A stretch of 42,850 nt of DNA from a virus. The stretch covers positions 1-42,850 of IMG/VR virus record IMGVR_UViG_3300035698_015577; one strand, 5' to 3'. Of the stretch, positions 1-42,850 are shown in pieces. Positions within the stretch are counted from its first letter, which is position 1, and each line of letters opens with the position of its first letter. The position numbers and the translations under genes are program-made. The notes beneath the pieces were generated by a model. That model was not told the DNA's origin. It did no database searches and was given only the letters and a program-made list of their open reading frames with translations.

Positions 1-2070
1 ACTCATATATGCACCACCATTGGAGACTGTTTCAAGTTTTGCCAGTGTATTGATTTCAGTATCAAGTACAACACCTGTAATTCCTGTACCACCCCCAGAA
101 AACTGAGTTGCAGATAAAGTACCCGTGTCGGGATCGTATGTAAAGTCTCCATCTGATTCTAATTGGTAAGACCCGCCATCAATATCACCACCACTTGAGA
201 ATATAATAGCATTGGTTTCGTTGGTAGCTTCATTGTCTGCCACTACAATCGTAGTTGCTGTAAGTGTGTCTGAAACCCTTGCATCAACTATTTCTCCTGC
301 ATCAAAGAAATCTGTTGCGGTATCGCCTGTCGCTGCGTCTACTGCGGTTAAAGCTGCACCATTACCGGAGGCAATCACACCCAAGGCTGGTGTTACTAAG
401 GTCGGAGATGTAGCTCTAACAGGAGCGCCGGTTCCGGTTGCTGTAGTCCAGACAGGTGCCGATCCTGCTCCACCACCCACAAGGATTTCTGTAGTCGCTC
501 CATTGTCTAAGGTTAATAATTCAGCATCTGTGATTGAACTATCAGAGCCATAGGTAGTTCCAACAATGTTCACAGGCAGATTGGTAGCAACTGCACCAGA
601 TACCGTGCCGTCATCACCATTGCCTGAACCGTCTTTCCACGTAGCGGCAGTTATGCCGGATGGATTCAGGTCGAGGACACAACCAAGCCTCGTCACGGTA
701 TCGTTAGCATCAAGGGTCACGTTAGTTCCGGTTGCCACAAACTCAGTGCCTACGGTATTATCTGCGGAACCGTCTGCGGTAAAGTCCTCACCGTCCCTTG
801 CTGTGATTCGATATTCAGCGCCTATAACCAGAGCGCCGGAGTTACGGCTATCGCCGGGGGTGTCTGTAGCATTCTCGACCCATTTGAACGGTATCGATGC
901 GCCAGATGAGAGAGCCTTGACTTCGGTGGCGGTGAGGGCGAGGTTGAATTGCAAAGCCTCATATATTTCACCTGCAAAGGGATCTGATGACCCGTCTGCA
1001 TAAATGCCAATATATTTTGTCCCGGTAGGTACAACAGCGCCAGTTACTCCGGTAGGATCGCCTTGTGAGCTATATCCCTCCTCATCACCGTCTAAATAAA
1101 TTTTAGTCCCGGTCGCAGATGACCTATCAAAAACGAAAGCAACTAAATGTGTCTTTCCATCGGCACCGATATCCGTTGTGCTGGCCGTTGTTGTAACTGA
1201 GCTTGTTGCAGCATCCACAATCGTCATTGCCAAGTAACCGGGAGCGCCTATTGAAAATTTTTGATGGTCAGTCCCATAAGTACCATAAAAATAATTAGCT
1301 GACCCATCATTGCCAGTGTTTTTAAACGCAAAGAAAAACGATGCGTCCCCTGTCCCAATGTCGAGGGCGGTATCTGTGCCAAGCGATACATCATCATCCG
1401 TCCCATCAAAGAAATAGCTCGGGCCTGACGCTGCAAGGTCGGATATGTTTTGTAGGGATGTGATGTATTTTCCAGACCAATCCCAATCCATAGATATGGT
1501 TTCATTTTCGTCTGACTTGACTATGGCTGCGTCTGCAACTTCATACGTTGCACTAATATCTGGTATATCACCAGCAGCTAATACTGCCCAAACACCTGTA
1601 CCGTCTAAAAATTGAGTAACAGAATTTGGTAATTTAGAAAGAAGACCATGTGCAGATGTACTAGCATTTAAATCTGTATTATCATCTGCTGCTGTTAAAT
1701 CATCAATTTTTGTACCTGTAATTTCTGAATCTCTAGCTATATCAGCGTGAATATCACCCTCTGCAACCGTATCACCGACTTCATAAAATGATATTACATC
1801 TGATAACGTTGAATATAAACTAGCTTCATTAGTAAGAGCAGCTTCTACTCCTAATGCAGTTCGAGCAGCACTAGCAGTCGTAGCATTAGTACCGCCCTTG
1901 TTTACATCTATAGCACCATTACTGTCACTATCTAATTCCACAGCTTCGGACTTTTCAGCCAATCCTATTAAATCTTCTTCAGTTGGTATAAATGTAGGGA
2001 TAGGCTTTATTCCTGCACATCCTACAAATAGGAAAAAGAAAATTAATATAAATAGTAGTAATCTTTTCAT
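1..2070 (-). CDS. Fibre-like LamG-domain protein with lipoprotein-type N-terminus (3' end beyond window)
   Basis: The frame is open for all 690 codons from the ATG at 2070 to the left edge, so the C-terminus is missing. The start follows a GGGTGAT ribosome site. Residues 1-18 form a very hydrophobic leader ending FVGC, a near-canonical lipobox with F rather than L at -3, so Cys18 may be lipidated. Residues about 50-62 (GGTNATTASAARTALG) match the short repeat of phage tail-fibre proteins. Residues about 215-360 look like a LamG/concanavalin-like carbohydrate-binding sandwich (GTKIYLDGDEEG and FAGEIYEAL). The rest is Thr/Ala/Gly-rich beta repeat. A receptor-binding or surface-binding role is inferred. 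A lipobox is odd for a virion fibre, so it may instead be a phage-encoded surface lipoprotein. GC content is clearly higher from about 1530 down to 1 than in the N-terminal part. Confidence 0.75.
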   Translation of the reverse strand, partial: MKRLLLFILIFFFLFVGCAGIKPIPTFIPTEEDLIGLAEKSEAVELDSDSNGAIDVNKGGTNATTASAARTALGVEAALTNEASLYSTLSDVISFYEVGDTVAEGDIHADIARDSEITGTKIDDLTAADDNTDLNASTSAHGLLSKLPNSVTQFLDGTGVWAVLAAGDIPDISATYEVADAAIVKSDENETISMDWDWSGKYITSLQNISDLAASGPSYFFDGTDDDVSLGTDTALDIGTGDASFFFAFKNTGNDGSANYFYGTYGTDHQKFSIGAPGYLAMTIVDAATSSVTTTASTTDIGADGKTHLVAFVFDRSSATGTKIYLDGDEEGYSSQGDPTGVTGAVVPTGTKYIGIYADGSSDPFAGEIYEALQFNLALTATEVKALSSGASIPFKWVENATDTPGDSRNSGALVIGAEYRITARDGEDFTADGSADNTVGTEFVATGTNVTLDANDTVTRLGCVLDLNPSGITAATWKDGSGNGDDGTVSGAVATNLPVNIVGTTYGSDSSITDAELLTLDNGATTEILVGGGAGSAPVWTTATGTGAPVRATSPTLVTPALGVIASGNGAALTAVDAATGDTATDFFDAGEIVDARVSDTLTATTIVVADNEATNETNAIIFSSGGDIDGGSYQLESDGDFTYDPDTGTLSATQFSGGGTGITGVVLDTEINTLAKLETVSNGGAYMS

Positions 2071-2079
2071 TATATCACC

Positions 2080-2511
2080 CTACATTAAATTTATATAAAA
2101 AACTGAATATTTTTCAGTATCAGCTTTTGTTATTTTATTAGTTTTACGCATTGGTTCTATTATATATATATCATTTTCACATAAACAAATATTAGTAGTA
2201 TGAATCACAGTACCTAACATTGTTTCTTTCTTACAGATTATATCACCAAATGCCCAATTTAATTGTTCATCTTTTTTTAAATTAAGATTAACTCTGTGTA
2301 ATTTAATATCTGAATGTAAAAACAATGCATAATTTTCACACTCATTAAATTTTTTTATAAATGGTAAATTAGATTTATCATATTTATAAATCAAATCTGT
2401 AACTTCATCTAATTCAGGTATAATATATTTCGTATTTCTTAACCAAATATATTTTAAACTAGGCCATAATACTTGTAATCTATTACGTATTTCTGCACTA
2501 TTTATTACCAT
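2080..2511 (-). CDS. Hypothetical protein, possible papain/transglutaminase-like fold
   Basis: 143 aa. The order CENYALFL (about residue 57), then WAFG, then HTTN and IIEPM resembles the Cys, His, Asp/Glu order of small papain/NlpC-like or transglutaminase-like domains found in phages. This is a by-eye match only and could be wrong. The gene overlaps the end of the preceding gene by 7 nt and is followed after 9 nt by the fibre-like gene, so the three are probably co-transcribed. No signal peptide is seen. Confidence 0.55.
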   Translation of the reverse strand: MVINSAEIRNRLQVLWPSLKYIWLRNTKYIIPELDEVTDLIYKYDKSNLPFIKKFNECENYALFLHSDIKLHRVNLNLKKDEQLNWAFGDIICKKETMLGTVIHTTNICLCENDIYIIEPMRKTNKITKADTEKYSVFYINLM

Positions 2512-2756
2512 GTTACAGTATCACCATCAAATGTTACAGAATCTCCATCAAAAGTAACTTCCTCTATACTAGGAGTTGAAAAAACACTTGAAAAGTATTT
2601 AAAAATCCAAGTATTAAACATAGTAGTATCACTTTTATTAGATTTAAAAGTAGTCTCCATACTTTCCATATTACGTGTATTAGTAAAATGACCTTCTGAT
2701 GTATTATTTTTTAAATACATTAATGTCTTAGTATTTAATTTAGATAATTTATTCAT
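2505..2756 (-). CDS. Hypothetical protein with duplicated C-terminal VTFDGD motif
   Basis: 83 aa, not recognised. The last residues contain VTFDGDSVTFDGDTVTW, a tandem duplication visible in the DNA as well (GTAACATTTGATGGTGATAC-like units near 2513-2560). The gene starts 2 nt after the upstream stop and overlaps the next start. The coupling to neighbours suggests a small virion-associated or fibre-accessory protein, but no function can be assigned. Confidence 0.55.
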   Translation of the reverse strand: MNKLSKLNTKTLMYLKNNTSEGHFTNTRNMESMETTFKSNKSDTTMFNTWIFKYFSSVFSTPSIEEVTFDGDSVTFDGDTVTW

Positions 2757-2758
2757 AA

Positions 2759-3133
2759 CTATCGACTCTCAGATCTGATTAATCCTACGTAAACAGAATT
2801 CAAAGTAGCAGTATTATTCGCTTTAATGCCAACTCTAATTTGTTTAACTGGTTCAGTTACATTAATAACTGTATCTATTGTATCTGTAGAAGTAATAGAA
2901 GCATTATATATTTTACAAGGTCTTGTATATGTTTCATTTTTTCCTTCTATTTGATATATAATTCTTGTAGCGTTCAAAGTAGCTACCCCTATTTGAATAG
3001 CTACGTTATCATACTTTGCATTTTGCCATCCTGCTGTAGACGCAGTACCACCTGCACTATTATACACAAAGCCTGTAGCAGTAACCGAATATGGATTAAA
3101 TATTGCTATAGCATGTTGAGTTAATATAGTCAT
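2759..3133 (-). CDS. Probable small virion structural protein
   Basis: 124 aa, Thr/Asn/Ile-rich with alternating hydrophobic residues, as expected of an all-beta virion protein. It opens with MTILTQHAIAIFNPYSVTATG and ends QIRVGIKANNTATLNSVYVGLIRSESR in character. It has no Cys motif, no transmembrane segment and no recognised enzyme signature. It lies between another beta-rich small protein and the fibre-like gene, which supports a structural role by context. The assignment is inference. Confidence 0.6.
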   Translation of the reverse strand: MTILTQHAIAIFNPYSVTATGFVYNSAGGTASTAGWQNAKYDNVAIQIGVATLNATRIIYQIEGKNETYTRPCKIYNASITSTDTIDTVINVTEPVKQIRVGIKANNTATLNSVYVGLIRSESR

Positions 3134-3248
3134 TACTTATTCACTCTCCTCTTATATCTCCATCTCCGTTTCTGTTTCCATTTTGTACCAAATCAAATCA
3201 AAGTTATAGATAGAGTAAATTAATTATTTTATCTTATCTTATCTTAGC

Positions 3249-3644
3249 TTATAATCCAGTTAAACCAGTTGCATTAATTCTAGCTACAGTAGCGTTACTA
3301 GAAAATACCCATATAGTTCCTGCGCCCATATACATAGACCCAAGTATTGGTGTACTAGTTAGTGCTAAGCCAGCCGCTAAGACTGTAGAAGGACCAGTAG
3401 CGTCACCAAAAAAGATATATTTATTAGTTCCTACAGTAATATAAGAACTTGCAACTACTAATGGAGAAGTTACACTAGTTGTACCAGAAACAGTAGCCCC
3501 TGTTACAGCAGCACTAGCCGTTATAGCAGCTCCAGATACTTCAGTCGTCCCATATATGCCAGTAGCCACAACAGATGCTACGTTAGTTATTTTTTCCGTT
3601 CCAGCGGAACCTTCTATACTTGATGTTATGTGAGAGTCACCCAT
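3249..3644 (-). CDS. Small Thr/Ser/Ala-rich virion-like protein
   Basis: 131 aa, almost entirely Ala, Gly, Ser, Thr and Val, with short repeats (AAITASAAVTGATVSGTTSV). This composition is typical of head- or tail-fibre repeat proteins. The start is preceded by AAGGAGTTGGTTTTAA. The 115-nt gap downstream contains only a short ATCTT repeat. It could be a head fibre or tail appendage subunit; nothing catalytic is visible. Confidence 0.6.
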   Translation of the reverse strand: MGDSHITSSIEGSAGTEKITNVASVVATGIYGTTEVSGAAITASAAVTGATVSGTTSVTSPLVVASSYITVGTNKYIFFGDATGPSTVLAAGLALTSTPILGSMYMGAGTIWVFSSNATVARINATGLTGL

Positions 3645-3661
3645 TTAAAACCAACTCCTTA

Positions 3662-4189
3662 TTATTTGTTTTTTTGAAGTACCCAAACTTTAGGATTACT
3701 TCTTACAGTTTTTACTTTAAAATTATATTTTTTCACTAACTCTTCTACTACATTGAGTTGTGTTATTTCCACTTCATCTTTATCTTTATATTGCAAAGCA
3801 CCTCGTTGTCCTACTTCTTCATTTCTTTTTAAATGTTGTGTAATATCAACAGGTGCTCCTATTTTAAATTGCTTTACTAAACTTCTTAATTCTTTTTCAG
3901 TCAAAGAAAACTCATCTAAAAAATCTTGTAATGTTAATTCAGCGTATACTTTTTCATTTACTTCAAAAATCTTCTTACGTCTGTCTTCTATACTTATACC
4001 TTCAGACTCTTCTTTTTCTAGGACTTCATTTATATCATTAAGCTGTGCTTCTTCTAAACTAGGTTCATTTATATCTTCTTTAAAATATTTATCCTTGTAG
4101 TCTTTGCTTTTCATTCTATGTACTGTCCATACATGAGTTCCAATTTTATCAAATTCGTTTCCACAAATTTTACACGCTTCTTTACCCAT
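3662..4189 (-). CDS. MucR/Ros-type zinc-finger protein
   Basis: 175 aa from the ATG after GGAGGTCGTT; an upstream in-frame ATG at 4204 lacks a ribosome site. Residues 4-30 read CKICGNEFDKIGTHVWTVH followed by KDYKDKYF, a C2H2 finger of the MucR/Ros kind found in many small phage proteins. The centre is acidic and helical. The C-terminus (VEELVKKYNFKVKTVRSNPKVWVL) looks like a small winged or beta-rich domain. DNA or RNA binding is inferred from the finger. It sits among late structural genes, so it could also be a head or tail accessory protein. Confidence 0.65.
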   Translation of the reverse strand: MGKEACKICGNEFDKIGTHVWTVHRMKSKDYKDKYFKEDINEPSLEEAQLNDINEVLEKEESEGISIEDRRKKIFEVNEKVYAELTLQDFLDEFSLTEKELRSLVKQFKIGAPVDITQHLKRNEEVGQRGALQYKDKDEVEITQLNVVEELVKKYNFKVKTVRSNPKVWVLQKNK

Positions 4190-4210
4190 AACGACCTCCA
4201 TCATTACTTT

Positions 4211-4258
4211 TTTAATTATTTCTTTAATTATTTTTTTAATTATTTTTTTAATTACTTC
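4211..4258. repeat. Tandem 12-bp AT repeat
   Basis: Four head-to-tail copies of a 12-bp unit TTTAATTATTTN, with a diverged fifth after them. It covers the last codons of one minus-strand gene and the spacer before the next ribosome site. It may be slippage-prone; no function is evident. Confidence 0.8.
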
Positions 4259-4599
4259 TTTAATTCAATTAATTGTTCACCGACACTCTTTTTTTCTGAT
4301 AAAGTATTAATATAAATAGGTTTGTATTTATCTTCTTGACCCCATTCTTCATTAATATCATTTATATATCTTTGAAAACCTGCACTGTTACCAGCAAACG
4401 TACCAAATAACTTATCACCATGTTCCCACTTCTCAAGTAAATCCATATCATGAGCAGTATTAGGTGATTGTCTTGTAGTATCTACATTCTCACTAAATTC
4501 CCCATCTGTAGCTCTTTGCGTAGCATTGAGAGAAGAACCAATAGATATGATTACTTGTTCTCCAAGATCTCCTGATATAGTTTTTGAACTAAGTGCCAT
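4252..4599 (-). CDS. Hypothetical protein of the head-tail region
   Basis: 115 aa, not recognised. The N-terminus (MALSSKTISGDLGEQVII) is followed by polar sequence and a helical acidic C-terminus (YINTLSEKKSVGEQLIELKK). The final codons lie in the 12-bp tandem repeat, so the C-terminal length may vary among relatives. It starts 3 nt after the upstream gene. Context suggests a small virion or assembly protein. Confidence 0.5.
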   Translation of the reverse strand: MALSSKTISGDLGEQVIISIGSSLNATQRATDGEFSENVDTTRQSPNTAHDMDLLEKWEHGDKLFGTFAGNSAGFQRYINDINEEWGQEDKYKPIYINTLSEKKSVGEQLIELKK

Positions 4600-4602
4600 T
4601 AT

Positions 4603-4833
4603 TTATTCAACTACCTTTAATAATTTTAACCATTGTATTGCAGGATAATTTTCTCTTTCTTTTGAAGTATACGGCAATCCACAATTATGATCGTCTGTCA
4701 TTAAATTACATCTTTCGCAACGTACATATTCTTCACCACAACCCCAATTACTACCACTATCCATTTTATCATCTTTTTTACAAATAGGACAAATTAAATT
4801 AAATTCTTTTAATTTTGAATTATCTTCATTCAT
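4603..4833 (-). CDS. Small Lar-like zinc-ribbon protein
   Basis: 76 aa with two Cys pairs, CPIC at 15-18 and CERC at 39-42, followed by a Trp near the C-terminus (AIQWLKLL). This is the layout of Lar-type zinc ribbons carried by many phages. The start overlaps the last codons of the homing endonuclease gene by 8 nt, so the two are translationally linked. The Lar family includes restriction-alleviation proteins, but that activity is not shown here. Confidence 0.6.
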   Translation of the reverse strand: MNEDNSKLKEFNLICPICKKDDKMDSGSNWGCGEEYVRCERCNLMTDDHNCGLPYTSKERENYPAIQWLKLLKVVE

Positions 4834-6193
4834 TTGAATATTCCCATTTTATGTTTCCACAATCCCAAATTCTGTCAAATCCATTTAATTGCATATTAGC
4901 CCATTCTGTTAATTCTGGATCAAATGTTTCTAATTTTCTTTTAAGTTCTGATTTTCTGTAATTAAATCTATGAATCCTATGTCCATTCTGAATGTACCAA
5001 TAATTAGGAGTTGATTTATGAACTAAACTAAACCCAAGTTTTTCATATAACAAACCAGTAGACCATCTTAGATCTCCGAAAGTAAATATATTCTTTATAC
5101 TGTAGTTTCTTAAAAAATACTTAAATAACTTAGAAGCAATTCCTATAACTATATAATCTGAATCAGAACAAAATCTATTTAATTCCCATACACCATCTTT
5201 GGCTTTATTGCCTTTAGCAATATTACCTTTAGAGAAAGTCATTACTGAAATTAATTTATCTTTATAATAAGCACCTAATTTGATAGAAGAAGAATCTTTA
5301 CCCTGAATATGAAATTTATCTAAAAATGTATTTTTTAATTTAGTATCAATTTCTTTAATATTACATTTACGAGCATAAATATGTTCAACATCAGATACCT
5401 CTAATATATGTAATAATCTAGATTTAACTATATCTTTTTTATGCAACCATTCATCTTCAAATACTGTTATTAATTTATATCCTTGCTTTTGACACATCTT
5501 TAATTTGTTTAAATGATAATTTCTATTTTTTCCACTCAGTTCTGAATGCCAATATAATCCACAAAATTCAATTGCTATTCTTTTATCTGGAATAACTGTA
5601 TCTAATTCTAATGGTTTAATTATTTGTCTATCATTTCTTATTGTATTATTGAAATATGGTTTAATAAAATTATAAATTTCAATTTCTGGTTTAGAAATTC
5701 TATTAGAACAGATATTACACCTAACACCTTTATTCCAATCAAAAAATCTTATTTTATGCTCATGCCCTTTTGTACAAATAACATCCAAGAGTTGACTATT
5801 TCTTTCATACGTATTAGAAATTAACTGATAACCACATTTTTCTATTTTATCTTTAACGTATTCATAAGAATGTCGTTGATTATTTATTGCTTCTTTTGTA
5901 GACTCTCTAAACTTATCAATAAAAACTTTAACCCGCATTGGATTTTCTTCTCCGTAACGTAATAATAAAGTTTTTTTTCTTCTTTTAACAACATCCTTAG
6001 TTTCTATATTACATGTAGGGCAGTATTGTTTTTCTTCATAACCATATTTAAGTAATGAACGATACTGAACTGTACGACTTCTATTGCATTTATCGCAACT
6101 ATAGATAACTGTAATACCTTCATACTTATAAGTTCTAGTTCCTAATAATTTTAAATCAAACTCTTTGTTATCTTTGAAACATTTTATAATCAT
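4826..6193 (-). CDS. Homing endonuclease, PD-(D/E)XK (Vsr/EDxHD-like) type
   Basis: 455 aa. Order: an N-terminal zinc-ribbon part (CDKC 33-36, CPTC 58-61), a RYGEENPMR segment about 79-87, a repeat-type domain 109-162 (EYVKDKIEKCGYQLIS, TKGHEH, CNIC) shared with the HNH gene at 11404-12519, then a nuclease core 168-250 with E170, LELD ending at D198, IAIEF with E209 and YWHSE with H216. The C-terminal third resembles an acetyltransferase-like recognition domain often fused to these nucleases. It is free-standing between the capsid gene and a zinc-ribbon gene, and has its own upstream promoter and structured leader. The endonuclease call is firm at family level; the target site is unknown. Confidence 0.8.
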   Translation of the reverse strand: MIIKCFKDNKEFDLKLLGTRTYKYEGITVIYSCDKCNRSRTVQYRSLLKYGYEEKQYCPTCNIETKDVVKRRKKTLLLRYGEENPMRVKVFIDKFRESTKEAINNQRHSYEYVKDKIEKCGYQLISNTYERNSQLLDVICTKGHEHKIRFFDWNKGVRCNICSNRISKPEIEIYNFIKPYFNNTIRNDRQIIKPLELDTVIPDKRIAIEFCGLYWHSELSGKNRNYHLNKLKMCQKQGYKLITVFEDEWLHKKDIVKSRLLHILEVSDVEHIYARKCNIKEIDTKLKNTFLDKFHIQGKDSSSIKLGAYYKDKLISVMTFSKGNIAKGNKAKDGVWELNRFCSDSDYIVIGIASKLFKYFLRNYSIKNIFTFGDLRWSTGLLYEKLGFSLVHKSTPNYWYIQNGHRIHRFNYRKSELKRKLETFDPELTEWANMQLNGFDRIWDCGNIKWEYSNE

Positions 6194-6226
6194 ATTAATC
6201 TCCTTACCGAGACAGTTAATTAGGGA

Positions 6227-6246
6227 GGGGGTAGGTAAGTACCCCC
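6227..6246 (-). other. GC-rich hairpin in the homing endonuclease leader
   Basis: GGGGGTA, a 6-nt loop, then TACCCCC: a perfect 7-bp stem in otherwise AT-rich sequence. It lies between the promoter at 6292-6319 and the start codon at 6193. There is no U-run after it in the minus direction, so it is not a standard terminator. Flanking AGGG/CCCT can extend it. A leader structure controlling translation of the nuclease is possible. Confidence 0.6.
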
Positions 6247-6291
6247 TGTTGCCCTTATCAGCCCTAAATCCTCTTTTACTTCTTTATCTAT

Positions 6292-6319
6292 AATATAAGC
6301 ATTAAATTCGATTTGTCAA
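6292..6319 (-). promoter_or_regulatory. Leftward sigma70-type promoter, copy 1
   Basis: On the minus strand: TTGACA (6314-6319), a 16-nt spacer ending AATGCT, then TATATT (6292-6297). The upstream flank is A/T-tract rich, like an UP element. Spacer and flanks match two other promoters at 22661 and 24492. It would transcribe the homing endonuclease and the small genes to its left. Confidence 0.75.
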
Positions 6320-6427
6320 GTATATTTTTTCAAATATCTTTAAAAATCGTAAAAAATATTAAAATAGTTTAAGAAGTAGACATAATTATACGAACACTTT
6401 GCTAACCTTTAAAATTATGTAATAATC

Positions 6428-7393
6428 TTAAGAGGTTGACATGTTTGATCCAAACCAATGTCGCCATTGCGTAACCGCACCGCCAAAGCGTGTAAAAATG
6501 TTAGCATAATAATCTTTCGTCTCTTCATCTTGGTAGAAATCCAAACTTACGTTTTCCCTTTCGGTAGCCATAAGTCCTTGTTTCCTTTTACCTAAAAACC
6601 AAGCGTCAGTATCAGCATTTAATTGTCTCCATTCCATAGGAGCAACTATTGTTGATAAAACGTTGGTGGTATTATCCATACTGAAAGGAATCTCAGCAGT
6701 GTTTAGAATCTCACGTACTGTCCACCTTACTGCACTAGGATGAAGTAGAACATCAGGAGTAAGAGAAATATTCTCTCCCCGTTCATCCTTGGCATTTGTA
6801 TCAGTATAAGTTAACCACGTAGTTTTAAGATTCGCATAAGTCAACGCATTAGATGCATCAACATTCTCATATGAGTTACCAACTCTATCGGTATGTGTAC
6901 CGAAAAATGCAGCACTGTCATATATTAAATCTCCTGAAGGATCATCAATAACACCAGTAATAGTGTTATCAAAAGTATCATCCCTACCTGCGGTAAAAGC
7001 TCCGTACTTGAAGAACTTAGCATAGAACTTTTCTTTAGTAGTGACTAAACCTGCACTCCATGATCCTACAGTAGTCTGCAAGATATTACTAGTTTTCTTA
7101 GCATCCTGTACAGTTTCATACGAAAATGCTACCTTTCTAGCAAATGATCTATTCTTAACTACGATAGTATAACTTTCCATCGGACGATCAGCCTGAATAG
7201 GTTCGCCTTCCGGTTTTTCCAGTAACTCGCCAAGCCCAATTGCACTTGAAAATTTTTCATAAGCAGAGTTAGACTGAACTACTTCAAAAAGCTGATCCCA
7301 TACAGTAGGATCTGTAGGCCATGACTCGAAGAAGTAGCCGTACATATTATCTTTCATATTTTCGGTAAATTCGCTCCGTTTTATACCCGCCAT
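6428..7393 (-). CDS. Major capsid protein
   Basis: 321 aa. It lies directly after the scaffold and decoration-like genes. It has the even composition and length of an HK97-fold capsid subunit of the Mu gpT-like kind: an N-terminal helical arm (FTENMKDNMYGYFFESW), an E-loop-like stretch with MESYTIVVKNRSFARKVAFS, a DDTFDNTITG region, the LLHPSAVRWTVREIL helix and a C-terminal FTRFGGAVTQWRHWFG strand. The start follows GGGAGGTGAAGTTAA, the strongest ribosome site nearby, as expected for the most abundant virion protein. The identification rests on context and pattern, not on a search. Confidence 0.85.
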   Translation of the reverse strand: MAGIKRSEFTENMKDNMYGYFFESWPTDPTVWDQLFEVVQSNSAYEKFSSAIGLGELLEKPEGEPIQADRPMESYTIVVKNRSFARKVAFSYETVQDAKKTSNILQTTVGSWSAGLVTTKEKFYAKFFKYGAFTAGRDDTFDNTITGVIDDPSGDLIYDSAAFFGTHTDRVGNSYENVDASNALTYANLKTTWLTYTDTNAKDERGENISLTPDVLLHPSAVRWTVREILNTAEIPFSMDNTTNVLSTIVAPMEWRQLNADTDAWFLGKRKQGLMATERENVSLDFYQDEETKDYYANIFTRFGGAVTQWRHWFGSNMSTS

Positions 7394-7409
7394 TTAACTT
7401 CACCTCCCT

Positions 7410-7892
7410 TTATTGTTTTGATCCATCTTTAATTTTAACAAAAACTGTTTTATTAGGGATATCAACATCCACTACTCTCAAAGGAGAAGCGGCTGCTGAA
7501 CCTGCAACAGCAAATTGTTTAGTACCAGCATTAGCTGTCATATTAATAGTAGCATACGTAGTAGCGTTAACTATACCTACACCTTCACCAACATCACTCT
7601 GAGCTGGAGTACCGTGATAAGGAATCTCAAATACTGCATCGGTATCATAACATACAAATACCTTATCTTTAGCAGCAGTAGAACTAGAAGCCCAACTATC
7701 AGCACCAGCAGTATGTTTAGGAACATCAGCCCAACCCAAAAGTGCGGCTGTACCAGAAGCAGCTAGATTAATGTTTCCACTTGAGATATAAACAAACTTA
7801 CCTCCCAATCTATGAAAATACTGGCTAGCGGCTACGGGATGCTCTCTACCGTGTCCCGAACCTTCAACCTGTACAAATCTTACTTCAGTCAT
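7410..7892 (-). CDS. Probable head decoration/stabilisation protein
   Basis: 160 aa from the ATG at 7892 (AAAGGA lies 10 nt upstream); an in-frame GTG three codons earlier sits almost on that ribosome site and is unlikely. The protein is rich in Ala, Gly and Val with beta-type alternation (VFVKIKDG at the end, AALLGWADVPKHTAG inside). Its position between scaffold and major capsid genes is the usual place for a small capsid-stabilising protein. No motif confirms this. Confidence 0.65.
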   Translation of the reverse strand: MTEVRFVQVEGSGHGREHPVAASQYFHRLGGKFVYISSGNINLAASGTAALLGWADVPKHTAGADSWASSSTAAKDKVFVCYDTDAVFEIPYHGTPAQSDVGEGVGIVNATTYATINMTANAGTKQFAVAGSAAASPLRVVDVDIPNKTVFVKIKDGSKQ

Positions 7893-7939
7893 ATATTTCA
7901 CATCCTTTATATTTATATAAGAATAATACTATCCAGTAT

Positions 7940-8881
7940 TTATTCATCTTTTTGTTTACCCTTCTCATTATTAGGAATAACAACTACTTTAACATATCTA
8001 TCAACTTCCATTCCTGCAAATTCGGCTTCTGCTATAAGAGCAGGATCATTCAAATCATAACCGTCAATTTTACCTTCGCTGGAAGACTTCTTTTGGTGCA
8101 GTTTATTTGAATGAAGAGATTCTTTATTCATAGTACTGCGAATAAGATTCTCATTTTCCTCTTTTGCAAGATAATCGTTAACAAATTCATCAACGTCTTG
8201 TTCCTTTATAATATTTCCTTTACTGTTTTTTTCTATATATACGTACTTATCCAAGCTTTCATCGTATTCAAAATCGTCTTTTACAAGACGAGCTATTTGC
8301 TGTGCATTCCACACGTTATGCTCAGAAGCAACGAGCATAATATCTCTTTCGAGATTCTTCTTTCGCAAAGACTTTATTTGGTTCTGAGATTTTTCTTTAT
8401 CTTTTTCAGTTTCTTCTGTGAACTTTTTACGTTCATCTCTCCATTTTTGTAATTCTTTTTGAAGCTCTGACTTTTCTTTTTCTTTAGCGTAAAGTTCACG
8501 TTCAAATTCAGTTTTTGTAGATAGATCTTTTTCTTCAGCTTCTTTTTCCATTTTTTCTTTAAACTCTCTTAGTTCTTCAGCTTCTTTTCTAATGGATTTA
8601 AGCTCATCTACATCTGGAAATTGATCTAACATTTCCTTTGTTTTTTCTAATTCAGACTGTGACAGTCTATTTGCAACATTGGCCTTATCTCGTTTAGTTA
8701 TTGCTTTATTAAGTTCATCCTTATTATAAGCTAACTGTGCTTTCATTTCCTCGTATGATAAATCTTTATTCTTTTTTTCTTCAGCTACTTTAATAAGTTC
8801 TTTAAGATTAGCTTCAGTTGCTTCTTCGTTAAATTTAATACCAAGTTCTTTTGCCTTTGCTTGTAATTCTTCTAATGTCAT
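7940..8881 (-). CDS. Capsid scaffold protein
   Basis: 313 aa, highly charged and Lys/Glu-rich. The first 40 residues (TLEELQAKAKELGIKFNEEA) look like a small HeH/SAP-type helix-extended-helix motif. Residues about 45-185 are predicted coiled coil by heptad pattern. The C-terminal part is polar with NDPALIAEAEF. It lies between portal and capsid genes, the normal position of the scaffold that guides procapsid assembly. The AGGAAAGAT ribosome site precedes the ATG. A protease domain is not seen. Confidence 0.8.
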   Translation of the reverse strand: MTLEELQAKAKELGIKFNEEATEANLKELIKVAEEKKNKDLSYEEMKAQLAYNKDELNKAITKRDKANVANRLSQSELEKTKEMLDQFPDVDELKSIRKEAEELREFKEKMEKEAEEKDLSTKTEFERELYAKEKEKSELQKELQKWRDERKKFTEETEKDKEKSQNQIKSLRKKNLERDIMLVASEHNVWNAQQIARLVKDDFEYDESLDKYVYIEKNSKGNIIKEQDVDEFVNDYLAKEENENLIRSTMNKESLHSNKLHQKKSSSEGKIDGYDLNDPALIAEAEFAGMEVDRYVKVVVIPNNEKGKQKDE

Positions 8882-8901
8882 ATCTTTCCTCCATCTTATC
8901 C

Positions 8902-8934
8902 AAGACGAATGTTACCTAAACAACATCCATTGTT
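8902..8934 (-). ncRNA. Intergenic RNA hairpin element, copy at portal/scaffold junction
   Basis: Read on the minus strand, AUGGAUGU pairs with ACAUUCGU around a loop of about 10 nt, giving 8 pairs with two G-U wobbles. It is immediately after the portal stop and before the scaffold ribosome site. A near-copy lies between the terminase genes at 15714-15746, with one stem position changed while still able to pair. It is a cis element of unknown role; RNA processing or translation control is possible. Confidence 0.65.
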
Positions 8935-10479
8935 TTAATCTTGAACTCTATGGGAAGATTCCTCTTCCTTTTTTTGTTTACTTGTTTTAAATGATTTGTC
9001 TAAATTAGATGATAAAGGATTCCCGTCACCGTCTTTTTCTTGCTCTAAGGGATTTTTATTCAAAGCCTCTACTATACCATCACCAGCATCAATCTCTTGT
9101 TCTATTTCCATTCTTATATCAGATAAAGTTAATGGTACTGCCTTACGTGCTATATCTTTCATTAAAGTTTTGTTAAATGTAGGACTTATATTCCTTTCCA
9201 TTATCTTTAACATACCATCTATTTCTTCTTCTAATGAAACTACATCAAATGATTTAGGGTACCTGACTTCTTCAAAAGTATTACTAGGATCTTTTCCTAA
9301 CTGTAAGTAAACTAATTTACTTAATTCGTTCTCGAATTTTTCATAAGTTGAAGCTTTTTCTGACAAAGCTGAATTAACTCCCATAAAACTCATTTGAGAT
9401 TGTCTACCTGATTTAGATGAATAAAGATCAGAAGTTCCACCCTGTAATCCAGACATACGAAACATTTCTTTAATATGATCAGTAACTAAATTCCAAATGA
9501 CTGATAAGTTATCTGAATCTGGAGATATAAAAGCAGGTGGATGAGATGCATCTTCAGGAAAGGTCCAAATAGAAGAAGTACCTATTCTAGCTAATGGATC
9601 TCCACCTTCATCTTCATCTGATAATGATCCATCATCTGGAACAACTAATTGACTAAATGTTTGTCGTTCCACTTGCTCATCAATACAAGAACACCAATTC
9701 ATTATAGCCATATTCACATATACAATATCTTTTAATAAAGATTCACCTATTTTATCATCTTCAATATTTTTATGATATAATGTTATAATAGGTATTACCC
9801 CTAGAGCATTAGTACCTTCACTAGGAGTTTTATCTTCATATTTTATCTTTACATTATCTTCATCTACTACCCACCATTTTTCGTTAGTAATAACTTTATA
9901 ATGCTTCTCTACTATTCTGTCAACTTCTGGCTCCAAATCTCTATGATATTCTGATTCTATAATCACCCAATTAAAATTACCCTTAGTATCTACACTCCAA
10001 TCTCGTAATTGAACCGGAGATATAGTAGTACAGTAAGGTAATTGTTCATTTAATTTAGCATCAGCTACCGTTTTATTCTTACTTGTTCCTTCTGGTACAT
10101 CTACAATTACATGTGAAACTCCAGAGATAGATGACAAGTATCCTATTTTCTTGATAAAATCAGTTATATGTGTACCCTTACCATCGACATTCATTCTAAA
10201 TTTATCTAAATTCGTATCAGGTTTACGTTTAATTTCGCCTTTAAAAATATAAGAATTATAAGTAGACGGTATAGTATCACAATAATTTAAAAAATAAGCT
10301 CTTTCTAATCTTTCAGAAAAATCCTCTGCTTCTTCTAACCTATGAGTACGAAGATTTTCATCTGTTATAAAATCAGTTCCACCTTTGGCAGCGTTTTTAT
10401 AAAGAACCCATTTATCCTTATTCTCAGTAAAGAGTGGATTTTCCCTTTCACTTATTTTCTTTGCTTGCTTATCTGCCAC
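8935..10479 (-). CDS. Portal protein
   Basis: 514 aa from a GTG at 10479, preceded by AGGGTGG at good spacing and 15 nt after the upstream stop; the in-frame ATG at 10512 lies inside the upstream gene. Features typical of phage portals: an N-terminal helical clip/wing start (RLERAYFLNYCDTIPSTYNS), a central mixed domain, and a Gly/Ser-rich segment (FRMSGLQGGTSDLYSSKSG) before the long crown helices. It forms the dodecameric DNA channel and docks the terminase. Context between terminase and scaffold supports the call. Confidence 0.85.
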   Translation of the reverse strand: MADKQAKKISERENPLFTENKDKWVLYKNAAKGGTDFITDENLRTHRLEEAEDFSERLERAYFLNYCDTIPSTYNSYIFKGEIKRKPDTNLDKFRMNVDGKGTHITDFIKKIGYLSSISGVSHVIVDVPEGTSKNKTVADAKLNEQLPYCTTISPVQLRDWSVDTKGNFNWVIIESEYHRDLEPEVDRIVEKHYKVITNEKWWVVDEDNVKIKYEDKTPSEGTNALGVIPIITLYHKNIEDDKIGESLLKDIVYVNMAIMNWCSCIDEQVERQTFSQLVVPDDGSLSDEDEGGDPLARIGTSSIWTFPEDASHPPAFISPDSDNLSVIWNLVTDHIKEMFRMSGLQGGTSDLYSSKSGRQSQMSFMGVNSALSEKASTYEKFENELSKLVYLQLGKDPSNTFEEVRYPKSFDVVSLEEEIDGMLKIMERNISPTFNKTLMKDIARKAVPLTLSDIRMEIEQEIDAGDGIVEALNKNPLEQEKDGDGNPLSSNLDKSFKTSKQKKEEESSHRVQD

Positions 10480-10493
10480 TGATACACCACCCT

Positions 10494-11339
10494 CTATAAT
10501 TTGGTTCCACAATAACTACAATAGTTAACAGAAGATTTAGATTTTCTACCACAAGTTGAACAACGTATCTTATCTTTTGTAAATACAGGTTCCATTACTT
10601 TTATCCCTATGTCTGTAGTTCCTTTTAGTTTAATAGTAAAAACTGTTGATTGAGATTCTAAAGTTTTTGTATAACCTGTATGAAAGTTTTGATTAATCTC
10701 CGATCCTTTAACTGTAATACCTTCATCTTCTTTTATATTATTATTTATATTATTATTTATATTATTACTACATTTATTTGCAAATCCACCTACATTTTTT
10801 GTAGGTATAACACTTTCACCTGATTTAAGTAAACAATACTTTATGCTACTATCTGGCACTATGCCACCACTTGCATATGTCATAGTATTAAACCAAGGAG
10901 TTAAAGGGTCAATATGGGGTGATTCTGTATAATTAGGCTTGTATGAATTTATTAGTAAATTTTGCCAATCTACACGATCTTCTTGTTCTACGGCTTCAAA
11001 TGTAACTTCGACTCTAATAATACCATCATCAATTCTATCACCACGATGTTTCACAATCTGGTCAGTTTTCTTTATAAACTTAAATCTGTTTCTTACTTTC
11101 TTATTTATCTTTTTACCTTTTAATTCTACACTATCATTTGGGTCTACAATTATTTTTCTTGAGCCTATTATATCTTCACCATCGATATCAATACCAACAA
11201 CTGCTTTCCTGCTATCTAAATTTTTTAATAAAATTGAATACTCGCTACCAAAAGGTAAATTAATACTGTTATTTTTTTCTCTTAGAATTCTACCATTACT
11301 TTTAATACATATAATAAAGTTTTCTCTATACATGTTCAT
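10494..11339 (-). CDS. Head-region protein with C-terminal zinc ribbon; paralog of the protein at 18604-19350
   Basis: 281 aa. The N-terminal 120 residues are beta-rich and align by eye with the 18604-19350 protein (shared SEY-L-IKN, then I-I-G, then RFKF, then G-IRVE-FE). A second shared block is the C-terminal VKGSEINQNFHTGYTK. The centre has an NNI repeat (about 188-199) from an 11-bp DNA repeat. The last 25 residues hold CSTC and CSYC, a zinc ribbon missing from the paralog. It lies between the HNH endonuclease and portal genes. The start follows AAAAGGAGAAAATT. It ends in TAG, which must be a true stop because the next ribosome site follows at once. Function unknown, probably virion-associated. 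Confidence 0.6.
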   Translation of the reverse strand: MNMYRENFIICIKSNGRILREKNNSINLPFGSEYSILLKNLDSRKAVVGIDIDGEDIIGSRKIIVDPNDSVELKGKKINKKVRNRFKFIKKTDQIVKHRGDRIDDGIIRVEVTFEAVEQEDRVDWQNLLINSYKPNYTESPHIDPLTPWFNTMTYASGGIVPDSSIKYCLLKSGESVIPTKNVGGFANKCSNNINNNINNNIKEDEGITVKGSEINQNFHTGYTKTLESQSTVFTIKLKGTTDIGIKVMEPVFTKDKIRCSTCGRKSKSSVNYCSYCGTKL

Positions 11340-11403
11340 AATTTTCTCCTTTTAAGGTATTGAGGCTACCTACCTCGAGTTTAAAGCCTCTTAAGATTAT
11401 TTC

Positions 11404-12519
11404 TTATGTACATAATTGATTCTTAGTTAAATCTACATACCTACAACCTTTTTCAGAATGAGCTTTTTTGTCACAAATCTTACACAATGTTATACCCATG
11501 TCTAAATCAGCACTCATAATAGGATTTACATTTAATCCTTCATAATGATGTGCTACTAAGTTGTCTTTAGCCCCACATCTTTGACATTTATAATTATCTC
11601 GTTCTTTTACTAATTTAGCCCAATCATTTTGATCATATCTAATATTATCAGTATTAATAAAACCTTTTGGATATAAATGTTGACCAAAAATAGAACAAGA
11701 TTGTTTACATTCTTCTGAACAGTAGAATCTATTAGCTCCTTTATTTATGCTATACATTGCTGTAATTCTACTGCGCACACCTGTAGCAGAAGGGACAAAC
11801 CATCTCTTGCAATCAGAATTAGTACACTTAACTTGTAAATAATCTTTATTTTCAGGATCTCTTCTAGTTTTTTCAAACCAATCTATCTGTTTCTTGTAGG
11901 TATCATAAAGTGGAATATTTAGTTCCCTGACACCACCTTTCCACCCTTGGTTATTTTCTCCAGAATTATTTAGTATAGCACATTTTGGACATCTTTTTCC
12001 TTGTTGAAAACTACTCCAAACTACTTTATATTTATGCCCTTTATTACATTGTAATTTTAACTTAGTACGAGCATTGATATATTCTTTGGATAATAGTTTA
12101 TATCCTGCTTTCTCTACCTGTTCTTTAATATACTCATAAGTTAATATATATCTACTACAAATAACACATCTACTCTCCATATTATTAAAATTATTCCAAG
12201 TAACTTTATAAATATGTCCCTTATTACATTGTACTCTTAATTTTTCATTAGCACTAATGTACATTTCGGATAGTAACTTATGACCAATACTTTCTATTTT
12301 TGATTTAATTTCATCGTAATTATATTTTTTAAACCCAAGACATTCAGCACATCTATGCCCTCGTTGAAATGAATTCCACACTACTTCATAATTATGACCT
12401 TTATCACATTGTACTTTTAATTTTGTAGCACTATTTATATATTCTATAGATAAAAGTTTATATCCTGTTTTTTCAATATACTCTTTAATAAACTTATATG
12501 TTAATCTTGCTCTACCCAT
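11404..12519 (-). CDS. HNH homing endonuclease with three N-terminal zinc-type repeats
   Basis: 371 aa. Three copies of a repeat at 6-60, 66-121 and 126-180, each with TYE-IK, GYKLLS, a CNKGH-type motif and a C-x2-C end. Then follow a linker, a Cys-containing middle (C232, C237, C267, C271) and an HNH nuclease at 300-360: CQRC 312-315, H324-H325, then CKIC 346-349 and H354. The repeats likely bind DNA. The gene interrupts the interval between the large terminase and portal blocks as a free-standing mobile endonuclease. A structured leader precedes it. The family call is firm. Confidence 0.85.
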   Translation of the reverse strand: MGRARLTYKFIKEYIEKTGYKLLSIEYINSATKLKVQCDKGHNYEVVWNSFQRGHRCAECLGFKKYNYDEIKSKIESIGHKLLSEMYISANEKLRVQCNKGHIYKVTWNNFNNMESRCVICSRYILTYEYIKEQVEKAGYKLLSKEYINARTKLKLQCNKGHKYKVVWSSFQQGKRCPKCAILNNSGENNQGWKGGVRELNIPLYDTYKKQIDWFEKTRRDPENKDYLQVKCTNSDCKRWFVPSATGVRSRITAMYSINKGANRFYCSEECKQSCSIFGQHLYPKGFINTDNIRYDQNDWAKLVKERDNYKCQRCGAKDNLVAHHYEGLNVNPIMSADLDMGITLCKICDKKAHSEKGCRYVDLTKNQLCT

Positions 12520-12554
12520 AATTAATCACTCCTTCAGTGATTCCTTATAATTAA

Positions 12555-12609
12555 AATACGGCAGGGAAGTAAGGTGCTTCCTTTTCGGATGTACAGTCCT
12601 ATCCGTATT
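12555..12609 (-). other. Structured RNA segment between large terminase stop and HNH gene
   Basis: AATACGG (12603-12609) and CCGTATT (12555-12561) pair perfectly on the minus strand, overlapping the terminase stop. Inside, GGAAG and CTTCC form a second stem with a 7-nt loop, and GGAT/ATCC is an alternative third. It is more GC-rich than its flanks and has no terminal U-run. It may be a leader or processing element for the endonuclease gene. Confidence 0.5.
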
Positions 12610-15600
12610 ATCGTCTTTTAGAGCCTGTCTGCCGCGTTAGCATTTTGAATCGCTTCTGTTTCGCTATCTCGAACACAGTAGCAAGGCAGTCAGGAACGTC
12701 ATCATGAGAATCATTCTCGCCAGTAAACGTACAAATTTGTTCTATACCTAAATCATACATTTGATTATTCTTTAATTTATTTCTATCAAAAACAATAGTA
12801 CCATCTAGTAAAAAAGGTAATACTCCTTCAAATCTCATTGCTTTATCTTGATATTGATTTATATCTTTTACTGGTACTAGTACTCCACTCTGTTTTGATA
12901 ATTTTCTTAAAGCATCTGCAACAACGTACTGAAAAGCATTAGTTTCTACACCAAATAATTTATAATGATATTTTTGATGCTTTTTTAATATAATTTCAAT
13001 CTGTGCATCAACTGATCTTCGTTTCACATCTATATCTACTACAAACATATATCCACTTTTTTTATCTACAGCTAATGTCACTATAGCAGAATAATCACCC
13101 TTGTTACTTTTCTTTCCTAAACTTGGATCAATTGCACCAAAATAATAACATCTTCGATTTATTATATTTTTTATTTCTAAATTTCTTTTAAAATCTTCAA
13201 AATGCAATTGTTCTTCTGTAATATAAATCTTTGAAGTATCTACGGCTGAATTCTGTTTTTCACATAAAAAAGATGACAACTTAGTAACTTTTTGAACCAT
13301 TAAATCATAATATGGGTCACCTTCTGGCCAAAGAATCTTAACACCATCAAGCATCTCTATTCGATTTAATTCAAAATAATTTATTGCATCTTGTTCACGT
13401 TCTTCATTAAATCTGTCTTTTAATATCTTTTCCCAATCATCCCATAAACCAGAATCAGAAAATTGCTCTACAGCTTGAAATCTCATAGAACGCCATTCAG
13501 GATATTCTTTAGGATCTAATAAAGCATTTAACATTGAATCTTTACCAAGTACAGTACCAACAATTATGAAATCAGTATTTGATCCTGCTTCTCCACCAAC
13601 ATAAGCAACATCTTTATCAAACCATTCGTATCTAATAAAATCTCGTTGAGTCTTAGACCTAACCATTTCTGAATTTTCTAAGTCATCCCCAATAAATAAA
13701 TCAGGACGATGTATACCAAACTTTCTACCACGAATCTTGTTACCTGTACCGAGAGCCATTACTTTGATACCGTTTCTAGTCACGATATCATCTAATCTCC
13801 AAGTTTCTCCTCTACCACATATTGTTGGAAAATCAGCTAACAGCTTTTCATTAAATAATAATTCAGTTTTTACATCTGCAAGAAAGTCTTTAGCTTGGTC
13901 AGAAGTATCTGATACCATTATAATAAATTTCTTCTTATTATAAACTATACTCCAAATTGGCAATATACAAGAAACAACGGAGCTATTATGTGATAAAATA
14001 TTATTTGCTACAAAATTATGATTCTTGACAGTTTCTATATCATAGGTATCAGTTTCGTAATAATCTGATATATAAGAAACTTCGTCCCACAATATGTCAC
14101 TATTGGCTATATTTTTAAGAAATTTATTATCATCTATATCTGCAACTTTATTTACTTTTTCTCTTTGTGAATGATAATCATTATCAACTCTTATCTTGTG
14201 GTCTTTTCTTAAAAAATGAACTGTAGTATTTTTTAAATAAGATCTCCATTCTTTAGGAATTGTATCTATATGTGCATTTCTAAAAGATGATTTAAATTCT
14301 TTAATAGTATTTAATAATTTTTTTTGTTTGTGTAAAATTCCTATTTGTTGCAAACGTTTTAAATTATCATTTCCAGTTATAACTACTGCCCAAGCACCTG
14401 CTTTGTCATTTGGTTTAACTTGCTTAACAGGAGATAACCCAATTCTTAAAAATAAAGTAAAAAGTTGATCTATTAATTTTTCATTAGCTAATGTTATTCC
14501 AGCAGTTAATGTATATTTAGAAACCCAACCATCTGTAGCAAAAAATCTAGATATAAAAGTTTCTATAAATTTATTATTTTGTTTAAAGACTTCTTTAGGT
14601 ATTAATTTATTTGTAGACAAACATCTAGTAAGTTTATGTTTTCTAAGATAAGGAAGGGCTTTACAAACAGAATATCTACCCTTTACACTTGTTTCCCTGC
14701 ACTCAAATCCTAAGTCATTACAAACAAATTTAAAATCATTAATAACAACTTTATCAAAATTAGTAATATTACTATGACTACCTATCCCATTTCCAACAGG
14801 AGACATACAACCTTCTGCAATCATATCAGCTAAAAAAACAGCTTCAGATAATTTCATTGTCCTTTTATTTGTACAATCCAACTTCCTAGGTGCTGCTAAT
14901 TTGTCACCAATTTTTATATTTTTTGCTTTTATTTCCCCGTGTATATTAAATAATTTATGTTCATCTGTTATAGATATTTTTCTTCCTGTCTTAAATAGTA
15001 TATCCCGTACTTGCTTTTTACCACTATATTCAACTGCTAATACTTTATCTTCTTCTAACTTAAAATCTTTGTTACAAGATATTATTTCATCTCCTGATTT
15101 AATATCTTTTATTTCTTTAACCTCACCAGAAGTTAATTGTATTTCAGTATCATATCTGGCGCATTTTGCGTTAAACCTGGGGGCCGCAATAGCCAACTTC
15201 ATACCTTTAGTACGCTTTTTATTAAATTCTAAACTGAATGTTTTGTACAAGTATCTATGAAGTCTACTACTCGGCTTTTTTAGGTAATGTGGAAAGTAAC
15301 GTACTGCAAATAAGTACATGTCTTTTTCACACATCTGAATTAAAGCTAATCTTTCATTTTCTGTTAATTGTCTTTCTTCTTCAACTCTTTCTTCTGCTTT
15401 TGGAGATTCTTTATAAATTGCTTTTAAATGACTTCCAACTTTCTTTGGTCTTTTAACTATTTCTGCTATATTATCTTTCCAAAACTTTTCTTTTTCTTTT
15501 TCTTTATATTCTTTTCTTTCTTCTAAAGTATGACTGTATTTTTCTTTAAATTTATTACTATAAAATTCTTCTTTTATCTTTTTTAATTCTTCTGTATTAA

Positions 15601-15697
15601 AATACTCCTCTAAATAACTAGGTAAAGTTCCATTAAATTTTTCTAATAGTTCTGTTTTTTTGTTTTTTAATTCAGATGAATCTTTAAATTTTTCCAT
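12608..15697 (-). CDS. terL: Terminase large subunit interrupted in frame by an intein
   Basis: 1029 aa from the ATG at 15697 (GGAGG upstream); in-frame ATGs at 15706 and 15739 are too close to or upstream of that site. The packaging ATPase-nuclease is recognisable on both sides of a 393-residue intein at residues 179-571. After splicing the Walker A region reads APRFNAKSSVVS. Walker B with the catalytic Glu is LFIGDDLE. The C-terminal RNase H-like nuclease has FGAIDPSLG, then FGVETNAFQ and HDDVPDCLA as the acidic triad. The N-terminal 115 residues are Lys/Glu-rich and helical. It acts with the small subunit and portal to cut and pump DNA into the procapsid. Activity requires intein removal. 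Confidence 0.93.
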   Translation of the reverse strand: MEKFKDSSELKNKKTELLEKFNGTLPSYLEEYFNTEELKKIKEEFYSNKFKEKYSHTLEERKEYKEKEKEKFWKDNIAEIVKRPKKVGSHLKAIYKESPKAEERVEEERQLTENERLALIQMCEKDMYLFAVRYFPHYLKKPSSRLHRYLYKTFSLEFNKKRTKGMKLAIAAPRFNAKCARYDTEIQLTSGEVKEIKDIKSGDEIISCNKDFKLEEDKVLAVEYSGKKQVRDILFKTGRKISITDEHKLFNIHGEIKAKNIKIGDKLAAPRKLDCTNKRTMKLSEAVFLADMIAEGCMSPVGNGIGSHSNITNFDKVVINDFKFVCNDLGFECRETSVKGRYSVCKALPYLRKHKLTRCLSTNKLIPKEVFKQNNKFIETFISRFFATDGWVSKYTLTAGITLANEKLIDQLFTLFLRIGLSPVKQVKPNDKAGAWAVVITGNDNLKRLQQIGILHKQKKLLNTIKEFKSSFRNAHIDTIPKEWRSYLKNTTVHFLRKDHKIRVDNDYHSQREKVNKVADIDDNKFLKNIANSDILWDEVSYISDYYETDTYDIETVKNHNFVANNILSHNSSVVSCILPIWSIVYNKKKFIIMVSDTSDQAKDFLADVKTELLFNEKLLADFPTICGRGETWRLDDIVTRNGIKVMALGTGNKIRGRKFGIHRPDLFIGDDLENSEMVRSKTQRDFIRYEWFDKDVAYVGGEAGSNTDFIIVGTVLGKDSMLNALLDPKEYPEWRSMRFQAVEQFSDSGLWDDWEKILKDRFNEEREQDAINYFELNRIEMLDGVKILWPEGDPYYDLMVQKVTKLSSFLCEKQNSAVDTSKIYITEEQLHFEDFKRNLEIKNIINRRCYYFGAIDPSLGKKSNKGDYSAIVTLAVDKKSGYMFVVDIDVKRRSVDAQIEIILKKHQKYHYKLFGVETNAFQYVVADALRKLSKQSGVLVPVKDINQYQDKAMRFEGVLPFLLDGTIVFDRNKLKNNQMYDLGIEQICTFTGENDSHDDVPDCLATVFEIAKQKRFKMLTRQTGSKRR
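13985..15163 (-). mobile_element. Intein with LAGLIDADG homing endonuclease inside terL
   Basis: Starts at Cys1 (codon 15161-15163) and ends NNILSHN, with the terminal Asn at 13985-13987 and Ser as the +1 extein residue. Block A is CARYDTEIQL, block B is ISITDEHKLF (T66, H69), and blocks F and G are TYDIETVKNHNFVANNILSHN-like, with the penultimate His present. All splicing residues look intact. Two endonuclease motifs, FLADMIAEG (about 110-118) and ISRFFATDG (about 204-212), mark a DOD-type homing nuclease in residues about 100-330. Insertion in the P-loop is a classic, strongly conserved target. Confidence 0.92.
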
Positions 15698-15713
15698 GTA
15701 CTTCATCTCCTCC

Positions 15714-15746
15714 AAGATGAATGTCACCTTAAACAACATCCATTGT
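15714..15746 (-). ncRNA. Intergenic RNA hairpin element, copy at terS/terL junction
   Basis: On the minus strand AUGGAUGU pairs with ACAUUCAU (8 pairs, one wobble) around an 11-nt loop. It lies directly after the small terminase stop and before the GGAGG of terL. The copy at 8902-8934 has the same layout, with loop and stem differences that keep pairing. Confidence 0.65.
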
Positions 15747-16232
15747 TTACTTATCTCTTAATTTATCTTCATGACTGCGTATCATCGATTTAGCGAGTTT
15801 TTCAGCATCCTTTACATAAATTTTATCATTAGATGGTGCTATACCTAAGTTATTAATTTGTATAGGTATCTCACAATTCGTTTGATTTAATCCAAATAAT
15901 TCTGCTCTTTTTCCTAACGCCTCCATCCAAGTAGTTAGAAATGTTCTTGCTGTTGACGGTTTCGTTTTTATATACTCATCAAAAGCATCTTTAGCTTTTG
16001 TAGTTACTTCCAGTAACTCTGTATATATCTCTTGTCGTTTCTCAGCAAGTACTTCTGGATTTAAATCTGATATAGCTAAATCATTTACATATTTTATATT
16101 ACGTTGTACTGTCTGTATAGGCATGTCCATAATTTTAGCAATTTCAGTAGGTTTCTTGCCTTCGTCTGATAGATTCTTTATATCTACCATCCGCTTATGT
16201 CGTTCTACTTGTGTTATATTTCCTGCTGGCAA
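15747..16232 (-). CDS. terS: Terminase small subunit
   Basis: 161 aa. The start is a TTG codon, set by AGAGGAG six nt upstream. Residues about 20-48 form a helix-turn-helix (GKKPTEIAKIMDMPIQTVQR) for recognising the packaging site. The central part is helical (oligomerisation), and the C-terminus is polar and may contact the large subunit. It directly precedes terL. Length and order fit the family. Confidence 0.85.
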   Translation of the reverse strand: MPAGNITQVERHKRMVDIKNLSDEGKKPTEIAKIMDMPIQTVQRNIKYVNDLAISDLNPEVLAEKRQEIYTELLEVTTKAKDAFDEYIKTKPSTARTFLTTWMEALGKRAELFGLNQTNCEIPIQINNLGIAPSNDKIYVKDAEKLAKSMIRSHEDKLRDK

Positions 16233-16366
16233 AATGGACTCCTCTTATGTCACTGTTTTTACTATCTTCTACTATATGTAATATTAGCACAGCTTTTGAA
16301 GATATTAAAAAATTATATATAACTATATCAATAACATATTAACGAAAAAAACTTAAATCAATTGGA

Positions 16367-16804
16367 CTACTTTTGCAATACAAGATAAACATAAGCTACT
16401 ATTATTCTTCTTACGTAGTTATATCTACATTTTAATATAGTAGCTATTTCTTCAGAAGAAATTTTATCTTTAAAATGTAATTTAAGTATTTCTTTCATTA
16501 ACTCTGTTCTACATATATCATTGATACTATTATTTAAATCTTGAATTATCTTAAAAACCGTAGATCTACTGTAACTTACATGATACATTATTTCATTAAC
16601 TGGCATTTTATCTAAAAAGTATAATTCATATACTAGTTTTTTTTCAGATTTACTAGTACCCCATATATATTCAAATTGATTATTCTCCACAGTAGGTCTC
16701 AGTTCTTCGTTTCTGTAGATATAATCTTGATTAATATATTTCTCACGATCTGATGGTGTTAAATCGTACCATGTTTTTTCAAGTCTTTTTCTTTTATAAT
16801 TCAT
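16367..16804 (-). CDS. ArpU/sigma-like HTH transcription regulator
   Basis: 145 aa from the ATG at 16804; the upstream TTG extension would overlap the previous gene more. Two helix-turn-helix-like segments are visible, at 55-92 (KKLVYELYFLDKMPVNEIMY, YSRSTVFKII) and about 112-140 (KISSEEIATILKCRYNYVRR). Such double HTH proteins next to small terminase genes often control late gene transcription (ArpU-like or sigma-like). That role is inferred. A 134-nt AT-rich gap with no clear signal separates it from the terminase genes. Confidence 0.65.
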   Translation of the reverse strand: MNYKRKRLEKTWYDLTPSDREKYINQDYIYRNEELRPTVENNQFEYIWGTSKSEKKLVYELYFLDKMPVNEIMYHVSYSRSTVFKIIQDLNNSINDICRTELMKEILKLHFKDKISSEEIATILKCRYNYVRRIIVAYVYLVLQK

Positions 16805-16806
16805 AA

Positions 16807-17433
16807 TTATGCCCAAGTTTTTATTAATTTTTCTAAATTATTATCTAAAACTACTTGATATACTCCAGAAGTAAATGCACGAACTGAAACCTCTTCTTTA
16901 AATATATCGTCATCAATTCCATATAAATTAAGTAAGTTACTCATACAGCACTCAAATAACATTGATTTAACTGCATATAGATTATACTTCTTAAGTTCAA
17001 TTGATATTTTATTATTAATATCATCTATTTGTATTATATTTTTATTTCCTTCTTCAAAAACATAATCATCTTTAACTTTAAATATAGATGTGAATATTTT
17101 AATTTCTTTTGGAATAACAGTAGTATCTATATTAAAATCATTGTATTTAAAAAATTCTATTAAAGCTCTGGAAAGTAATGCAACACTTTCTTCTTTTAAA
17201 CTATAATTAGTATAAACATAATCTACAGCATGAATAATTTCATGAATATAAGTATCGACTATATTTGATACATCTAATTTTTCACCTAAAAGATGATTAC
17301 CTATTTTTATTTCAGATTGCATATTTTGGCAAAGACCATAATATGTTAAGTTTTCAGAAAAAGGATAAGGATATTTTATGTCAAAGAACAAACCACCAAC
17401 TTTTACTTTCTTAGGTAATGCGAATCGTTTCAT
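16807..17433 (-). CDS. Zinc metallopeptidase (HExxH)
   Basis: 208 aa. HEIIHAVDY at residues 64-72 gives the zinc-binding HExxH. A glutamate pair at 81-82 (LKEESVALL) is a suitable third ligand, as in gluzincin-type phage metallopeptidases. The first 60 residues (KVGGLFFDIKYPYPF) match the N-terminal beta region commonly found ahead of this motif in phages. The C-terminal half is unfamiliar. The gene overlaps the next upstream gene by 4 nt. The substrate is unknown. It is probably cytoplasmic, as no signal peptide is seen. Confidence 0.7.
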   Translation of the reverse strand: MKRFALPKKVKVGGLFFDIKYPYPFSENLTYYGLCQNMQSEIKIGNHLLGEKLDVSNIVDTYIHEIIHAVDYVYTNYSLKEESVALLSRALIEFFKYNDFNIDTTVIPKEIKIFTSIFKVKDDYVFEEGNKNIIQIDDINNKISIELKKYNLYAVKSMLFECCMSNLLNLYGIDDDIFKEEVSVRAFTSGVYQVVLDNNLEKLIKTWA

Positions 17434-17684
17434 ATATTATTTCCTTTTTTATATTTGTATATAAAATTTCTACAAGTATCATATCCTTTTGTTCTATAAT
17501 ACATTGAATTCCTTAATAATAATTTAAACCATTCATGTCTACAAGTTCCAAAACTTATTGGTGTATTATTTTCTTCTTGATCGAATTCCCAATAAGAACA
17601 ATTATCACATATCTCTTCTACTTTACTGTCTTTATTAATAAAGTTTTTTAAATCCTCTACTTTTTCTAAATTACTAAAATCCAT
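17430..17684 (-). CDS. Small Cys-containing hypothetical protein
   Basis: 84 aa with CDNC at 26-29 and later Cys in GTCRH and YDTCRNF, a likely zinc site. It overlaps both neighbours (4 nt with the metallopeptidase, 11 nt with the gene upstream), showing a tight operon. Not recognised. Confidence 0.6.
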   Translation of the reverse strand: MDFSNLEKVEDLKNFINKDSKVEEICDNCSYWEFDQEENNTPISFGTCRHEWFKLLLRNSMYYRTKGYDTCRNFIYKYKKGNNI

Positions 17685-18099
17685 TTTCTAGCTCATCTAA
17701 TTTCTTTTCTGCGGTGTATGCTATTTTTAATGCATATAATTTTAAACTTTTAAGATACGATTCATTTTTTGTTTTAATATATTCTGCATATTTATTAATC
17801 CATAATCCAAAATAAGATGAGATACATGGCGATATATCCTCACCATCCACTCTATTAACTTCTTTCCATTCTAAGGGACATAAACTACATTGCGGATATA
17901 AGAATCCTTTAACAGTGTCGAATCCAAAATTATTAACTACGTAATCGCAAACAGGACAATCAGAATAAAATTCTGTACTATAACATAATGATTTTAATGC
18001 AATTATTTTATCTATCCTAGGATCTTCTGCAATTTCATTCCACATACTTAAAGTTTGTTCCAGTATTTCTTTTATATCAATTTTACCACTTACAATCAT
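17674..18099 (-). CDS. Cys-rich hypothetical protein
   Basis: 141 aa. Two Cys pairs, CPVC (about 48-51) and CSLC (about 71-74) followed by PLEW, plus CYS and PCISSYF, suggest a structural zinc or metal site in the first 95 residues. The tail is helical. It is co-linear with the adjoining small genes. No family is assigned. Confidence 0.6.
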   Translation of the reverse strand: MIVSGKIDIKEILEQTLSMWNEIAEDPRIDKIIALKSLCYSTEFYSDCPVCDYVVNNFGFDTVKGFLYPQCSLCPLEWKEVNRVDGEDISPCISSYFGLWINKYAEYIKTKNESYLKSLKLYALKIAYTAEKKLDELENGF

Positions 18100-18106
18100 A
18101 TGTCAC

Positions 18107-18349
18107 CTATTTACTTTGTTTTATTATTTCCATTTTAATTTCATCTGGCAACCATTTTAAAAACAACCACGGATTTTCCATTGCATGTAAATATCTTATT
18201 TGAGCATAATCATAAAAATCAGCACATACCTGCGTCATATCTCCAATTTCATATGGTGCTACAGCACCATTTAGTCTACCTTGATGTATTCCATCATTTA
18301 TCGAATTAGCTAAATCTTTATAATCAGAAGCAGATAGATTTACTTTCAT
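18107..18349 (-). CDS. Hypothetical protein
   Basis: 80 aa, mostly helical and acidic, containing WLFLKWLPDEIKMEIIKQSK at its C-terminus. It is separated by 2 nt from the upstream gene and 7 nt from the downstream one. Not recognised; no Cys pairs or membrane segment. Confidence 0.55.
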   Translation of the reverse strand: MKVNLSASDYKDLANSINDGIHQGRLNGAVAPYEIGDMTQVCADFYDYAQIRYLHAMENPWLFLKWLPDEIKMEIIKQSK

Positions 18350-18351
18350 AA

Positions 18352-18603
18352 TTATTTAATCCTTTTTCTAAGTTGTTCTATTGGTTTTTTTATATTCTTT
18401 AAATAGAATAATACATCAGCTAATTCTTTTTCTTTATATAACCCATATATTTTATTATCAAATTTTACTAACCATTTATTTGGACCTATTAATAAAACTA
18501 CATTTGGTAACAGTATTCTAATATTAAACCAATCCCAATACTCAACAAACTCATTAATAGCTTCTCCTACTTCATTCTCTTGTATAAATACAGAATTTAA
18601 CAT
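18352..18603 (-). CDS. Hypothetical protein
   Basis: 83 aa with alternating aromatic and hydrophobic beta segments (FNIRILLPNVVLLIGPNKW, VKFDNKIYGLYKEKELADVL) and a basic C-terminus (LRKRIK). It directly abuts the upstream gene. Not recognised. Confidence 0.55.
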   Translation of the reverse strand: MLNSVFIQENEVGEAINEFVEYWDWFNIRILLPNVVLLIGPNKWLVKFDNKIYGLYKEKELADVLFYLKNIKKPIEQLRKRIK

Positions 18604-19350
18604 TTATTCTATACCTTTCATCCTTAACTCAATAACCCAAACTTTGTCATCTAATTCAATATCTACCTCACTAAATTTCTGGTTTGATTGACTACCACCT
18701 ATTGTTGCACCTGATTCAGCACTGGTTGTTATTACGTTAGTATAGAGTGTAATATTAGTAGCACTAGTTGTATTAATGTTATCCCAATTTACAGGCACAT
18801 CGGCACCTGAATCTATATCACTCACCCAAACTCTTGTATCTAATTTCCACCAGAAATGATCATCATCGGCATTATACCCTACTGCATATGCAGACTCTTT
18901 TTCTAATTGAAACTCAACTCGTATCAATCCATTTTCCGCTCTTGTAGGATCGTCAACTTCAGAATGATTAAGAGGTACAAACTTAAACCGCTTACCTTCA
19001 GACAACGAGTCAGTAATAAATCGCTCAAGATTTACTTCACTATTTGCAGGAATAACCAAATTACCAAAGCTAGATACGTTTGCACCGTCAATTGTTATTT
19101 TAGCAGTAGCTCTACGTCTATTATTATTCTTAATCACAAGATTATACTCGGAATCAAATGGAATAATAACAATACCATCAATTTCTTTAATAAATTCATT
19201 ATCTTGAAGTACATTAACAACGAAAGTACCAACAACTTCTGTACGATCTATTGATGCAGCATCCGCACTAAATGCTAATAAACAATTTAGTAATGATACA
19301 ATAGCACCTATTATAAACCCAAACAACAATCCTCTTTTAAATTCAAACAT
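18604..19350 (-). CDS. Secreted or membrane-anchored paralog of the 10494-11339 protein
   Basis: 248 aa. Residues 8-31 form a hydrophobic segment ending AFSADAAS, a good signal peptide or anchor. The following beta domain matches the 10494-11339 protein: SEYNLVIKN, then ITIDGANV, then RFKFVPL, then NGLIRVEFQLE. A C-terminal block IGGSQSNQKFSEVDIEL parallels VKGSEINQNFHT of the paralog. It lacks the zinc ribbon. The start follows AAAGGAGATATAGT. It lies next to the membrane-anchored protease, so an envelope or virion-surface role is plausible but unproven. Confidence 0.65.
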   Translation of the reverse strand: MFEFKRGLLFGFIIGAIVSLLNCLLAFSADAASIDRTEVVGTFVVNVLQDNEFIKEIDGIVIIPFDSEYNLVIKNNNRRRATAKITIDGANVSSFGNLVIPANSEVNLERFITDSLSEGKRFKFVPLNHSEVDDPTRAENGLIRVEFQLEKESAYAVGYNADDDHFWWKLDTRVWVSDIDSGADVPVNWDNINTTSATNITLYTNVITTSAESGATIGGSQSNQKFSEVDIELDDKVWVIELRMKGIE

Positions 19351-19370
19351 ACTATATCTCCTTTATTTAA

Positions 19371-19517
19371 TTAAAAATCTAAAAAATCATCATTATCGTT
19401 TTGCAGTAAATAATCTTCTATATTCTCAAGTACTAATTTTGAACTTTTAACCTTATCATGTATTTGATATAGTTTATATAAAGCTAAAGTTAACAATAAT
19501 ATAATTATTATAATCAT
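19371..19517 (-). CDS. Single-pass membrane peptide
   Basis: 48 aa, MIIIIILLLTLALYKLYQ followed by a charged helix and an acidic tail (NDNDDFLDF). GGAGTACGT precedes the ATG. The N-terminal hydrophobic segment and cytoplasmic-type helix resemble Rz/spanin-like or accessory membrane peptides, but the length is too short to decide. Confidence 0.55.
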   Translation of the reverse strand: MIIIIILLLTLALYKLYQIHDKVKSSKLVLENIEDYLLQNDNDDFLDF

Positions 19518-19529
19518 ACGTACTCCTAT

Positions 19530-19646
19530 TTATCCTGTGTTACCAAAGAATGAAACTATTAAACCAAGAATCGTCCCGACTATAACTACACAAATAAATA
19601 TATAGTCGGGAATAGTACCTATATCTTTTTTCCTTATTTTGCCCAA
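19530..19646 (-). CDS. Small membrane peptide with TTG start (tentative)
   Basis: 38 aa if it starts at the TTG at 19646, which overlaps the protease stop. The central segment YIFICVVIVGTILGLIVSFF is a clear transmembrane helix, followed by GNTG and a stop. The ribosome site is weak, so the start is uncertain. It sits between the protease and another membrane peptide. A holin-like role cannot be shown. Confidence 0.45.
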   Translation of the reverse strand: MGKIRKKDIGTIPDYIFICVVIVGTILGLIVSFFGNTG

Positions 19647-21565
19647 TGGGAACTATCCATTCTTAATCCAAGATCAATTCCACGCTCTGCAAGCCATGCC
19701 TTGACTTTATTGATCGGAATACATAGACTCATTCCTGGGGCAACAGCACCACTGGATGTAAATTTAACAGCATCTATAAATCCATCGAGATTTTCTACAC
19801 TGTTACTAAACTTTACGGTTGCTGCTGATTCAAACATATTATTTACATCATCGGTTTTTACATTGGTAAGTTTTAGATCATATGGTAATCCATCGATTAA
19901 ATTATGGTCAACATCTACAAAAACAGAACTGCGACAACCAGAAGTCCATTGCCTTAAAACTGCGTTTCTAAGTGCAACTACTTTCCCTCTTTCAGATCCA
20001 ACCATTGACCAAACACTAGATCCAGATACACCAGGGAGTCCTATTGAAAAATTAACCCAAAAGCTATCATTTGCAATCCAATCAAGATGCGGCCAATATT
20101 CACCAAATGATTGATACATATTTCTATTTGGATGTGTAACGTTACCTTGAGACATTAATTTAATTACGCCCATAGGATTGCCAACACTGATAACTTCGTC
20201 ACCAGTAACAACATTATCAGAATTTCCAAATACGACTTTATTCTCAAGCCCATTAATTGGTGTTGTAACCATAACAGCAGAATCAATATACTCAGCAATC
20301 ATAAGTTCGCCATCTAAAATTAAAGCCGCTGCTGGTGTACCCATTCTATCAGATTCTCCAGTATATCTAACATACGGTCTTCCTGGCATAATAACAAACA
20401 TTGTTTCAAGATCTTCTGTTACCATAGTCTCTGTATTTACTGCATTATTTGCAACATGCGCATTTGTTAAGATTAAAGAATTAAATTCTGTTTCCGATAC
20501 TTTAACCCCATAATTTCTATAATGACTATCATTTTCATTTCCTTTACCATGTACTTTATGATTTCCAATATATGTGCCTGTACCAGTAACGAGCGTCCAT
20601 CCTTGTGAAATTTTTACTCTACCCATCATTACATCATATACAGTTGCATTACGAATATCATATGGTTCTACTTCTGTTTTTCGTTCTTTTTTAAGTTCTT
20701 TTTCAAGTTTTTCAATTTCTTCTTGCTGTCTACGACTTTCTTCTTCAAGAGAAACAACCTGAACTGGTTTTGGCTTAGAATATTCTTCGAGATCAAAATA
20801 TGATACTTCGACATCAACTCTTTTATCTTCAGGAATTGGTTTTGTTTTTAAAATACCCCTAGGATCATATCCAACGATTAAGTTTTCTTCTGTTCCACAT
20901 ACTTTAACTGACCATTGCAATGTTGTTGGATATTCGTCATTCCAACCAGATGAAAAATGTAAAAGTTTTATTTCTTCATCAAGATCTACTTCATCTTTTG
21001 AAACACTATATCCCTCTTGCCTTAATTTACGAAATATTTCTTTTGCTGTAGCAGGAGATACATCAGCAGTTTCAGAAACAGCCATTACATCTTTTTCATA
21101 TTCCTCTTCCCATTCTTTAATTTCTTTCTTTTCAACCTTATACACAACCAAAATATTCTCTGGAAATTTGGCCCATAACGGGATATCCTTTAATGCGCCA
21201 ACAGGAATGTCAGTTTGTGATTTTGGAAGGTGCCCATATACCGTTGCAGCAGTTAAATAAGATTCATAAACTTGTTTTTCTGCTTCTGCTTTTTCTTTAT
21301 TAAGTCTAAGTTGTTCTTCAACAGTTGCTTTTATTATATTTCTAATTCGTTCATCTTCATCAACTTCTATAGGCTCTGCCTTGATACGCTCTACCCGCCA
21401 CATAGGGCGAGGCATTTTAATCTCAACAGTGCTAATGGTTGCATTATCTATAATTTGCTGTTCGGTGAGTTCTATAACTGGTTTATATCTGTCATAAACC
21501 ATATAACATAAGCCAACAAGAACTAATATTAATACTGCTGTTAAAGCTGTACTAATCTTTTTCAT
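19634..21565 (-). CDS. Membrane-anchored trypsin/HtrA-like serine protease
   Basis: 643 aa. Residues 5-24 are a transmembrane or signal anchor. Residues 60-310 are an unknown charged region, with a coiled coil about 272-297. A chymotrypsin-fold protease at about 322-600 has His370 in LTNAHV, Asp428 in YIDSAVM and Ser514 in GVSGSS, the full catalytic triad of the HtrA/trypsin_2 group. The C-terminus includes MSLCIPINKVKAWL, as in HtrA proteins, but no PDZ domain is seen. The strong GGAGGAAATTGT ribosome site fixes the start. Base composition is less AT-rich than its neighbours, which suggests acquisition. Inferred to act at the envelope, perhaps in lysis or on surface proteins; virion maturation is an alternative. 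Confidence 0.8.
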   Translation of the reverse strand: MKKISTALTAVLILVLVGLCYMVYDRYKPVIELTEQQIIDNATISTVEIKMPRPMWRVERIKAEPIEVDEDERIRNIIKATVEEQLRLNKEKAEAEKQVYESYLTAATVYGHLPKSQTDIPVGALKDIPLWAKFPENILVVYKVEKKEIKEWEEEYEKDVMAVSETADVSPATAKEIFRKLRQEGYSVSKDEVDLDEEIKLLHFSSGWNDEYPTTLQWSVKVCGTEENLIVGYDPRGILKTKPIPEDKRVDVEVSYFDLEEYSKPKPVQVVSLEEESRRQQEEIEKLEKELKKERKTEVEPYDIRNATVYDVMMGRVKISQGWTLVTGTGTYIGNHKVHGKGNENDSHYRNYGVKVSETEFNSLILTNAHVANNAVNTETMVTEDLETMFVIMPGRPYVRYTGESDRMGTPAAALILDGELMIAEYIDSAVMVTTPINGLENKVVFGNSDNVVTGDEVISVGNPMGVIKLMSQGNVTHPNRNMYQSFGEYWPHLDWIANDSFWVNFSIGLPGVSGSSVWSMVGSERGKVVALRNAVLRQWTSGCRSSVFVDVDHNLIDGLPYDLKLTNVKTDDVNNMFESAATVKFSNSVENLDGFIDAVKFTSSGAVAPGMSLCIPINKVKAWLAERGIDLGLRMDSSHWAK

Positions 21566-21596
21566 ACAATTTCCTCCTATTCTTTATTTACTGTTG

Positions 21597-22052
21597 TTAA
21601 TGATTCTTCCAATGCTCTAAAATTAATCTATCTATTTCTTTTTCATCTTCTATAACTGGTTTATCAGATATCTTCATTCTACAATAAACACTATACTGTC
21701 GTTTTCGTTTTCTTTGTTTATAAATAGTACCACCAGTATCAATATCATAATCAGGTATAAATTCATATACAGATTTTATTAAAGCAGGTCGTTGTCTCCA
21801 ATATAAAATACTTGGTTCTTCCATAACATTTTCTACCATAGCATCTAACATAACATGCATAAAGTAATCTACTGCCTCAAGATCTGTATAAAAATATTGC
21901 ATAGATTCGCCTTCTATTTTTATACCACCTGACGTATAAGAAATATAAGGTTCTACTGTTGGACAAAAAGCTGATGTCCCATCTGTATGATAAGTCATAA
22001 ATCTTAAACTTTTTTCAAAATGTAATAATCTTACAGTTTTTATTTTTCTCAT
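21597..22052 (-). CDS. Hypothetical protein
   Basis: 151 aa, not recognised. It contains a Tyr/Phe-rich central region and a very basic stretch (KQRKRKRQYSVYC, about 112-124) followed by an acidic helix. AGGAAATTATT precedes the start. It shares an ATGA overlap with the upstream zinc-ribbon gene and is 31 nt from the protease start. Confidence 0.55.
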   Translation of the reverse strand: MRKIKTVRLLHFEKSLRFMTYHTDGTSAFCPTVEPYISYTSGGIKIEGESMQYFYTDLEAVDYFMHVMLDAMVENVMEEPSILYWRQRPALIKSVYEFIPDYDIDTGGTIYKQRKRKRQYSVYCRMKISDKPVIEDEKEIDRLILEHWKNH

Positions 22053-22204
22053 AATAATTTCCTATTTTGTTTCTTATTATAACTTTCTTTATTTTCTATT
22101 TCTTCTTTTGTTATTTTTCTATAAAGATCTAGGTGCCAACAATTAGTACAATGTAAAACAGATCTGTAAACATAATGAAAACAACCTTTACAATCTTCTT
22201 TCAT
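22049..22204 (-). CDS. Small zinc-ribbon protein
   Basis: 51 aa: CKGC at 5-8 and CTNC at 19-22, then a Lys/Glu-rich helix. The ATG follows GGGGATAAA at good spacing, and its TGA overlaps the next gene's ATG. Two close Cys pairs in so short a protein indicate a single zinc site; nucleic-acid or protein binding is likely. Confidence 0.6.
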   Translation of the reverse strand: MKEDCKGCFHYVYRSVLHCTNCWHLDLYRKITKEEIENKESYNKKQNRKLL

Positions 22205-22313
22205 TTTATCCCCTTCAGCCAAAACGCTTTTTTATTGTAGTCTTATATTAAAATAATATTTATATTATTTTATATATTATGTATGTAGTCTTATGTATAT
22301 ATAGAATTGTAAG

Positions 22314-22477
22314 ATATCACATAAGGGAATGTGATATAATGCAAAACGGTGATATCATTAGATTTATTACCCTGTGATATATTACAAAACGGTGATATCA
22401 TTACGTTTTTCTTTGTCATATTTTATCCTTTTTATTAAATTTGCCCTGTAATATATTACAAAACGGTGATATTATTA
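22314..22477. repeat. Iteron-like cluster of 30-bp repeats with an inverted repeat
   Basis: Three direct copies of a 30-bp unit at 22331-22360, 22374-22403 and 22448-22477, core ACAAAACGGTGATATCATTA. Each begins with GTGATAT-like sequence and repeats it 18 nt later. An inverted ATATCACAT/ATGTGATAT pair (22314-22337) overlaps the first copy. No gene is present. This is typical of protein-binding arrays: a replication-initiator or repressor/operator region. Confidence 0.8.
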
Positions 22478-22481
22478 TGTT

Positions 22482-22640
22482 TTATTGGCAGTTTTTATTG
22501 TTTATAACATCTATTATTTCATTTATCTTATGACGTATTTTTTTAATTTCTTCAGATTCACGATTTTTATTTGGGTCAAATAATAGTTCACGGTCTTTAG
22601 GTATTTCTATTAACCATTTTTCTAATTTTTTTATCTCCAT
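22482..22640 (-). CDS. Small charged helical protein
   Basis: 52 aa, MEIKKLEKWLIEIPKDRELL at the start, then mostly Lys/Glu/Ile helix. It is the first gene after the promoter at 22661-22688, and its stop lies 5 bp from the iteron cluster. Given this position it may be a small DNA-binding or regulatory protein acting on the cluster, but no fold is recognised. Confidence 0.5.
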   Translation of the reverse strand: MEIKKLEKWLIEIPKDRELLFDPNKNRESEEIKKIRHKINEIIDVINNKNCQ

Positions 22641-22660
22641 ACTAATTCCTTCTATTATTT

Positions 22661-22688
22661 ATTATAAGCATTAATTTCAATTTGTCAA
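22661..22688 (-). promoter_or_regulatory. Leftward sigma70-type promoter, copy 2
   Basis: On the minus strand TTGACA (22683-22688), 16 nt with AATTAATGCT, then TATAAT (22661-22666), a full consensus at both hexamers. A/T tracts lie upstream. It would start transcription about 14 nt ahead of the 22640 start codon. Confidence 0.85.
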
Positions 22689-22749
22689 GTAAAGATATTC
22701 AAAACCATCGATTTTTTTATTTTTTAATATTTTTTAACACTATTTAATA

Positions 22750-22956
22750 CTATTTAATATAATGATATTTGATATCTAAATTAAAATTTAGGTACCCATT
22801 AGGAAGTTTACATAAAATATCTTCTACTGGTACTTCTTGTATATCTATTTTCGTATTGAAATTAAATTTATCTATAACGATTCTATCATCTTTTAATTTT
22901 TCTAATACAGTCTCTAGTGCTAGTCTCATATTTTTAATCTCTGTTTCTTTTGTCAT
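22750..22956 (-). CDS. Hypothetical protein
   Basis: 68 aa from the ATG at 22956, preceded by AAGGAGAGGT; the longer frame to 23061 is less likely because it would sit inside the secreted protein gene. It is helical and basic at first (KNMRLALETVLEKLKDD), then beta. It overlaps the upstream gene by 23 nt. Not recognised. Confidence 0.5.
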   Translation of the reverse strand: MTKETEIKNMRLALETVLEKLKDDRIVIDKFNFNTKIDIQEVPVEDILCKLPNGYLNFNLDIKYHYIK

Positions 22957-23245
22957 ACCTCTCCTTACTGTTAAGTCCACCAAGTAGTAAATATAGGATT
23001 TCACCTGGAATTGTTTTGCTCCAGTGATACCCTTTAGTACATCCATTAACAGTTTTTGCATCTAAATGACAATCAAAGAAGAAAAAGTCTTCTTTGTCGG
23101 CATAATATAGTGTTTCATTTTCGTACTTGAATATATACTTTTCTAAAAATTTATTCCGATAACAATCACCCTCTCCTGTACAGACTATACCAAAGACTGG
23201 TCCAGAAAAAAGACTCAAAATTAAAACTAAAATTATTATTTTCAT
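22934..23245 (-). CDS. Small secreted Cys-containing protein
   Basis: 103 aa from the ATG at 23245, set by AAAAGGAGAAAGA. Residues 1-19 (MKIIILVLILSLFSGPVFG) are a clean signal peptide. The mature part has four Cys (CTGEGDC, FFFDCHL, VNGCTKG), probably two disulfides, so it is likely exported. A role at the cell surface, such as superinfection exclusion, is possible but unsupported beyond export. Confidence 0.6.
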   Translation of the reverse strand: MKIIILVLILSLFSGPVFGIVCTGEGDCYRNKFLEKYIFKYENETLYYADKEDFFFFDCHLDAKTVNGCTKGYHWSKTIPGEILYLLLGGLNSKERYDKRNRD

Positions 23246-23383
23246 TCTTTCTCCTTTTCTTAAACGAACTGTAGTACCTCTATTTCTGTACTTAGTATTA
23301 AAACCTATAAACGTGTACACTTGGTTTGAAATAAACGATCCTATACCCATAGGAATTAGAATTAAGCTATGTTGATGTCAGGT

Positions 23384-23689
23384 TCAGTCCTCCAATACAG
23401 CTAATTTGTATATAGTATCTAAGGCTTTTTCCCTTCTTTCTATTTCTTCGGCCCTTTTTCTGGCTTTAGCTAGTATCTTTCGTCTTAAGAATTCAACTAC
23501 TTTTATAGCTTTTTCAAGTTTCTCTGTACAGTAATTGATAGGACATTCCATAATTCTATCTATACATACAGAATGATAATAATGATGTATATGACCTGTA
23601 TCGTTTATATTACGCAAAGGTACTAATTCTGTAGTGTACTTTAATTGACTTATAGGAGCACTGCATCCACAAATTACACATTTATTCAT
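23384..23689 (-). CDS. Small zinc-binding protein, paralog of the next upstream gene
   Basis: 101 aa from the ATG at 23689 (AAAGGAG upstream). A longer in-frame start at 23752 also has a ribosome site, which would add about 21 residues. It has CVICGC near the N-terminus and HHYYHSVC about 35 residues on, then a long basic helix. The C-x2-C plus YYHSxC pattern, followed by a Pro and a TEKLEKA-like helix, is shared with the 23755-24003 protein, so the pair are duplicates. Confidence 0.55.
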   Translation of the reverse strand: MNKCVICGCSAPISQLKYTTELVPLRNINDTGHIHHYYHSVCIDRIMECPINYCTEKLEKAIKVVEFLRRKILAKARKRAEEIERREKALDTIYKLAVLED

Positions 23690-23754
23690 AGTCATCTCCT
23701 TTTGTTTTAGACCTCTTGGGTTAGCATATTTTCCATCAATAAAGAAATACATAA

Positions 23755-24003
23755 TCATCTCCTATTTCTTATTAAATTAATTATATCTGTAGCAGATTTA
23801 ACTTTATCTGTAGTATATCTTTCAGGATAATCTATAACTTGACGTAAACACCAACTGTGATAATAATATTCTTTTGAAGAGTTTTCAATGTATTTAATAC
23901 TATTGAATTCATCAAATTCATCAAATTTATTACAAAAACAGCAAGGATCAGTATAACAATTTAATATTTTTAATTTAAAAAATTTTATTAATTTTAAATC
24001 CAT
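23755..24003 (-). CDS. Small zinc-binding protein, paralog of the 23384-23689 protein
   Basis: 82 aa with CCFC (about 21-24), EYYYHSWC (about 45-52), then PERYTTDKVKSA and a basic C-terminus. The Cys/His layout suggests a treble-clef-like zinc site. It overlaps the next gene's upper start candidate. Function unknown. Confidence 0.55.
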   Translation of the reverse strand: MDLKLIKFFKLKILNCYTDPCCFCNKFDEFDEFNSIKYIENSSKEYYYHSWCLRQVIDYPERYTTDKVKSATDIINLIRNRR

Positions 24004-24042
24004 AATTATTCCTATTTATTCCTTATTAGGTAAAGAGAAAGT

Positions 24043-24084
24043 TTATAAGTTATAAGTTATAAGTTATAAGTTATAAGTTATAAG
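24043..24084. repeat. Tandem 7-bp repeat (TTATAAG)
   Basis: Six perfect copies plus a partial one, ending exactly at the stop codon of the 24085-24435 gene. The unit is not a multiple of three, so expansion could not extend a reading frame evenly. A simple-sequence tract with no evident role. Confidence 0.9.
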
Positions 24085-24435
24085 TTATATATTAATTACT
24101 ATTTTATCAATAGTTTTACCATTATCATTTAACAAATAAGCTACAGTATCAAAAACTAGATCTTGATAAGTACCATCATTCATTTTCATATCAAGAACTC
24201 CAACACAGTAATCTTCTCCTAGTTTTCCACCACATAATTTACATTTTATATTTTCAGATAAAAAACATAAACATGGGCTGTGTTCAATATAAATTGCATA
24301 AGCAAACTGAGATAATTCTTTTAATTGTTTAAGATCAGTACTGATATTAAATCGTCTATAAGTAGTTAAACGTCTAATACCGTCAATAAATAGCCATTCT
24401 TTGTCATAATTTTTTCTTTCTATCTTTAGTATCAT
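24085..24435 (-). CDS. Hypothetical protein with a CxxC knuckle
   Basis: 116 aa. It is the first gene of the leftward block. It has SPCLCFLSENIKCKLCGGKLG in the middle (Cys pairs about 54-68), likely a zinc knuckle, and an Asp-rich second half (LDMKMNDGTYQDLVFDTVAYLL). The start follows AAAAGGAGATAGGT. The promoter at 24492-24519 lies directly upstream. Confidence 0.55.
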   Translation of the reverse strand: MILKIERKNYDKEWLFIDGIRRLTTYRRFNISTDLKQLKELSQFAYAIYIEHSPCLCFLSENIKCKLCGGKLGEDYCVGVLDMKMNDGTYQDLVFDTVAYLLNDNGKTIDKIVINI

Positions 24436-24491
24436 ACCTATCTCCTTTTATTTCTTTCTTCTTTCTCTTTACCTAAGTTCTACCTTTAGAT

Positions 24492-24519
24492 AACATAAGC
24501 ATTAATTCTTATATGTCAA
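24492..24519 (-). promoter_or_regulatory. Leftward sigma70-type promoter, copy 3
   Basis: Minus strand: TTGACA (24514-24519), a 16-nt spacer with AATTAATGCT, then TATGTT (24492-24497). Long A/T tracts lie upstream. This is probably the main leftward promoter of the divergent region. Confidence 0.75.
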
Positions 24520-24700
24520 GTAAATATCTTATAAATATCTAAATTTTTCTAAAATATTTAAAACTTTTCTAAAATTTTTTATAAAAATCGTAAATTCCCT
24601 CTATATGTACAACTTTTTTGTAAAAATATTATATAAAGATGTCCCTTTTACCAATATATAGGAGGACAGAATACGAAATACCAAACACTTGTGTAGTACT

Positions 24701-24740
24701 TATTTCTATTTTTAGAAGACTATTTCTATTTTTAGAAATC
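24701..24740. repeat. 20-bp direct repeat in the divergent region
   Basis: Two adjacent copies of TATTTCTATTTTTAGAAGAC, the second ending ATC. TTTCTA and TAGAAA halves make each copy partly palindromic, suggesting a repressor or activator site between the two transcription units. Confidence 0.75.
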
Positions 24741-24873
24741 TTTCAGAGGGCTTGATGTGTATTTGATAGGCTGTTGCGTAGCAACTATCCTTATTAGGCC
24801 GGGGAAGATCCTTCATTTTCTGAATCCCATTTATACCCTGAACGATACTCAGTCAATGAATCTCATTCAGTCA

Positions 24874-25088
24874 GTAACGTTACCAGTTTCCAGATGGAAA
24901 CTTTCAACTTGGCATGGATCTTGCCCTACCTTGTTTTCCATAAGGATATTAAGCACTTATAAGGCTGTTTCCATTTGGAAATTAGAGTTACATATTTGTA
25001 ATACAGGATTTTGTGACCACAACATATGGTGGTCAGTTTATTTTGTAAGCAATACATCTTGTATACCTTTTTGAAGGGTAACGTTACC
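24874..25088. promoter_or_regulatory. Palindrome cluster in the gene-free divergent region
   Basis: Between the divergent blocks (24436-25215) no coding frame with a ribosome site is seen. It holds GTAACGTTAC twice (24874-24883 and 25078-25087, the second extended to 12 bp), TTTCCA-N2-TGGAAA twice (24887-24900 and 24968-24981) and a TGACCAC/GTGGTCA hairpin (25014-25035). The stretch is more GC-rich than its surroundings. It fits operators or a replication origin. Confidence 0.6.
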
Positions 25089-25215
25089 ATCTATTTACGT
25101 CTATTTGTTGTGTTATATCAAGTACTTACATATACTTTTGTATATTGGCATGTGATATGCATTATATATGATTGAGCACATTTTTATAAACAAAAAAACG
25201 AAAAGGAAAAAAATT

Positions 25216-25407
25216 ATGTTGTCTGAAATTCAAGAGTTATTGAGAGAGATTAGAGTTCAGGAACGGCAATTAAAGGAAATGAAAATGTCATACGGTGTTA
25301 AGCTTCAAAAGGTTTTAGATATGCCATTAGGCGAGGCATTACACCAAGGTATCGTAAAACCCATTATAGCTATCAATTATCACGCATTAGGTATTTCAAA
25401 ATTTTAA
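25216..25407 (+). CDS. Small helical protein, first gene of the rightward block
   Basis: 63 aa from the ATG at 25216 after AAAAGGAAAAAAATT. The frame is open further up, but that extension has no ribosome site. Residues 1-40 are a charged helix (LREIRVQERQLKEMKMSYG), followed by LDMPLGEALHQGIVKP. It ends 9 nt before the first stem-loop element. It may be a small regulator by position; not recognised. Confidence 0.6.
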   Translation: MLSEIQELLREIRVQERQLKEMKMSYGVKLQKVLDMPLGEALHQGIVKPIIAINYHALGISKF

Positions 25408-25416
25408 GTTTTACTT

Positions 25417-25464
25417 AATACCCTTACACTTGAATCGGTAAGGGTATTGACAAGAATTTAAATA
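25417..25464 (+). ncRNA. Stem-loop element A with GACAAGAATTTAAATA tail
   Basis: AATACCCTTAC (25417-25427) pairs with GTAAGGGTATT (25438-25448), 11 bp, loop 10 nt. Immediately 3' is GACAAGAATTTAAATA (25449-25464). Three more elements with unrelated stem sequence but the same tail occur at 27813, 28755 and 30804. TTGACA at 25447 with TTAAAT 16 nt on could also act as a promoter. Confidence 0.75.
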
Positions 25465-25555
25465 GGATTTAAATTTATAAGCTGGAAGGTGGTGAATCTC
25501 AATTATGCTTACACAAAAAATCAATGCACTTAACTCAAAAATAAAGGATAATACC

Positions 25556-26167
25556 ATGTCGAACAAGGAAAAAGATCATGCGGCAGAAATGAGCGCTGTT
25601 ATCAATTTGTTGAATCTCAATGGTTGCGGTCTGCTAGCAGGAAATAAGGACATTCCTGATGAAGTCAAAATAGCAACGGCAAAGGGATTCATGGCAGTTA
25701 AGGAAGCTTCAAGCCTCGATAACATGAAGGAAGCGTTTACGGCTGACGAATTAACCCTGCATACTAACACTAAAAACAATATCGGTGCTGTGTATGGTGC
25801 TGATATGTTCTCACAAGCGATGTCTGAAATCGGAAACAGTCCTTCAAAGTCATTGTCACTAGCTACTATGAATTTGCAAGACGGCCATGTACTGGAGGCA
25901 AAATACACCGTTGTTTCGACTGACCCGAAGTCAAAATCACGGGCCAAAAAACTATCCCTTGCCAATGACATTCGGGAAAAAGCTAAGGAAATTTTTACTG
26001 CAATCGGTCTGAAAAAACTCGCTGATCTTTACAAGTTCAAATCAGGAACCAGTGAATCGAAATCTTCAACAGTATGGAATAAAAAATTCACTGATCCTGA
26101 AAAAGGTGAATTTAATTCCACCATTTCGATCACGTACAGAAAGCCCTCAAAACCTTCTGTAGAGTAA
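25556..26167 (+). CDS. Hypothetical protein of higher GC content
   Basis: 203 aa from the ATG at 25556, which has AAAGGA seven nt upstream; an in-frame ATG at 25505 would add 17 residues with poorer spacing. It is mixed alpha/beta with an N-terminal helical part (AEMSAVINLLNLNGCGLL), a middle with LSLATMNLQDGHVLEAKYTV and a Lys/Ser-rich C-terminus. No Cys motif. Codon and base use are clearly less AT-rich than all following genes, suggesting a different origin or strong expression. It is followed by a good terminator, so it forms its own transcript. Not recognised. Confidence 0.7.
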   Translation: MSNKEKDHAAEMSAVINLLNLNGCGLLAGNKDIPDEVKIATAKGFMAVKEASSLDNMKEAFTADELTLHTNTKNNIGAVYGADMFSQAMSEIGNSPSKSLSLATMNLQDGHVLEAKYTVVSTDPKSKSRAKKLSLANDIREKAKEIFTAIGLKKLADLYKFKSGTSESKSSTVWNKKFTDPEKGEFNSTISITYRKPSKPSVE

Positions 26168-26184
26168 CATGAAGATCATAAACT

Positions 26185-26226
26185 GAATAGGTATCCGATT
26201 TTATATCGGGTGCCTATTCTTTATTC
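26185..26226 (+). terminator. Rho-independent terminator
   Basis: GAATAGGTATCCGAT (26185-26199) pairs with ATCGGGTGCCTATTC (26205-26219): 15 pairs including two G-U, loop 5 nt, followed by TTTATTC. It lies 17 nt after the stop of the 25556-26167 gene. Confidence 0.85.
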
Positions 26227-26292
26227 AAATTTTAAAACTGAATGGTATTCATTTAATGAATTTAAATTATAAACTGTATTTTAATTATAATA

Positions 26293-26353
26293 AAAACCAG
26301 GTTCATAGGAGAAGGAATAAATTTTTTATTCTTTGCCTTATAGATCTGGTTTT
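26293..26353 (+). other. Long imperfect hairpin
   Basis: Positions 26293-26321 and 26325-26353 pair over 29 positions with only three mismatches and several G-U pairs; the outer end is AAAACCAG/CTGGTTTT. As RNA it would be a long near-continuous duplex. It has no proper U-run, so it may be an RNase III-type processing site, a backup terminator or a small RNA. Confidence 0.7.
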
Positions 26354-26377
26354 GTTATTTGTAAGGAATAATTAATA

Positions 26378-26503
26378 ATGCGTTTTTCCGGGACAAAATA
26401 CTTTTTGACAGAATTATGGTTTTATTTATTAGTATTACAAAACTTTAATAAAGGAATTAACCATAACATAAGTATAAAGAATAAATTCAATAGGTTGAGA
26501 TAA
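26378..26503 (+). CDS. Doubtful 41-residue ORF
   Basis: MRFSGTKYFLTELWFYLLVL then a basic tail; TAAGGAATAATTAATA precedes the ATG. The TTGACA promoter candidate at 26405 lies inside it, which argues against a conserved gene. Kept as tentative. Confidence 0.3.
   Translation: MRFSGTKYFLTELWFYLLVLQNFNKGINHNISIKNKFNRLR
26405..26432 (+). promoter_or_regulatory. Candidate rightward sigma70 promoter for the paralog array
   Basis: TTGACA (26405-26410), a 16-nt spacer, then TATTAG (26427-26432). The spacing equals that of the three leftward promoters, although the -10 is weaker. It lies 70 bp ahead of the first array gene and beyond the terminator at 26185. Confidence 0.4.
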
Positions 26504-26504
26504 A

Positions 26505-26723
26505 ATGAGATTAAAAGTAAAAGATAAGGTTAGAATCCTAAATAAAACATTAGGATATATGTTAGGAGAAAATAGATCATTTAAGTTAAATAAATATACT
26601 ATATATAAGATAGTTAGAATAGATTCATATGCTAACGAATGTTATTATTATTTCAAAGGTGTACCTGAATGTCATTGTTTTAAAGACAATGAATTAAAAA
26701 GAATTGGGATAGAAATATTATAA
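26505..26723 (+). CDS. VGDKV/GIDIL family protein, copy 1
   Basis: 72 aa. N-terminal LKVKDKVRILNK and C-terminal RIGIEIL define the family; a beta-rich middle fits a small SH3-like barrel. The middle is unlike other copies (ENRSFKLNKYTIYKIVR). It is the first copy after the candidate promoter and is followed 11 nt later by an unrelated gene. The barrel fold is inference from the GDKV-type start and beta pattern; no function is known. Confidence 0.7.
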   Translation: MRLKVKDKVRILNKTLGYMLGENRSFKLNKYTIYKIVRIDSYANECYYYFKGVPECHCFKDNELKRIGIEIL

Positions 26724-26734
26724 GGAATAATAAA

Positions 26735-26914
26735 ATGAAAGAAAGTATTAGAATTGTTACTTATGAAGGAAATACAGATGTCATTATTGATATATTTGAA
26801 TACAGAATGACATTTAGAAAAAATGGTGATATGGGAGCTGGTATTCAAGAAGCTGTAAAAAGAGCTATTAAAGCAGCTAATCTTGGAGATAAAGTAGAAT
26901 TATATACAGTATAA
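26735..26914 (+). CDS. Small hypothetical protein
   Basis: 59 aa, start after AAGGAATAATAAA. It is beta-then-alpha: SIRIVTYEGNTDVIIDIFEY followed by GAGIQEAVKRAIKAANLGD. The order hints at a compact two-layer domain. Not recognised. Confidence 0.6.
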   Translation: MKESIRIVTYEGNTDVIIDIFEYRMTFRKNGDMGAGIQEAVKRAIKAANLGDKVELYTV

Positions 26915-26928
26915 TATAAAGGAATAAA

Positions 26929-27045
26929 ATGATTAAATTCAATTTAGATCTATACAGAAAGATATTGATAGCTAAAGGATACAGTATCCTTTATGTTTAT
27001 ACTGCTTGTAAGCATTATGAGCAAAGATATTTAAGGAGTAATTAA
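26929..27045 (+). CDS. Very small hypothetical protein
   Basis: 38 aa after AAAGGAATAAA, MIKFNLDLYRKILIAKGYSI then YVYTACKHYEQRYL. The DNA inside contains the palindrome AAAGGATACAGTATCCTTT. Its final codons carry the AAGGAG for the next gene. Confidence 0.5.
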   Translation: MIKFNLDLYRKILIAKGYSILYVYTACKHYEQRYLRSN

Positions 27046-27046
27046 A

Positions 27047-27247
27047 ATGATTAAAAAAGAATTAGAAAATGCAAAAAAGAATATCAATTATATGTTTAAC
27101 GACAACATTAAAGGTATTCATGAGTTATTTATTGAACTCGAAAATGTTCCAATAAAATCATTTAATTCTAAAAAAAGGGAAATGAGAGATAACATAATAA
27201 GAGCACTTAAAGAAATAAACAAAAGAATACAAATACAATTAACTTAG
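27047..27247 (+). CDS. Small helical hypothetical protein
   Basis: 66 aa, Lys/Asn/Glu-rich, predicted helical hairpin (ELENAKKNINYMF, then MRDNIIRALKEINKRIQIQ). It starts 1 nt after the upstream stop and ends in TAG. Not recognised. Confidence 0.55.
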   Translation: MIKKELENAKKNINYMFNDNIKGIHELFIELENVPIKSFNSKKREMRDNIIRALKEINKRIQIQLT

Positions 27248-27263
27248 TAAAAGGATAATTAAA

Positions 27264-27611
27264 ATGGCAGCACCATACGAAAGCACTGTATATCAGAAAC
27301 AAAGAGCTAATGAAGTTAAAAGACGTACTAATGATAAAACTAAAGTCTTAATGTTTCATAACCATAGAATAGGTTATTTAACTGGTAAAACAAAAGAACA
27401 TGGTTGTAGTACATATCATTGTATTTTGTTTATCTTTACTACAGAAGATGATAAAGACTATAAAGAATTTTGGGGCTTTGATCGTAAAGCCTGGGATGTT
27501 TCATATACTGAATATTATACTTGTGCTGATTATAGTTTTGATTTAGATATGTATAAAAAGATTTTACGTAAAAAGATATTAGCAGCTAAATTGAATTATA
27601 ATATAGTTTAA
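27264..27611 (+). CDS. Hypothetical protein
   Basis: 115 aa after AAAGGATAATTAAA. It starts MAAPYESTVYQKQRANEVKR and has a beta-rich middle with CSTYHCILFIFTTE, then WGFDRKAWDVSYTEYY. The C-terminus is basic and helical. There is no zinc pattern beyond two Cys. Not recognised. Confidence 0.6.
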   Translation: MAAPYESTVYQKQRANEVKRRTNDKTKVLMFHNHRIGYLTGKTKEHGCSTYHCILFIFTTEDDKDYKEFWGFDRKAWDVSYTEYYTCADYSFDLDMYKKILRKKILAAKLNYNIV

Positions 27612-27629
27612 AAAAGGAGGATTGAAATT

Positions 27630-27803
27630 ATGCCTAATATTAAAAGAACGGAAGAAAACATTGAAAAACTTGCTAATGCTGTTATTGATACTTGGGGAAT
27701 GGATGAACTTATTCATTATGCAAGAGAACAACTTATTGATAACTATAAACTTAATTTAGATTCCTTTAATGATGATTGGGATCAAGTTATAGAAAATAAT
27801 TAA
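27630..27803 (+). CDS. Small helical hypothetical protein
   Basis: 57 aa after a strong AAAAGGAGG. Acidic and helical (IEKLANAVIDTWGMDELIHY). It is followed 9 nt later by stem-loop element B, the same gene-to-element distance as for element A. Confidence 0.6.
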   Translation: MPNIKRTEENIEKLANAVIDTWGMDELIHYAREQLIDNYKLNLDSFNDDWDQVIENN

Positions 27804-27812
27804 ACCTTTATA

Positions 27813-27857
27813 GGTACTTTTATTAGAGGAATGAAGGTACTGATAAGAGTTTAAATA
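27813..27857 (+). ncRNA. Stem-loop element B with GATAAGAGTTTAAATA tail
   Basis: GGTACTTTTATT (27813-27824) and AATGAAGGTACT (27830-27841) form 12 RNA pairs, three of them G-U, with a 5-nt loop. The tail GATAAGAGTTTAAATA follows at once. Because several pairs are G-U, the structure makes sense only as RNA. After it a GATACTTTAA tandem repeat leads to the next ribosome site. Confidence 0.75.
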
Positions 27858-27895
27858 AGATACTTTAAGATACTTTAAGATACTTAAGGAATAAG

Positions 27896-28120
27896 ATGAA
27901 ATTAAAAATAGGAGATAGAGTTAAATTATTAGGTGTTAATTCAAATGTAACTAGTTATTTAAACAATATCCATATTAATACTGGTAATTCATTTTTTGTA
28001 AATTGTATTAAGCGTGTACATGAATTTAATCAAGATGGTATAATTATTTTAGATAAAAAATACAATAAAAGATTTTTCTTTAAATGTGAATACGAAAAAG
28101 TAGGAATAGAAATACTATAA
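27896..28120 (+). CDS. VGDKV/GIDIL family protein, copy 2
   Basis: 74 aa: LKIGDRVKLLG to KVGIEIL. It belongs to a subgroup with a N-V-YL-N-I centre, then C-I--VHE and ILDKK-RFF, shared with the copies at 36701 and 36919. The start follows AAGGAATAAG and is preceded by stem-loop B. Confidence 0.75.
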   Translation: MKLKIGDRVKLLGVNSNVTSYLNNIHINTGNSFFVNCIKRVHEFNQDGIIILDKKYNKRFFFKCEYEKVGIEIL

Positions 28121-28131
28121 AGGATAATAAA

Positions 28132-28248
28132 ATGATTGATTTAATTTTATGTTTAATAGGTTTGTCTATCCTAATCATTGTTGTAGCTGTATTCTTTACA
28201 GCGGAAATTGAAGTAATTGAATACGAGGTTAAATATGAAATCAAATAG
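28132..28248 (+). CDS. Single-pass membrane peptide
   Basis: 38 aa after AAAGGATAATAAA: MIDLILCLIGLSILIIVVAV is a transmembrane helix, followed by an acidic tail. Its end overlaps the next membrane peptide. Confidence 0.55.
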   Translation: MIDLILCLIGLSILIIVVAVFFTAEIEVIEYEVKYEIK

Positions 28249-28315
28249 TATAGTTTATCTGGTAGCATCATTCTTTTGTACTGCTCTATTAACCATTCTT
28301 TTTAGTTTAATATAG
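28235..28315 (+). CDS. Tiny membrane peptide
   Basis: 26 aa, MKSNSIVYLVASFFCTALLT and a short hydrophobic end; GAGGTTAAAT precedes the ATG. It overlaps the upstream gene by 14 nt in another frame. A stop at TAG. Confidence 0.45.
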   Translation: MKSNSIVYLVASFFCTALLTILFSLI

Positions 28316-28333
28316 TACAAACTAGGAGGGAAT

Positions 28334-28502
28334 ATGAAAAAACATTATATTATATTAGCTGTACTGGCCATCATATATTTTAGAAAACAAAACACCATTA
28401 GAGAAATTATGTGATCATTTATTACGGGATTCTTCAAACCTTGGTAAACTTGTACAATATGATAAATGGGCTACAAAATTGGGTATTAAAAAGGATAAAT
28501 AA
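28334..28502 (+). pseudogene. Probable frameshifted small membrane-protein gene
   Basis: A strong AGGAGGGAAT precedes ATG at 28334, but that frame (a hydrophobic leader) stops at 28414. A different frame is open across 28363-28502 and encodes TPLEKLCDHLLRDSSNLGKL and a basic end, with no start or ribosome site of its own. The two halves together would make one protein of about 55 residues, so an indel is likely. Alternatively the 26-residue leader is a gene by itself. Confidence 0.45.
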
Positions 28503-28522
28503 ACAGAAAGGAGATATAAAAC

Positions 28523-28681
28523 ATGAAAACTTTTGTTATTGTAAATTTTATACTATATATTCTTAGTTGTATTGTTATTCCGTCAGTAAGTTATCCAAAA
28601 ACATTACAAAAACCAAATGCAGTTCGTTGGGTACTATGTGCAACAATGGCTATTTGGGCTGGTATTTTATTAATTAGATAA
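28523..28681 (+). CDS. Two-helix membrane protein
   Basis: 52 aa after AAAGGAGATATAAA. Two hydrophobic segments, FVIVNFILYILSCIVIP and VRWVLCATMAIWAGILLI, flank a short polar loop (SYPKTLQKPNA). The hairpin topology and size are those of small phage holin-like proteins, but no lysis enzyme is adjacent, so the role is open. Confidence 0.6.
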   Translation: MKTFVIVNFILYILSCIVIPSVSYPKTLQKPNAVRWVLCATMAIWAGILLIR

Positions 28682-28754
28682 TATAATATAATATAATATG
28701 TTAAATACATAGAAAGGAGGTATCATGCATAATTAAACGATTTAAAATTTTATA

Positions 28755-28799
28755 GACGCTTTTACTTCAATAGTAAAGGCGTTGATAAGAATTTAAACA
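28755..28799 (+). ncRNA. Stem-loop element C with GATAAGAATTTAAACA tail
   Basis: GACGCTTTTACT (28755-28766) and AGTAAAGGCGTT (28772-28783) form 12 pairs with two G-U and a 5-nt loop (TCAAT). The tail GATAAGAATTTAAACA follows at 28784-28799. Just upstream, AAAGGAGG leads to the three-codon frame ATG CAT AAT TAA (28725-28736). Confidence 0.75.
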
Positions 28800-28820
28800 A
28801 ATTTGAAAGGATAACAAATA

Positions 28821-28979
28821 ATGATAGTTGAAGTATGGAAAGTAACAAATAAACAAACAAAAGAAGTTTATATGATTCCATGTACTATAAAACAATGGCA
28901 AAAACGAATTGGTGATCTTGATAATAGAATATATAATATAGTTCTTCATAAAAGAGAAAATAATGAAAAAAGAACTTAA
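28821..28979 (+). CDS. Small hypothetical protein
   Basis: 52 aa after GAAAGGATAACAAATA: beta start (IVEVWKVTNKQTKEVYMIP), then a short helix and basic end. It overlaps the following family copy by 17 nt. It follows stem-loop C directly. Confidence 0.55.
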   Translation: MIVEVWKVTNKQTKEVYMIPCTIKQWQKRIGDLDNRIYNIVLHKRENNEKRT

Positions 28980-29187
28980 AATAGGGAATAGAGTTAAAAT
29001 TATTGATCCCGATTGTACTTATTTTAAATTTCCGGAACGTAATAATATTTATAATTTACATGATATAGATAAAATAATAAATATAGATCTTGATCATGGT
29101 AGAGGAATTTACTATGTTTTAGAAAAAGATCCAAATTATTATTTCTGTAAAAAAGATCTCAGAAGAATAGGAATAAATATATTATGA
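28963..29187 (+). CDS. VGDKV/GIDIL family protein, copy 3
   Basis: 74 aa: LKIGNRVKIIDPDC to RIGINIL (Asn instead of Asp/Glu in the C-terminal motif). It is the first of three copies joined by ATGA overlaps. Its start lies inside the previous gene. Confidence 0.75.
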   Translation: MKKELKIGNRVKIIDPDCTYFKFPERNNIYNLHDIDKIINIDLDHGRGIYYVLEKDPNYYFCKKDLRRIGINIL

Positions 29188-29381
29188 AAAAACTAAAAGA
29201 ATTAAAGAAATTAAGAGTAAATGATAAGGTAAAAGTATTAAGTCCAGGTTATTATGTAAGTAATAAAATTTGTAAAATAATAGAAATTCATAGTGGTGGT
29301 GAGCATTATAGAGTAGAAGGTGATAATTCTACTTTTTTTGGAAGAAATAATCTTAAAAAAGCAGGAATAGATATATTATGA
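29184..29381 (+). CDS. VGDKV/GIDIL family protein, copy 4
   Basis: 65 aa: KLRVNDKVKVLSPGYY to KAGIDIL, with a shorter middle than most. ATGA overlap with both neighbours, so translation is probably coupled; the GGAATA before its ATG is the coding sequence of copy 3's C-terminus. Confidence 0.8.
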   Translation: MKKLKELKKLRVNDKVKVLSPGYYVSNKICKIIEIHSGGEHYRVEGDNSTFFGRNNLKKAGIDIL

Positions 29382-29593
29382 AAGAGTTAAAAGTAGGTGA
29401 TAAGGTTAAAATACTAAGTAAAAGTATAGGTATTCCTTTAATAAGTATAGAATTAGATATTACTAAAACATATAAAATTACAGAAATTACTCACATATGG
29501 AATGGTACTGAATATCGGTTAGGTAATAGTGCATATGAAGAATATTATTTTTATAGAAAAGATCTTATAAAAGTAGGAATAGATATACTATAA
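29378..29593 (+). CDS. VGDKV/GIDIL family protein, copy 5
   Basis: 71 aa: LKVGDKVKILSKSIGIP to KVGIDIL, the typical full-length form with TYKITEI and YRL in the middle strands. Last of the first chain; a 25-nt gap with its own AAAAGGAG follows. Confidence 0.8.
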   Translation: MKELKVGDKVKILSKSIGIPLISIELDITKTYKITEITHIWNGTEYRLGNSAYEEYYFYRKDLIKVGIDIL

Positions 29594-29618
29594 TTGTTAA
29601 AATAAAAGGAGTTAAATA

Positions 29619-29864
29619 ATGTCATATCTTCATAGATACAAAAGATCTGTTGTTAAAAGACAAACAAATGAAATTATAAATGAATCAAATACTGCTGATA
29701 CCTCAGAACCGGATAATCTTTTAAATCTAACAGAATATGAGTTGAATTGTATTGATTTATTATATGCTGAAGATGATATTAAAGATGATTATGATTTTTA
29801 TTATGAAGATGAATTTGATTATTATGATTATCATGATGATTTAGATTGTTATTGGTTATTATAA
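29619..29864 (+). CDS. Very acidic small protein
   Basis: 81 aa after AAAAGGAGTTAAATA. The N-terminal 20 residues are basic (LHRYKRSVVKRQ); the last 35 are almost all Asp, Glu, Tyr and Phe (EDDIKDDYDFYYEDEFDYYD). Such charge patterns occur in DNA-mimic anti-restriction or anti-repressor proteins, which is a possibility only. Not related to the array family. Confidence 0.65.
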   Translation: MSYLHRYKRSVVKRQTNEIINESNTADTSEPDNLLNLTEYELNCIDLLYAEDDIKDDYDFYYEDEFDYYDYHDDLDCYWLL

Positions 29865-29876
29865 ATAGAGGTTGAA

Positions 29877-30062
29877 ATGAATAACGTTATACAATTAAGT
29901 GATTATAATGAAAAGAAAATGAATTCTATTAAAGAAGATTGTAAAATTAGAGTTCATTATGTTGAAAAACTTAAAGAAAATTGTGATTTTTATATAAATG
30001 GTTTAATAGATAGAAAAGATTTAATACATAGTATTAAAAACACCTTAACTCATGTGATATAA
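29877..30062 (+). CDS. Small helical hypothetical protein
   Basis: 61 aa starting MNNVIQLSDYNEKKMNSIKE, then a helix with HYVEKLKENCDFYINGLIDR. The start follows AGAGGTTGAA. Not recognised. Confidence 0.55.
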   Translation: MNNVIQLSDYNEKKMNSIKEDCKIRVHYVEKLKENCDFYINGLIDRKDLIHSIKNTLTHVI

Positions 30063-30073
30063 GGAGTAAGATT

Positions 30074-30256
30074 ATGTTCAAGTATTTAATATGGGTAATA
30101 TTTCAAAGAAATTGTTTTTAGGGTCACGATTGGAGTAAATGGGAAAGAAAACAAGAAAAATGGCTTTATGTTAACACAAAAGATGAATATGTTAAAACAG
30201 TTCAAACAAAAAAATGTAAAAAATGTGGATATGTTAAAAGAGAAAGAATTAAATAA
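30074..30256 (+). pseudogene. Small zinc-ribbon gene with an in-frame amber codon
   Basis: AAGGAGTAAGATT precedes ATG at 30074. The frame runs 15 codons to TAG (30119-30121), then stays open in the same frame to TAA at 30256. The second part reads GHDWSKWERKQEKWLYV and ends with CKKCGYVKRERI. The whole resembles a common phage small protein in which a short hydrophobic start leads into GHDW and one CxxC pair. TAG ends other genes here, so this is probably a nonsense mutation or a readthrough case. Confidence 0.5.
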
Positions 30257-30290
30257 GTAATATATAAACCACATAAAAAGGAGAAAGAAG

Positions 30291-30419
30291 ATGAAAATGA
30301 AATCAAAAAAACACCAATGTCCAGGGAAAATGGTATTAATTGAAAAAACTGAAAAAGCACATGAGTGTCAATGTAACAAATGTGGTTATAGGGAAACCAA
30401 GTATCAAAAAACCAATTAA
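30291..30419 (+). CDS. Small zinc-ribbon peptide
   Basis: 42 aa after AAAAAGGAGAAAGAAG: HQCPGKM in the first part, then HECQCNKCGYRET. Three or four Cys in the order C, C-x-C-x2-C suggest one zinc ion. It is next to another CGY-type ribbon, so the two may be related. Confidence 0.6.
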   Translation: MKMKSKKHQCPGKMVLIEKTEKAHECQCNKCGYRETKYQKTN

Positions 30420-30494
30420 TCAATTAAATAACCAATTAATTAAATATTATAGTTTGTTATAATAAACTACCAAAAAGGTGAAAGGAGAGAAATC

Positions 30495-30614
30495 ATGACA
30501 AATTCATTTGACAAAGCAGTAATTGGTGTGGCTATCGCTTATATTCTTTTATGGATAGCTGGTGTTCTTGGCGTTATTTACGTTGCTTGGCACTTTATAA
30601 GCAAATATTGGTAA
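30495..30614 (+). CDS. Single-pass membrane peptide
   Basis: 39 aa after AAAGGAGAGAAATC; residues 8-34 are strongly hydrophobic (AVIGVAIAYILLWIAGVLGV). No charged domain on either side. After it, 30615-30803 has no credible gene; it contains the palindrome GCCTTAAGGC near 30707. Confidence 0.55.
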   Translation: MTNSFDKAVIGVAIAYILLWIAGVLGVIYVAWHFISKYW

Positions 30615-30803
30615 AATGGTCAATAAAAGCTACTGAGGTGGTGAAAGGAGAAAAATTATATGCTTGTACTGAATAGATAAACATAAATTAAAACGCCTTA
30701 AGGCAAAAAATTAACTATAATCTGAATCAGCCGGGATAAAAGCCATGAATAGAATAAGAGATCAGAATAAATAAAAATTGATGTATTATGTTTAAGTTTC
30801 TAT

Positions 30804-30857
30804 ATTGTCTATATTCTCTGCGGAGTAACAATGTAGACAATAATAAGAATTTAAATA
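30804..30857 (+). ncRNA. Stem-loop element D with AATAAGAATTTAAATA tail
   Basis: ATTGTCTATATT (30804-30815) and AATGTAGACAAT (30830-30841) form 12 pairs with one G-U. The 14-nt loop holds a nested CTC-TGCG-GAG stem. The tail AATAAGAATTTAAATA follows at 30842-30857. It precedes array copy 6. Confidence 0.75.
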
Positions 30858-30883
30858 ACATAAATAGTAAAAGGAAAGTTAAT

Positions 30884-31105
30884 ATGAGATTTAAAATTGG
30901 AAATAAAGTAAGAATATTAAGTAAAAATGCAGGTATTCCTTTTCAAGCAGCACTTAATGAAGGACGTATAAATAAATATACAGTATATGAAATAACAAAT
31001 ATAACAACTACTATAGTTGGAGCCAGATATTATTTTGATTACAGTGAAGTATTTTATATTTTCTTAGATACTGATCTTAAAAAAGTAGGGATAGAAATAT
31101 TATGA
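30884..31105 (+). CDS. VGDKV/GIDIL family protein, copy 6
   Basis: 73 aa from the ATG at 30884 (AAAAGGAAAGTTAAT); the open frame extends upstream through the stem-loop but has no ribosome site. FKIGNKVRILSKNAGIP to KVGIEIL. ATGA overlap with the small gene that follows. Confidence 0.75.
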   Translation: MRFKIGNKVRILSKNAGIPFQAALNEGRINKYTVYEITNITTTIVGARYYFDYSEVFYIFLDTDLKKVGIEIL

Positions 31106-31212
31106 AAAAGAAAATAGTACAAGTAAAAGTTATTATTAAAAATTCTTATAAACAATACTCGGTTCTTCATAAATGTAAAGATTCTAAAAAAGGAGTACAA
31201 AATGGAAACTAA
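31102..31212 (+). CDS. Very small basic protein coupled to copy 6
   Basis: 36 aa, beta-like and Lys-rich (MKKKIVQVKVIIKNSYKQYS). Its start is in an ATGA overlap and its 3' end carries the AAAAGGAG of the next gene, which it overlaps by 11 nt. It may be a degraded or minimal gene. Confidence 0.45.
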   Translation: MKKKIVQVKVIIKNSYKQYSVLHKCKDSKKGVQNGN

Positions 31213-31456
31213 TTGTACAAAAACTGAATCTAATTTAGAAGATTCATTGAAAAGAATAGAAAAAATAGAAAAGATAATAAAAGATATAAGAAAAAATGTG
31301 TTAATTTCTATAGATAGGTTAAATTTTTCAACTAAAACTATACTTAGATTAAATAATTGGGGTACGTTAAGTTTTTATTGTAATGAAATAAACCATATAT
31401 TAGAGATAATAAATATTGAAAATAATAAAATTAAAGAACAAATTAAAAGAATTTAG
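31202..31456 (+). CDS. Small coiled-coil protein
   Basis: 84 aa, Lys/Glu/Ile/Asn-rich, with heptads in LEDSLKRIEKIEKIIKDIRK and again near the C-terminus. It ends in TAG, followed by GGAATAGAAATATTATG, the sequence that normally ends an array copy. Not recognised. Confidence 0.6.
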   Translation: METNCTKTESNLEDSLKRIEKIEKIIKDIRKNVLISIDRLNFSTKTILRLNNWGTLSFYCNEINHILEIINIENNKIKEQIKRI

Positions 31457-31472
31457 AAGGAATAGAAATATT

Positions 31473-31595
31473 ATGAAAAAGAAAAAAATAGAACACTGGT
31501 GTGAGAAATGTAAATTTAAAATAATACGCACTATTTATTATAGCTTTAATACAGTAAAATGTCCAGTATGTGGACACGATAATAAAGTAAATTAG
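31473..31595 (+). CDS. Small zinc-ribbon peptide
   Basis: 40 aa: WCEKC at 9-13 and CPVCGHDN at 30-37, a compact rubredoxin-knuckle type ribbon. The ribosome site is the relic GGAATAGAAATATT, identical to the 3' end of family genes although no family gene precedes it. Confidence 0.65.
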   Translation: MKKKKIEHWCEKCKFKIIRTIYYSFNTVKCPVCGHDNKVN

Positions 31596-31613
31596 GATAT
31601 AATAAGGTAAGTA

Positions 31614-31817
31614 ATGAGAGAATTAAAAATAGGAGATAAAGTAAAAATATTAAGTAAAGTTTACGGAGAATCAATAGAAGATTCAGGATATAAAATAGGA
31701 GATAGAGATATTATAAGATCTATATCTGGTTGGACTGCTTGGTATGGTTTATCTAAAAATCCTATGTTTATATTTCTTAAAGAAGATCTTCAAAAAATAG
31801 GGATAGAGATATTATAA
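31614..31817 (+). CDS. VGDKV/GIDIL family protein, copy 7
   Basis: 67 aa: LKIGDKVKILSKVYGES to KIGIEIL, with a second IGDRDIIRSI strand. A GGTAAGTA ribosome site precedes it. Followed by a 15-bp tandem repeat, not by another copy. Confidence 0.75.
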   Translation: MRELKIGDKVKILSKVYGESIEDSGYKIGDRDIIRSISGWTAWYGLSKNPMFIFLKEDLQKIGIEIL

Positions 31818-31862
31818 TTAATAAAAAATACATTAATAAAAAATACATTAATAAAAAATACA
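31818..31862. repeat. Three tandem 15-bp repeats
   Basis: Unit TTAATAAAAAATACA repeated three times directly after the stop of copy 7. Simple AT repeat; no function evident. Confidence 0.9.
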
Positions 31863-31894
31863 TTAATGCCTTAGTACATAAGTACTTACATAAA

Positions 31895-31984
31895 ATGAAA
31901 AAAATAGATCTTCCTGTTTTATTCAGTAGAATATTTATTTTAATAGCTATAATGCTTACTTATTGTGTAATTTACTTTTTATAG
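31895..31984 (+). CDS. Tentative tiny membrane peptide
   Basis: 29 aa, MKKIDLPVLFSRIFILIAIM then a hydrophobic end. It would be a single transmembrane helix, but no ribosome site is visible, so it may be spurious. Confidence 0.3.
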   Translation: MKKIDLPVLFSRIFILIAIMLTYCVIYFL

Positions 31985-32001
31985 GAATATTGGGAAATAT
32001 T

Positions 32002-32223
32002 ATGAAAAAAGAATTAAAAATTGGTGATAAGGTAAAAATATTAAGTAAAAGAACAGGGTTTCAATTAAATGAAACTGAGTACAGGTTATATGAAATAGAT
32101 AGAATAAAATCTATTTATAGTTATTGTCATGATAACTCTGAACCTCGTTATATGTTAGAAAAAAATCCTAGGTGGTTATTTCTTACAAATGATTTACAAA
32201 AAATAGGAATAGATATATTATGA
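32002..32223 (+). CDS. VGDKV/GIDIL family protein, copy 8
   Basis: 73 aa from the ATG at 32002; an upstream in-frame ATG at 31963 adds a segment without a ribosome site. LKIGDKVKILSKRTGFQ to KIGIDIL. GGAATATTGGGAAATATT before the ATG looks like a degraded family 3' end. First of a three-copy chain. Confidence 0.75.
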   Translation: MKKELKIGDKVKILSKRTGFQLNETEYRLYEIDRIKSIYSYCHDNSEPRYMLEKNPRWLFLTNDLQKIGIDIL

Positions 32224-32444
32224 AAACTATAAAAGATTTAAGAGTAAATGATAAAGTTAAAATATTAGGTAAAAGTATAGGAGATCCTATTGAATATTGG
32301 TCACATAATATAGGAGATATATGCAAAATAACTTGTATATTTAATAGCAGTAGTTATGGTAATATTACTACTTATGAATTAGATCATCGTCCTGGAGATT
32401 TTTTAAATACTGATCTTAGAAAAACAGGGATAGATATATTATGA
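32220..32444 (+). CDS. VGDKV/GIDIL family protein, copy 9
   Basis: 74 aa: LRVNDKVKILGKSIGDP to KTGIDIL. ATGA overlaps at both ends. The middle has NIGDICKITCIF, the commonest form of the second conserved strand. Confidence 0.8.
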   Translation: MKTIKDLRVNDKVKILGKSIGDPIEYWSHNIGDICKITCIFNSSSYGNITTYELDHRPGDFLNTDLRKTGIDIL

Positions 32445-32662
32445 GAGATATAAGAAAATTAAAAGTAGGAGATAAGGTAAAAATATTAGATAGTAAATAT
32501 TTTAACGGGATTGGTAGAATAGGTAAACCTTATAATATAGGTGATGTAGATAAAATAATAAGAATATTCAAAATAAACAATAAAAGAGTAATTTTTTTAT
32601 CAAAAGGACAAGTAGGATTTTTTGAAAACGAACTTAAAAAAGCAGGAATAGAAATATTATAA
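32441..32662 (+). CDS. VGDKV/GIDIL family protein, copy 10
   Basis: 73 aa: LKVGDKVKILDSKYF to KAGIEIL, with NIGDVDKIIRIF inside. End of the chain; the next gene has its own AAAGGAG. Confidence 0.8.
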   Translation: MRDIRKLKVGDKVKILDSKYFNGIGRIGKPYNIGDVDKIIRIFKINNKRVIFLSKGQVGFFENELKKAGIEIL

Positions 32663-32675
32663 AGGAGAGAAAGTT

Positions 32676-32822
32676 ATGAAATACAACAAGAAACGAAGTA
32701 AGAAAAAATGGTCAAGAAAGACAGATGAAAAAGAATTTGTTAGGAATCAAAGAATCCAAGAATTTGATAATTTTCAAAATATCCAATGCAAATTAACTAA
32801 ATTAATAGATAAGGAAAATTAA
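32676..32822 (+). CDS. Small basic protein
   Basis: 48 aa after AAAGGAGAGAAAGTT. The N-terminus is extremely basic (MKYNKKRSKKKWSRK), the rest helical (FVRNQRIQEFDNFQNI). RNA or DNA binding is plausible from charge alone. Confidence 0.55.
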   Translation: MKYNKKRSKKKWSRKTDEKEFVRNQRIQEFDNFQNIQCKLTKLIDKEN

Positions 32823-32823
32823 A

Positions 32824-33051
32824 ATGAAAAAAATCTATGGTATTTTATGGAATGGTAGAGATACAATAACATCTACATTATATGAATCAAAAGATGAAGC
32901 AGAAATAATAACAAAGAGAAAAAATAAACATATAGGCTTTATTAGAAAACAATTTTTTACTTTAAAATATTATGTAAAAGAATTTAATTTAAAAGAACGA
33001 GATGGTAATAATGTTATTATTACACCAAATCCACCACCTAAATTGTATTAA
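32824..33051 (+). CDS. Hypothetical protein
   Basis: 75 aa starting MKKIYGILWNGRDTITSTLY, beta-rich with KHIGFIRKQFFTLKYYVKEF. AAGGAAAATTAAA precedes the ATG. Not recognised; no Cys. Confidence 0.6.
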   Translation: MKKIYGILWNGRDTITSTLYESKDEAEIITKRKNKHIGFIRKQFFTLKYYVKEFNLKERDGNNVIITPNPPPKLY

Positions 33052-33061
33052 GTGAAATTAG

Positions 33062-33268
33062 ATGATAAAAAATAAATATCATATAATTATTAATTTTAGT
33101 AATGAAATACATAATGAATATACTTATGCTGTATCTAAATCAAATGCATTAAACAATGCTATCACTAAAGTAGCAAATAATTTAAAAGTTATTAAATCTA
33201 AAATAAGAAATCATGTCTATAATGGACTAGATAATCATAAAGTAATTTTATTACAAAAAGGGGAATAA
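33062..33268 (+). CDS. Hypothetical protein
   Basis: 68 aa: a strand (KYHIIINFSNEIHNEYTYAV), then a helix with SNALNNAITKVANNL and a final strand. The alpha/beta order resembles small dsRBD-like or ferredoxin-like domains, without proof. The ribosome site is weak. Confidence 0.5.
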   Translation: MIKNKYHIIINFSNEIHNEYTYAVSKSNALNNAITKVANNLKVIKSKIRNHVYNGLDNHKVILLQKGE

Positions 33269-33271
33269 AAA

Positions 33272-33628
33272 ATGTATATGAACGGTCAACCATTGTATGA
33301 TTTAACAAATAAAAGAATAGTAATTTTTGAATTAACTGAATTAATGCAAGATAGAAAAACTGATAAAATGTTTTGGATTTCAGCATTTACAGATGAACAT
33401 GGAGAATATTTAATATATAATGATGTACCAATTCCGTTTAAATGTTGTCCATTTTTATTAAAAGAAGATGATGAAGTAATTATAGGTACTCCTAATAATG
33501 GCGATAAGAAGATTGCAGTTAAAACTATAAAAGAAATAAAAGAAATGATAGAAAAAAATGGTATATTGGTAGATGAAAAAAAAGATGGTAATTCATCAAG
33601 AGTTTATATCCAAATAGAAAAAGGATAA
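33272..33628 (+). CDS. Hypothetical protein
   Basis: 118 aa after AAAAAGGGGAATAAAAA. Beta-rich with KMFWISAFTDEHGEYLIYND and KCCPFLLKEDDEVIIGT, then a helical KTIKEIKEMIEKNG and a final strand. Not recognised; may be a small phage domain of the type found among host-takeover genes. Confidence 0.6.
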   Translation: MYMNGQPLYDLTNKRIVIFELTELMQDRKTDKMFWISAFTDEHGEYLIYNDVPIPFKCCPFLLKEDDEVIIGTPNNGDKKIAVKTIKEIKEMIEKNGILVDEKKDGNSSRVYIQIEKG

Positions 33629-33632
33629 TATA

Positions 33633-33893
33633 GTGGGATACATAATAGAAAAAAATATTCCTTTACCAAATAAAGAAAAAAGTACAGGAAGAAAACCTAA
33701 ATATCCATTTCGTAAAATGGAAATAAATAATTCTTTTTATGTTTCTTTAAAAGGTAAAAATAAAGAAAAAATGATTTCTACTATAAGCGGATCAGCTAGA
33801 AAAACAAGAATGAATGGAAAACAATTTACTATAAGACAAGTAAAGGATGAAAACAAAATAGTTATAGGATTACGTTGTTGGAGGATAAAATGA
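33633..33893 (+). CDS. Conserved-type small phage protein (KYPFRKMEINNSFYV motif)
   Basis: 86 aa starting at GTG after AAGGATAATATA. The layout of IIEKNIPLP, then KYPFRKMEINNSFYV, then a helix, KQFTIRQV and RCWRIK is one I recognise from small uncharacterised phage proteins. The basic second half (SARKTRMNGKQF) may bind nucleic acid. Its TGA overlaps the ATG of the next array copy. Confidence 0.65.
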   Translation: MGYIIEKNIPLPNKEKSTGRKPKYPFRKMEINNSFYVSLKGKNKEKMISTISGSARKTRMNGKQFTIRQVKDENKIVIGLRCWRIK

Positions 33894-34102
33894 AAGAATT
33901 AAAAAAATTAAAAGTAGGTGACAAGGTTAGAATATTAAGTAAAAGTGTAGGAGAACCTGGTTTATATGGTATAGAATACTTTGGCCATAAATTACACAGT
34001 AAAGCTATAATAACAGCCGTATATTCAGAATATTTTTTAGATTATAAATCCGGTGCTTTCGCTAGACAGGATCTTAGAAAAATAGGAATAGATATATTAT
34101 GA
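33890..34102 (+). CDS. VGDKV/GIDIL family protein, copy 11
   Basis: 70 aa from the ATG at 33890 with GGAGGATAAA upstream, inside the previous gene's end. LKVGDKVRILSKSVGEPG to KIGIDIL. It belongs to the subgroup with FGHKLHSKAIIT, shared with the copy at 40231. Confidence 0.8.
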   Translation: MKELKKLKVGDKVRILSKSVGEPGLYGIEYFGHKLHSKAIITAVYSEYFLDYKSGAFARQDLRKIGIDIL

Positions 34103-34332
34103 AAACTATAAGAGAATTAAAAGTAGGTGATAAAGTAAAAATATTAGGTAAAAGTATAGGATTATATGGTGACACAGAACAAGAAAGTTTATCTTTTTTT
34201 AAATACAATATTGGGGATATTCATAAAATAACTGAAATACTTTGTTGTTCTTCTCTTTGTTATCTACTAGATGATAGAAAAGGAGGATTTACTAAACAAG
34301 ACCTTCAAAGAATAGGAATAGAAATATTATGA
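34099..34332 (+). CDS. VGDKV/GIDIL family protein, copy 12
   Basis: 77 aa: LKVGDKVKILGKSIGLYG to RIGIEIL. Subgroup with an extra TEQESL segment and LLDDRKGGF, close to the copy at 37146. ATGA overlaps at both ends. Confidence 0.8.
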   Translation: MKTIRELKVGDKVKILGKSIGLYGDTEQESLSFFKYNIGDIHKITEILCCSSLCYLLDDRKGGFTKQDLQRIGIEIL

Positions 34333-34775
34333 AAAAGAAATGTAATAAATCAGAATTGTATGATAAACTGTATAAAGAAGCTGAAAATCTAATGAATGAA
34401 TATAATCCATGTAGTATTAAAAATAATACATGTAAAAGAGGTCAAATATATAAAAATGAAGATATAGTTAGTATGGCTTATTTTGGAGAAAAGAATTTCT
34501 GTTGTAGAAATTGTAAGTATTTAATTAATGGTACCTGTAACACAAAATGTTTATTGTGTAAATTATGGATATGTGAAGAAATAATGCATTTATTACCAGC
34601 TATATTTCATATTAAAATATGGAGAATAGTAATTGAAGCAAAAGAACATGGTTTATTATATGCAAGAGGTAGTAAAAAAGATGCATTAAATCAAAATAAT
34701 AGTATATCTGGATATTTTTGGGGATTACGTTTTAAGAATGGAATTGTAAATGCTAGAGCAAAAAAACAAATATGA
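34329..34775 (+). CDS. Cys-rich zinc protein
   Basis: 148 aa. About nine Cys in residues 28-82: C28, C35, then CCRNC, CNTKCLLCKLWIC. Two zinc sites are likely. The C-terminal half is basic with SGYFWGLRFKNG. It is coupled by ATGA to copy 12 and to the next tiny gene, so it is translated as part of the array chain. Function unknown. Confidence 0.65.
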   Translation: MKKKCNKSELYDKLYKEAENLMNEYNPCSIKNNTCKRGQIYKNEDIVSMAYFGEKNFCCRNCKYLINGTCNTKCLLCKLWICEEIMHLLPAIFHIKIWRIVIEAKEHGLLYARGSKKDALNQNNSISGYFWGLRFKNGIVNARAKKQI

Positions 34776-34858
34776 ATGAATTAGGTACAGCAGTAATTGA
34801 AAATAGTATTTGTTTAATACTTGTATTAATATTATTATTTAAAATGAAATTATTATAA
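34772..34858 (+). CDS. Tiny membrane peptide
   Basis: 28 aa, MNELGTAVIENSICLILVLI then LLFKMKLL: one transmembrane helix. Its ATGA overlap with the upstream gene supports translation by coupling; no independent ribosome site. Confidence 0.45.
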   Translation: MNELGTAVIENSICLILVLILLFKMKLL

Positions 34859-34894
34859 AGAATTAATAGTAAAGATACTAATTAAAAAATAATT

Positions 34895-35086
34895 ATGAGA
34901 AAATTATATATAAATGAAAGAGTTAAAGTATTAAAAAAAAGTATAGGTATAAATATATCAGATACACTTCATAATAAAAATGATATTTGTAAAGTAACTA
35001 AAATACATGAAACTTTAATAAGATATTATTATTGTTTAGATAATAAATATGGTTATTTTCTTAGAATAGATCTTGAATTAATATAA
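34895..35086 (+). CDS. VGDKV/GIDIL family protein, copy 13 (divergent, C-terminal motif lost)
   Basis: 63 aa: LYINERVKVLKKSIGI at the start and LRIDLELI at the end, so the GIDIL tail is missing. No clear ribosome site precedes it. It is probably a decaying copy, or one freed from the coupling constraint because no gene follows directly. Confidence 0.6.
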   Translation: MRKLYINERVKVLKKSIGINISDTLHNKNDICKVTKIHETLIRYYYCLDNKYGYFLRIDLELI

Positions 35087-35116
35087 TAAAATAAATAACA
35101 AAAAAGGAGAAATAAA

Positions 35117-35260
35117 ATGATTATCAAAAAATGTACATGTATTCATAAGTATCAAGACAAAAGATATGGTAAAGGTATGCGTGTTTTTAATGAATTAGAA
35201 AGAAAACAAGGAGTACCTCAAGAATATAGATGTACTGTTTGTGAAAAAGTTAGACAATAA
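35117..35260 (+). CDS. Small zinc-ribbon protein
   Basis: 47 aa after AAAAAGGAGAAATAAA: CTCIHKYQDKRYGKGMRV, later YRCTVCEKV. This C-x-C-x-H start with a distant CxxC and the QDKRYGKG core is a form I recognise in many phage genomes. One zinc site; function not known. Confidence 0.7.
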   Translation: MIIKKCTCIHKYQDKRYGKGMRVFNELERKQGVPQEYRCTVCEKVRQ

Positions 35261-35272
35261 AAGGAGTATAAA

Positions 35273-35434
35273 ATGGAAAAAGAAGAAAAAGAAATATTAA
35301 AGAAAATTAAAGATACTATTGATGAAGGGTTAAAACTAAATAAACCTGAAGGATTTATCTTAGGAGTTACTTATATCCATTTAGGTGCATTATTAGATGC
35401 AGTAAATAAAACAGAACAAGATAAAATAAAGTAA
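35273..35434 (+). CDS. Small helical hypothetical protein
   Basis: 53 aa after AAAAGGAGTATAAA: a charged helix (KEEKEILKKIKDTIDEGLKL), then FILGVTYIHLGALLDAVNK. Soluble helical hairpin by pattern. It ends 20 nt before the tRNA gene. Confidence 0.6.
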   Translation: MEKEEKEILKKIKDTIDEGLKLNKPEGFILGVTYIHLGALLDAVNKTEQDKIK

Positions 35435-35454
35435 AATAAAATAAATAAATATAT

Positions 35455-35531
35455 GTTCTGATCGTCTAATTGGAATAGGACATTCGATTCTCAGTCGAAA
35501 AATGCAAGTTCAAGTCTTGCTCAGAACACCA
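35455..35531 (+). tRNA. tRNA-Glu (anticodon CUC)
   Basis: Full cloverleaf: a perfect 7-bp acceptor stem (GTTCTGA/TCAGAAC), D stem GTCT/GGAC with GG in the loop, anticodon stem TTCGA/TCGAA with loop TTCTCAG (anticodon 35490-35492), T stem GCAAG/CTTGC with canonical loop TTCAAGT, discriminator A, and encoded CCA. It reads GAG, which is uncommon in this AT-rich genome. A CCA-adding enzyme is encoded about 5.6 kb downstream. Confidence 0.93.
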
Positions 35532-35551
35532 ATTAAAAAGGAAAGAATATT

Positions 35552-35791
35552 ATGAAACCATTAGATTTTATTAAAACAAAAAAAGGAAATATTGGAATTA
35601 TTACTGAAGTCTCAACAAGTGGTGGTGAATTAACTGCTTCTATTGAATTTTTAAATACATATATTGGAGAAAAAACAGCATGGTGGCATAAAGGTGAATT
35701 TGAAATTATAGATAATTTACCTGATATTTTATCAAGAAATTTAAAACATCCGTTTGGTTGTGGATCATTACAACCATTTAAAGAAAATTAA
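35552..35791 (+). CDS. SH3-like small protein
   Basis: 79 aa after AAAAGGAAAGAATATT: PLDFIKTKKGNIGIITEVST, then ASIEFL and WWHKGEFEII. The strand order and GNIGIITEV resemble small SH3-like barrels, distantly like the array family but without its signature ends. Directly follows the tRNA. Confidence 0.55.
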   Translation: MKPLDFIKTKKGNIGIITEVSTSGGELTASIEFLNTYIGEKTAWWHKGEFEIIDNLPDILSRNLKHPFGCGSLQPFKEN

Positions 35792-35804
35792 AAAGGAGAT
35801 AATT

Positions 35805-36431
35805 ATGCGTGATTTTAAAAAAGGTGACAGAGTTAAAATATTGAGAAAATCAACAGGAAAATTATTATCAGATGTAGAATCTACGTCTGTAAGAAGAGGT
35901 AATATCCTTAAAATTGATTATATTCATAAAGAAAGTGGTAGTTTAGTTGTCGGATTTGTAGGTGCTTCTGGTAATTATTATTTTAATAAAAGAGATTTTG
36001 AATTAATAGTAGGTAAAAACTACGTTATTAATAAAGATATATCTTTATTGTCTGTAGGAATAGCTGGTGATAGTGAGTGTTCTACTTTTAGGAATGAATA
36101 TACTAAACTTTGTAATCTTTTACAACATAATAAATTAACTGGAACTGTATTTAAAAAAGGATTAAATTTACAAGATACATGTTTATATGAATGGATCTTA
36201 ACTACTGAAAAAAGACTTAATTGGTTTATAAAAAAAGGTCTCATTATAGAGAAAGAAAAAGAAATAAAATGCATATGGTGTGATAGTAAATGTAGTATAA
36301 AAGCAATTTCTATAAATAGTATAGGTTATGTTTATATTAATTGTAATGATTCAGATTGTAATGCTAAAGGTCCACGTTATTATTCTAATGCTGTAAAAAA
36401 TTGTATAAAAGGTTGGGAAGACAAACGATAA
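35805..36431 (+). CDS. Fusion of a VGDKV-family domain to a Lar-like zinc ribbon (copy 14)
   Basis: 208 aa from the ATG at 35805 (AAAAGGAGATAATT). Residues 1-70 are the family domain (FKKGDRVKILRKSTGKLL to YYFNKRDFELIVG) without the GIDIL tail. Residues 75-150 are an unassigned helical part, and 154-208 a zinc ribbon with C156, C159, C180, C185, NAKGPRY and W204, the order of Lar-type proteins. Lar in lambdoid phages relieves host type I restriction; whether this one does is unknown. It is the only copy with an added domain. Confidence 0.7.
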   Translation: MRDFKKGDRVKILRKSTGKLLSDVESTSVRRGNILKIDYIHKESGSLVVGFVGASGNYYFNKRDFELIVGKNYVINKDISLLSVGIAGDSECSTFRNEYTKLCNLLQHNKLTGTVFKKGLNLQDTCLYEWILTTEKRLNWFIKKGLIIEKEKEIKCIWCDSKCSIKAISINSIGYVYINCNDSDCNAKGPRYYSNAVKNCIKGWEDKR

Positions 36432-36469
36432 AATGAGGTAAATTAAGGAATAAATCAGGGAGTAAATTA

Positions 36470-36679
36470 ATGAAAACTATTAAAGATTATATTTTATTAA
36501 TAAGTGTTATGTGTATTATAGCTTTATTAATCTATACAAATATAAATATAACTTCTACTAATGAAATATTATTAATGATGGTATCCAGAAAGTTTATAAT
36601 ACTAATGTTTATTATACTTGTACCATACAACCTGGAGGCAATGCCTTTGTGTATGATAATATTGATAATATTTTATTAA
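36470..36679 (+). CDS. Two-helix membrane protein
   Basis: 69 aa after CAGGGAGTAAATTA. Hydrophobic segments at about 8-24 (LLISVMCIIALLIYTNI) and 45-69 (FIILMFIILVPYNLEAMPLC and following). The N-terminus MKTIKDYI looks like the start of array copies (MKTIKDLR), which may reflect recombination at a shared 5' end. Confidence 0.5.
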   Translation: MKTIKDYILLISVMCIIALLIYTNINITSTNEILLMMVSRKFIILMFIILVPYNLEAMPLCMIILIIFY

Positions 36680-36700
36680 AATGGTAAAGGTAAGAAAATT

Positions 36701-36922
36701 ATGAAAGAATTAAAAGTAGGAGATAGAGTTAAGATATTAGGTAATAATCCACATGTAATTAAATATTTAAAAAATATTCTTGACGATTCACTTAAAGTGG
36801 GGTGTATTATTTGTATATCTCATCTTTACCATAGTGGGGATATAATAGTTTTAGATAAAAAAGGAACTGAAAGATTTTTTTATAAAAGTGAATTTAAAAA
36901 AGTAGGGATAGAAATATTATGA
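36701..36922 (+). CDS. VGDKV/GIDIL family protein, copy 15
   Basis: 73 aa: LKVGDRVKILGNNPHV to KVGIEIL. Subgroup with the copies at 27896 and 36919 (V--YL-NI, C-I, ILDKK). First of a chain of four linked copies, the last lacking ATG. Confidence 0.8.
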   Translation: MKELKVGDRVKILGNNPHVIKYLKNILDDSLKVGCIICISHLYHSGDIIVLDKKGTERFFYKSEFKKVGIEIL

Positions 36923-37149
36923 GAAAACAAAGAAAATTAAAAGTCGGTGATAGAGTTAAAATATTAAATGTTAACCGATTTGTAGTTAATTTTTTAGAAA
37001 GTATTCCTGACCCTTCATTCCACATAAATTGTATTAAACATGTACACGAAATTAGAGAAAATGGTGATATAACAATTTTAGACAAAATAAAATGTAAACG
37101 CACTTTTTATACAAATGAGTTTAAAAAAGTAGGGATAGACATATTATGA
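36919..37149 (+). CDS. VGDKV/GIDIL family protein, copy 16
   Basis: 76 aa: LKVGDRVKILNVNRFV to KVGIDIL. ATGA overlaps at both ends. Closest to its upstream neighbour, so the pair is probably a local duplication. Confidence 0.8.
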   Translation: MRKQRKLKVGDRVKILNVNRFVVNFLESIPDPSFHINCIKHVHEIRENGDITILDKIKCKRTFYTNEFKKVGIDIL

Positions 37150-37364
37150 GGGAATTAAAAGTAGGTGATAAGGTTAAAATATTAGGTAAAAGTGTAGGAT
37201 TAAACGAAGATACAGAAGAAGAGAGTTTAAAAAGATTTGGTTACTGTATTGGAGAAATTCATACAATAACATTTATAACTTTATTTCCTTCGTATTTATT
37301 AGATGATAAATCTGGAGGATTTCATAAAAATGACTTACAGAAGAGAAGAATAGATATATTATAA
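37146..37364 (+). CDS. VGDKV/GIDIL family protein, copy 17
   Basis: 72 aa: LKVGDKVKILGKSVGLNED to KRRIDIL (Gly of the tail replaced by Arg). The TEEESL and LLDDKSGGF segments group it with copy 12. Its stop is TAA rather than TGA, the result of the same base that removes the next copy's ATG. Confidence 0.75.
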   Translation: MRELKVGDKVKILGKSVGLNEDTEEESLKRFGYCIGEIHTITFITLFPSYLLDDKSGGFHKNDLQKRRIDIL

Positions 37365-37561
37365 AAAGTATTAGAGAACTAAAAATAGGGGATAAAATAA
37401 AGATATTTAATGGAAATATAAGATATACTATAATTAATATTAAAAGTAAAATAAAAGTAAATAATAATACTACATATAGTTTGTATTATTTTAAAAATAA
37501 AATTAATCCTTATTGTCTTACAGAAAAAGATATTGAAAGGGTGGGGATAGATATACTATAA
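37361..37561 (+). pseudogene. VGDKV/GIDIL family copy 18 with ATG changed to ATA
   Basis: At the usual ATGA junction the sequence is ATAA, so the copy would begin with ATA (37361-37363). The frame is otherwise intact for 66 codons: KSIRELKIGDKIKIFNGN, through KDIERVGIDIL, to TAA, which overlaps the ATG of the next gene. No other in-frame start is near the 5' end. It is a start-loss pseudogene, unless ATA initiates by coupling. The open frame suggests recent loss or continued use. Confidence 0.7.
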
Positions 37562-38013
37562 TGATAAATACAAAAGCTTTATTAATATGGTTCGGTAAAA
37601 ATGGGTACGCTATGTATACAAGTAATTTTTATGATGAAAGTATTTATGAATCACATTATATTAGATCCAGTTTAGCTTTATTTGAAAGTAATCTTTACTA
37701 TAATAGTGAACCATTAATTAGAAGTTGTTTTTTTAATAAATGTCCTGTACTAGATAAAAGAGATGCTGTACAAAAAGATAAATCTCTTGTATTTAGATCT
37801 CCAATATATTCTCCTGAATTGTATAATGATGAAATAGAAGTACAAAAAGGTAAAAATTTAGATTTTTTTAAAATAGCATTAGATAAAAATTATAATAAAT
37901 CTACTAAAGCTCCTGTATATTTAGTAAGTTTACAAAAATATATATTATGGTGGTTAAAAAGAGGTGCAAAATTTGGTAAAATAAAATATGGTATTATTAA
38001 TTGGTTTAAGTAA
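37561..38013 (+). CDS. Hypothetical protein
   Basis: 150 aa, Tyr/Phe/Lys-rich, not recognised. MINTKALLIWFGKNGYAMYT at the start, a middle with SCFFNKCPVLDKRDA and a basic hydrophobic C-terminus (LQKYILWWLKRGAKFG). Its start overlaps the stop of the ATA-start copy by 1 nt, so its own translation depends on the GGGGATAGATATACTATA junction. Confidence 0.6.
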   Translation: MINTKALLIWFGKNGYAMYTSNFYDESIYESHYIRSSLALFESNLYYNSEPLIRSCFFNKCPVLDKRDAVQKDKSLVFRSPIYSPELYNDEIEVQKGKNLDFFKIALDKNYNKSTKAPVYLVSLQKYILWWLKRGAKFGKIKYGIINWFK

Positions 38014-38066
38014 GTTTAAATAAAAGAAAAATAAATTATAAATAAAAGAAAAATAAGGAGATTATT

Positions 38067-38486
38067 ATGGATTTAACAATTACAAATTTATTAAATGCAA
38101 CTGGAACTTGTAAAGATGCTCAATTAGAATTAATTGAATTCTGTAAACATCCTAATATTATTAAATTTAAAAATAATGATATAATACCTGAAGCTGTATT
38201 TAAAAAAGTAATAGAAACAAATAAAAAGTGGAAAGATTGGTGTAAAAGAAATAATTTACCTATAATTGAATTAACTTCTATGGAAATTACAAAAATGTTA
38301 AAAAAAGATCCTACTTCTTGCCCTGTCTGTAATAAAAGTAGTGGTAATTTAGAAGCAGAAGGTGAAATAAATTTTAATAAAGTAAATAAAATGATACAGA
38401 TAAATGTGTGTTGTTATCATTGTAATGCTTTATTTGAAATTGACTTAAAAGTAAATACATTAGTATGTACACATTGGCAAAGATAA
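38067..38486 (+). CDS. Zinc-ribbon hypothetical protein
   Basis: 139 aa after AAGGAGATTATT. Helical N-terminal two thirds (FCKHPNIIKFKNNDI, then VIETNKKWKDWCKRNN), then a ribbon with CPVC and CYHC about 30 residues apart near the C-terminus. Nucleic-acid binding is possible. Not recognised further. Confidence 0.6.
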   Translation: MDLTITNLLNATGTCKDAQLELIEFCKHPNIIKFKNNDIIPEAVFKKVIETNKKWKDWCKRNNLPIIELTSMEITKMLKKDPTSCPVCNKSSGNLEAEGEINFNKVNKMIQINVCCYHCNALFEIDLKVNTLVCTHWQR

Positions 38487-38496
38487 GGAGATTATT

Positions 38497-38667
38497 ATGG
38501 ATAGTTTTGGAAAATTTGTTACTGCTAAACTTAAAAATAAAAATGATTGTAGGCAAGGTTGGGTAATTTGTGAACACCCATTATATATTAAAGGAATGTC
38601 TGGTACTATTTATGAATGCGAAGGTACGCCAACAATTGTTATAAATTCACCTAAAATGGATGAATAA
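38497..38667 (+). CDS. Small hypothetical protein
   Basis: 56 aa after ATAAGGAGATTATT, a site near-identical to that of the upstream gene. Beta-rich, with Cys in NDCRQGWVICEHPLY and YECEG. May hold one metal ion. Not recognised. Confidence 0.6.
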   Translation: MDSFGKFVTAKLKNKNDCRQGWVICEHPLYIKGMSGTIYECEGTPTIVINSPKMDE

Positions 38668-38682
38668 AAAAATAAGGAAATT

Positions 38683-38883
38683 ATGAAAACTATGAAAAAA
38701 TTAAAGGTAGGTGATAAGGTAAAAATAATAAATAATCCTTTTCCTAATAATTTTGAAAATGGAGAAATACATAAAGTAATTGATATACAAAAAAATGAAT
38801 CAAATGAACCTAATATTTTTTTAAAGCCAGGTTGGATTTTTTATAAAAATGAAGTTAAACGAATAGGAATAGATATCTTATAA
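38683..38883 (+). CDS. VGDKV/GIDIL family protein, copy 19
   Basis: 66 aa: LKVGDKVKIINNPFPN to RIGIDIL, shorter in the middle. It stands alone; the tail codons GGAATAGATATC are kept although no gene follows at once. The 88 nt before the ATP-grasp gene holds no credible ORF. Confidence 0.75.
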   Translation: MKTMKKLKVGDKVKIINNPFPNNFENGEIHKVIDIQKNESNEPNIFLKPGWIFYKNEVKRIGIDIL

Positions 38884-38971
38884 AGATATTAATGAAGTTA
38901 TGGAAAATCAAAAAGATTTAGTAACAGTAATAAATAAATTAAAACCTATTATAACCATAAAGGGGTAAGTT

Positions 38972-39823
38972 ATGTCAAAATTAGCATTAATTATTGATAA
39001 TCTGGAAACATTTGAAGCTAGAAGACTTCATGAAGAAAGCAGTAATGTATTTGATGAAGTAAAACTTGTCAACAACTTTAGTGATATTTTTATAACTTTA
39101 GAAATAGAACAACATGCTAAAATATATTTAGAAGGTACTGAACTAAATAATATAGATGTATCTTTATTTAAAAGTACAAAACATAATAGAGTTGCTAAAT
39201 CTGTATTAGCTCATGTATTATATAATAATAATGTAAATATAGTAGACCCCATAGAAAGATTTTCAATAGGATTTTCATCTAAAATCTTATCAACTATAGA
39301 AAGACATAAGAATAACTGTACAATAGATTCTTATTTCTCTTTCTCCCACCGATCAACAGAAGCATTAAGCAGATATTTAATCGAAGATACTAAATTATTT
39401 ATTAAACCTATAAATGGTTCACAAAGTAGAGGAATAGTTACAATTAATACCTTAAATGAACTTTTAGAATACTCCAGATCTTTCTCTTATAGAAGTAATC
39501 AAGGAAACATACCACTATTTATACAAAAATTTATAGAAATAGATGTAGAATATAGAATGTTTGTTGTAAACAATAAAGTTATTGCTAGTATTAAAAAAAT
39601 AAGAAGAAATGATGGTTCTATTTCATATAGAAGAATGAGATTTGCCAGATTAGCAGAATTTGTAATCAATCATGTATCAGAAAAAGGTGTATTAGGTGTA
39701 GATGCATGTAAAGATATAAATGGTAATTTTTATATAATTGAAGCAAATAGAAGTCCTATGTTTAAAGCTTTAGAACGAAAAACTGGAATGAACATAGCTT
39801 TAGAAATATTAAGGAATTCATAA
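38972..39823 (+). CDS. RimK-like ATP-grasp ligase
   Basis: 283 aa after AAAGGGGTAAGTT. Residues 1-110 form the N-terminal pre-ATP-grasp part. ATP-grasp signatures follow: LFIKP with K145, a glycine loop GSQSRG at 149-154, hinge LFIQKFIE 182-189, VEYRMFV with R195, LGVDAC with D244, and FYIIEANRSP with E257 and N259 for Mg-ATP. This order fits RimK/glutathione-synthase-like carboxylate-amine ligases, which join an amino acid or amine to a carboxyl group, often on a protein. The substrate here is unknown. It is flanked on both sides by array copies. Confidence 0.8.
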   Translation: MSKLALIIDNLETFEARRLHEESSNVFDEVKLVNNFSDIFITLEIEQHAKIYLEGTELNNIDVSLFKSTKHNRVAKSVLAHVLYNNNVNIVDPIERFSIGFSSKILSTIERHKNNCTIDSYFSFSHRSTEALSRYLIEDTKLFIKPINGSQSRGIVTINTLNELLEYSRSFSYRSNQGNIPLFIQKFIEIDVEYRMFVVNNKVIASIKKIRRNDGSISYRRMRFARLAEFVINHVSEKGVLGVDACKDINGNFYIIEANRSPMFKALERKTGMNIALEILRNS

Positions 39824-39833
39824 AAGGAATAAT

Positions 39834-40025
39834 ATGAAATTAAAAATTGGTGATCAAGTAAGAATAATACGTACAAATATATTTGGCAATAAAGGACTCC
39901 CTATTGGCACAAAAGGTATTGTTTATAGAATTAATCGTTGTAATGAAAATATTATTTATATTAATAATCATAGTCACCCATACATAATAGAAAACCTTAG
40001 AAAAATAGGAATAGAAATAATATGA
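39834..40025 (+). CDS. VGDKV/GIDIL family protein, copy 20
   Basis: 63 aa: LKIGDQVRIIRTNIFG to KIGIEII (final Ile not Leu). The middle GTKGIVYRINR is closest to a classic KOW/SH3 pattern. First of five copies in a row after the ATP-grasp gene. Confidence 0.8.
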   Translation: MKLKIGDQVRIIRTNIFGNKGLPIGTKGIVYRINRCNENIIYINNHSHPYIIENLRKIGIEII

Positions 40026-40234
40026 AATTAAAAATTGGTGATAAAGTAAAAATATTAAATAAAACTCCAGGACACCCTATTCATAATTCTCCACATAATG
40101 TAGGAGATAAATGTGCAATAACTGCTTTTAGACCAATAGGATATAATGGAGAAAGAAATGTTTATTTATTAGATAATGAATATTTTTATTTTTATAAATA
40201 TGATTTAAGAAAAACAGGAATAGATATATTATGA
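40022..40234 (+). CDS. VGDKV/GIDIL family protein, copy 21
   Basis: 70 aa: LKIGDKVKILNKTPGHP to KTGIDIL, with NVGDKCAITAF inside. ATGA overlaps on both sides. Confidence 0.8.
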   Translation: MKLKIGDKVKILNKTPGHPIHNSPHNVGDKCAITAFRPIGYNGERNVYLLDNEYFYFYKYDLRKTGIDIL

Positions 40235-40476
40235 GGGAATTAAAAGAATTAAAAGTAGGAGATAAGGTTAAAATATTAGGTAAAAGTGTAGCATTATGTG
40301 GGCGTACAGGATTAGAAAGTTTAGAAAGATTTGGGCATGAACTTCATAGTAAAGTTACAATAACTTCTATGTGTAATCTCTATGATGATAGTAATACTAT
40401 TGATTATTTTTTAGATAATAAATCTGGATGTTTCCATAGACGAAATCTTAAAAAAACAGGGATAGAGATATGGTAG
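40231..40476 (+). CDS. VGDKV/GIDIL family protein, copy 22
   Basis: 81 aa, the longest simple copy: LKVGDKVKILGKSVALCG to KTGIEIW. The last residue is Trp and the stop TAG, because the junction is ATATGGTAG rather than ATATTATGA, giving a 7-nt overlap with the next copy. Confidence 0.8.
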   Translation: MRELKELKVGDKVKILGKSVALCGRTGLESLERFGHELHSKVTITSMCNLYDDSNTIDYFLDNKSGCFHRRNLKKTGIEIW

Positions 40477-40691
40477 AAGGATTAAAAGTAGGAGATAAAG
40501 TAAAAATATTAAGTAAAAGTGCAGGTATACCTATTTCTGATATTAGTTATAATGTAAAAATAGGAGATAGACGTATAATAACAAATATAACAACATTTCT
40601 TGATTGTAGTCGTCCTTATTATCGTTTAAATAACGAACATGGAATATTTCATAGACAGGATCTTAAAAAAATAGGAATAGATATATTATGA
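40470..40691 (+). CDS. VGDKV/GIDIL family protein, copy 23
   Basis: 73 aa: LKVGDKVKILSKSAGIP to KIGIDIL, with KIGDRRIITNI inside. Its start MVEGLK differs from other copies because of the altered upstream junction. Confidence 0.8.
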   Translation: MVEGLKVGDKVKILSKSAGIPISDISYNVKIGDRRIITNITTFLDCSRPYYRLNNEHGIFHRQDLKKIGIDIL

Positions 40692-40900
40692 AAGAATTGA
40701 AAAAAGATGATAAAGTTAGAATTTTAAGTAAAAGTACACCAGGATATATTAGGAATACTACACATTGTGTAGGAGATATAGGAATAGTAGATTATACTCC
40801 TAAGTCACACGATTGGTATGGTATAAAAGTTTGTGGTAAAAGTGATAGATATACTTATAAAAGAAAAGACCTTCAAAAACTAGGAATAGAAATAATATAA
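40688..40900 (+). CDS. VGDKV/GIDIL family protein, copy 24
   Basis: 70 aa: LKKDDKVRILSKSTPGY to KLGIEII, with CVGDIGIVDYTPKSH inside. Last copy in the window. ATGA overlap upstream; a separate AAGGAGGA follows for the next gene. Confidence 0.8.
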   Translation: MKELKKDDKVRILSKSTPGYIRNTTHCVGDIGIVDYTPKSHDWYGIKVCGKSDRYTYKRKDLQKLGIEII

Positions 40901-40925
40901 TTCAACTTCAATAAGGAGGAATAAA

Positions 40926-41141
40926 ATGGATCTTAATTTAATAAAAATAGGTGATATTGTTACTGTTAATTGTTTTTCAGGACATGGTACAGATGGACAA
41001 GAAAAAGTAACAGATATTATATATAAATATAATGAAGATACTGGAAAAAAATATAAAGTTATTTGTTGTAAAGACCATCAATTTTATGCTGATACTGGTA
41101 ATGCTAAAACAGCCCCGTATTTTTATTATATAGAATCTTAA
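40926..41141 (+). CDS. SH3-like small protein, distant relative of the array family
   Basis: 71 aa after AAGGAGGAATAAA. LIKIGDIVTVNCFSGHGTDG keeps the GD-V start, but the GIDIL tail is absent and the end is Ala/Tyr-rich. Possible diverged member or an independent SH3-like protein. Confidence 0.6.
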   Translation: MDLNLIKIGDIVTVNCFSGHGTDGQEKVTDIIYKYNEDTGKKYKVICCKDHQFYADTGNAKTAPYFYYIES

Positions 41142-41168
41142 TAAAATCTTAAATAGAAAGGAATTGTA

Positions 41169-42494
41169 ATGACCCAAGAAAATGTTGAAAAGATTATTGA
41201 AAGATTATTAAAAAGACAATATGAAGTATTTCTGGTAGGAGGTGCTGTTCGTGATAAAATTTTAAATAAAAAATATACTGATGTGGATTTAGTTACAAAT
41301 GCAACACCTACTGAATTATTAACATTATTTGATGATTGCAAAATTAATATCAGAGGTACACAATTTAGAGTAACAATAATAAATGATATAGAAGTAGCTT
41401 CTTATAGAAAAGAAATTTATGAAACCCCTGGTATACCTATCGTTTCTACTGCTTTAACGTTACAAGAAGATTTAGAAAGAAGAGATTTAACCATTAATGC
41501 TTTAGCAATAGATCCAATGAATCCAGACAAAATAATTGATTTTTCTAACGGAGAATCAGATTTAGAAAACCAAATAATAAAATTCGTAGGGAAACCAAAA
41601 GATAGAATAGCAGAAGATCCTGTTAGAATTATTAGAGCATGTAGATTCTTAGCATCCATAAATGGTACATTTGAAGCTAATACAAAAAATGCGTTAAGTA
41701 TATTCGCTCCTTTAGTAGATACAATTCCTAGAGAAAGAATAAGAATAGAAGTATTAAAAACTATGAAAACTAAGAAAGCATCTATATTTTTTAATGCTTT
41801 ACATAAAATAGACGCATTGAAATATATTTTACCAGAATTAGAAAATTGTTATGATATAAATGGTGGACCTTATCATAATGAAACTGTATTTGACCATAAT
41901 ATGATATGTGGTGATTCTATATCATCAAGATGTGTGTATACAAAATTAGCAGGATATTTGCATGATGTAGGGAAAGCAAGTACTTTATCTACAGAAAAAG
42001 GGCATAATTCATTTCATGGTTATAGTAAAGTAGGGGGTGAAGAATTAAAGATTACATTAAGAAAATTAGAATTCTCAAAAAAAGAAATAAACTATATCTC
42101 AAATTTAGTTTCTATTCATATGGTTAGACCTGAAAAAGCGAACTCAATAAGAAGATTCATTAAAATATTACATGATTTTAATATAAATATTAATGATTAT
42201 TTAAGAATAAGAGTAGCAGATAGTATAGCGAATACAAAAAGTAAAAGACCATTATCATACTATAAACAAATAATAAAAAAGTTTGACGAACAAATAGCAA
42301 TAAAAGAATTACCATTTTCAATAAAAGATTTAAAAATTAATGGTAAAGATGTAATGAGAATACTTAGTTTGCAGCCAGGACAAAGAATAGGAAAAATATT
42401 AAACTATTTATTAGATGCTGTTTTAGAAGAACCTAAGTTTAATACTTTTTGGAAACTGACTGAAATAATGAAAGATAGATTTAACAAAAAATAA
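41169..42494 (+). CDS. cca: CCA-adding tRNA nucleotidyltransferase with HD domain
   Basis: 441 aa after GAAAGGAATTGTA. Class II nucleotidyltransferase signatures: VGGAVRD 23-29, the metal-binding DVD 38-40, RRDLTINALA 104-113 (nucleotide selection) and EDPVRIIRACRF 149-160. A C-terminal HD domain has H243, HD 265-266 and FHGYS with H283, as in bacterial enzymes that add or repair the tRNA 3' CCA and also carry phosphohydrolase activity. The length fits the family. It probably keeps phage and host tRNAs charged-competent during infection. The phage tRNA here already encodes CCA, so repair is the more likely role. Confidence 0.92.
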   Translation: MTQENVEKIIERLLKRQYEVFLVGGAVRDKILNKKYTDVDLVTNATPTELLTLFDDCKINIRGTQFRVTIINDIEVASYRKEIYETPGIPIVSTALTLQEDLERRDLTINALAIDPMNPDKIIDFSNGESDLENQIIKFVGKPKDRIAEDPVRIIRACRFLASINGTFEANTKNALSIFAPLVDTIPRERIRIEVLKTMKTKKASIFFNALHKIDALKYILPELENCYDINGGPYHNETVFDHNMICGDSISSRCVYTKLAGYLHDVGKASTLSTEKGHNSFHGYSKVGGEELKITLRKLEFSKKEINYISNLVSIHMVRPEKANSIRRFIKILHDFNININDYLRIRVADSIANTKSKRPLSYYKQIIKKFDEQIAIKELPFSIKDLKINGKDVMRILSLQPGQRIGKILNYLLDAVLEEPKFNTFWKLTEIMKDRFNKK

Positions 42495-42530
42495 CTAAAA
42501 TAACTAAAATAACAAAAATAGGAGACAATT

Positions 42531-42800
42531 ATGACACCGTTAGAAAAATTTGTAAACAACACAACAAAAGGTGACTATAGTGAAGATGAAACATTATTTG
42601 ATTTAATATCAGATATCACAACTTATCCATTCGATGAAGCTTGGTTAAAAGCATATGAACAATTAATTAGTCAAATTGTTGAATTAAAGAACAAGAAAAT
42701 CTGTACAATTGATGAAAAGGGTGTTATTTGTATTAAAGAAATTAAATTCAATGAATTTAAAGAAGTAGTAAAGAAACATAAAAAATATAAAATAAAATAA
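42531..42800 (+). CDS. Hypothetical protein
   Basis: 89 aa after ATAGGAGACAATT. Acidic helical N-terminus (TPLEKFVNNTTKGDYSED), a beta segment KKICTIDEKGVICIKEI and a basic tail. The MTPLEK start resembles the displaced frame at 28363-28502. Not recognised. Confidence 0.6.
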   Translation: MTPLEKFVNNTTKGDYSEDETLFDLISDITTYPFDEAWLKAYEQLISQIVELKNKKICTIDEKGVICIKEIKFNEFKEVVKKHKKYKIK

Positions 42801-42818
42801 TAAGAAAGGAAAAATAAT

Positions 42819-42850
42819 ATGACATTTATAGAATGGTTGAAAGAAAATTA
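42819..42850 (+). CDS. Start of a gene cut by the window edge
   Basis: AAGAAAGGAAAAATAAT precedes ATG at 42819; only MTFIEWLKEN is inside the window. The good ribosome site supports a real gene, but nothing can be said of the product. Confidence 0.45.
   Translation, partial: MTFIEWLKEN

Follow-up and report, generated by a model that had tools for sequence, protein, structure and literature searches.

An array of 24 small SH3-like proteins in an uncultured phage: possible coupled cassettes of one binding scaffold

We describe an array of 24 copies of one small protein family in the rightward operon of an uncultured phage (IMG/VR record IMGVR_UViG_3300035698_015577, positions 1-42,850; this whole stretch of 42,850 nucleotides is called here the window, and the array lies at 26505-40900). 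The reading that we prefer, with a probability of about one half, is that the array consists of translationally coupled cassettes of a single binding scaffold, which recombination has amplified and whose surface has diversified. Its account of the conserved ends and the cassette structure seems to us quite probable; that the copies bind many different targets against the host is a more tentative part, held at somewhat below even odds.

A search of the record with a profile built from the copies returned exactly 24 family matches and no others (E 6.5e-16 to 1.5e-26), in agreement with the number and places given in an earlier note on this DNA. The breakdown into 22 stand-alone ATG-start genes, one ATA-start copy (37361-37561) and one fusion (35805-36431) was likewise recovered. 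The encoded proteins have 63-81 aa and are lysine-rich; two copies that the ORF caller places at 30788 and 31963 probably start at 30884 and 32002, respectively. Nearly all copies had been said to end in GI(D/E)IL, and 22 of 24 indeed show GI(D/E/N)I(L/I/W) at the C-terminus (RIDIL in one of them), the tail being missing in 34895 and in the fusion 35805. The reported chains of two to five copies are found at 28963-29593, 32002-32662, 33890-34332, 36701-37561 and 39834-40900, and zinc-ribbon-like and membrane peptides sit between the copies, as noted before. At 11 of the 12 copy-to-copy junctions the overlap is exactly 4 nt, reading ATGA (ATAA where the ATA-start copy begins), and at one it is 7 nt. 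The features are listed below; every copy is a match to the family profile.

26505..26723 (+), copy 1: tail GIEIL, TAA
27896..28120 (+), copy 2: in a subgroup with 36701 and 36919 by the tree; TAA
28963..29187 (+), copy 3: opens a chain of three
29184..29381 (+), copy 4: overlaps copy 3 by ATGA
29363..29380 (+), typical junction element AGGAATAGATATATTATG: comprises the final codons of copy 4, an SD-like core and the copy 5 ATG
29378..29593 (+), copy 5: overlaps copy 4 by ATGA; TAA
30884..31105 (+), copy 6: tail includes the start ATG (31102) of a 36-aa ORF
31458..31475 (+), free-standing junction element AGGAATAGAAATATTATG: outside any family frame; its ATG at 31473 starts a 40-aa zinc-ribbon gene
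31614..31817 (+), copy 7: top match to the family profile; TAA
32002..32223 (+), copy 8: opens a chain of three
32220..32444 (+), copy 9: ATGA overlap
32441..32662 (+), copy 10: ATGA overlap; TAA
33890..34102 (+), copy 11: pairs with 40231 in the tree
34099..34332 (+), copy 12: pairs with 37146; tail includes the ATG (34329) of a 148-aa gene
34329..34775 (+), cysteine-rich gene of 148 aa: its ATG lies in the copy 12 tail; homologues in phages G019-G022
34895..35086 (+), copy 13: without the GIEIL tail
35805..36431 (+), copy 14: fusion of an SH3-like N-terminus with a cysteine-rich C-terminal part
36701..36922 (+), copy 15: opens a chain of four; placed by the tree
36919..37149 (+), copy 16: ATGA overlap; structure predicted
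37146..37364 (+), copy 17: ATGA overlap; decayed tail RRIDIL; TAA
37361..37561 (+), copy 18: ATA at the start-codon position; longest tree branch
38683..38883 (+), copy 19: single; TAA
39834..40025 (+), copy 20: opens a chain of five
40022..40234 (+), copy 21: ATGA overlap; structure predicted (pLDDT 92)
40231..40476 (+), copy 22: ATGA overlap; tail variant GIEIW
40470..40691 (+), copy 23: 7-nt overlap with copy 22
40688..40900 (+), copy 24: ATGA overlap; TAA

The conserved C-terminal end coincides with an 18-nt junction, AGGRATAGAWATATTATG, which joins a Shine-Dalgarno-like (SD-like) core to the ATG of the next cassette and reads GI(D/E)IL as protein. Twenty-one places in the window match this element within two mismatches, against 0.07 expected, and one of them, ahead of the zinc-ribbon start at 31473, is not translated as a family tail. 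The same-codon fraction in the tail was 0.789 as against 0.509 expected (z 7.8), while the same test gave z 2.4 for the N-terminal block and z 0.1 for the five residues preceding the tail; pS was 0.29 in the tail versus 0.46-0.47 in the N-terminal block and the middle. Moreover, the residue preceding GI varies (I, V, T, A, L or R), yet its codon ends in A in 20 of 22 cases, which gives AGGR. At 12 junctions ATGA is found with AGGR 10-11 nt upstream, inside the preceding gene, and by this predicted overlap and SD-like core the chained genes qualify as putative translationally coupled operon genes; the distance from core to ATG is larger than in most other operon genes. A decayed element (AGGA to AAGA, ATG to ATA) precedes copy 18, whose branch is the longest in the tree. 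These observations suggest that the C-terminal end is conserved mainly at the nucleotide level, as the putative translation start of the next gene, and the codon test weakens the notion of the tail as merely an ordinary conserved strand. The end of one cassette would supply the start of the following gene; this would hold for family copies and likewise for the 148-aa gene (34329) and the zinc ribbon (31473). About 10 chain-end copies keep the element with no overlapping gene, so the predicted ribosome-binding service is not its sole keeper, and its retention may also owe something to descent, to gene conversion or to a role at the protein level. Across IMG/VR the 18-nt pattern gave seven scattered single matches, judged to be chance.

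Similar sets came to light, only when the N-terminal block was searched for as a degenerate DNA pattern, in other IMG/VR phages, which carry 2-17 SH3-like copies each, with one phage-specific tail common to the copies. Four related phages (G019-G022) have 6, 9, 7 and 8 copies with few clear orthologues; the earlier note had weighed a constant copy number in relatives against its own view, and the content of these analogous sets is not constant. Profile-profile comparison with the window family gave probabilities of 96.5-96.9% for G023 and G019-G022. Structural genes common to the window phage were not found in G019-G022, and G023 had at most a 74-residue terminase match; copies of G022 and G023 gave no match among annotated phages. 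The nearest capsid relatives compared show no copies, their early regions being mostly missing from the sequences, and a capsid relative of the window phage bears an array of another protein family. In G023 (17-20 copies) the tail WxxI(C/T)I is encoded by TGGGAGGATATNNNTATATGA, and 12 of 12 junctions have an overlapping ATG ending ATATGA; in G030 the tail FKGN(I)K, encoded by TTCAAAGGAAACATCAAATGA, stands also on unrelated bodies. Both tails again encode SD plus ATGA. The earlier statement that no such phage system had been described stands for annotated phages, family libraries and papers (the openly licensed literature searched holds no description of such arrays); the array is nevertheless not alone, given the sets in other uncultured phages.

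Tails of a different kind are found in G019-G022, where copies end QLLFxFM or QLMLFEL, tails whose synonymous codons vary and which lack an SD, and where a protein of ~525 aa has the same kind of C-terminal end; G029 copies share the tail E(I/L/V)xxFxF, also without SD. The QLLF/QLMLF tail matches the sliding-clamp motif, for which the bacterial consensus is QL[S/D]LF or QxxLF (PMC12309361), and looks like a protein-level feature. Together with the interchangeable C-terminal clamp-binding epitopes of T4 proteins (PMC2988020) and the retention of the peptide by chain-end copies of the window, these tails speak for an alternative in which the tail is primarily a docking peptide: the copies would hang on one hub, for example a sliding clamp or some other phage-specific protein, via GI(D/E)IL, the barrels would reach varied partners, and the ribosome-binding site overlap would come second. 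We regard this as unlikely, though credible, for the window: GI(D/E)IL does not fit QxxLF, no other part of the gene is as conserved in its codons as the tail, the peptide is on no other window protein, and the same 18 nt stand out of frame before another gene, which weakens a docking peptide as the sole role.

Structure prediction, proposed earlier as a check on whether the copies have unrelated folds, gave one SH3-like fold for two distant subgroups. AlphaFold2 placed strands of copy 21 at 8-11, 30-39, 45-50, 56-58 and 62-64 (pLDDT 92), and copy 16, from a distant subgroup, has the same strand order with a helix in a loop (pLDDT 77); the model is an SH3-like barrel of five short strands with an RT-loop after strand 1. 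Foldseek probabilities reached 0.99-1.00, but E was never below 0.001; the matches included PetP, SH3 domains, nitrile hydratase beta, FeoA and YorP, as well as small SH3-like phage proteins from BFVD (TM 0.6-0.7). Pfam, NCBIfam and PADLOC gave no match above the curated cut-off or consistent across copies. Defence-system models matched one of 24 copies at E 0.017, a chance level, and no copy resembled a known defence or anti-defence protein. Protein searches revealed no family homologues in IMG/VR or species-representative genomes and nothing but one chance-level match in annotated phages; DNA similarity to known phages covers 6-12% of the query. The C-terminal part of the fusion copy has no Pfam match, and a Lar-type restriction-alleviation domain suspected there by eye was dropped; an ERF-type recombinase suspected by eye at 25505 was unsupported by search.

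Weak profile likeness to ribosomal protein L24, to NusG (E 0.014) and to a PHROG annotated as a DNA-binding protein (E 0.011), in proteins that are small and lysine-rich, would suit nucleic-acid- or ribosome/polymerase-binding regulators of KOW/SH3-like type, each copy tuned to its own RNA, promoter or complex. All these matches are near chance, and the PDB fold matches are protein-protein SH3 domains as much as nucleic-acid binders; we give this possibility about as little credit as a primary docking role, or slightly less.

The N-terminal block is the first barrel strand and is conserved as protein. Along the strands, inward positions have an entropy of 0.7-1.7 bits versus 2.1-3.7 bits for outward ones, and indels occur in three loops. 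The middle is not simply divergent: the core is kept, and the surface and three loops are hypervariable. The earlier note took conserved ends around a divergent middle as a sign of selection for diversity; as stated this does not hold, the ends being explained otherwise (the tail at nucleotide level, the N-terminal block as strand 1), while the kept core with varying outward residues and loops does favour functional diversification. The proposed comparison of dN/dS in the middle and the ends was run and gave pN/pS near 0.7-1.2 for the middle in the closest pairs; with pS at about 0.46 the synonymous sites are nearly saturated, so the ratio was rejected as proof, and positive selection cannot be claimed. 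A ratio near 1, the short repeated ends, the decayed copy 18 and an empty cassette in G023 (MKNKWRDITI*) would also suit a neutral or dosage expansion, in which short direct repeats drive duplication and the weakly constrained middles drift without dividing any labour among them. This appears improbable, as all 24 frames are open despite a stop rate of 10.6% per random codon (a random 70-codon frame would stay open at this base composition with probability 0.0004), the core is retained beneath a varying surface, similar sets persist across several phage lineages, and phage genomes are compact.

Repeated duplication and dispersal, suggested earlier, are supported by the tree and by repeats of 20-34 bp common to different gene junctions. 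The tree recovered the subgroups 27896 with 36701 and 36919, 34099 with 37146, and 33890 with 40231 (support 93-94/87-98). Recombination is also indicated by a tail block of G022, in which 59 of 60 bp are common to two different bodies, and by the empty cassette of G023. Homologous recombination at the short conserved ends would be the means by which copies increase in number and are reshuffled. Conserved ends, variable middles and cassette-like junctions also recall a diversity-generating system, either a diversity-generating retroelement or a site-specific cassette integron, that varies the middles. This is very improbable: divergence between copies is deep and gapped (branches of about 1 change per site) rather than the product of recent, targeted mutation, the copies showed no template-type repeat, and none of the window genes examined was recognised as a reverse transcriptase or integrase.

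According to the preferred reading of coupled, diversified cassettes, the barrel would be a binding scaffold whose surfaces and loops diverged toward different partners, so that the rightward operon would encode a repertoire of related binders instead of supplying one function at high dose. Bound early in infection, the partners would most likely be proteins of the host, defence or takeover targets among them, and we infer a role in host takeover or counter-defence. It is also possible, though doubtful at this stage, that several unrelated phage lineages each built repertoires of many divergent SH3-like mini-binders as exchangeable cassettes, with a phage-specific tail serving as an overlapping ribosome-binding site or a clamp-docking peptide, a counterpart of a binder library in one early operon.

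Phage early regions are rich in small genes of unknown role. Here 24 such genes of one genome reduce to one scaffold, and sets recur in several lineages with different tails, which makes functional screens tractable, as one assay design covers many copies. A caution follows for phage mini-proteins: conserved C-terminal peptides can be putative overlapping ribosome-binding sites (the window, G023, G030), and G019-G022 form a separate class whose common tail resembles a peptide for docking on the clamp. Should the barrels bind host or defence proteins that differ from copy to copy, such arrays would amount to a ready catalogue of inhibitors made by phages. Overall, this looks like a recurring, so far undescribed way for a virus to hold many variants of one small binding scaffold.

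Various known systems share some of these traits. SH3-like barrel proteins (PetP, FeoA, YorP, SH3 domains, BFVD phage proteins) are alike in predicted fold and size, whereas the sequence relation is near chance and the window genome has 24 divergent copies. PHROG 10201 (function unknown, 65 aa), for which no array is known, is matched weakly by 11 of 24 copies at E <= 0.1 (best 0.00076), several of them mainly in the N-terminal half. Integron cassettes rely on an integrase and attC hairpins, whereas the window junction has 18 nt and no integrase was noticed among the genes examined. T4 gp33 and gp55 (PMC2988020), different bodies with one C-terminal docking peptide, resemble the QLLF lineage only, the window tail not being such a motif. 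Early anti-defence genes of archaeal viruses (PMC11065993) are, as in the window, many different early genes under one expression signal; there the signal is a promoter, whereas in the window it is a putative overlapping translation start. Finally, the sets of G019-G022, G023, G029 and G030 have a similar N-terminal block, size, variable middle and within-phage tail, and G023 has similar ATGA chains, whereas the tail itself differs in each lineage.

The earlier note had placed 24 copies of one small SH3-like gene in the rightward operon, and a profile built from the reported copies gave exactly 24 matches in the record, at the same places. The copies are mostly 25-50% identical to the reference copies. 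Three subgroups proposed in that note (27896 with 36701 and 36919; 34099 with 37146; 33890 with 40231) were recovered in the tree of copies with bootstrap 93-94 and SH-aLRT 87-98; most other forks are unresolved, and branch lengths are high, with a median of 1.1 changes per site. This makes the family an old or fast-evolving one rather than a burst of recent duplicates. The genomic setting is as follows.

Whole window, 42,850 bases: IMG/VR virus record
Leftward: structural arm, with portal (PHROG 145), large terminase (PHROG 38) and a capsid-like protein
About 25 kb to the end of the record, rightward: small-gene arm
1-2079, minus strand: fibre-like ORF rich in threonine and glycine that continues past the contig end; GC 0.42-0.49 versus about 0.28 for the whole record
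12608-15739, minus strand: large terminase of 1043 aa that looks split by an intein (splice-like FNAK/CARYD...VANNILSHN/SS); a relative (locus L017) aligns over 1013 residues and so seems to carry the intein too
38972-39823, within the small-gene operon: RimK-like ATP-grasp protein (Pfam RimK, E 1.4e-9)
41169-42494: CCA-adding tRNA nucleotidyltransferase, full-length; its homologues in phages reach 35% identity

AlphaFold2, run on 23 copies, predicts a confident SH3-like barrel for copy 21 (pLDDT 92). For copy 16, from a distant subgroup, it predicts the same strand order, the first loop now containing a helix (pLDDT 77). In Foldseek the former lies near PetP, SH3 domains, nitrile hydratase beta and many small phage proteins, and the latter near FeoA, SH3 domains and YorP. 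No E-value falls below 0.001, as is usual with so small a barrel; the hits therefore assign the predicted SH3-like fold, not family membership. A family of nucleic-acid-binding regulators is a rival explanation for a set of such barrels.

The middle of the copies had been described as strongly divergent, which is true of outward residues and loops but not of the core. In strands 2-5 of copy 21, positions 30, 33, 36, 48, 50, 57, 62 and 64 have entropies of 0.7-1.7 bits, and those between them (31, 32, 34, 35, 37, 38, 47, 49, 56, 58 and 63) of 2.1-3.7; the alternation of positions, rather than computed burial, suggests that the former point inward and the latter outward. Insertions and deletions cluster at three places corresponding to loops (after residue 19, around 40-45 and at 52). 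Neutral expansion would be a rival account of such variation; all copy frames are open, the probability for a random 70-codon frame being 0.0004, and a kept core with a varied surface would be expected of a scaffold selected for its fold, its surface being free or selected to change. Because synonymous sites are close to saturated, we make no claim of positive selection for the middle.

Both ends had been noted as conserved, and the reasons differ between them. The N-block LKVGDKVKIL is conserved as protein, with pN 0.135 and pS 0.47, the latter equal to that of the middle. In the C-terminal tail GI(D/E)IL, pS falls to 0.29 and same-codon agreement reaches 0.789 versus 0.509 predicted from codon usage (z 7.8; N-block, z 2.4; five residues directly before the tail, z 0.1). 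The middle is likewise above expectation (z 5.0); shared descent therefore adds some codon identity, far less per site than in the tail. The two tail isoleucines are ATA in 22/22 and 21/22 copies, ATA making up 52% of isoleucine codons, and the residue preceding GI is free to vary while its codon ends in A in 20/22, giving AGGR. At the DNA level the tail is one element, AGGRATAGAWATATTATG, whose last ATG starts the following gene and overlaps the TGA stop; it occurs 21 times versus 0.07 expected. One instance (31458-31475) lies outside any family gene: it comes after the stop codon of an 84-aa ORF and supplies the ATG of a zinc-ribbon gene. A further instance provides the start of the 148-aa gene at 34329, and other phages have homologues of this gene whose starts match. 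Low pS, codon agreement and the element outside family genes argue that the conserved tail is largely the translation start of the next gene, whichever that is. Chain-end copies with TAA retain the element too, and the AGGR-to-ATG spacing of 10-11 nt is longer than in most neighbouring genes; tail conservation may also owe something to descent, to gene conversion or to a role of the peptide in the protein.

Protein searches found no relative of the family, and no copies were found in the capsid relatives of the window phage, which mostly lack the early arm. Three of these relatives (G006, G007 and G011) carry 6-10 members of a family with the motif (T/K)YDYVKSxxExxGYxLLSxxY, which by eye resembles HNH endonucleases; they are dispersed among structural genes, and two members are present in the window. 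Another, G001 (IMGVR_UViG_3300014911_000028; capsid 61% identical), has in its early arm (4.7-11.9 kb; L037:4709-11908) an array of some 15 divergent paralogues in tandem, belonging to a family of about 100 aa with the motif ..KMMGYDxVxI.. that differs from the SH3-like one. In leave-one-out tests 15 of the 17 tested ORFs beat 300 shuffles and every other ORF, several narrowly, and five are certain at E < 1e-3; the count is approximate because the initial choice of ORFs was visual.

Other array phages were found by a degenerate DNA pattern for the N-block. In G023 (IMGVR_UViG_3300033064_001798) there are at least 17 copies, many of them chained through ATGA. Their tail is WxxI(C/T)I, with TGGGAGGATATNNNTATATGA as its coding sequence, and each of the 12 junctions that have an overlapping ATG ends in ATATGA. 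Three non-SH3 genes bear this tail too, and an empty cassette at L120:5406-5438 joins start to tail without a body (MKNKWRDITI*). In G030 about seven copies, and two or three other genes, end in FKGN(I)K, encoded by TTCAAAGGAAA..AAATGA. By repeating the window principle with different peptides, both phages argue for the RBS reading of the tail. Four related phages, G019-G022 (30-49 ORFs in common at 51-66% identity), carry 6, 9, 7 and 8 copies, respectively, with few clear orthologues. Their tail, QLLFxFM or QLMLFEL, has varied synonymous codons and no Shine-Dalgarno sequence, and fits the clamp-binding consensus QL[S/D]LF / QxxLF (PMC12309361); it looks like a docking peptide. Such a docking-tail design is a rival explanation for the window copies. 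Two G022 copies with different bodies are alike at 59/60 bp from the tail into the downstream spacer, which is direct evidence of tail movement. G029 has eight tandem copies ending in E(I/L/V)xxFxF, and smaller sets occur in G031 and G032.

Profile-profile comparison links the window set, G023 and G019-G022 at 96.5-97.7% probability, chiefly via the N-terminal half. Two cysteine-rich genes between window copies also have homologues there: 35117-35260 in G023 (61% identity) and 34329-34775 in G019-G022 (27-37%). This hints at an accessory gene pool common to array-bearing phages that otherwise have almost nothing in common with the window phage; unrelatedness of the phages was tested among the window, G019-G023 and G026.

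Our data establish a cassette structure with overlapping translation starts, a common predicted fold, a core-versus-surface pattern and recurrence. Homologous recombination between the short identical ends would add, delete and move cassettes, and a new cassette would need no promoter, translation being coupled. The barrels may bind different partners, most likely host proteins met early in infection; the copies had no match in a library of defence proteins. Such arrays are undescribed in the protein family libraries, annotated phage collections and literature searched. Viruses in general are known to have multigene families of small early proteins; what is new here is the coupled-cassette build with phage-specific tails.
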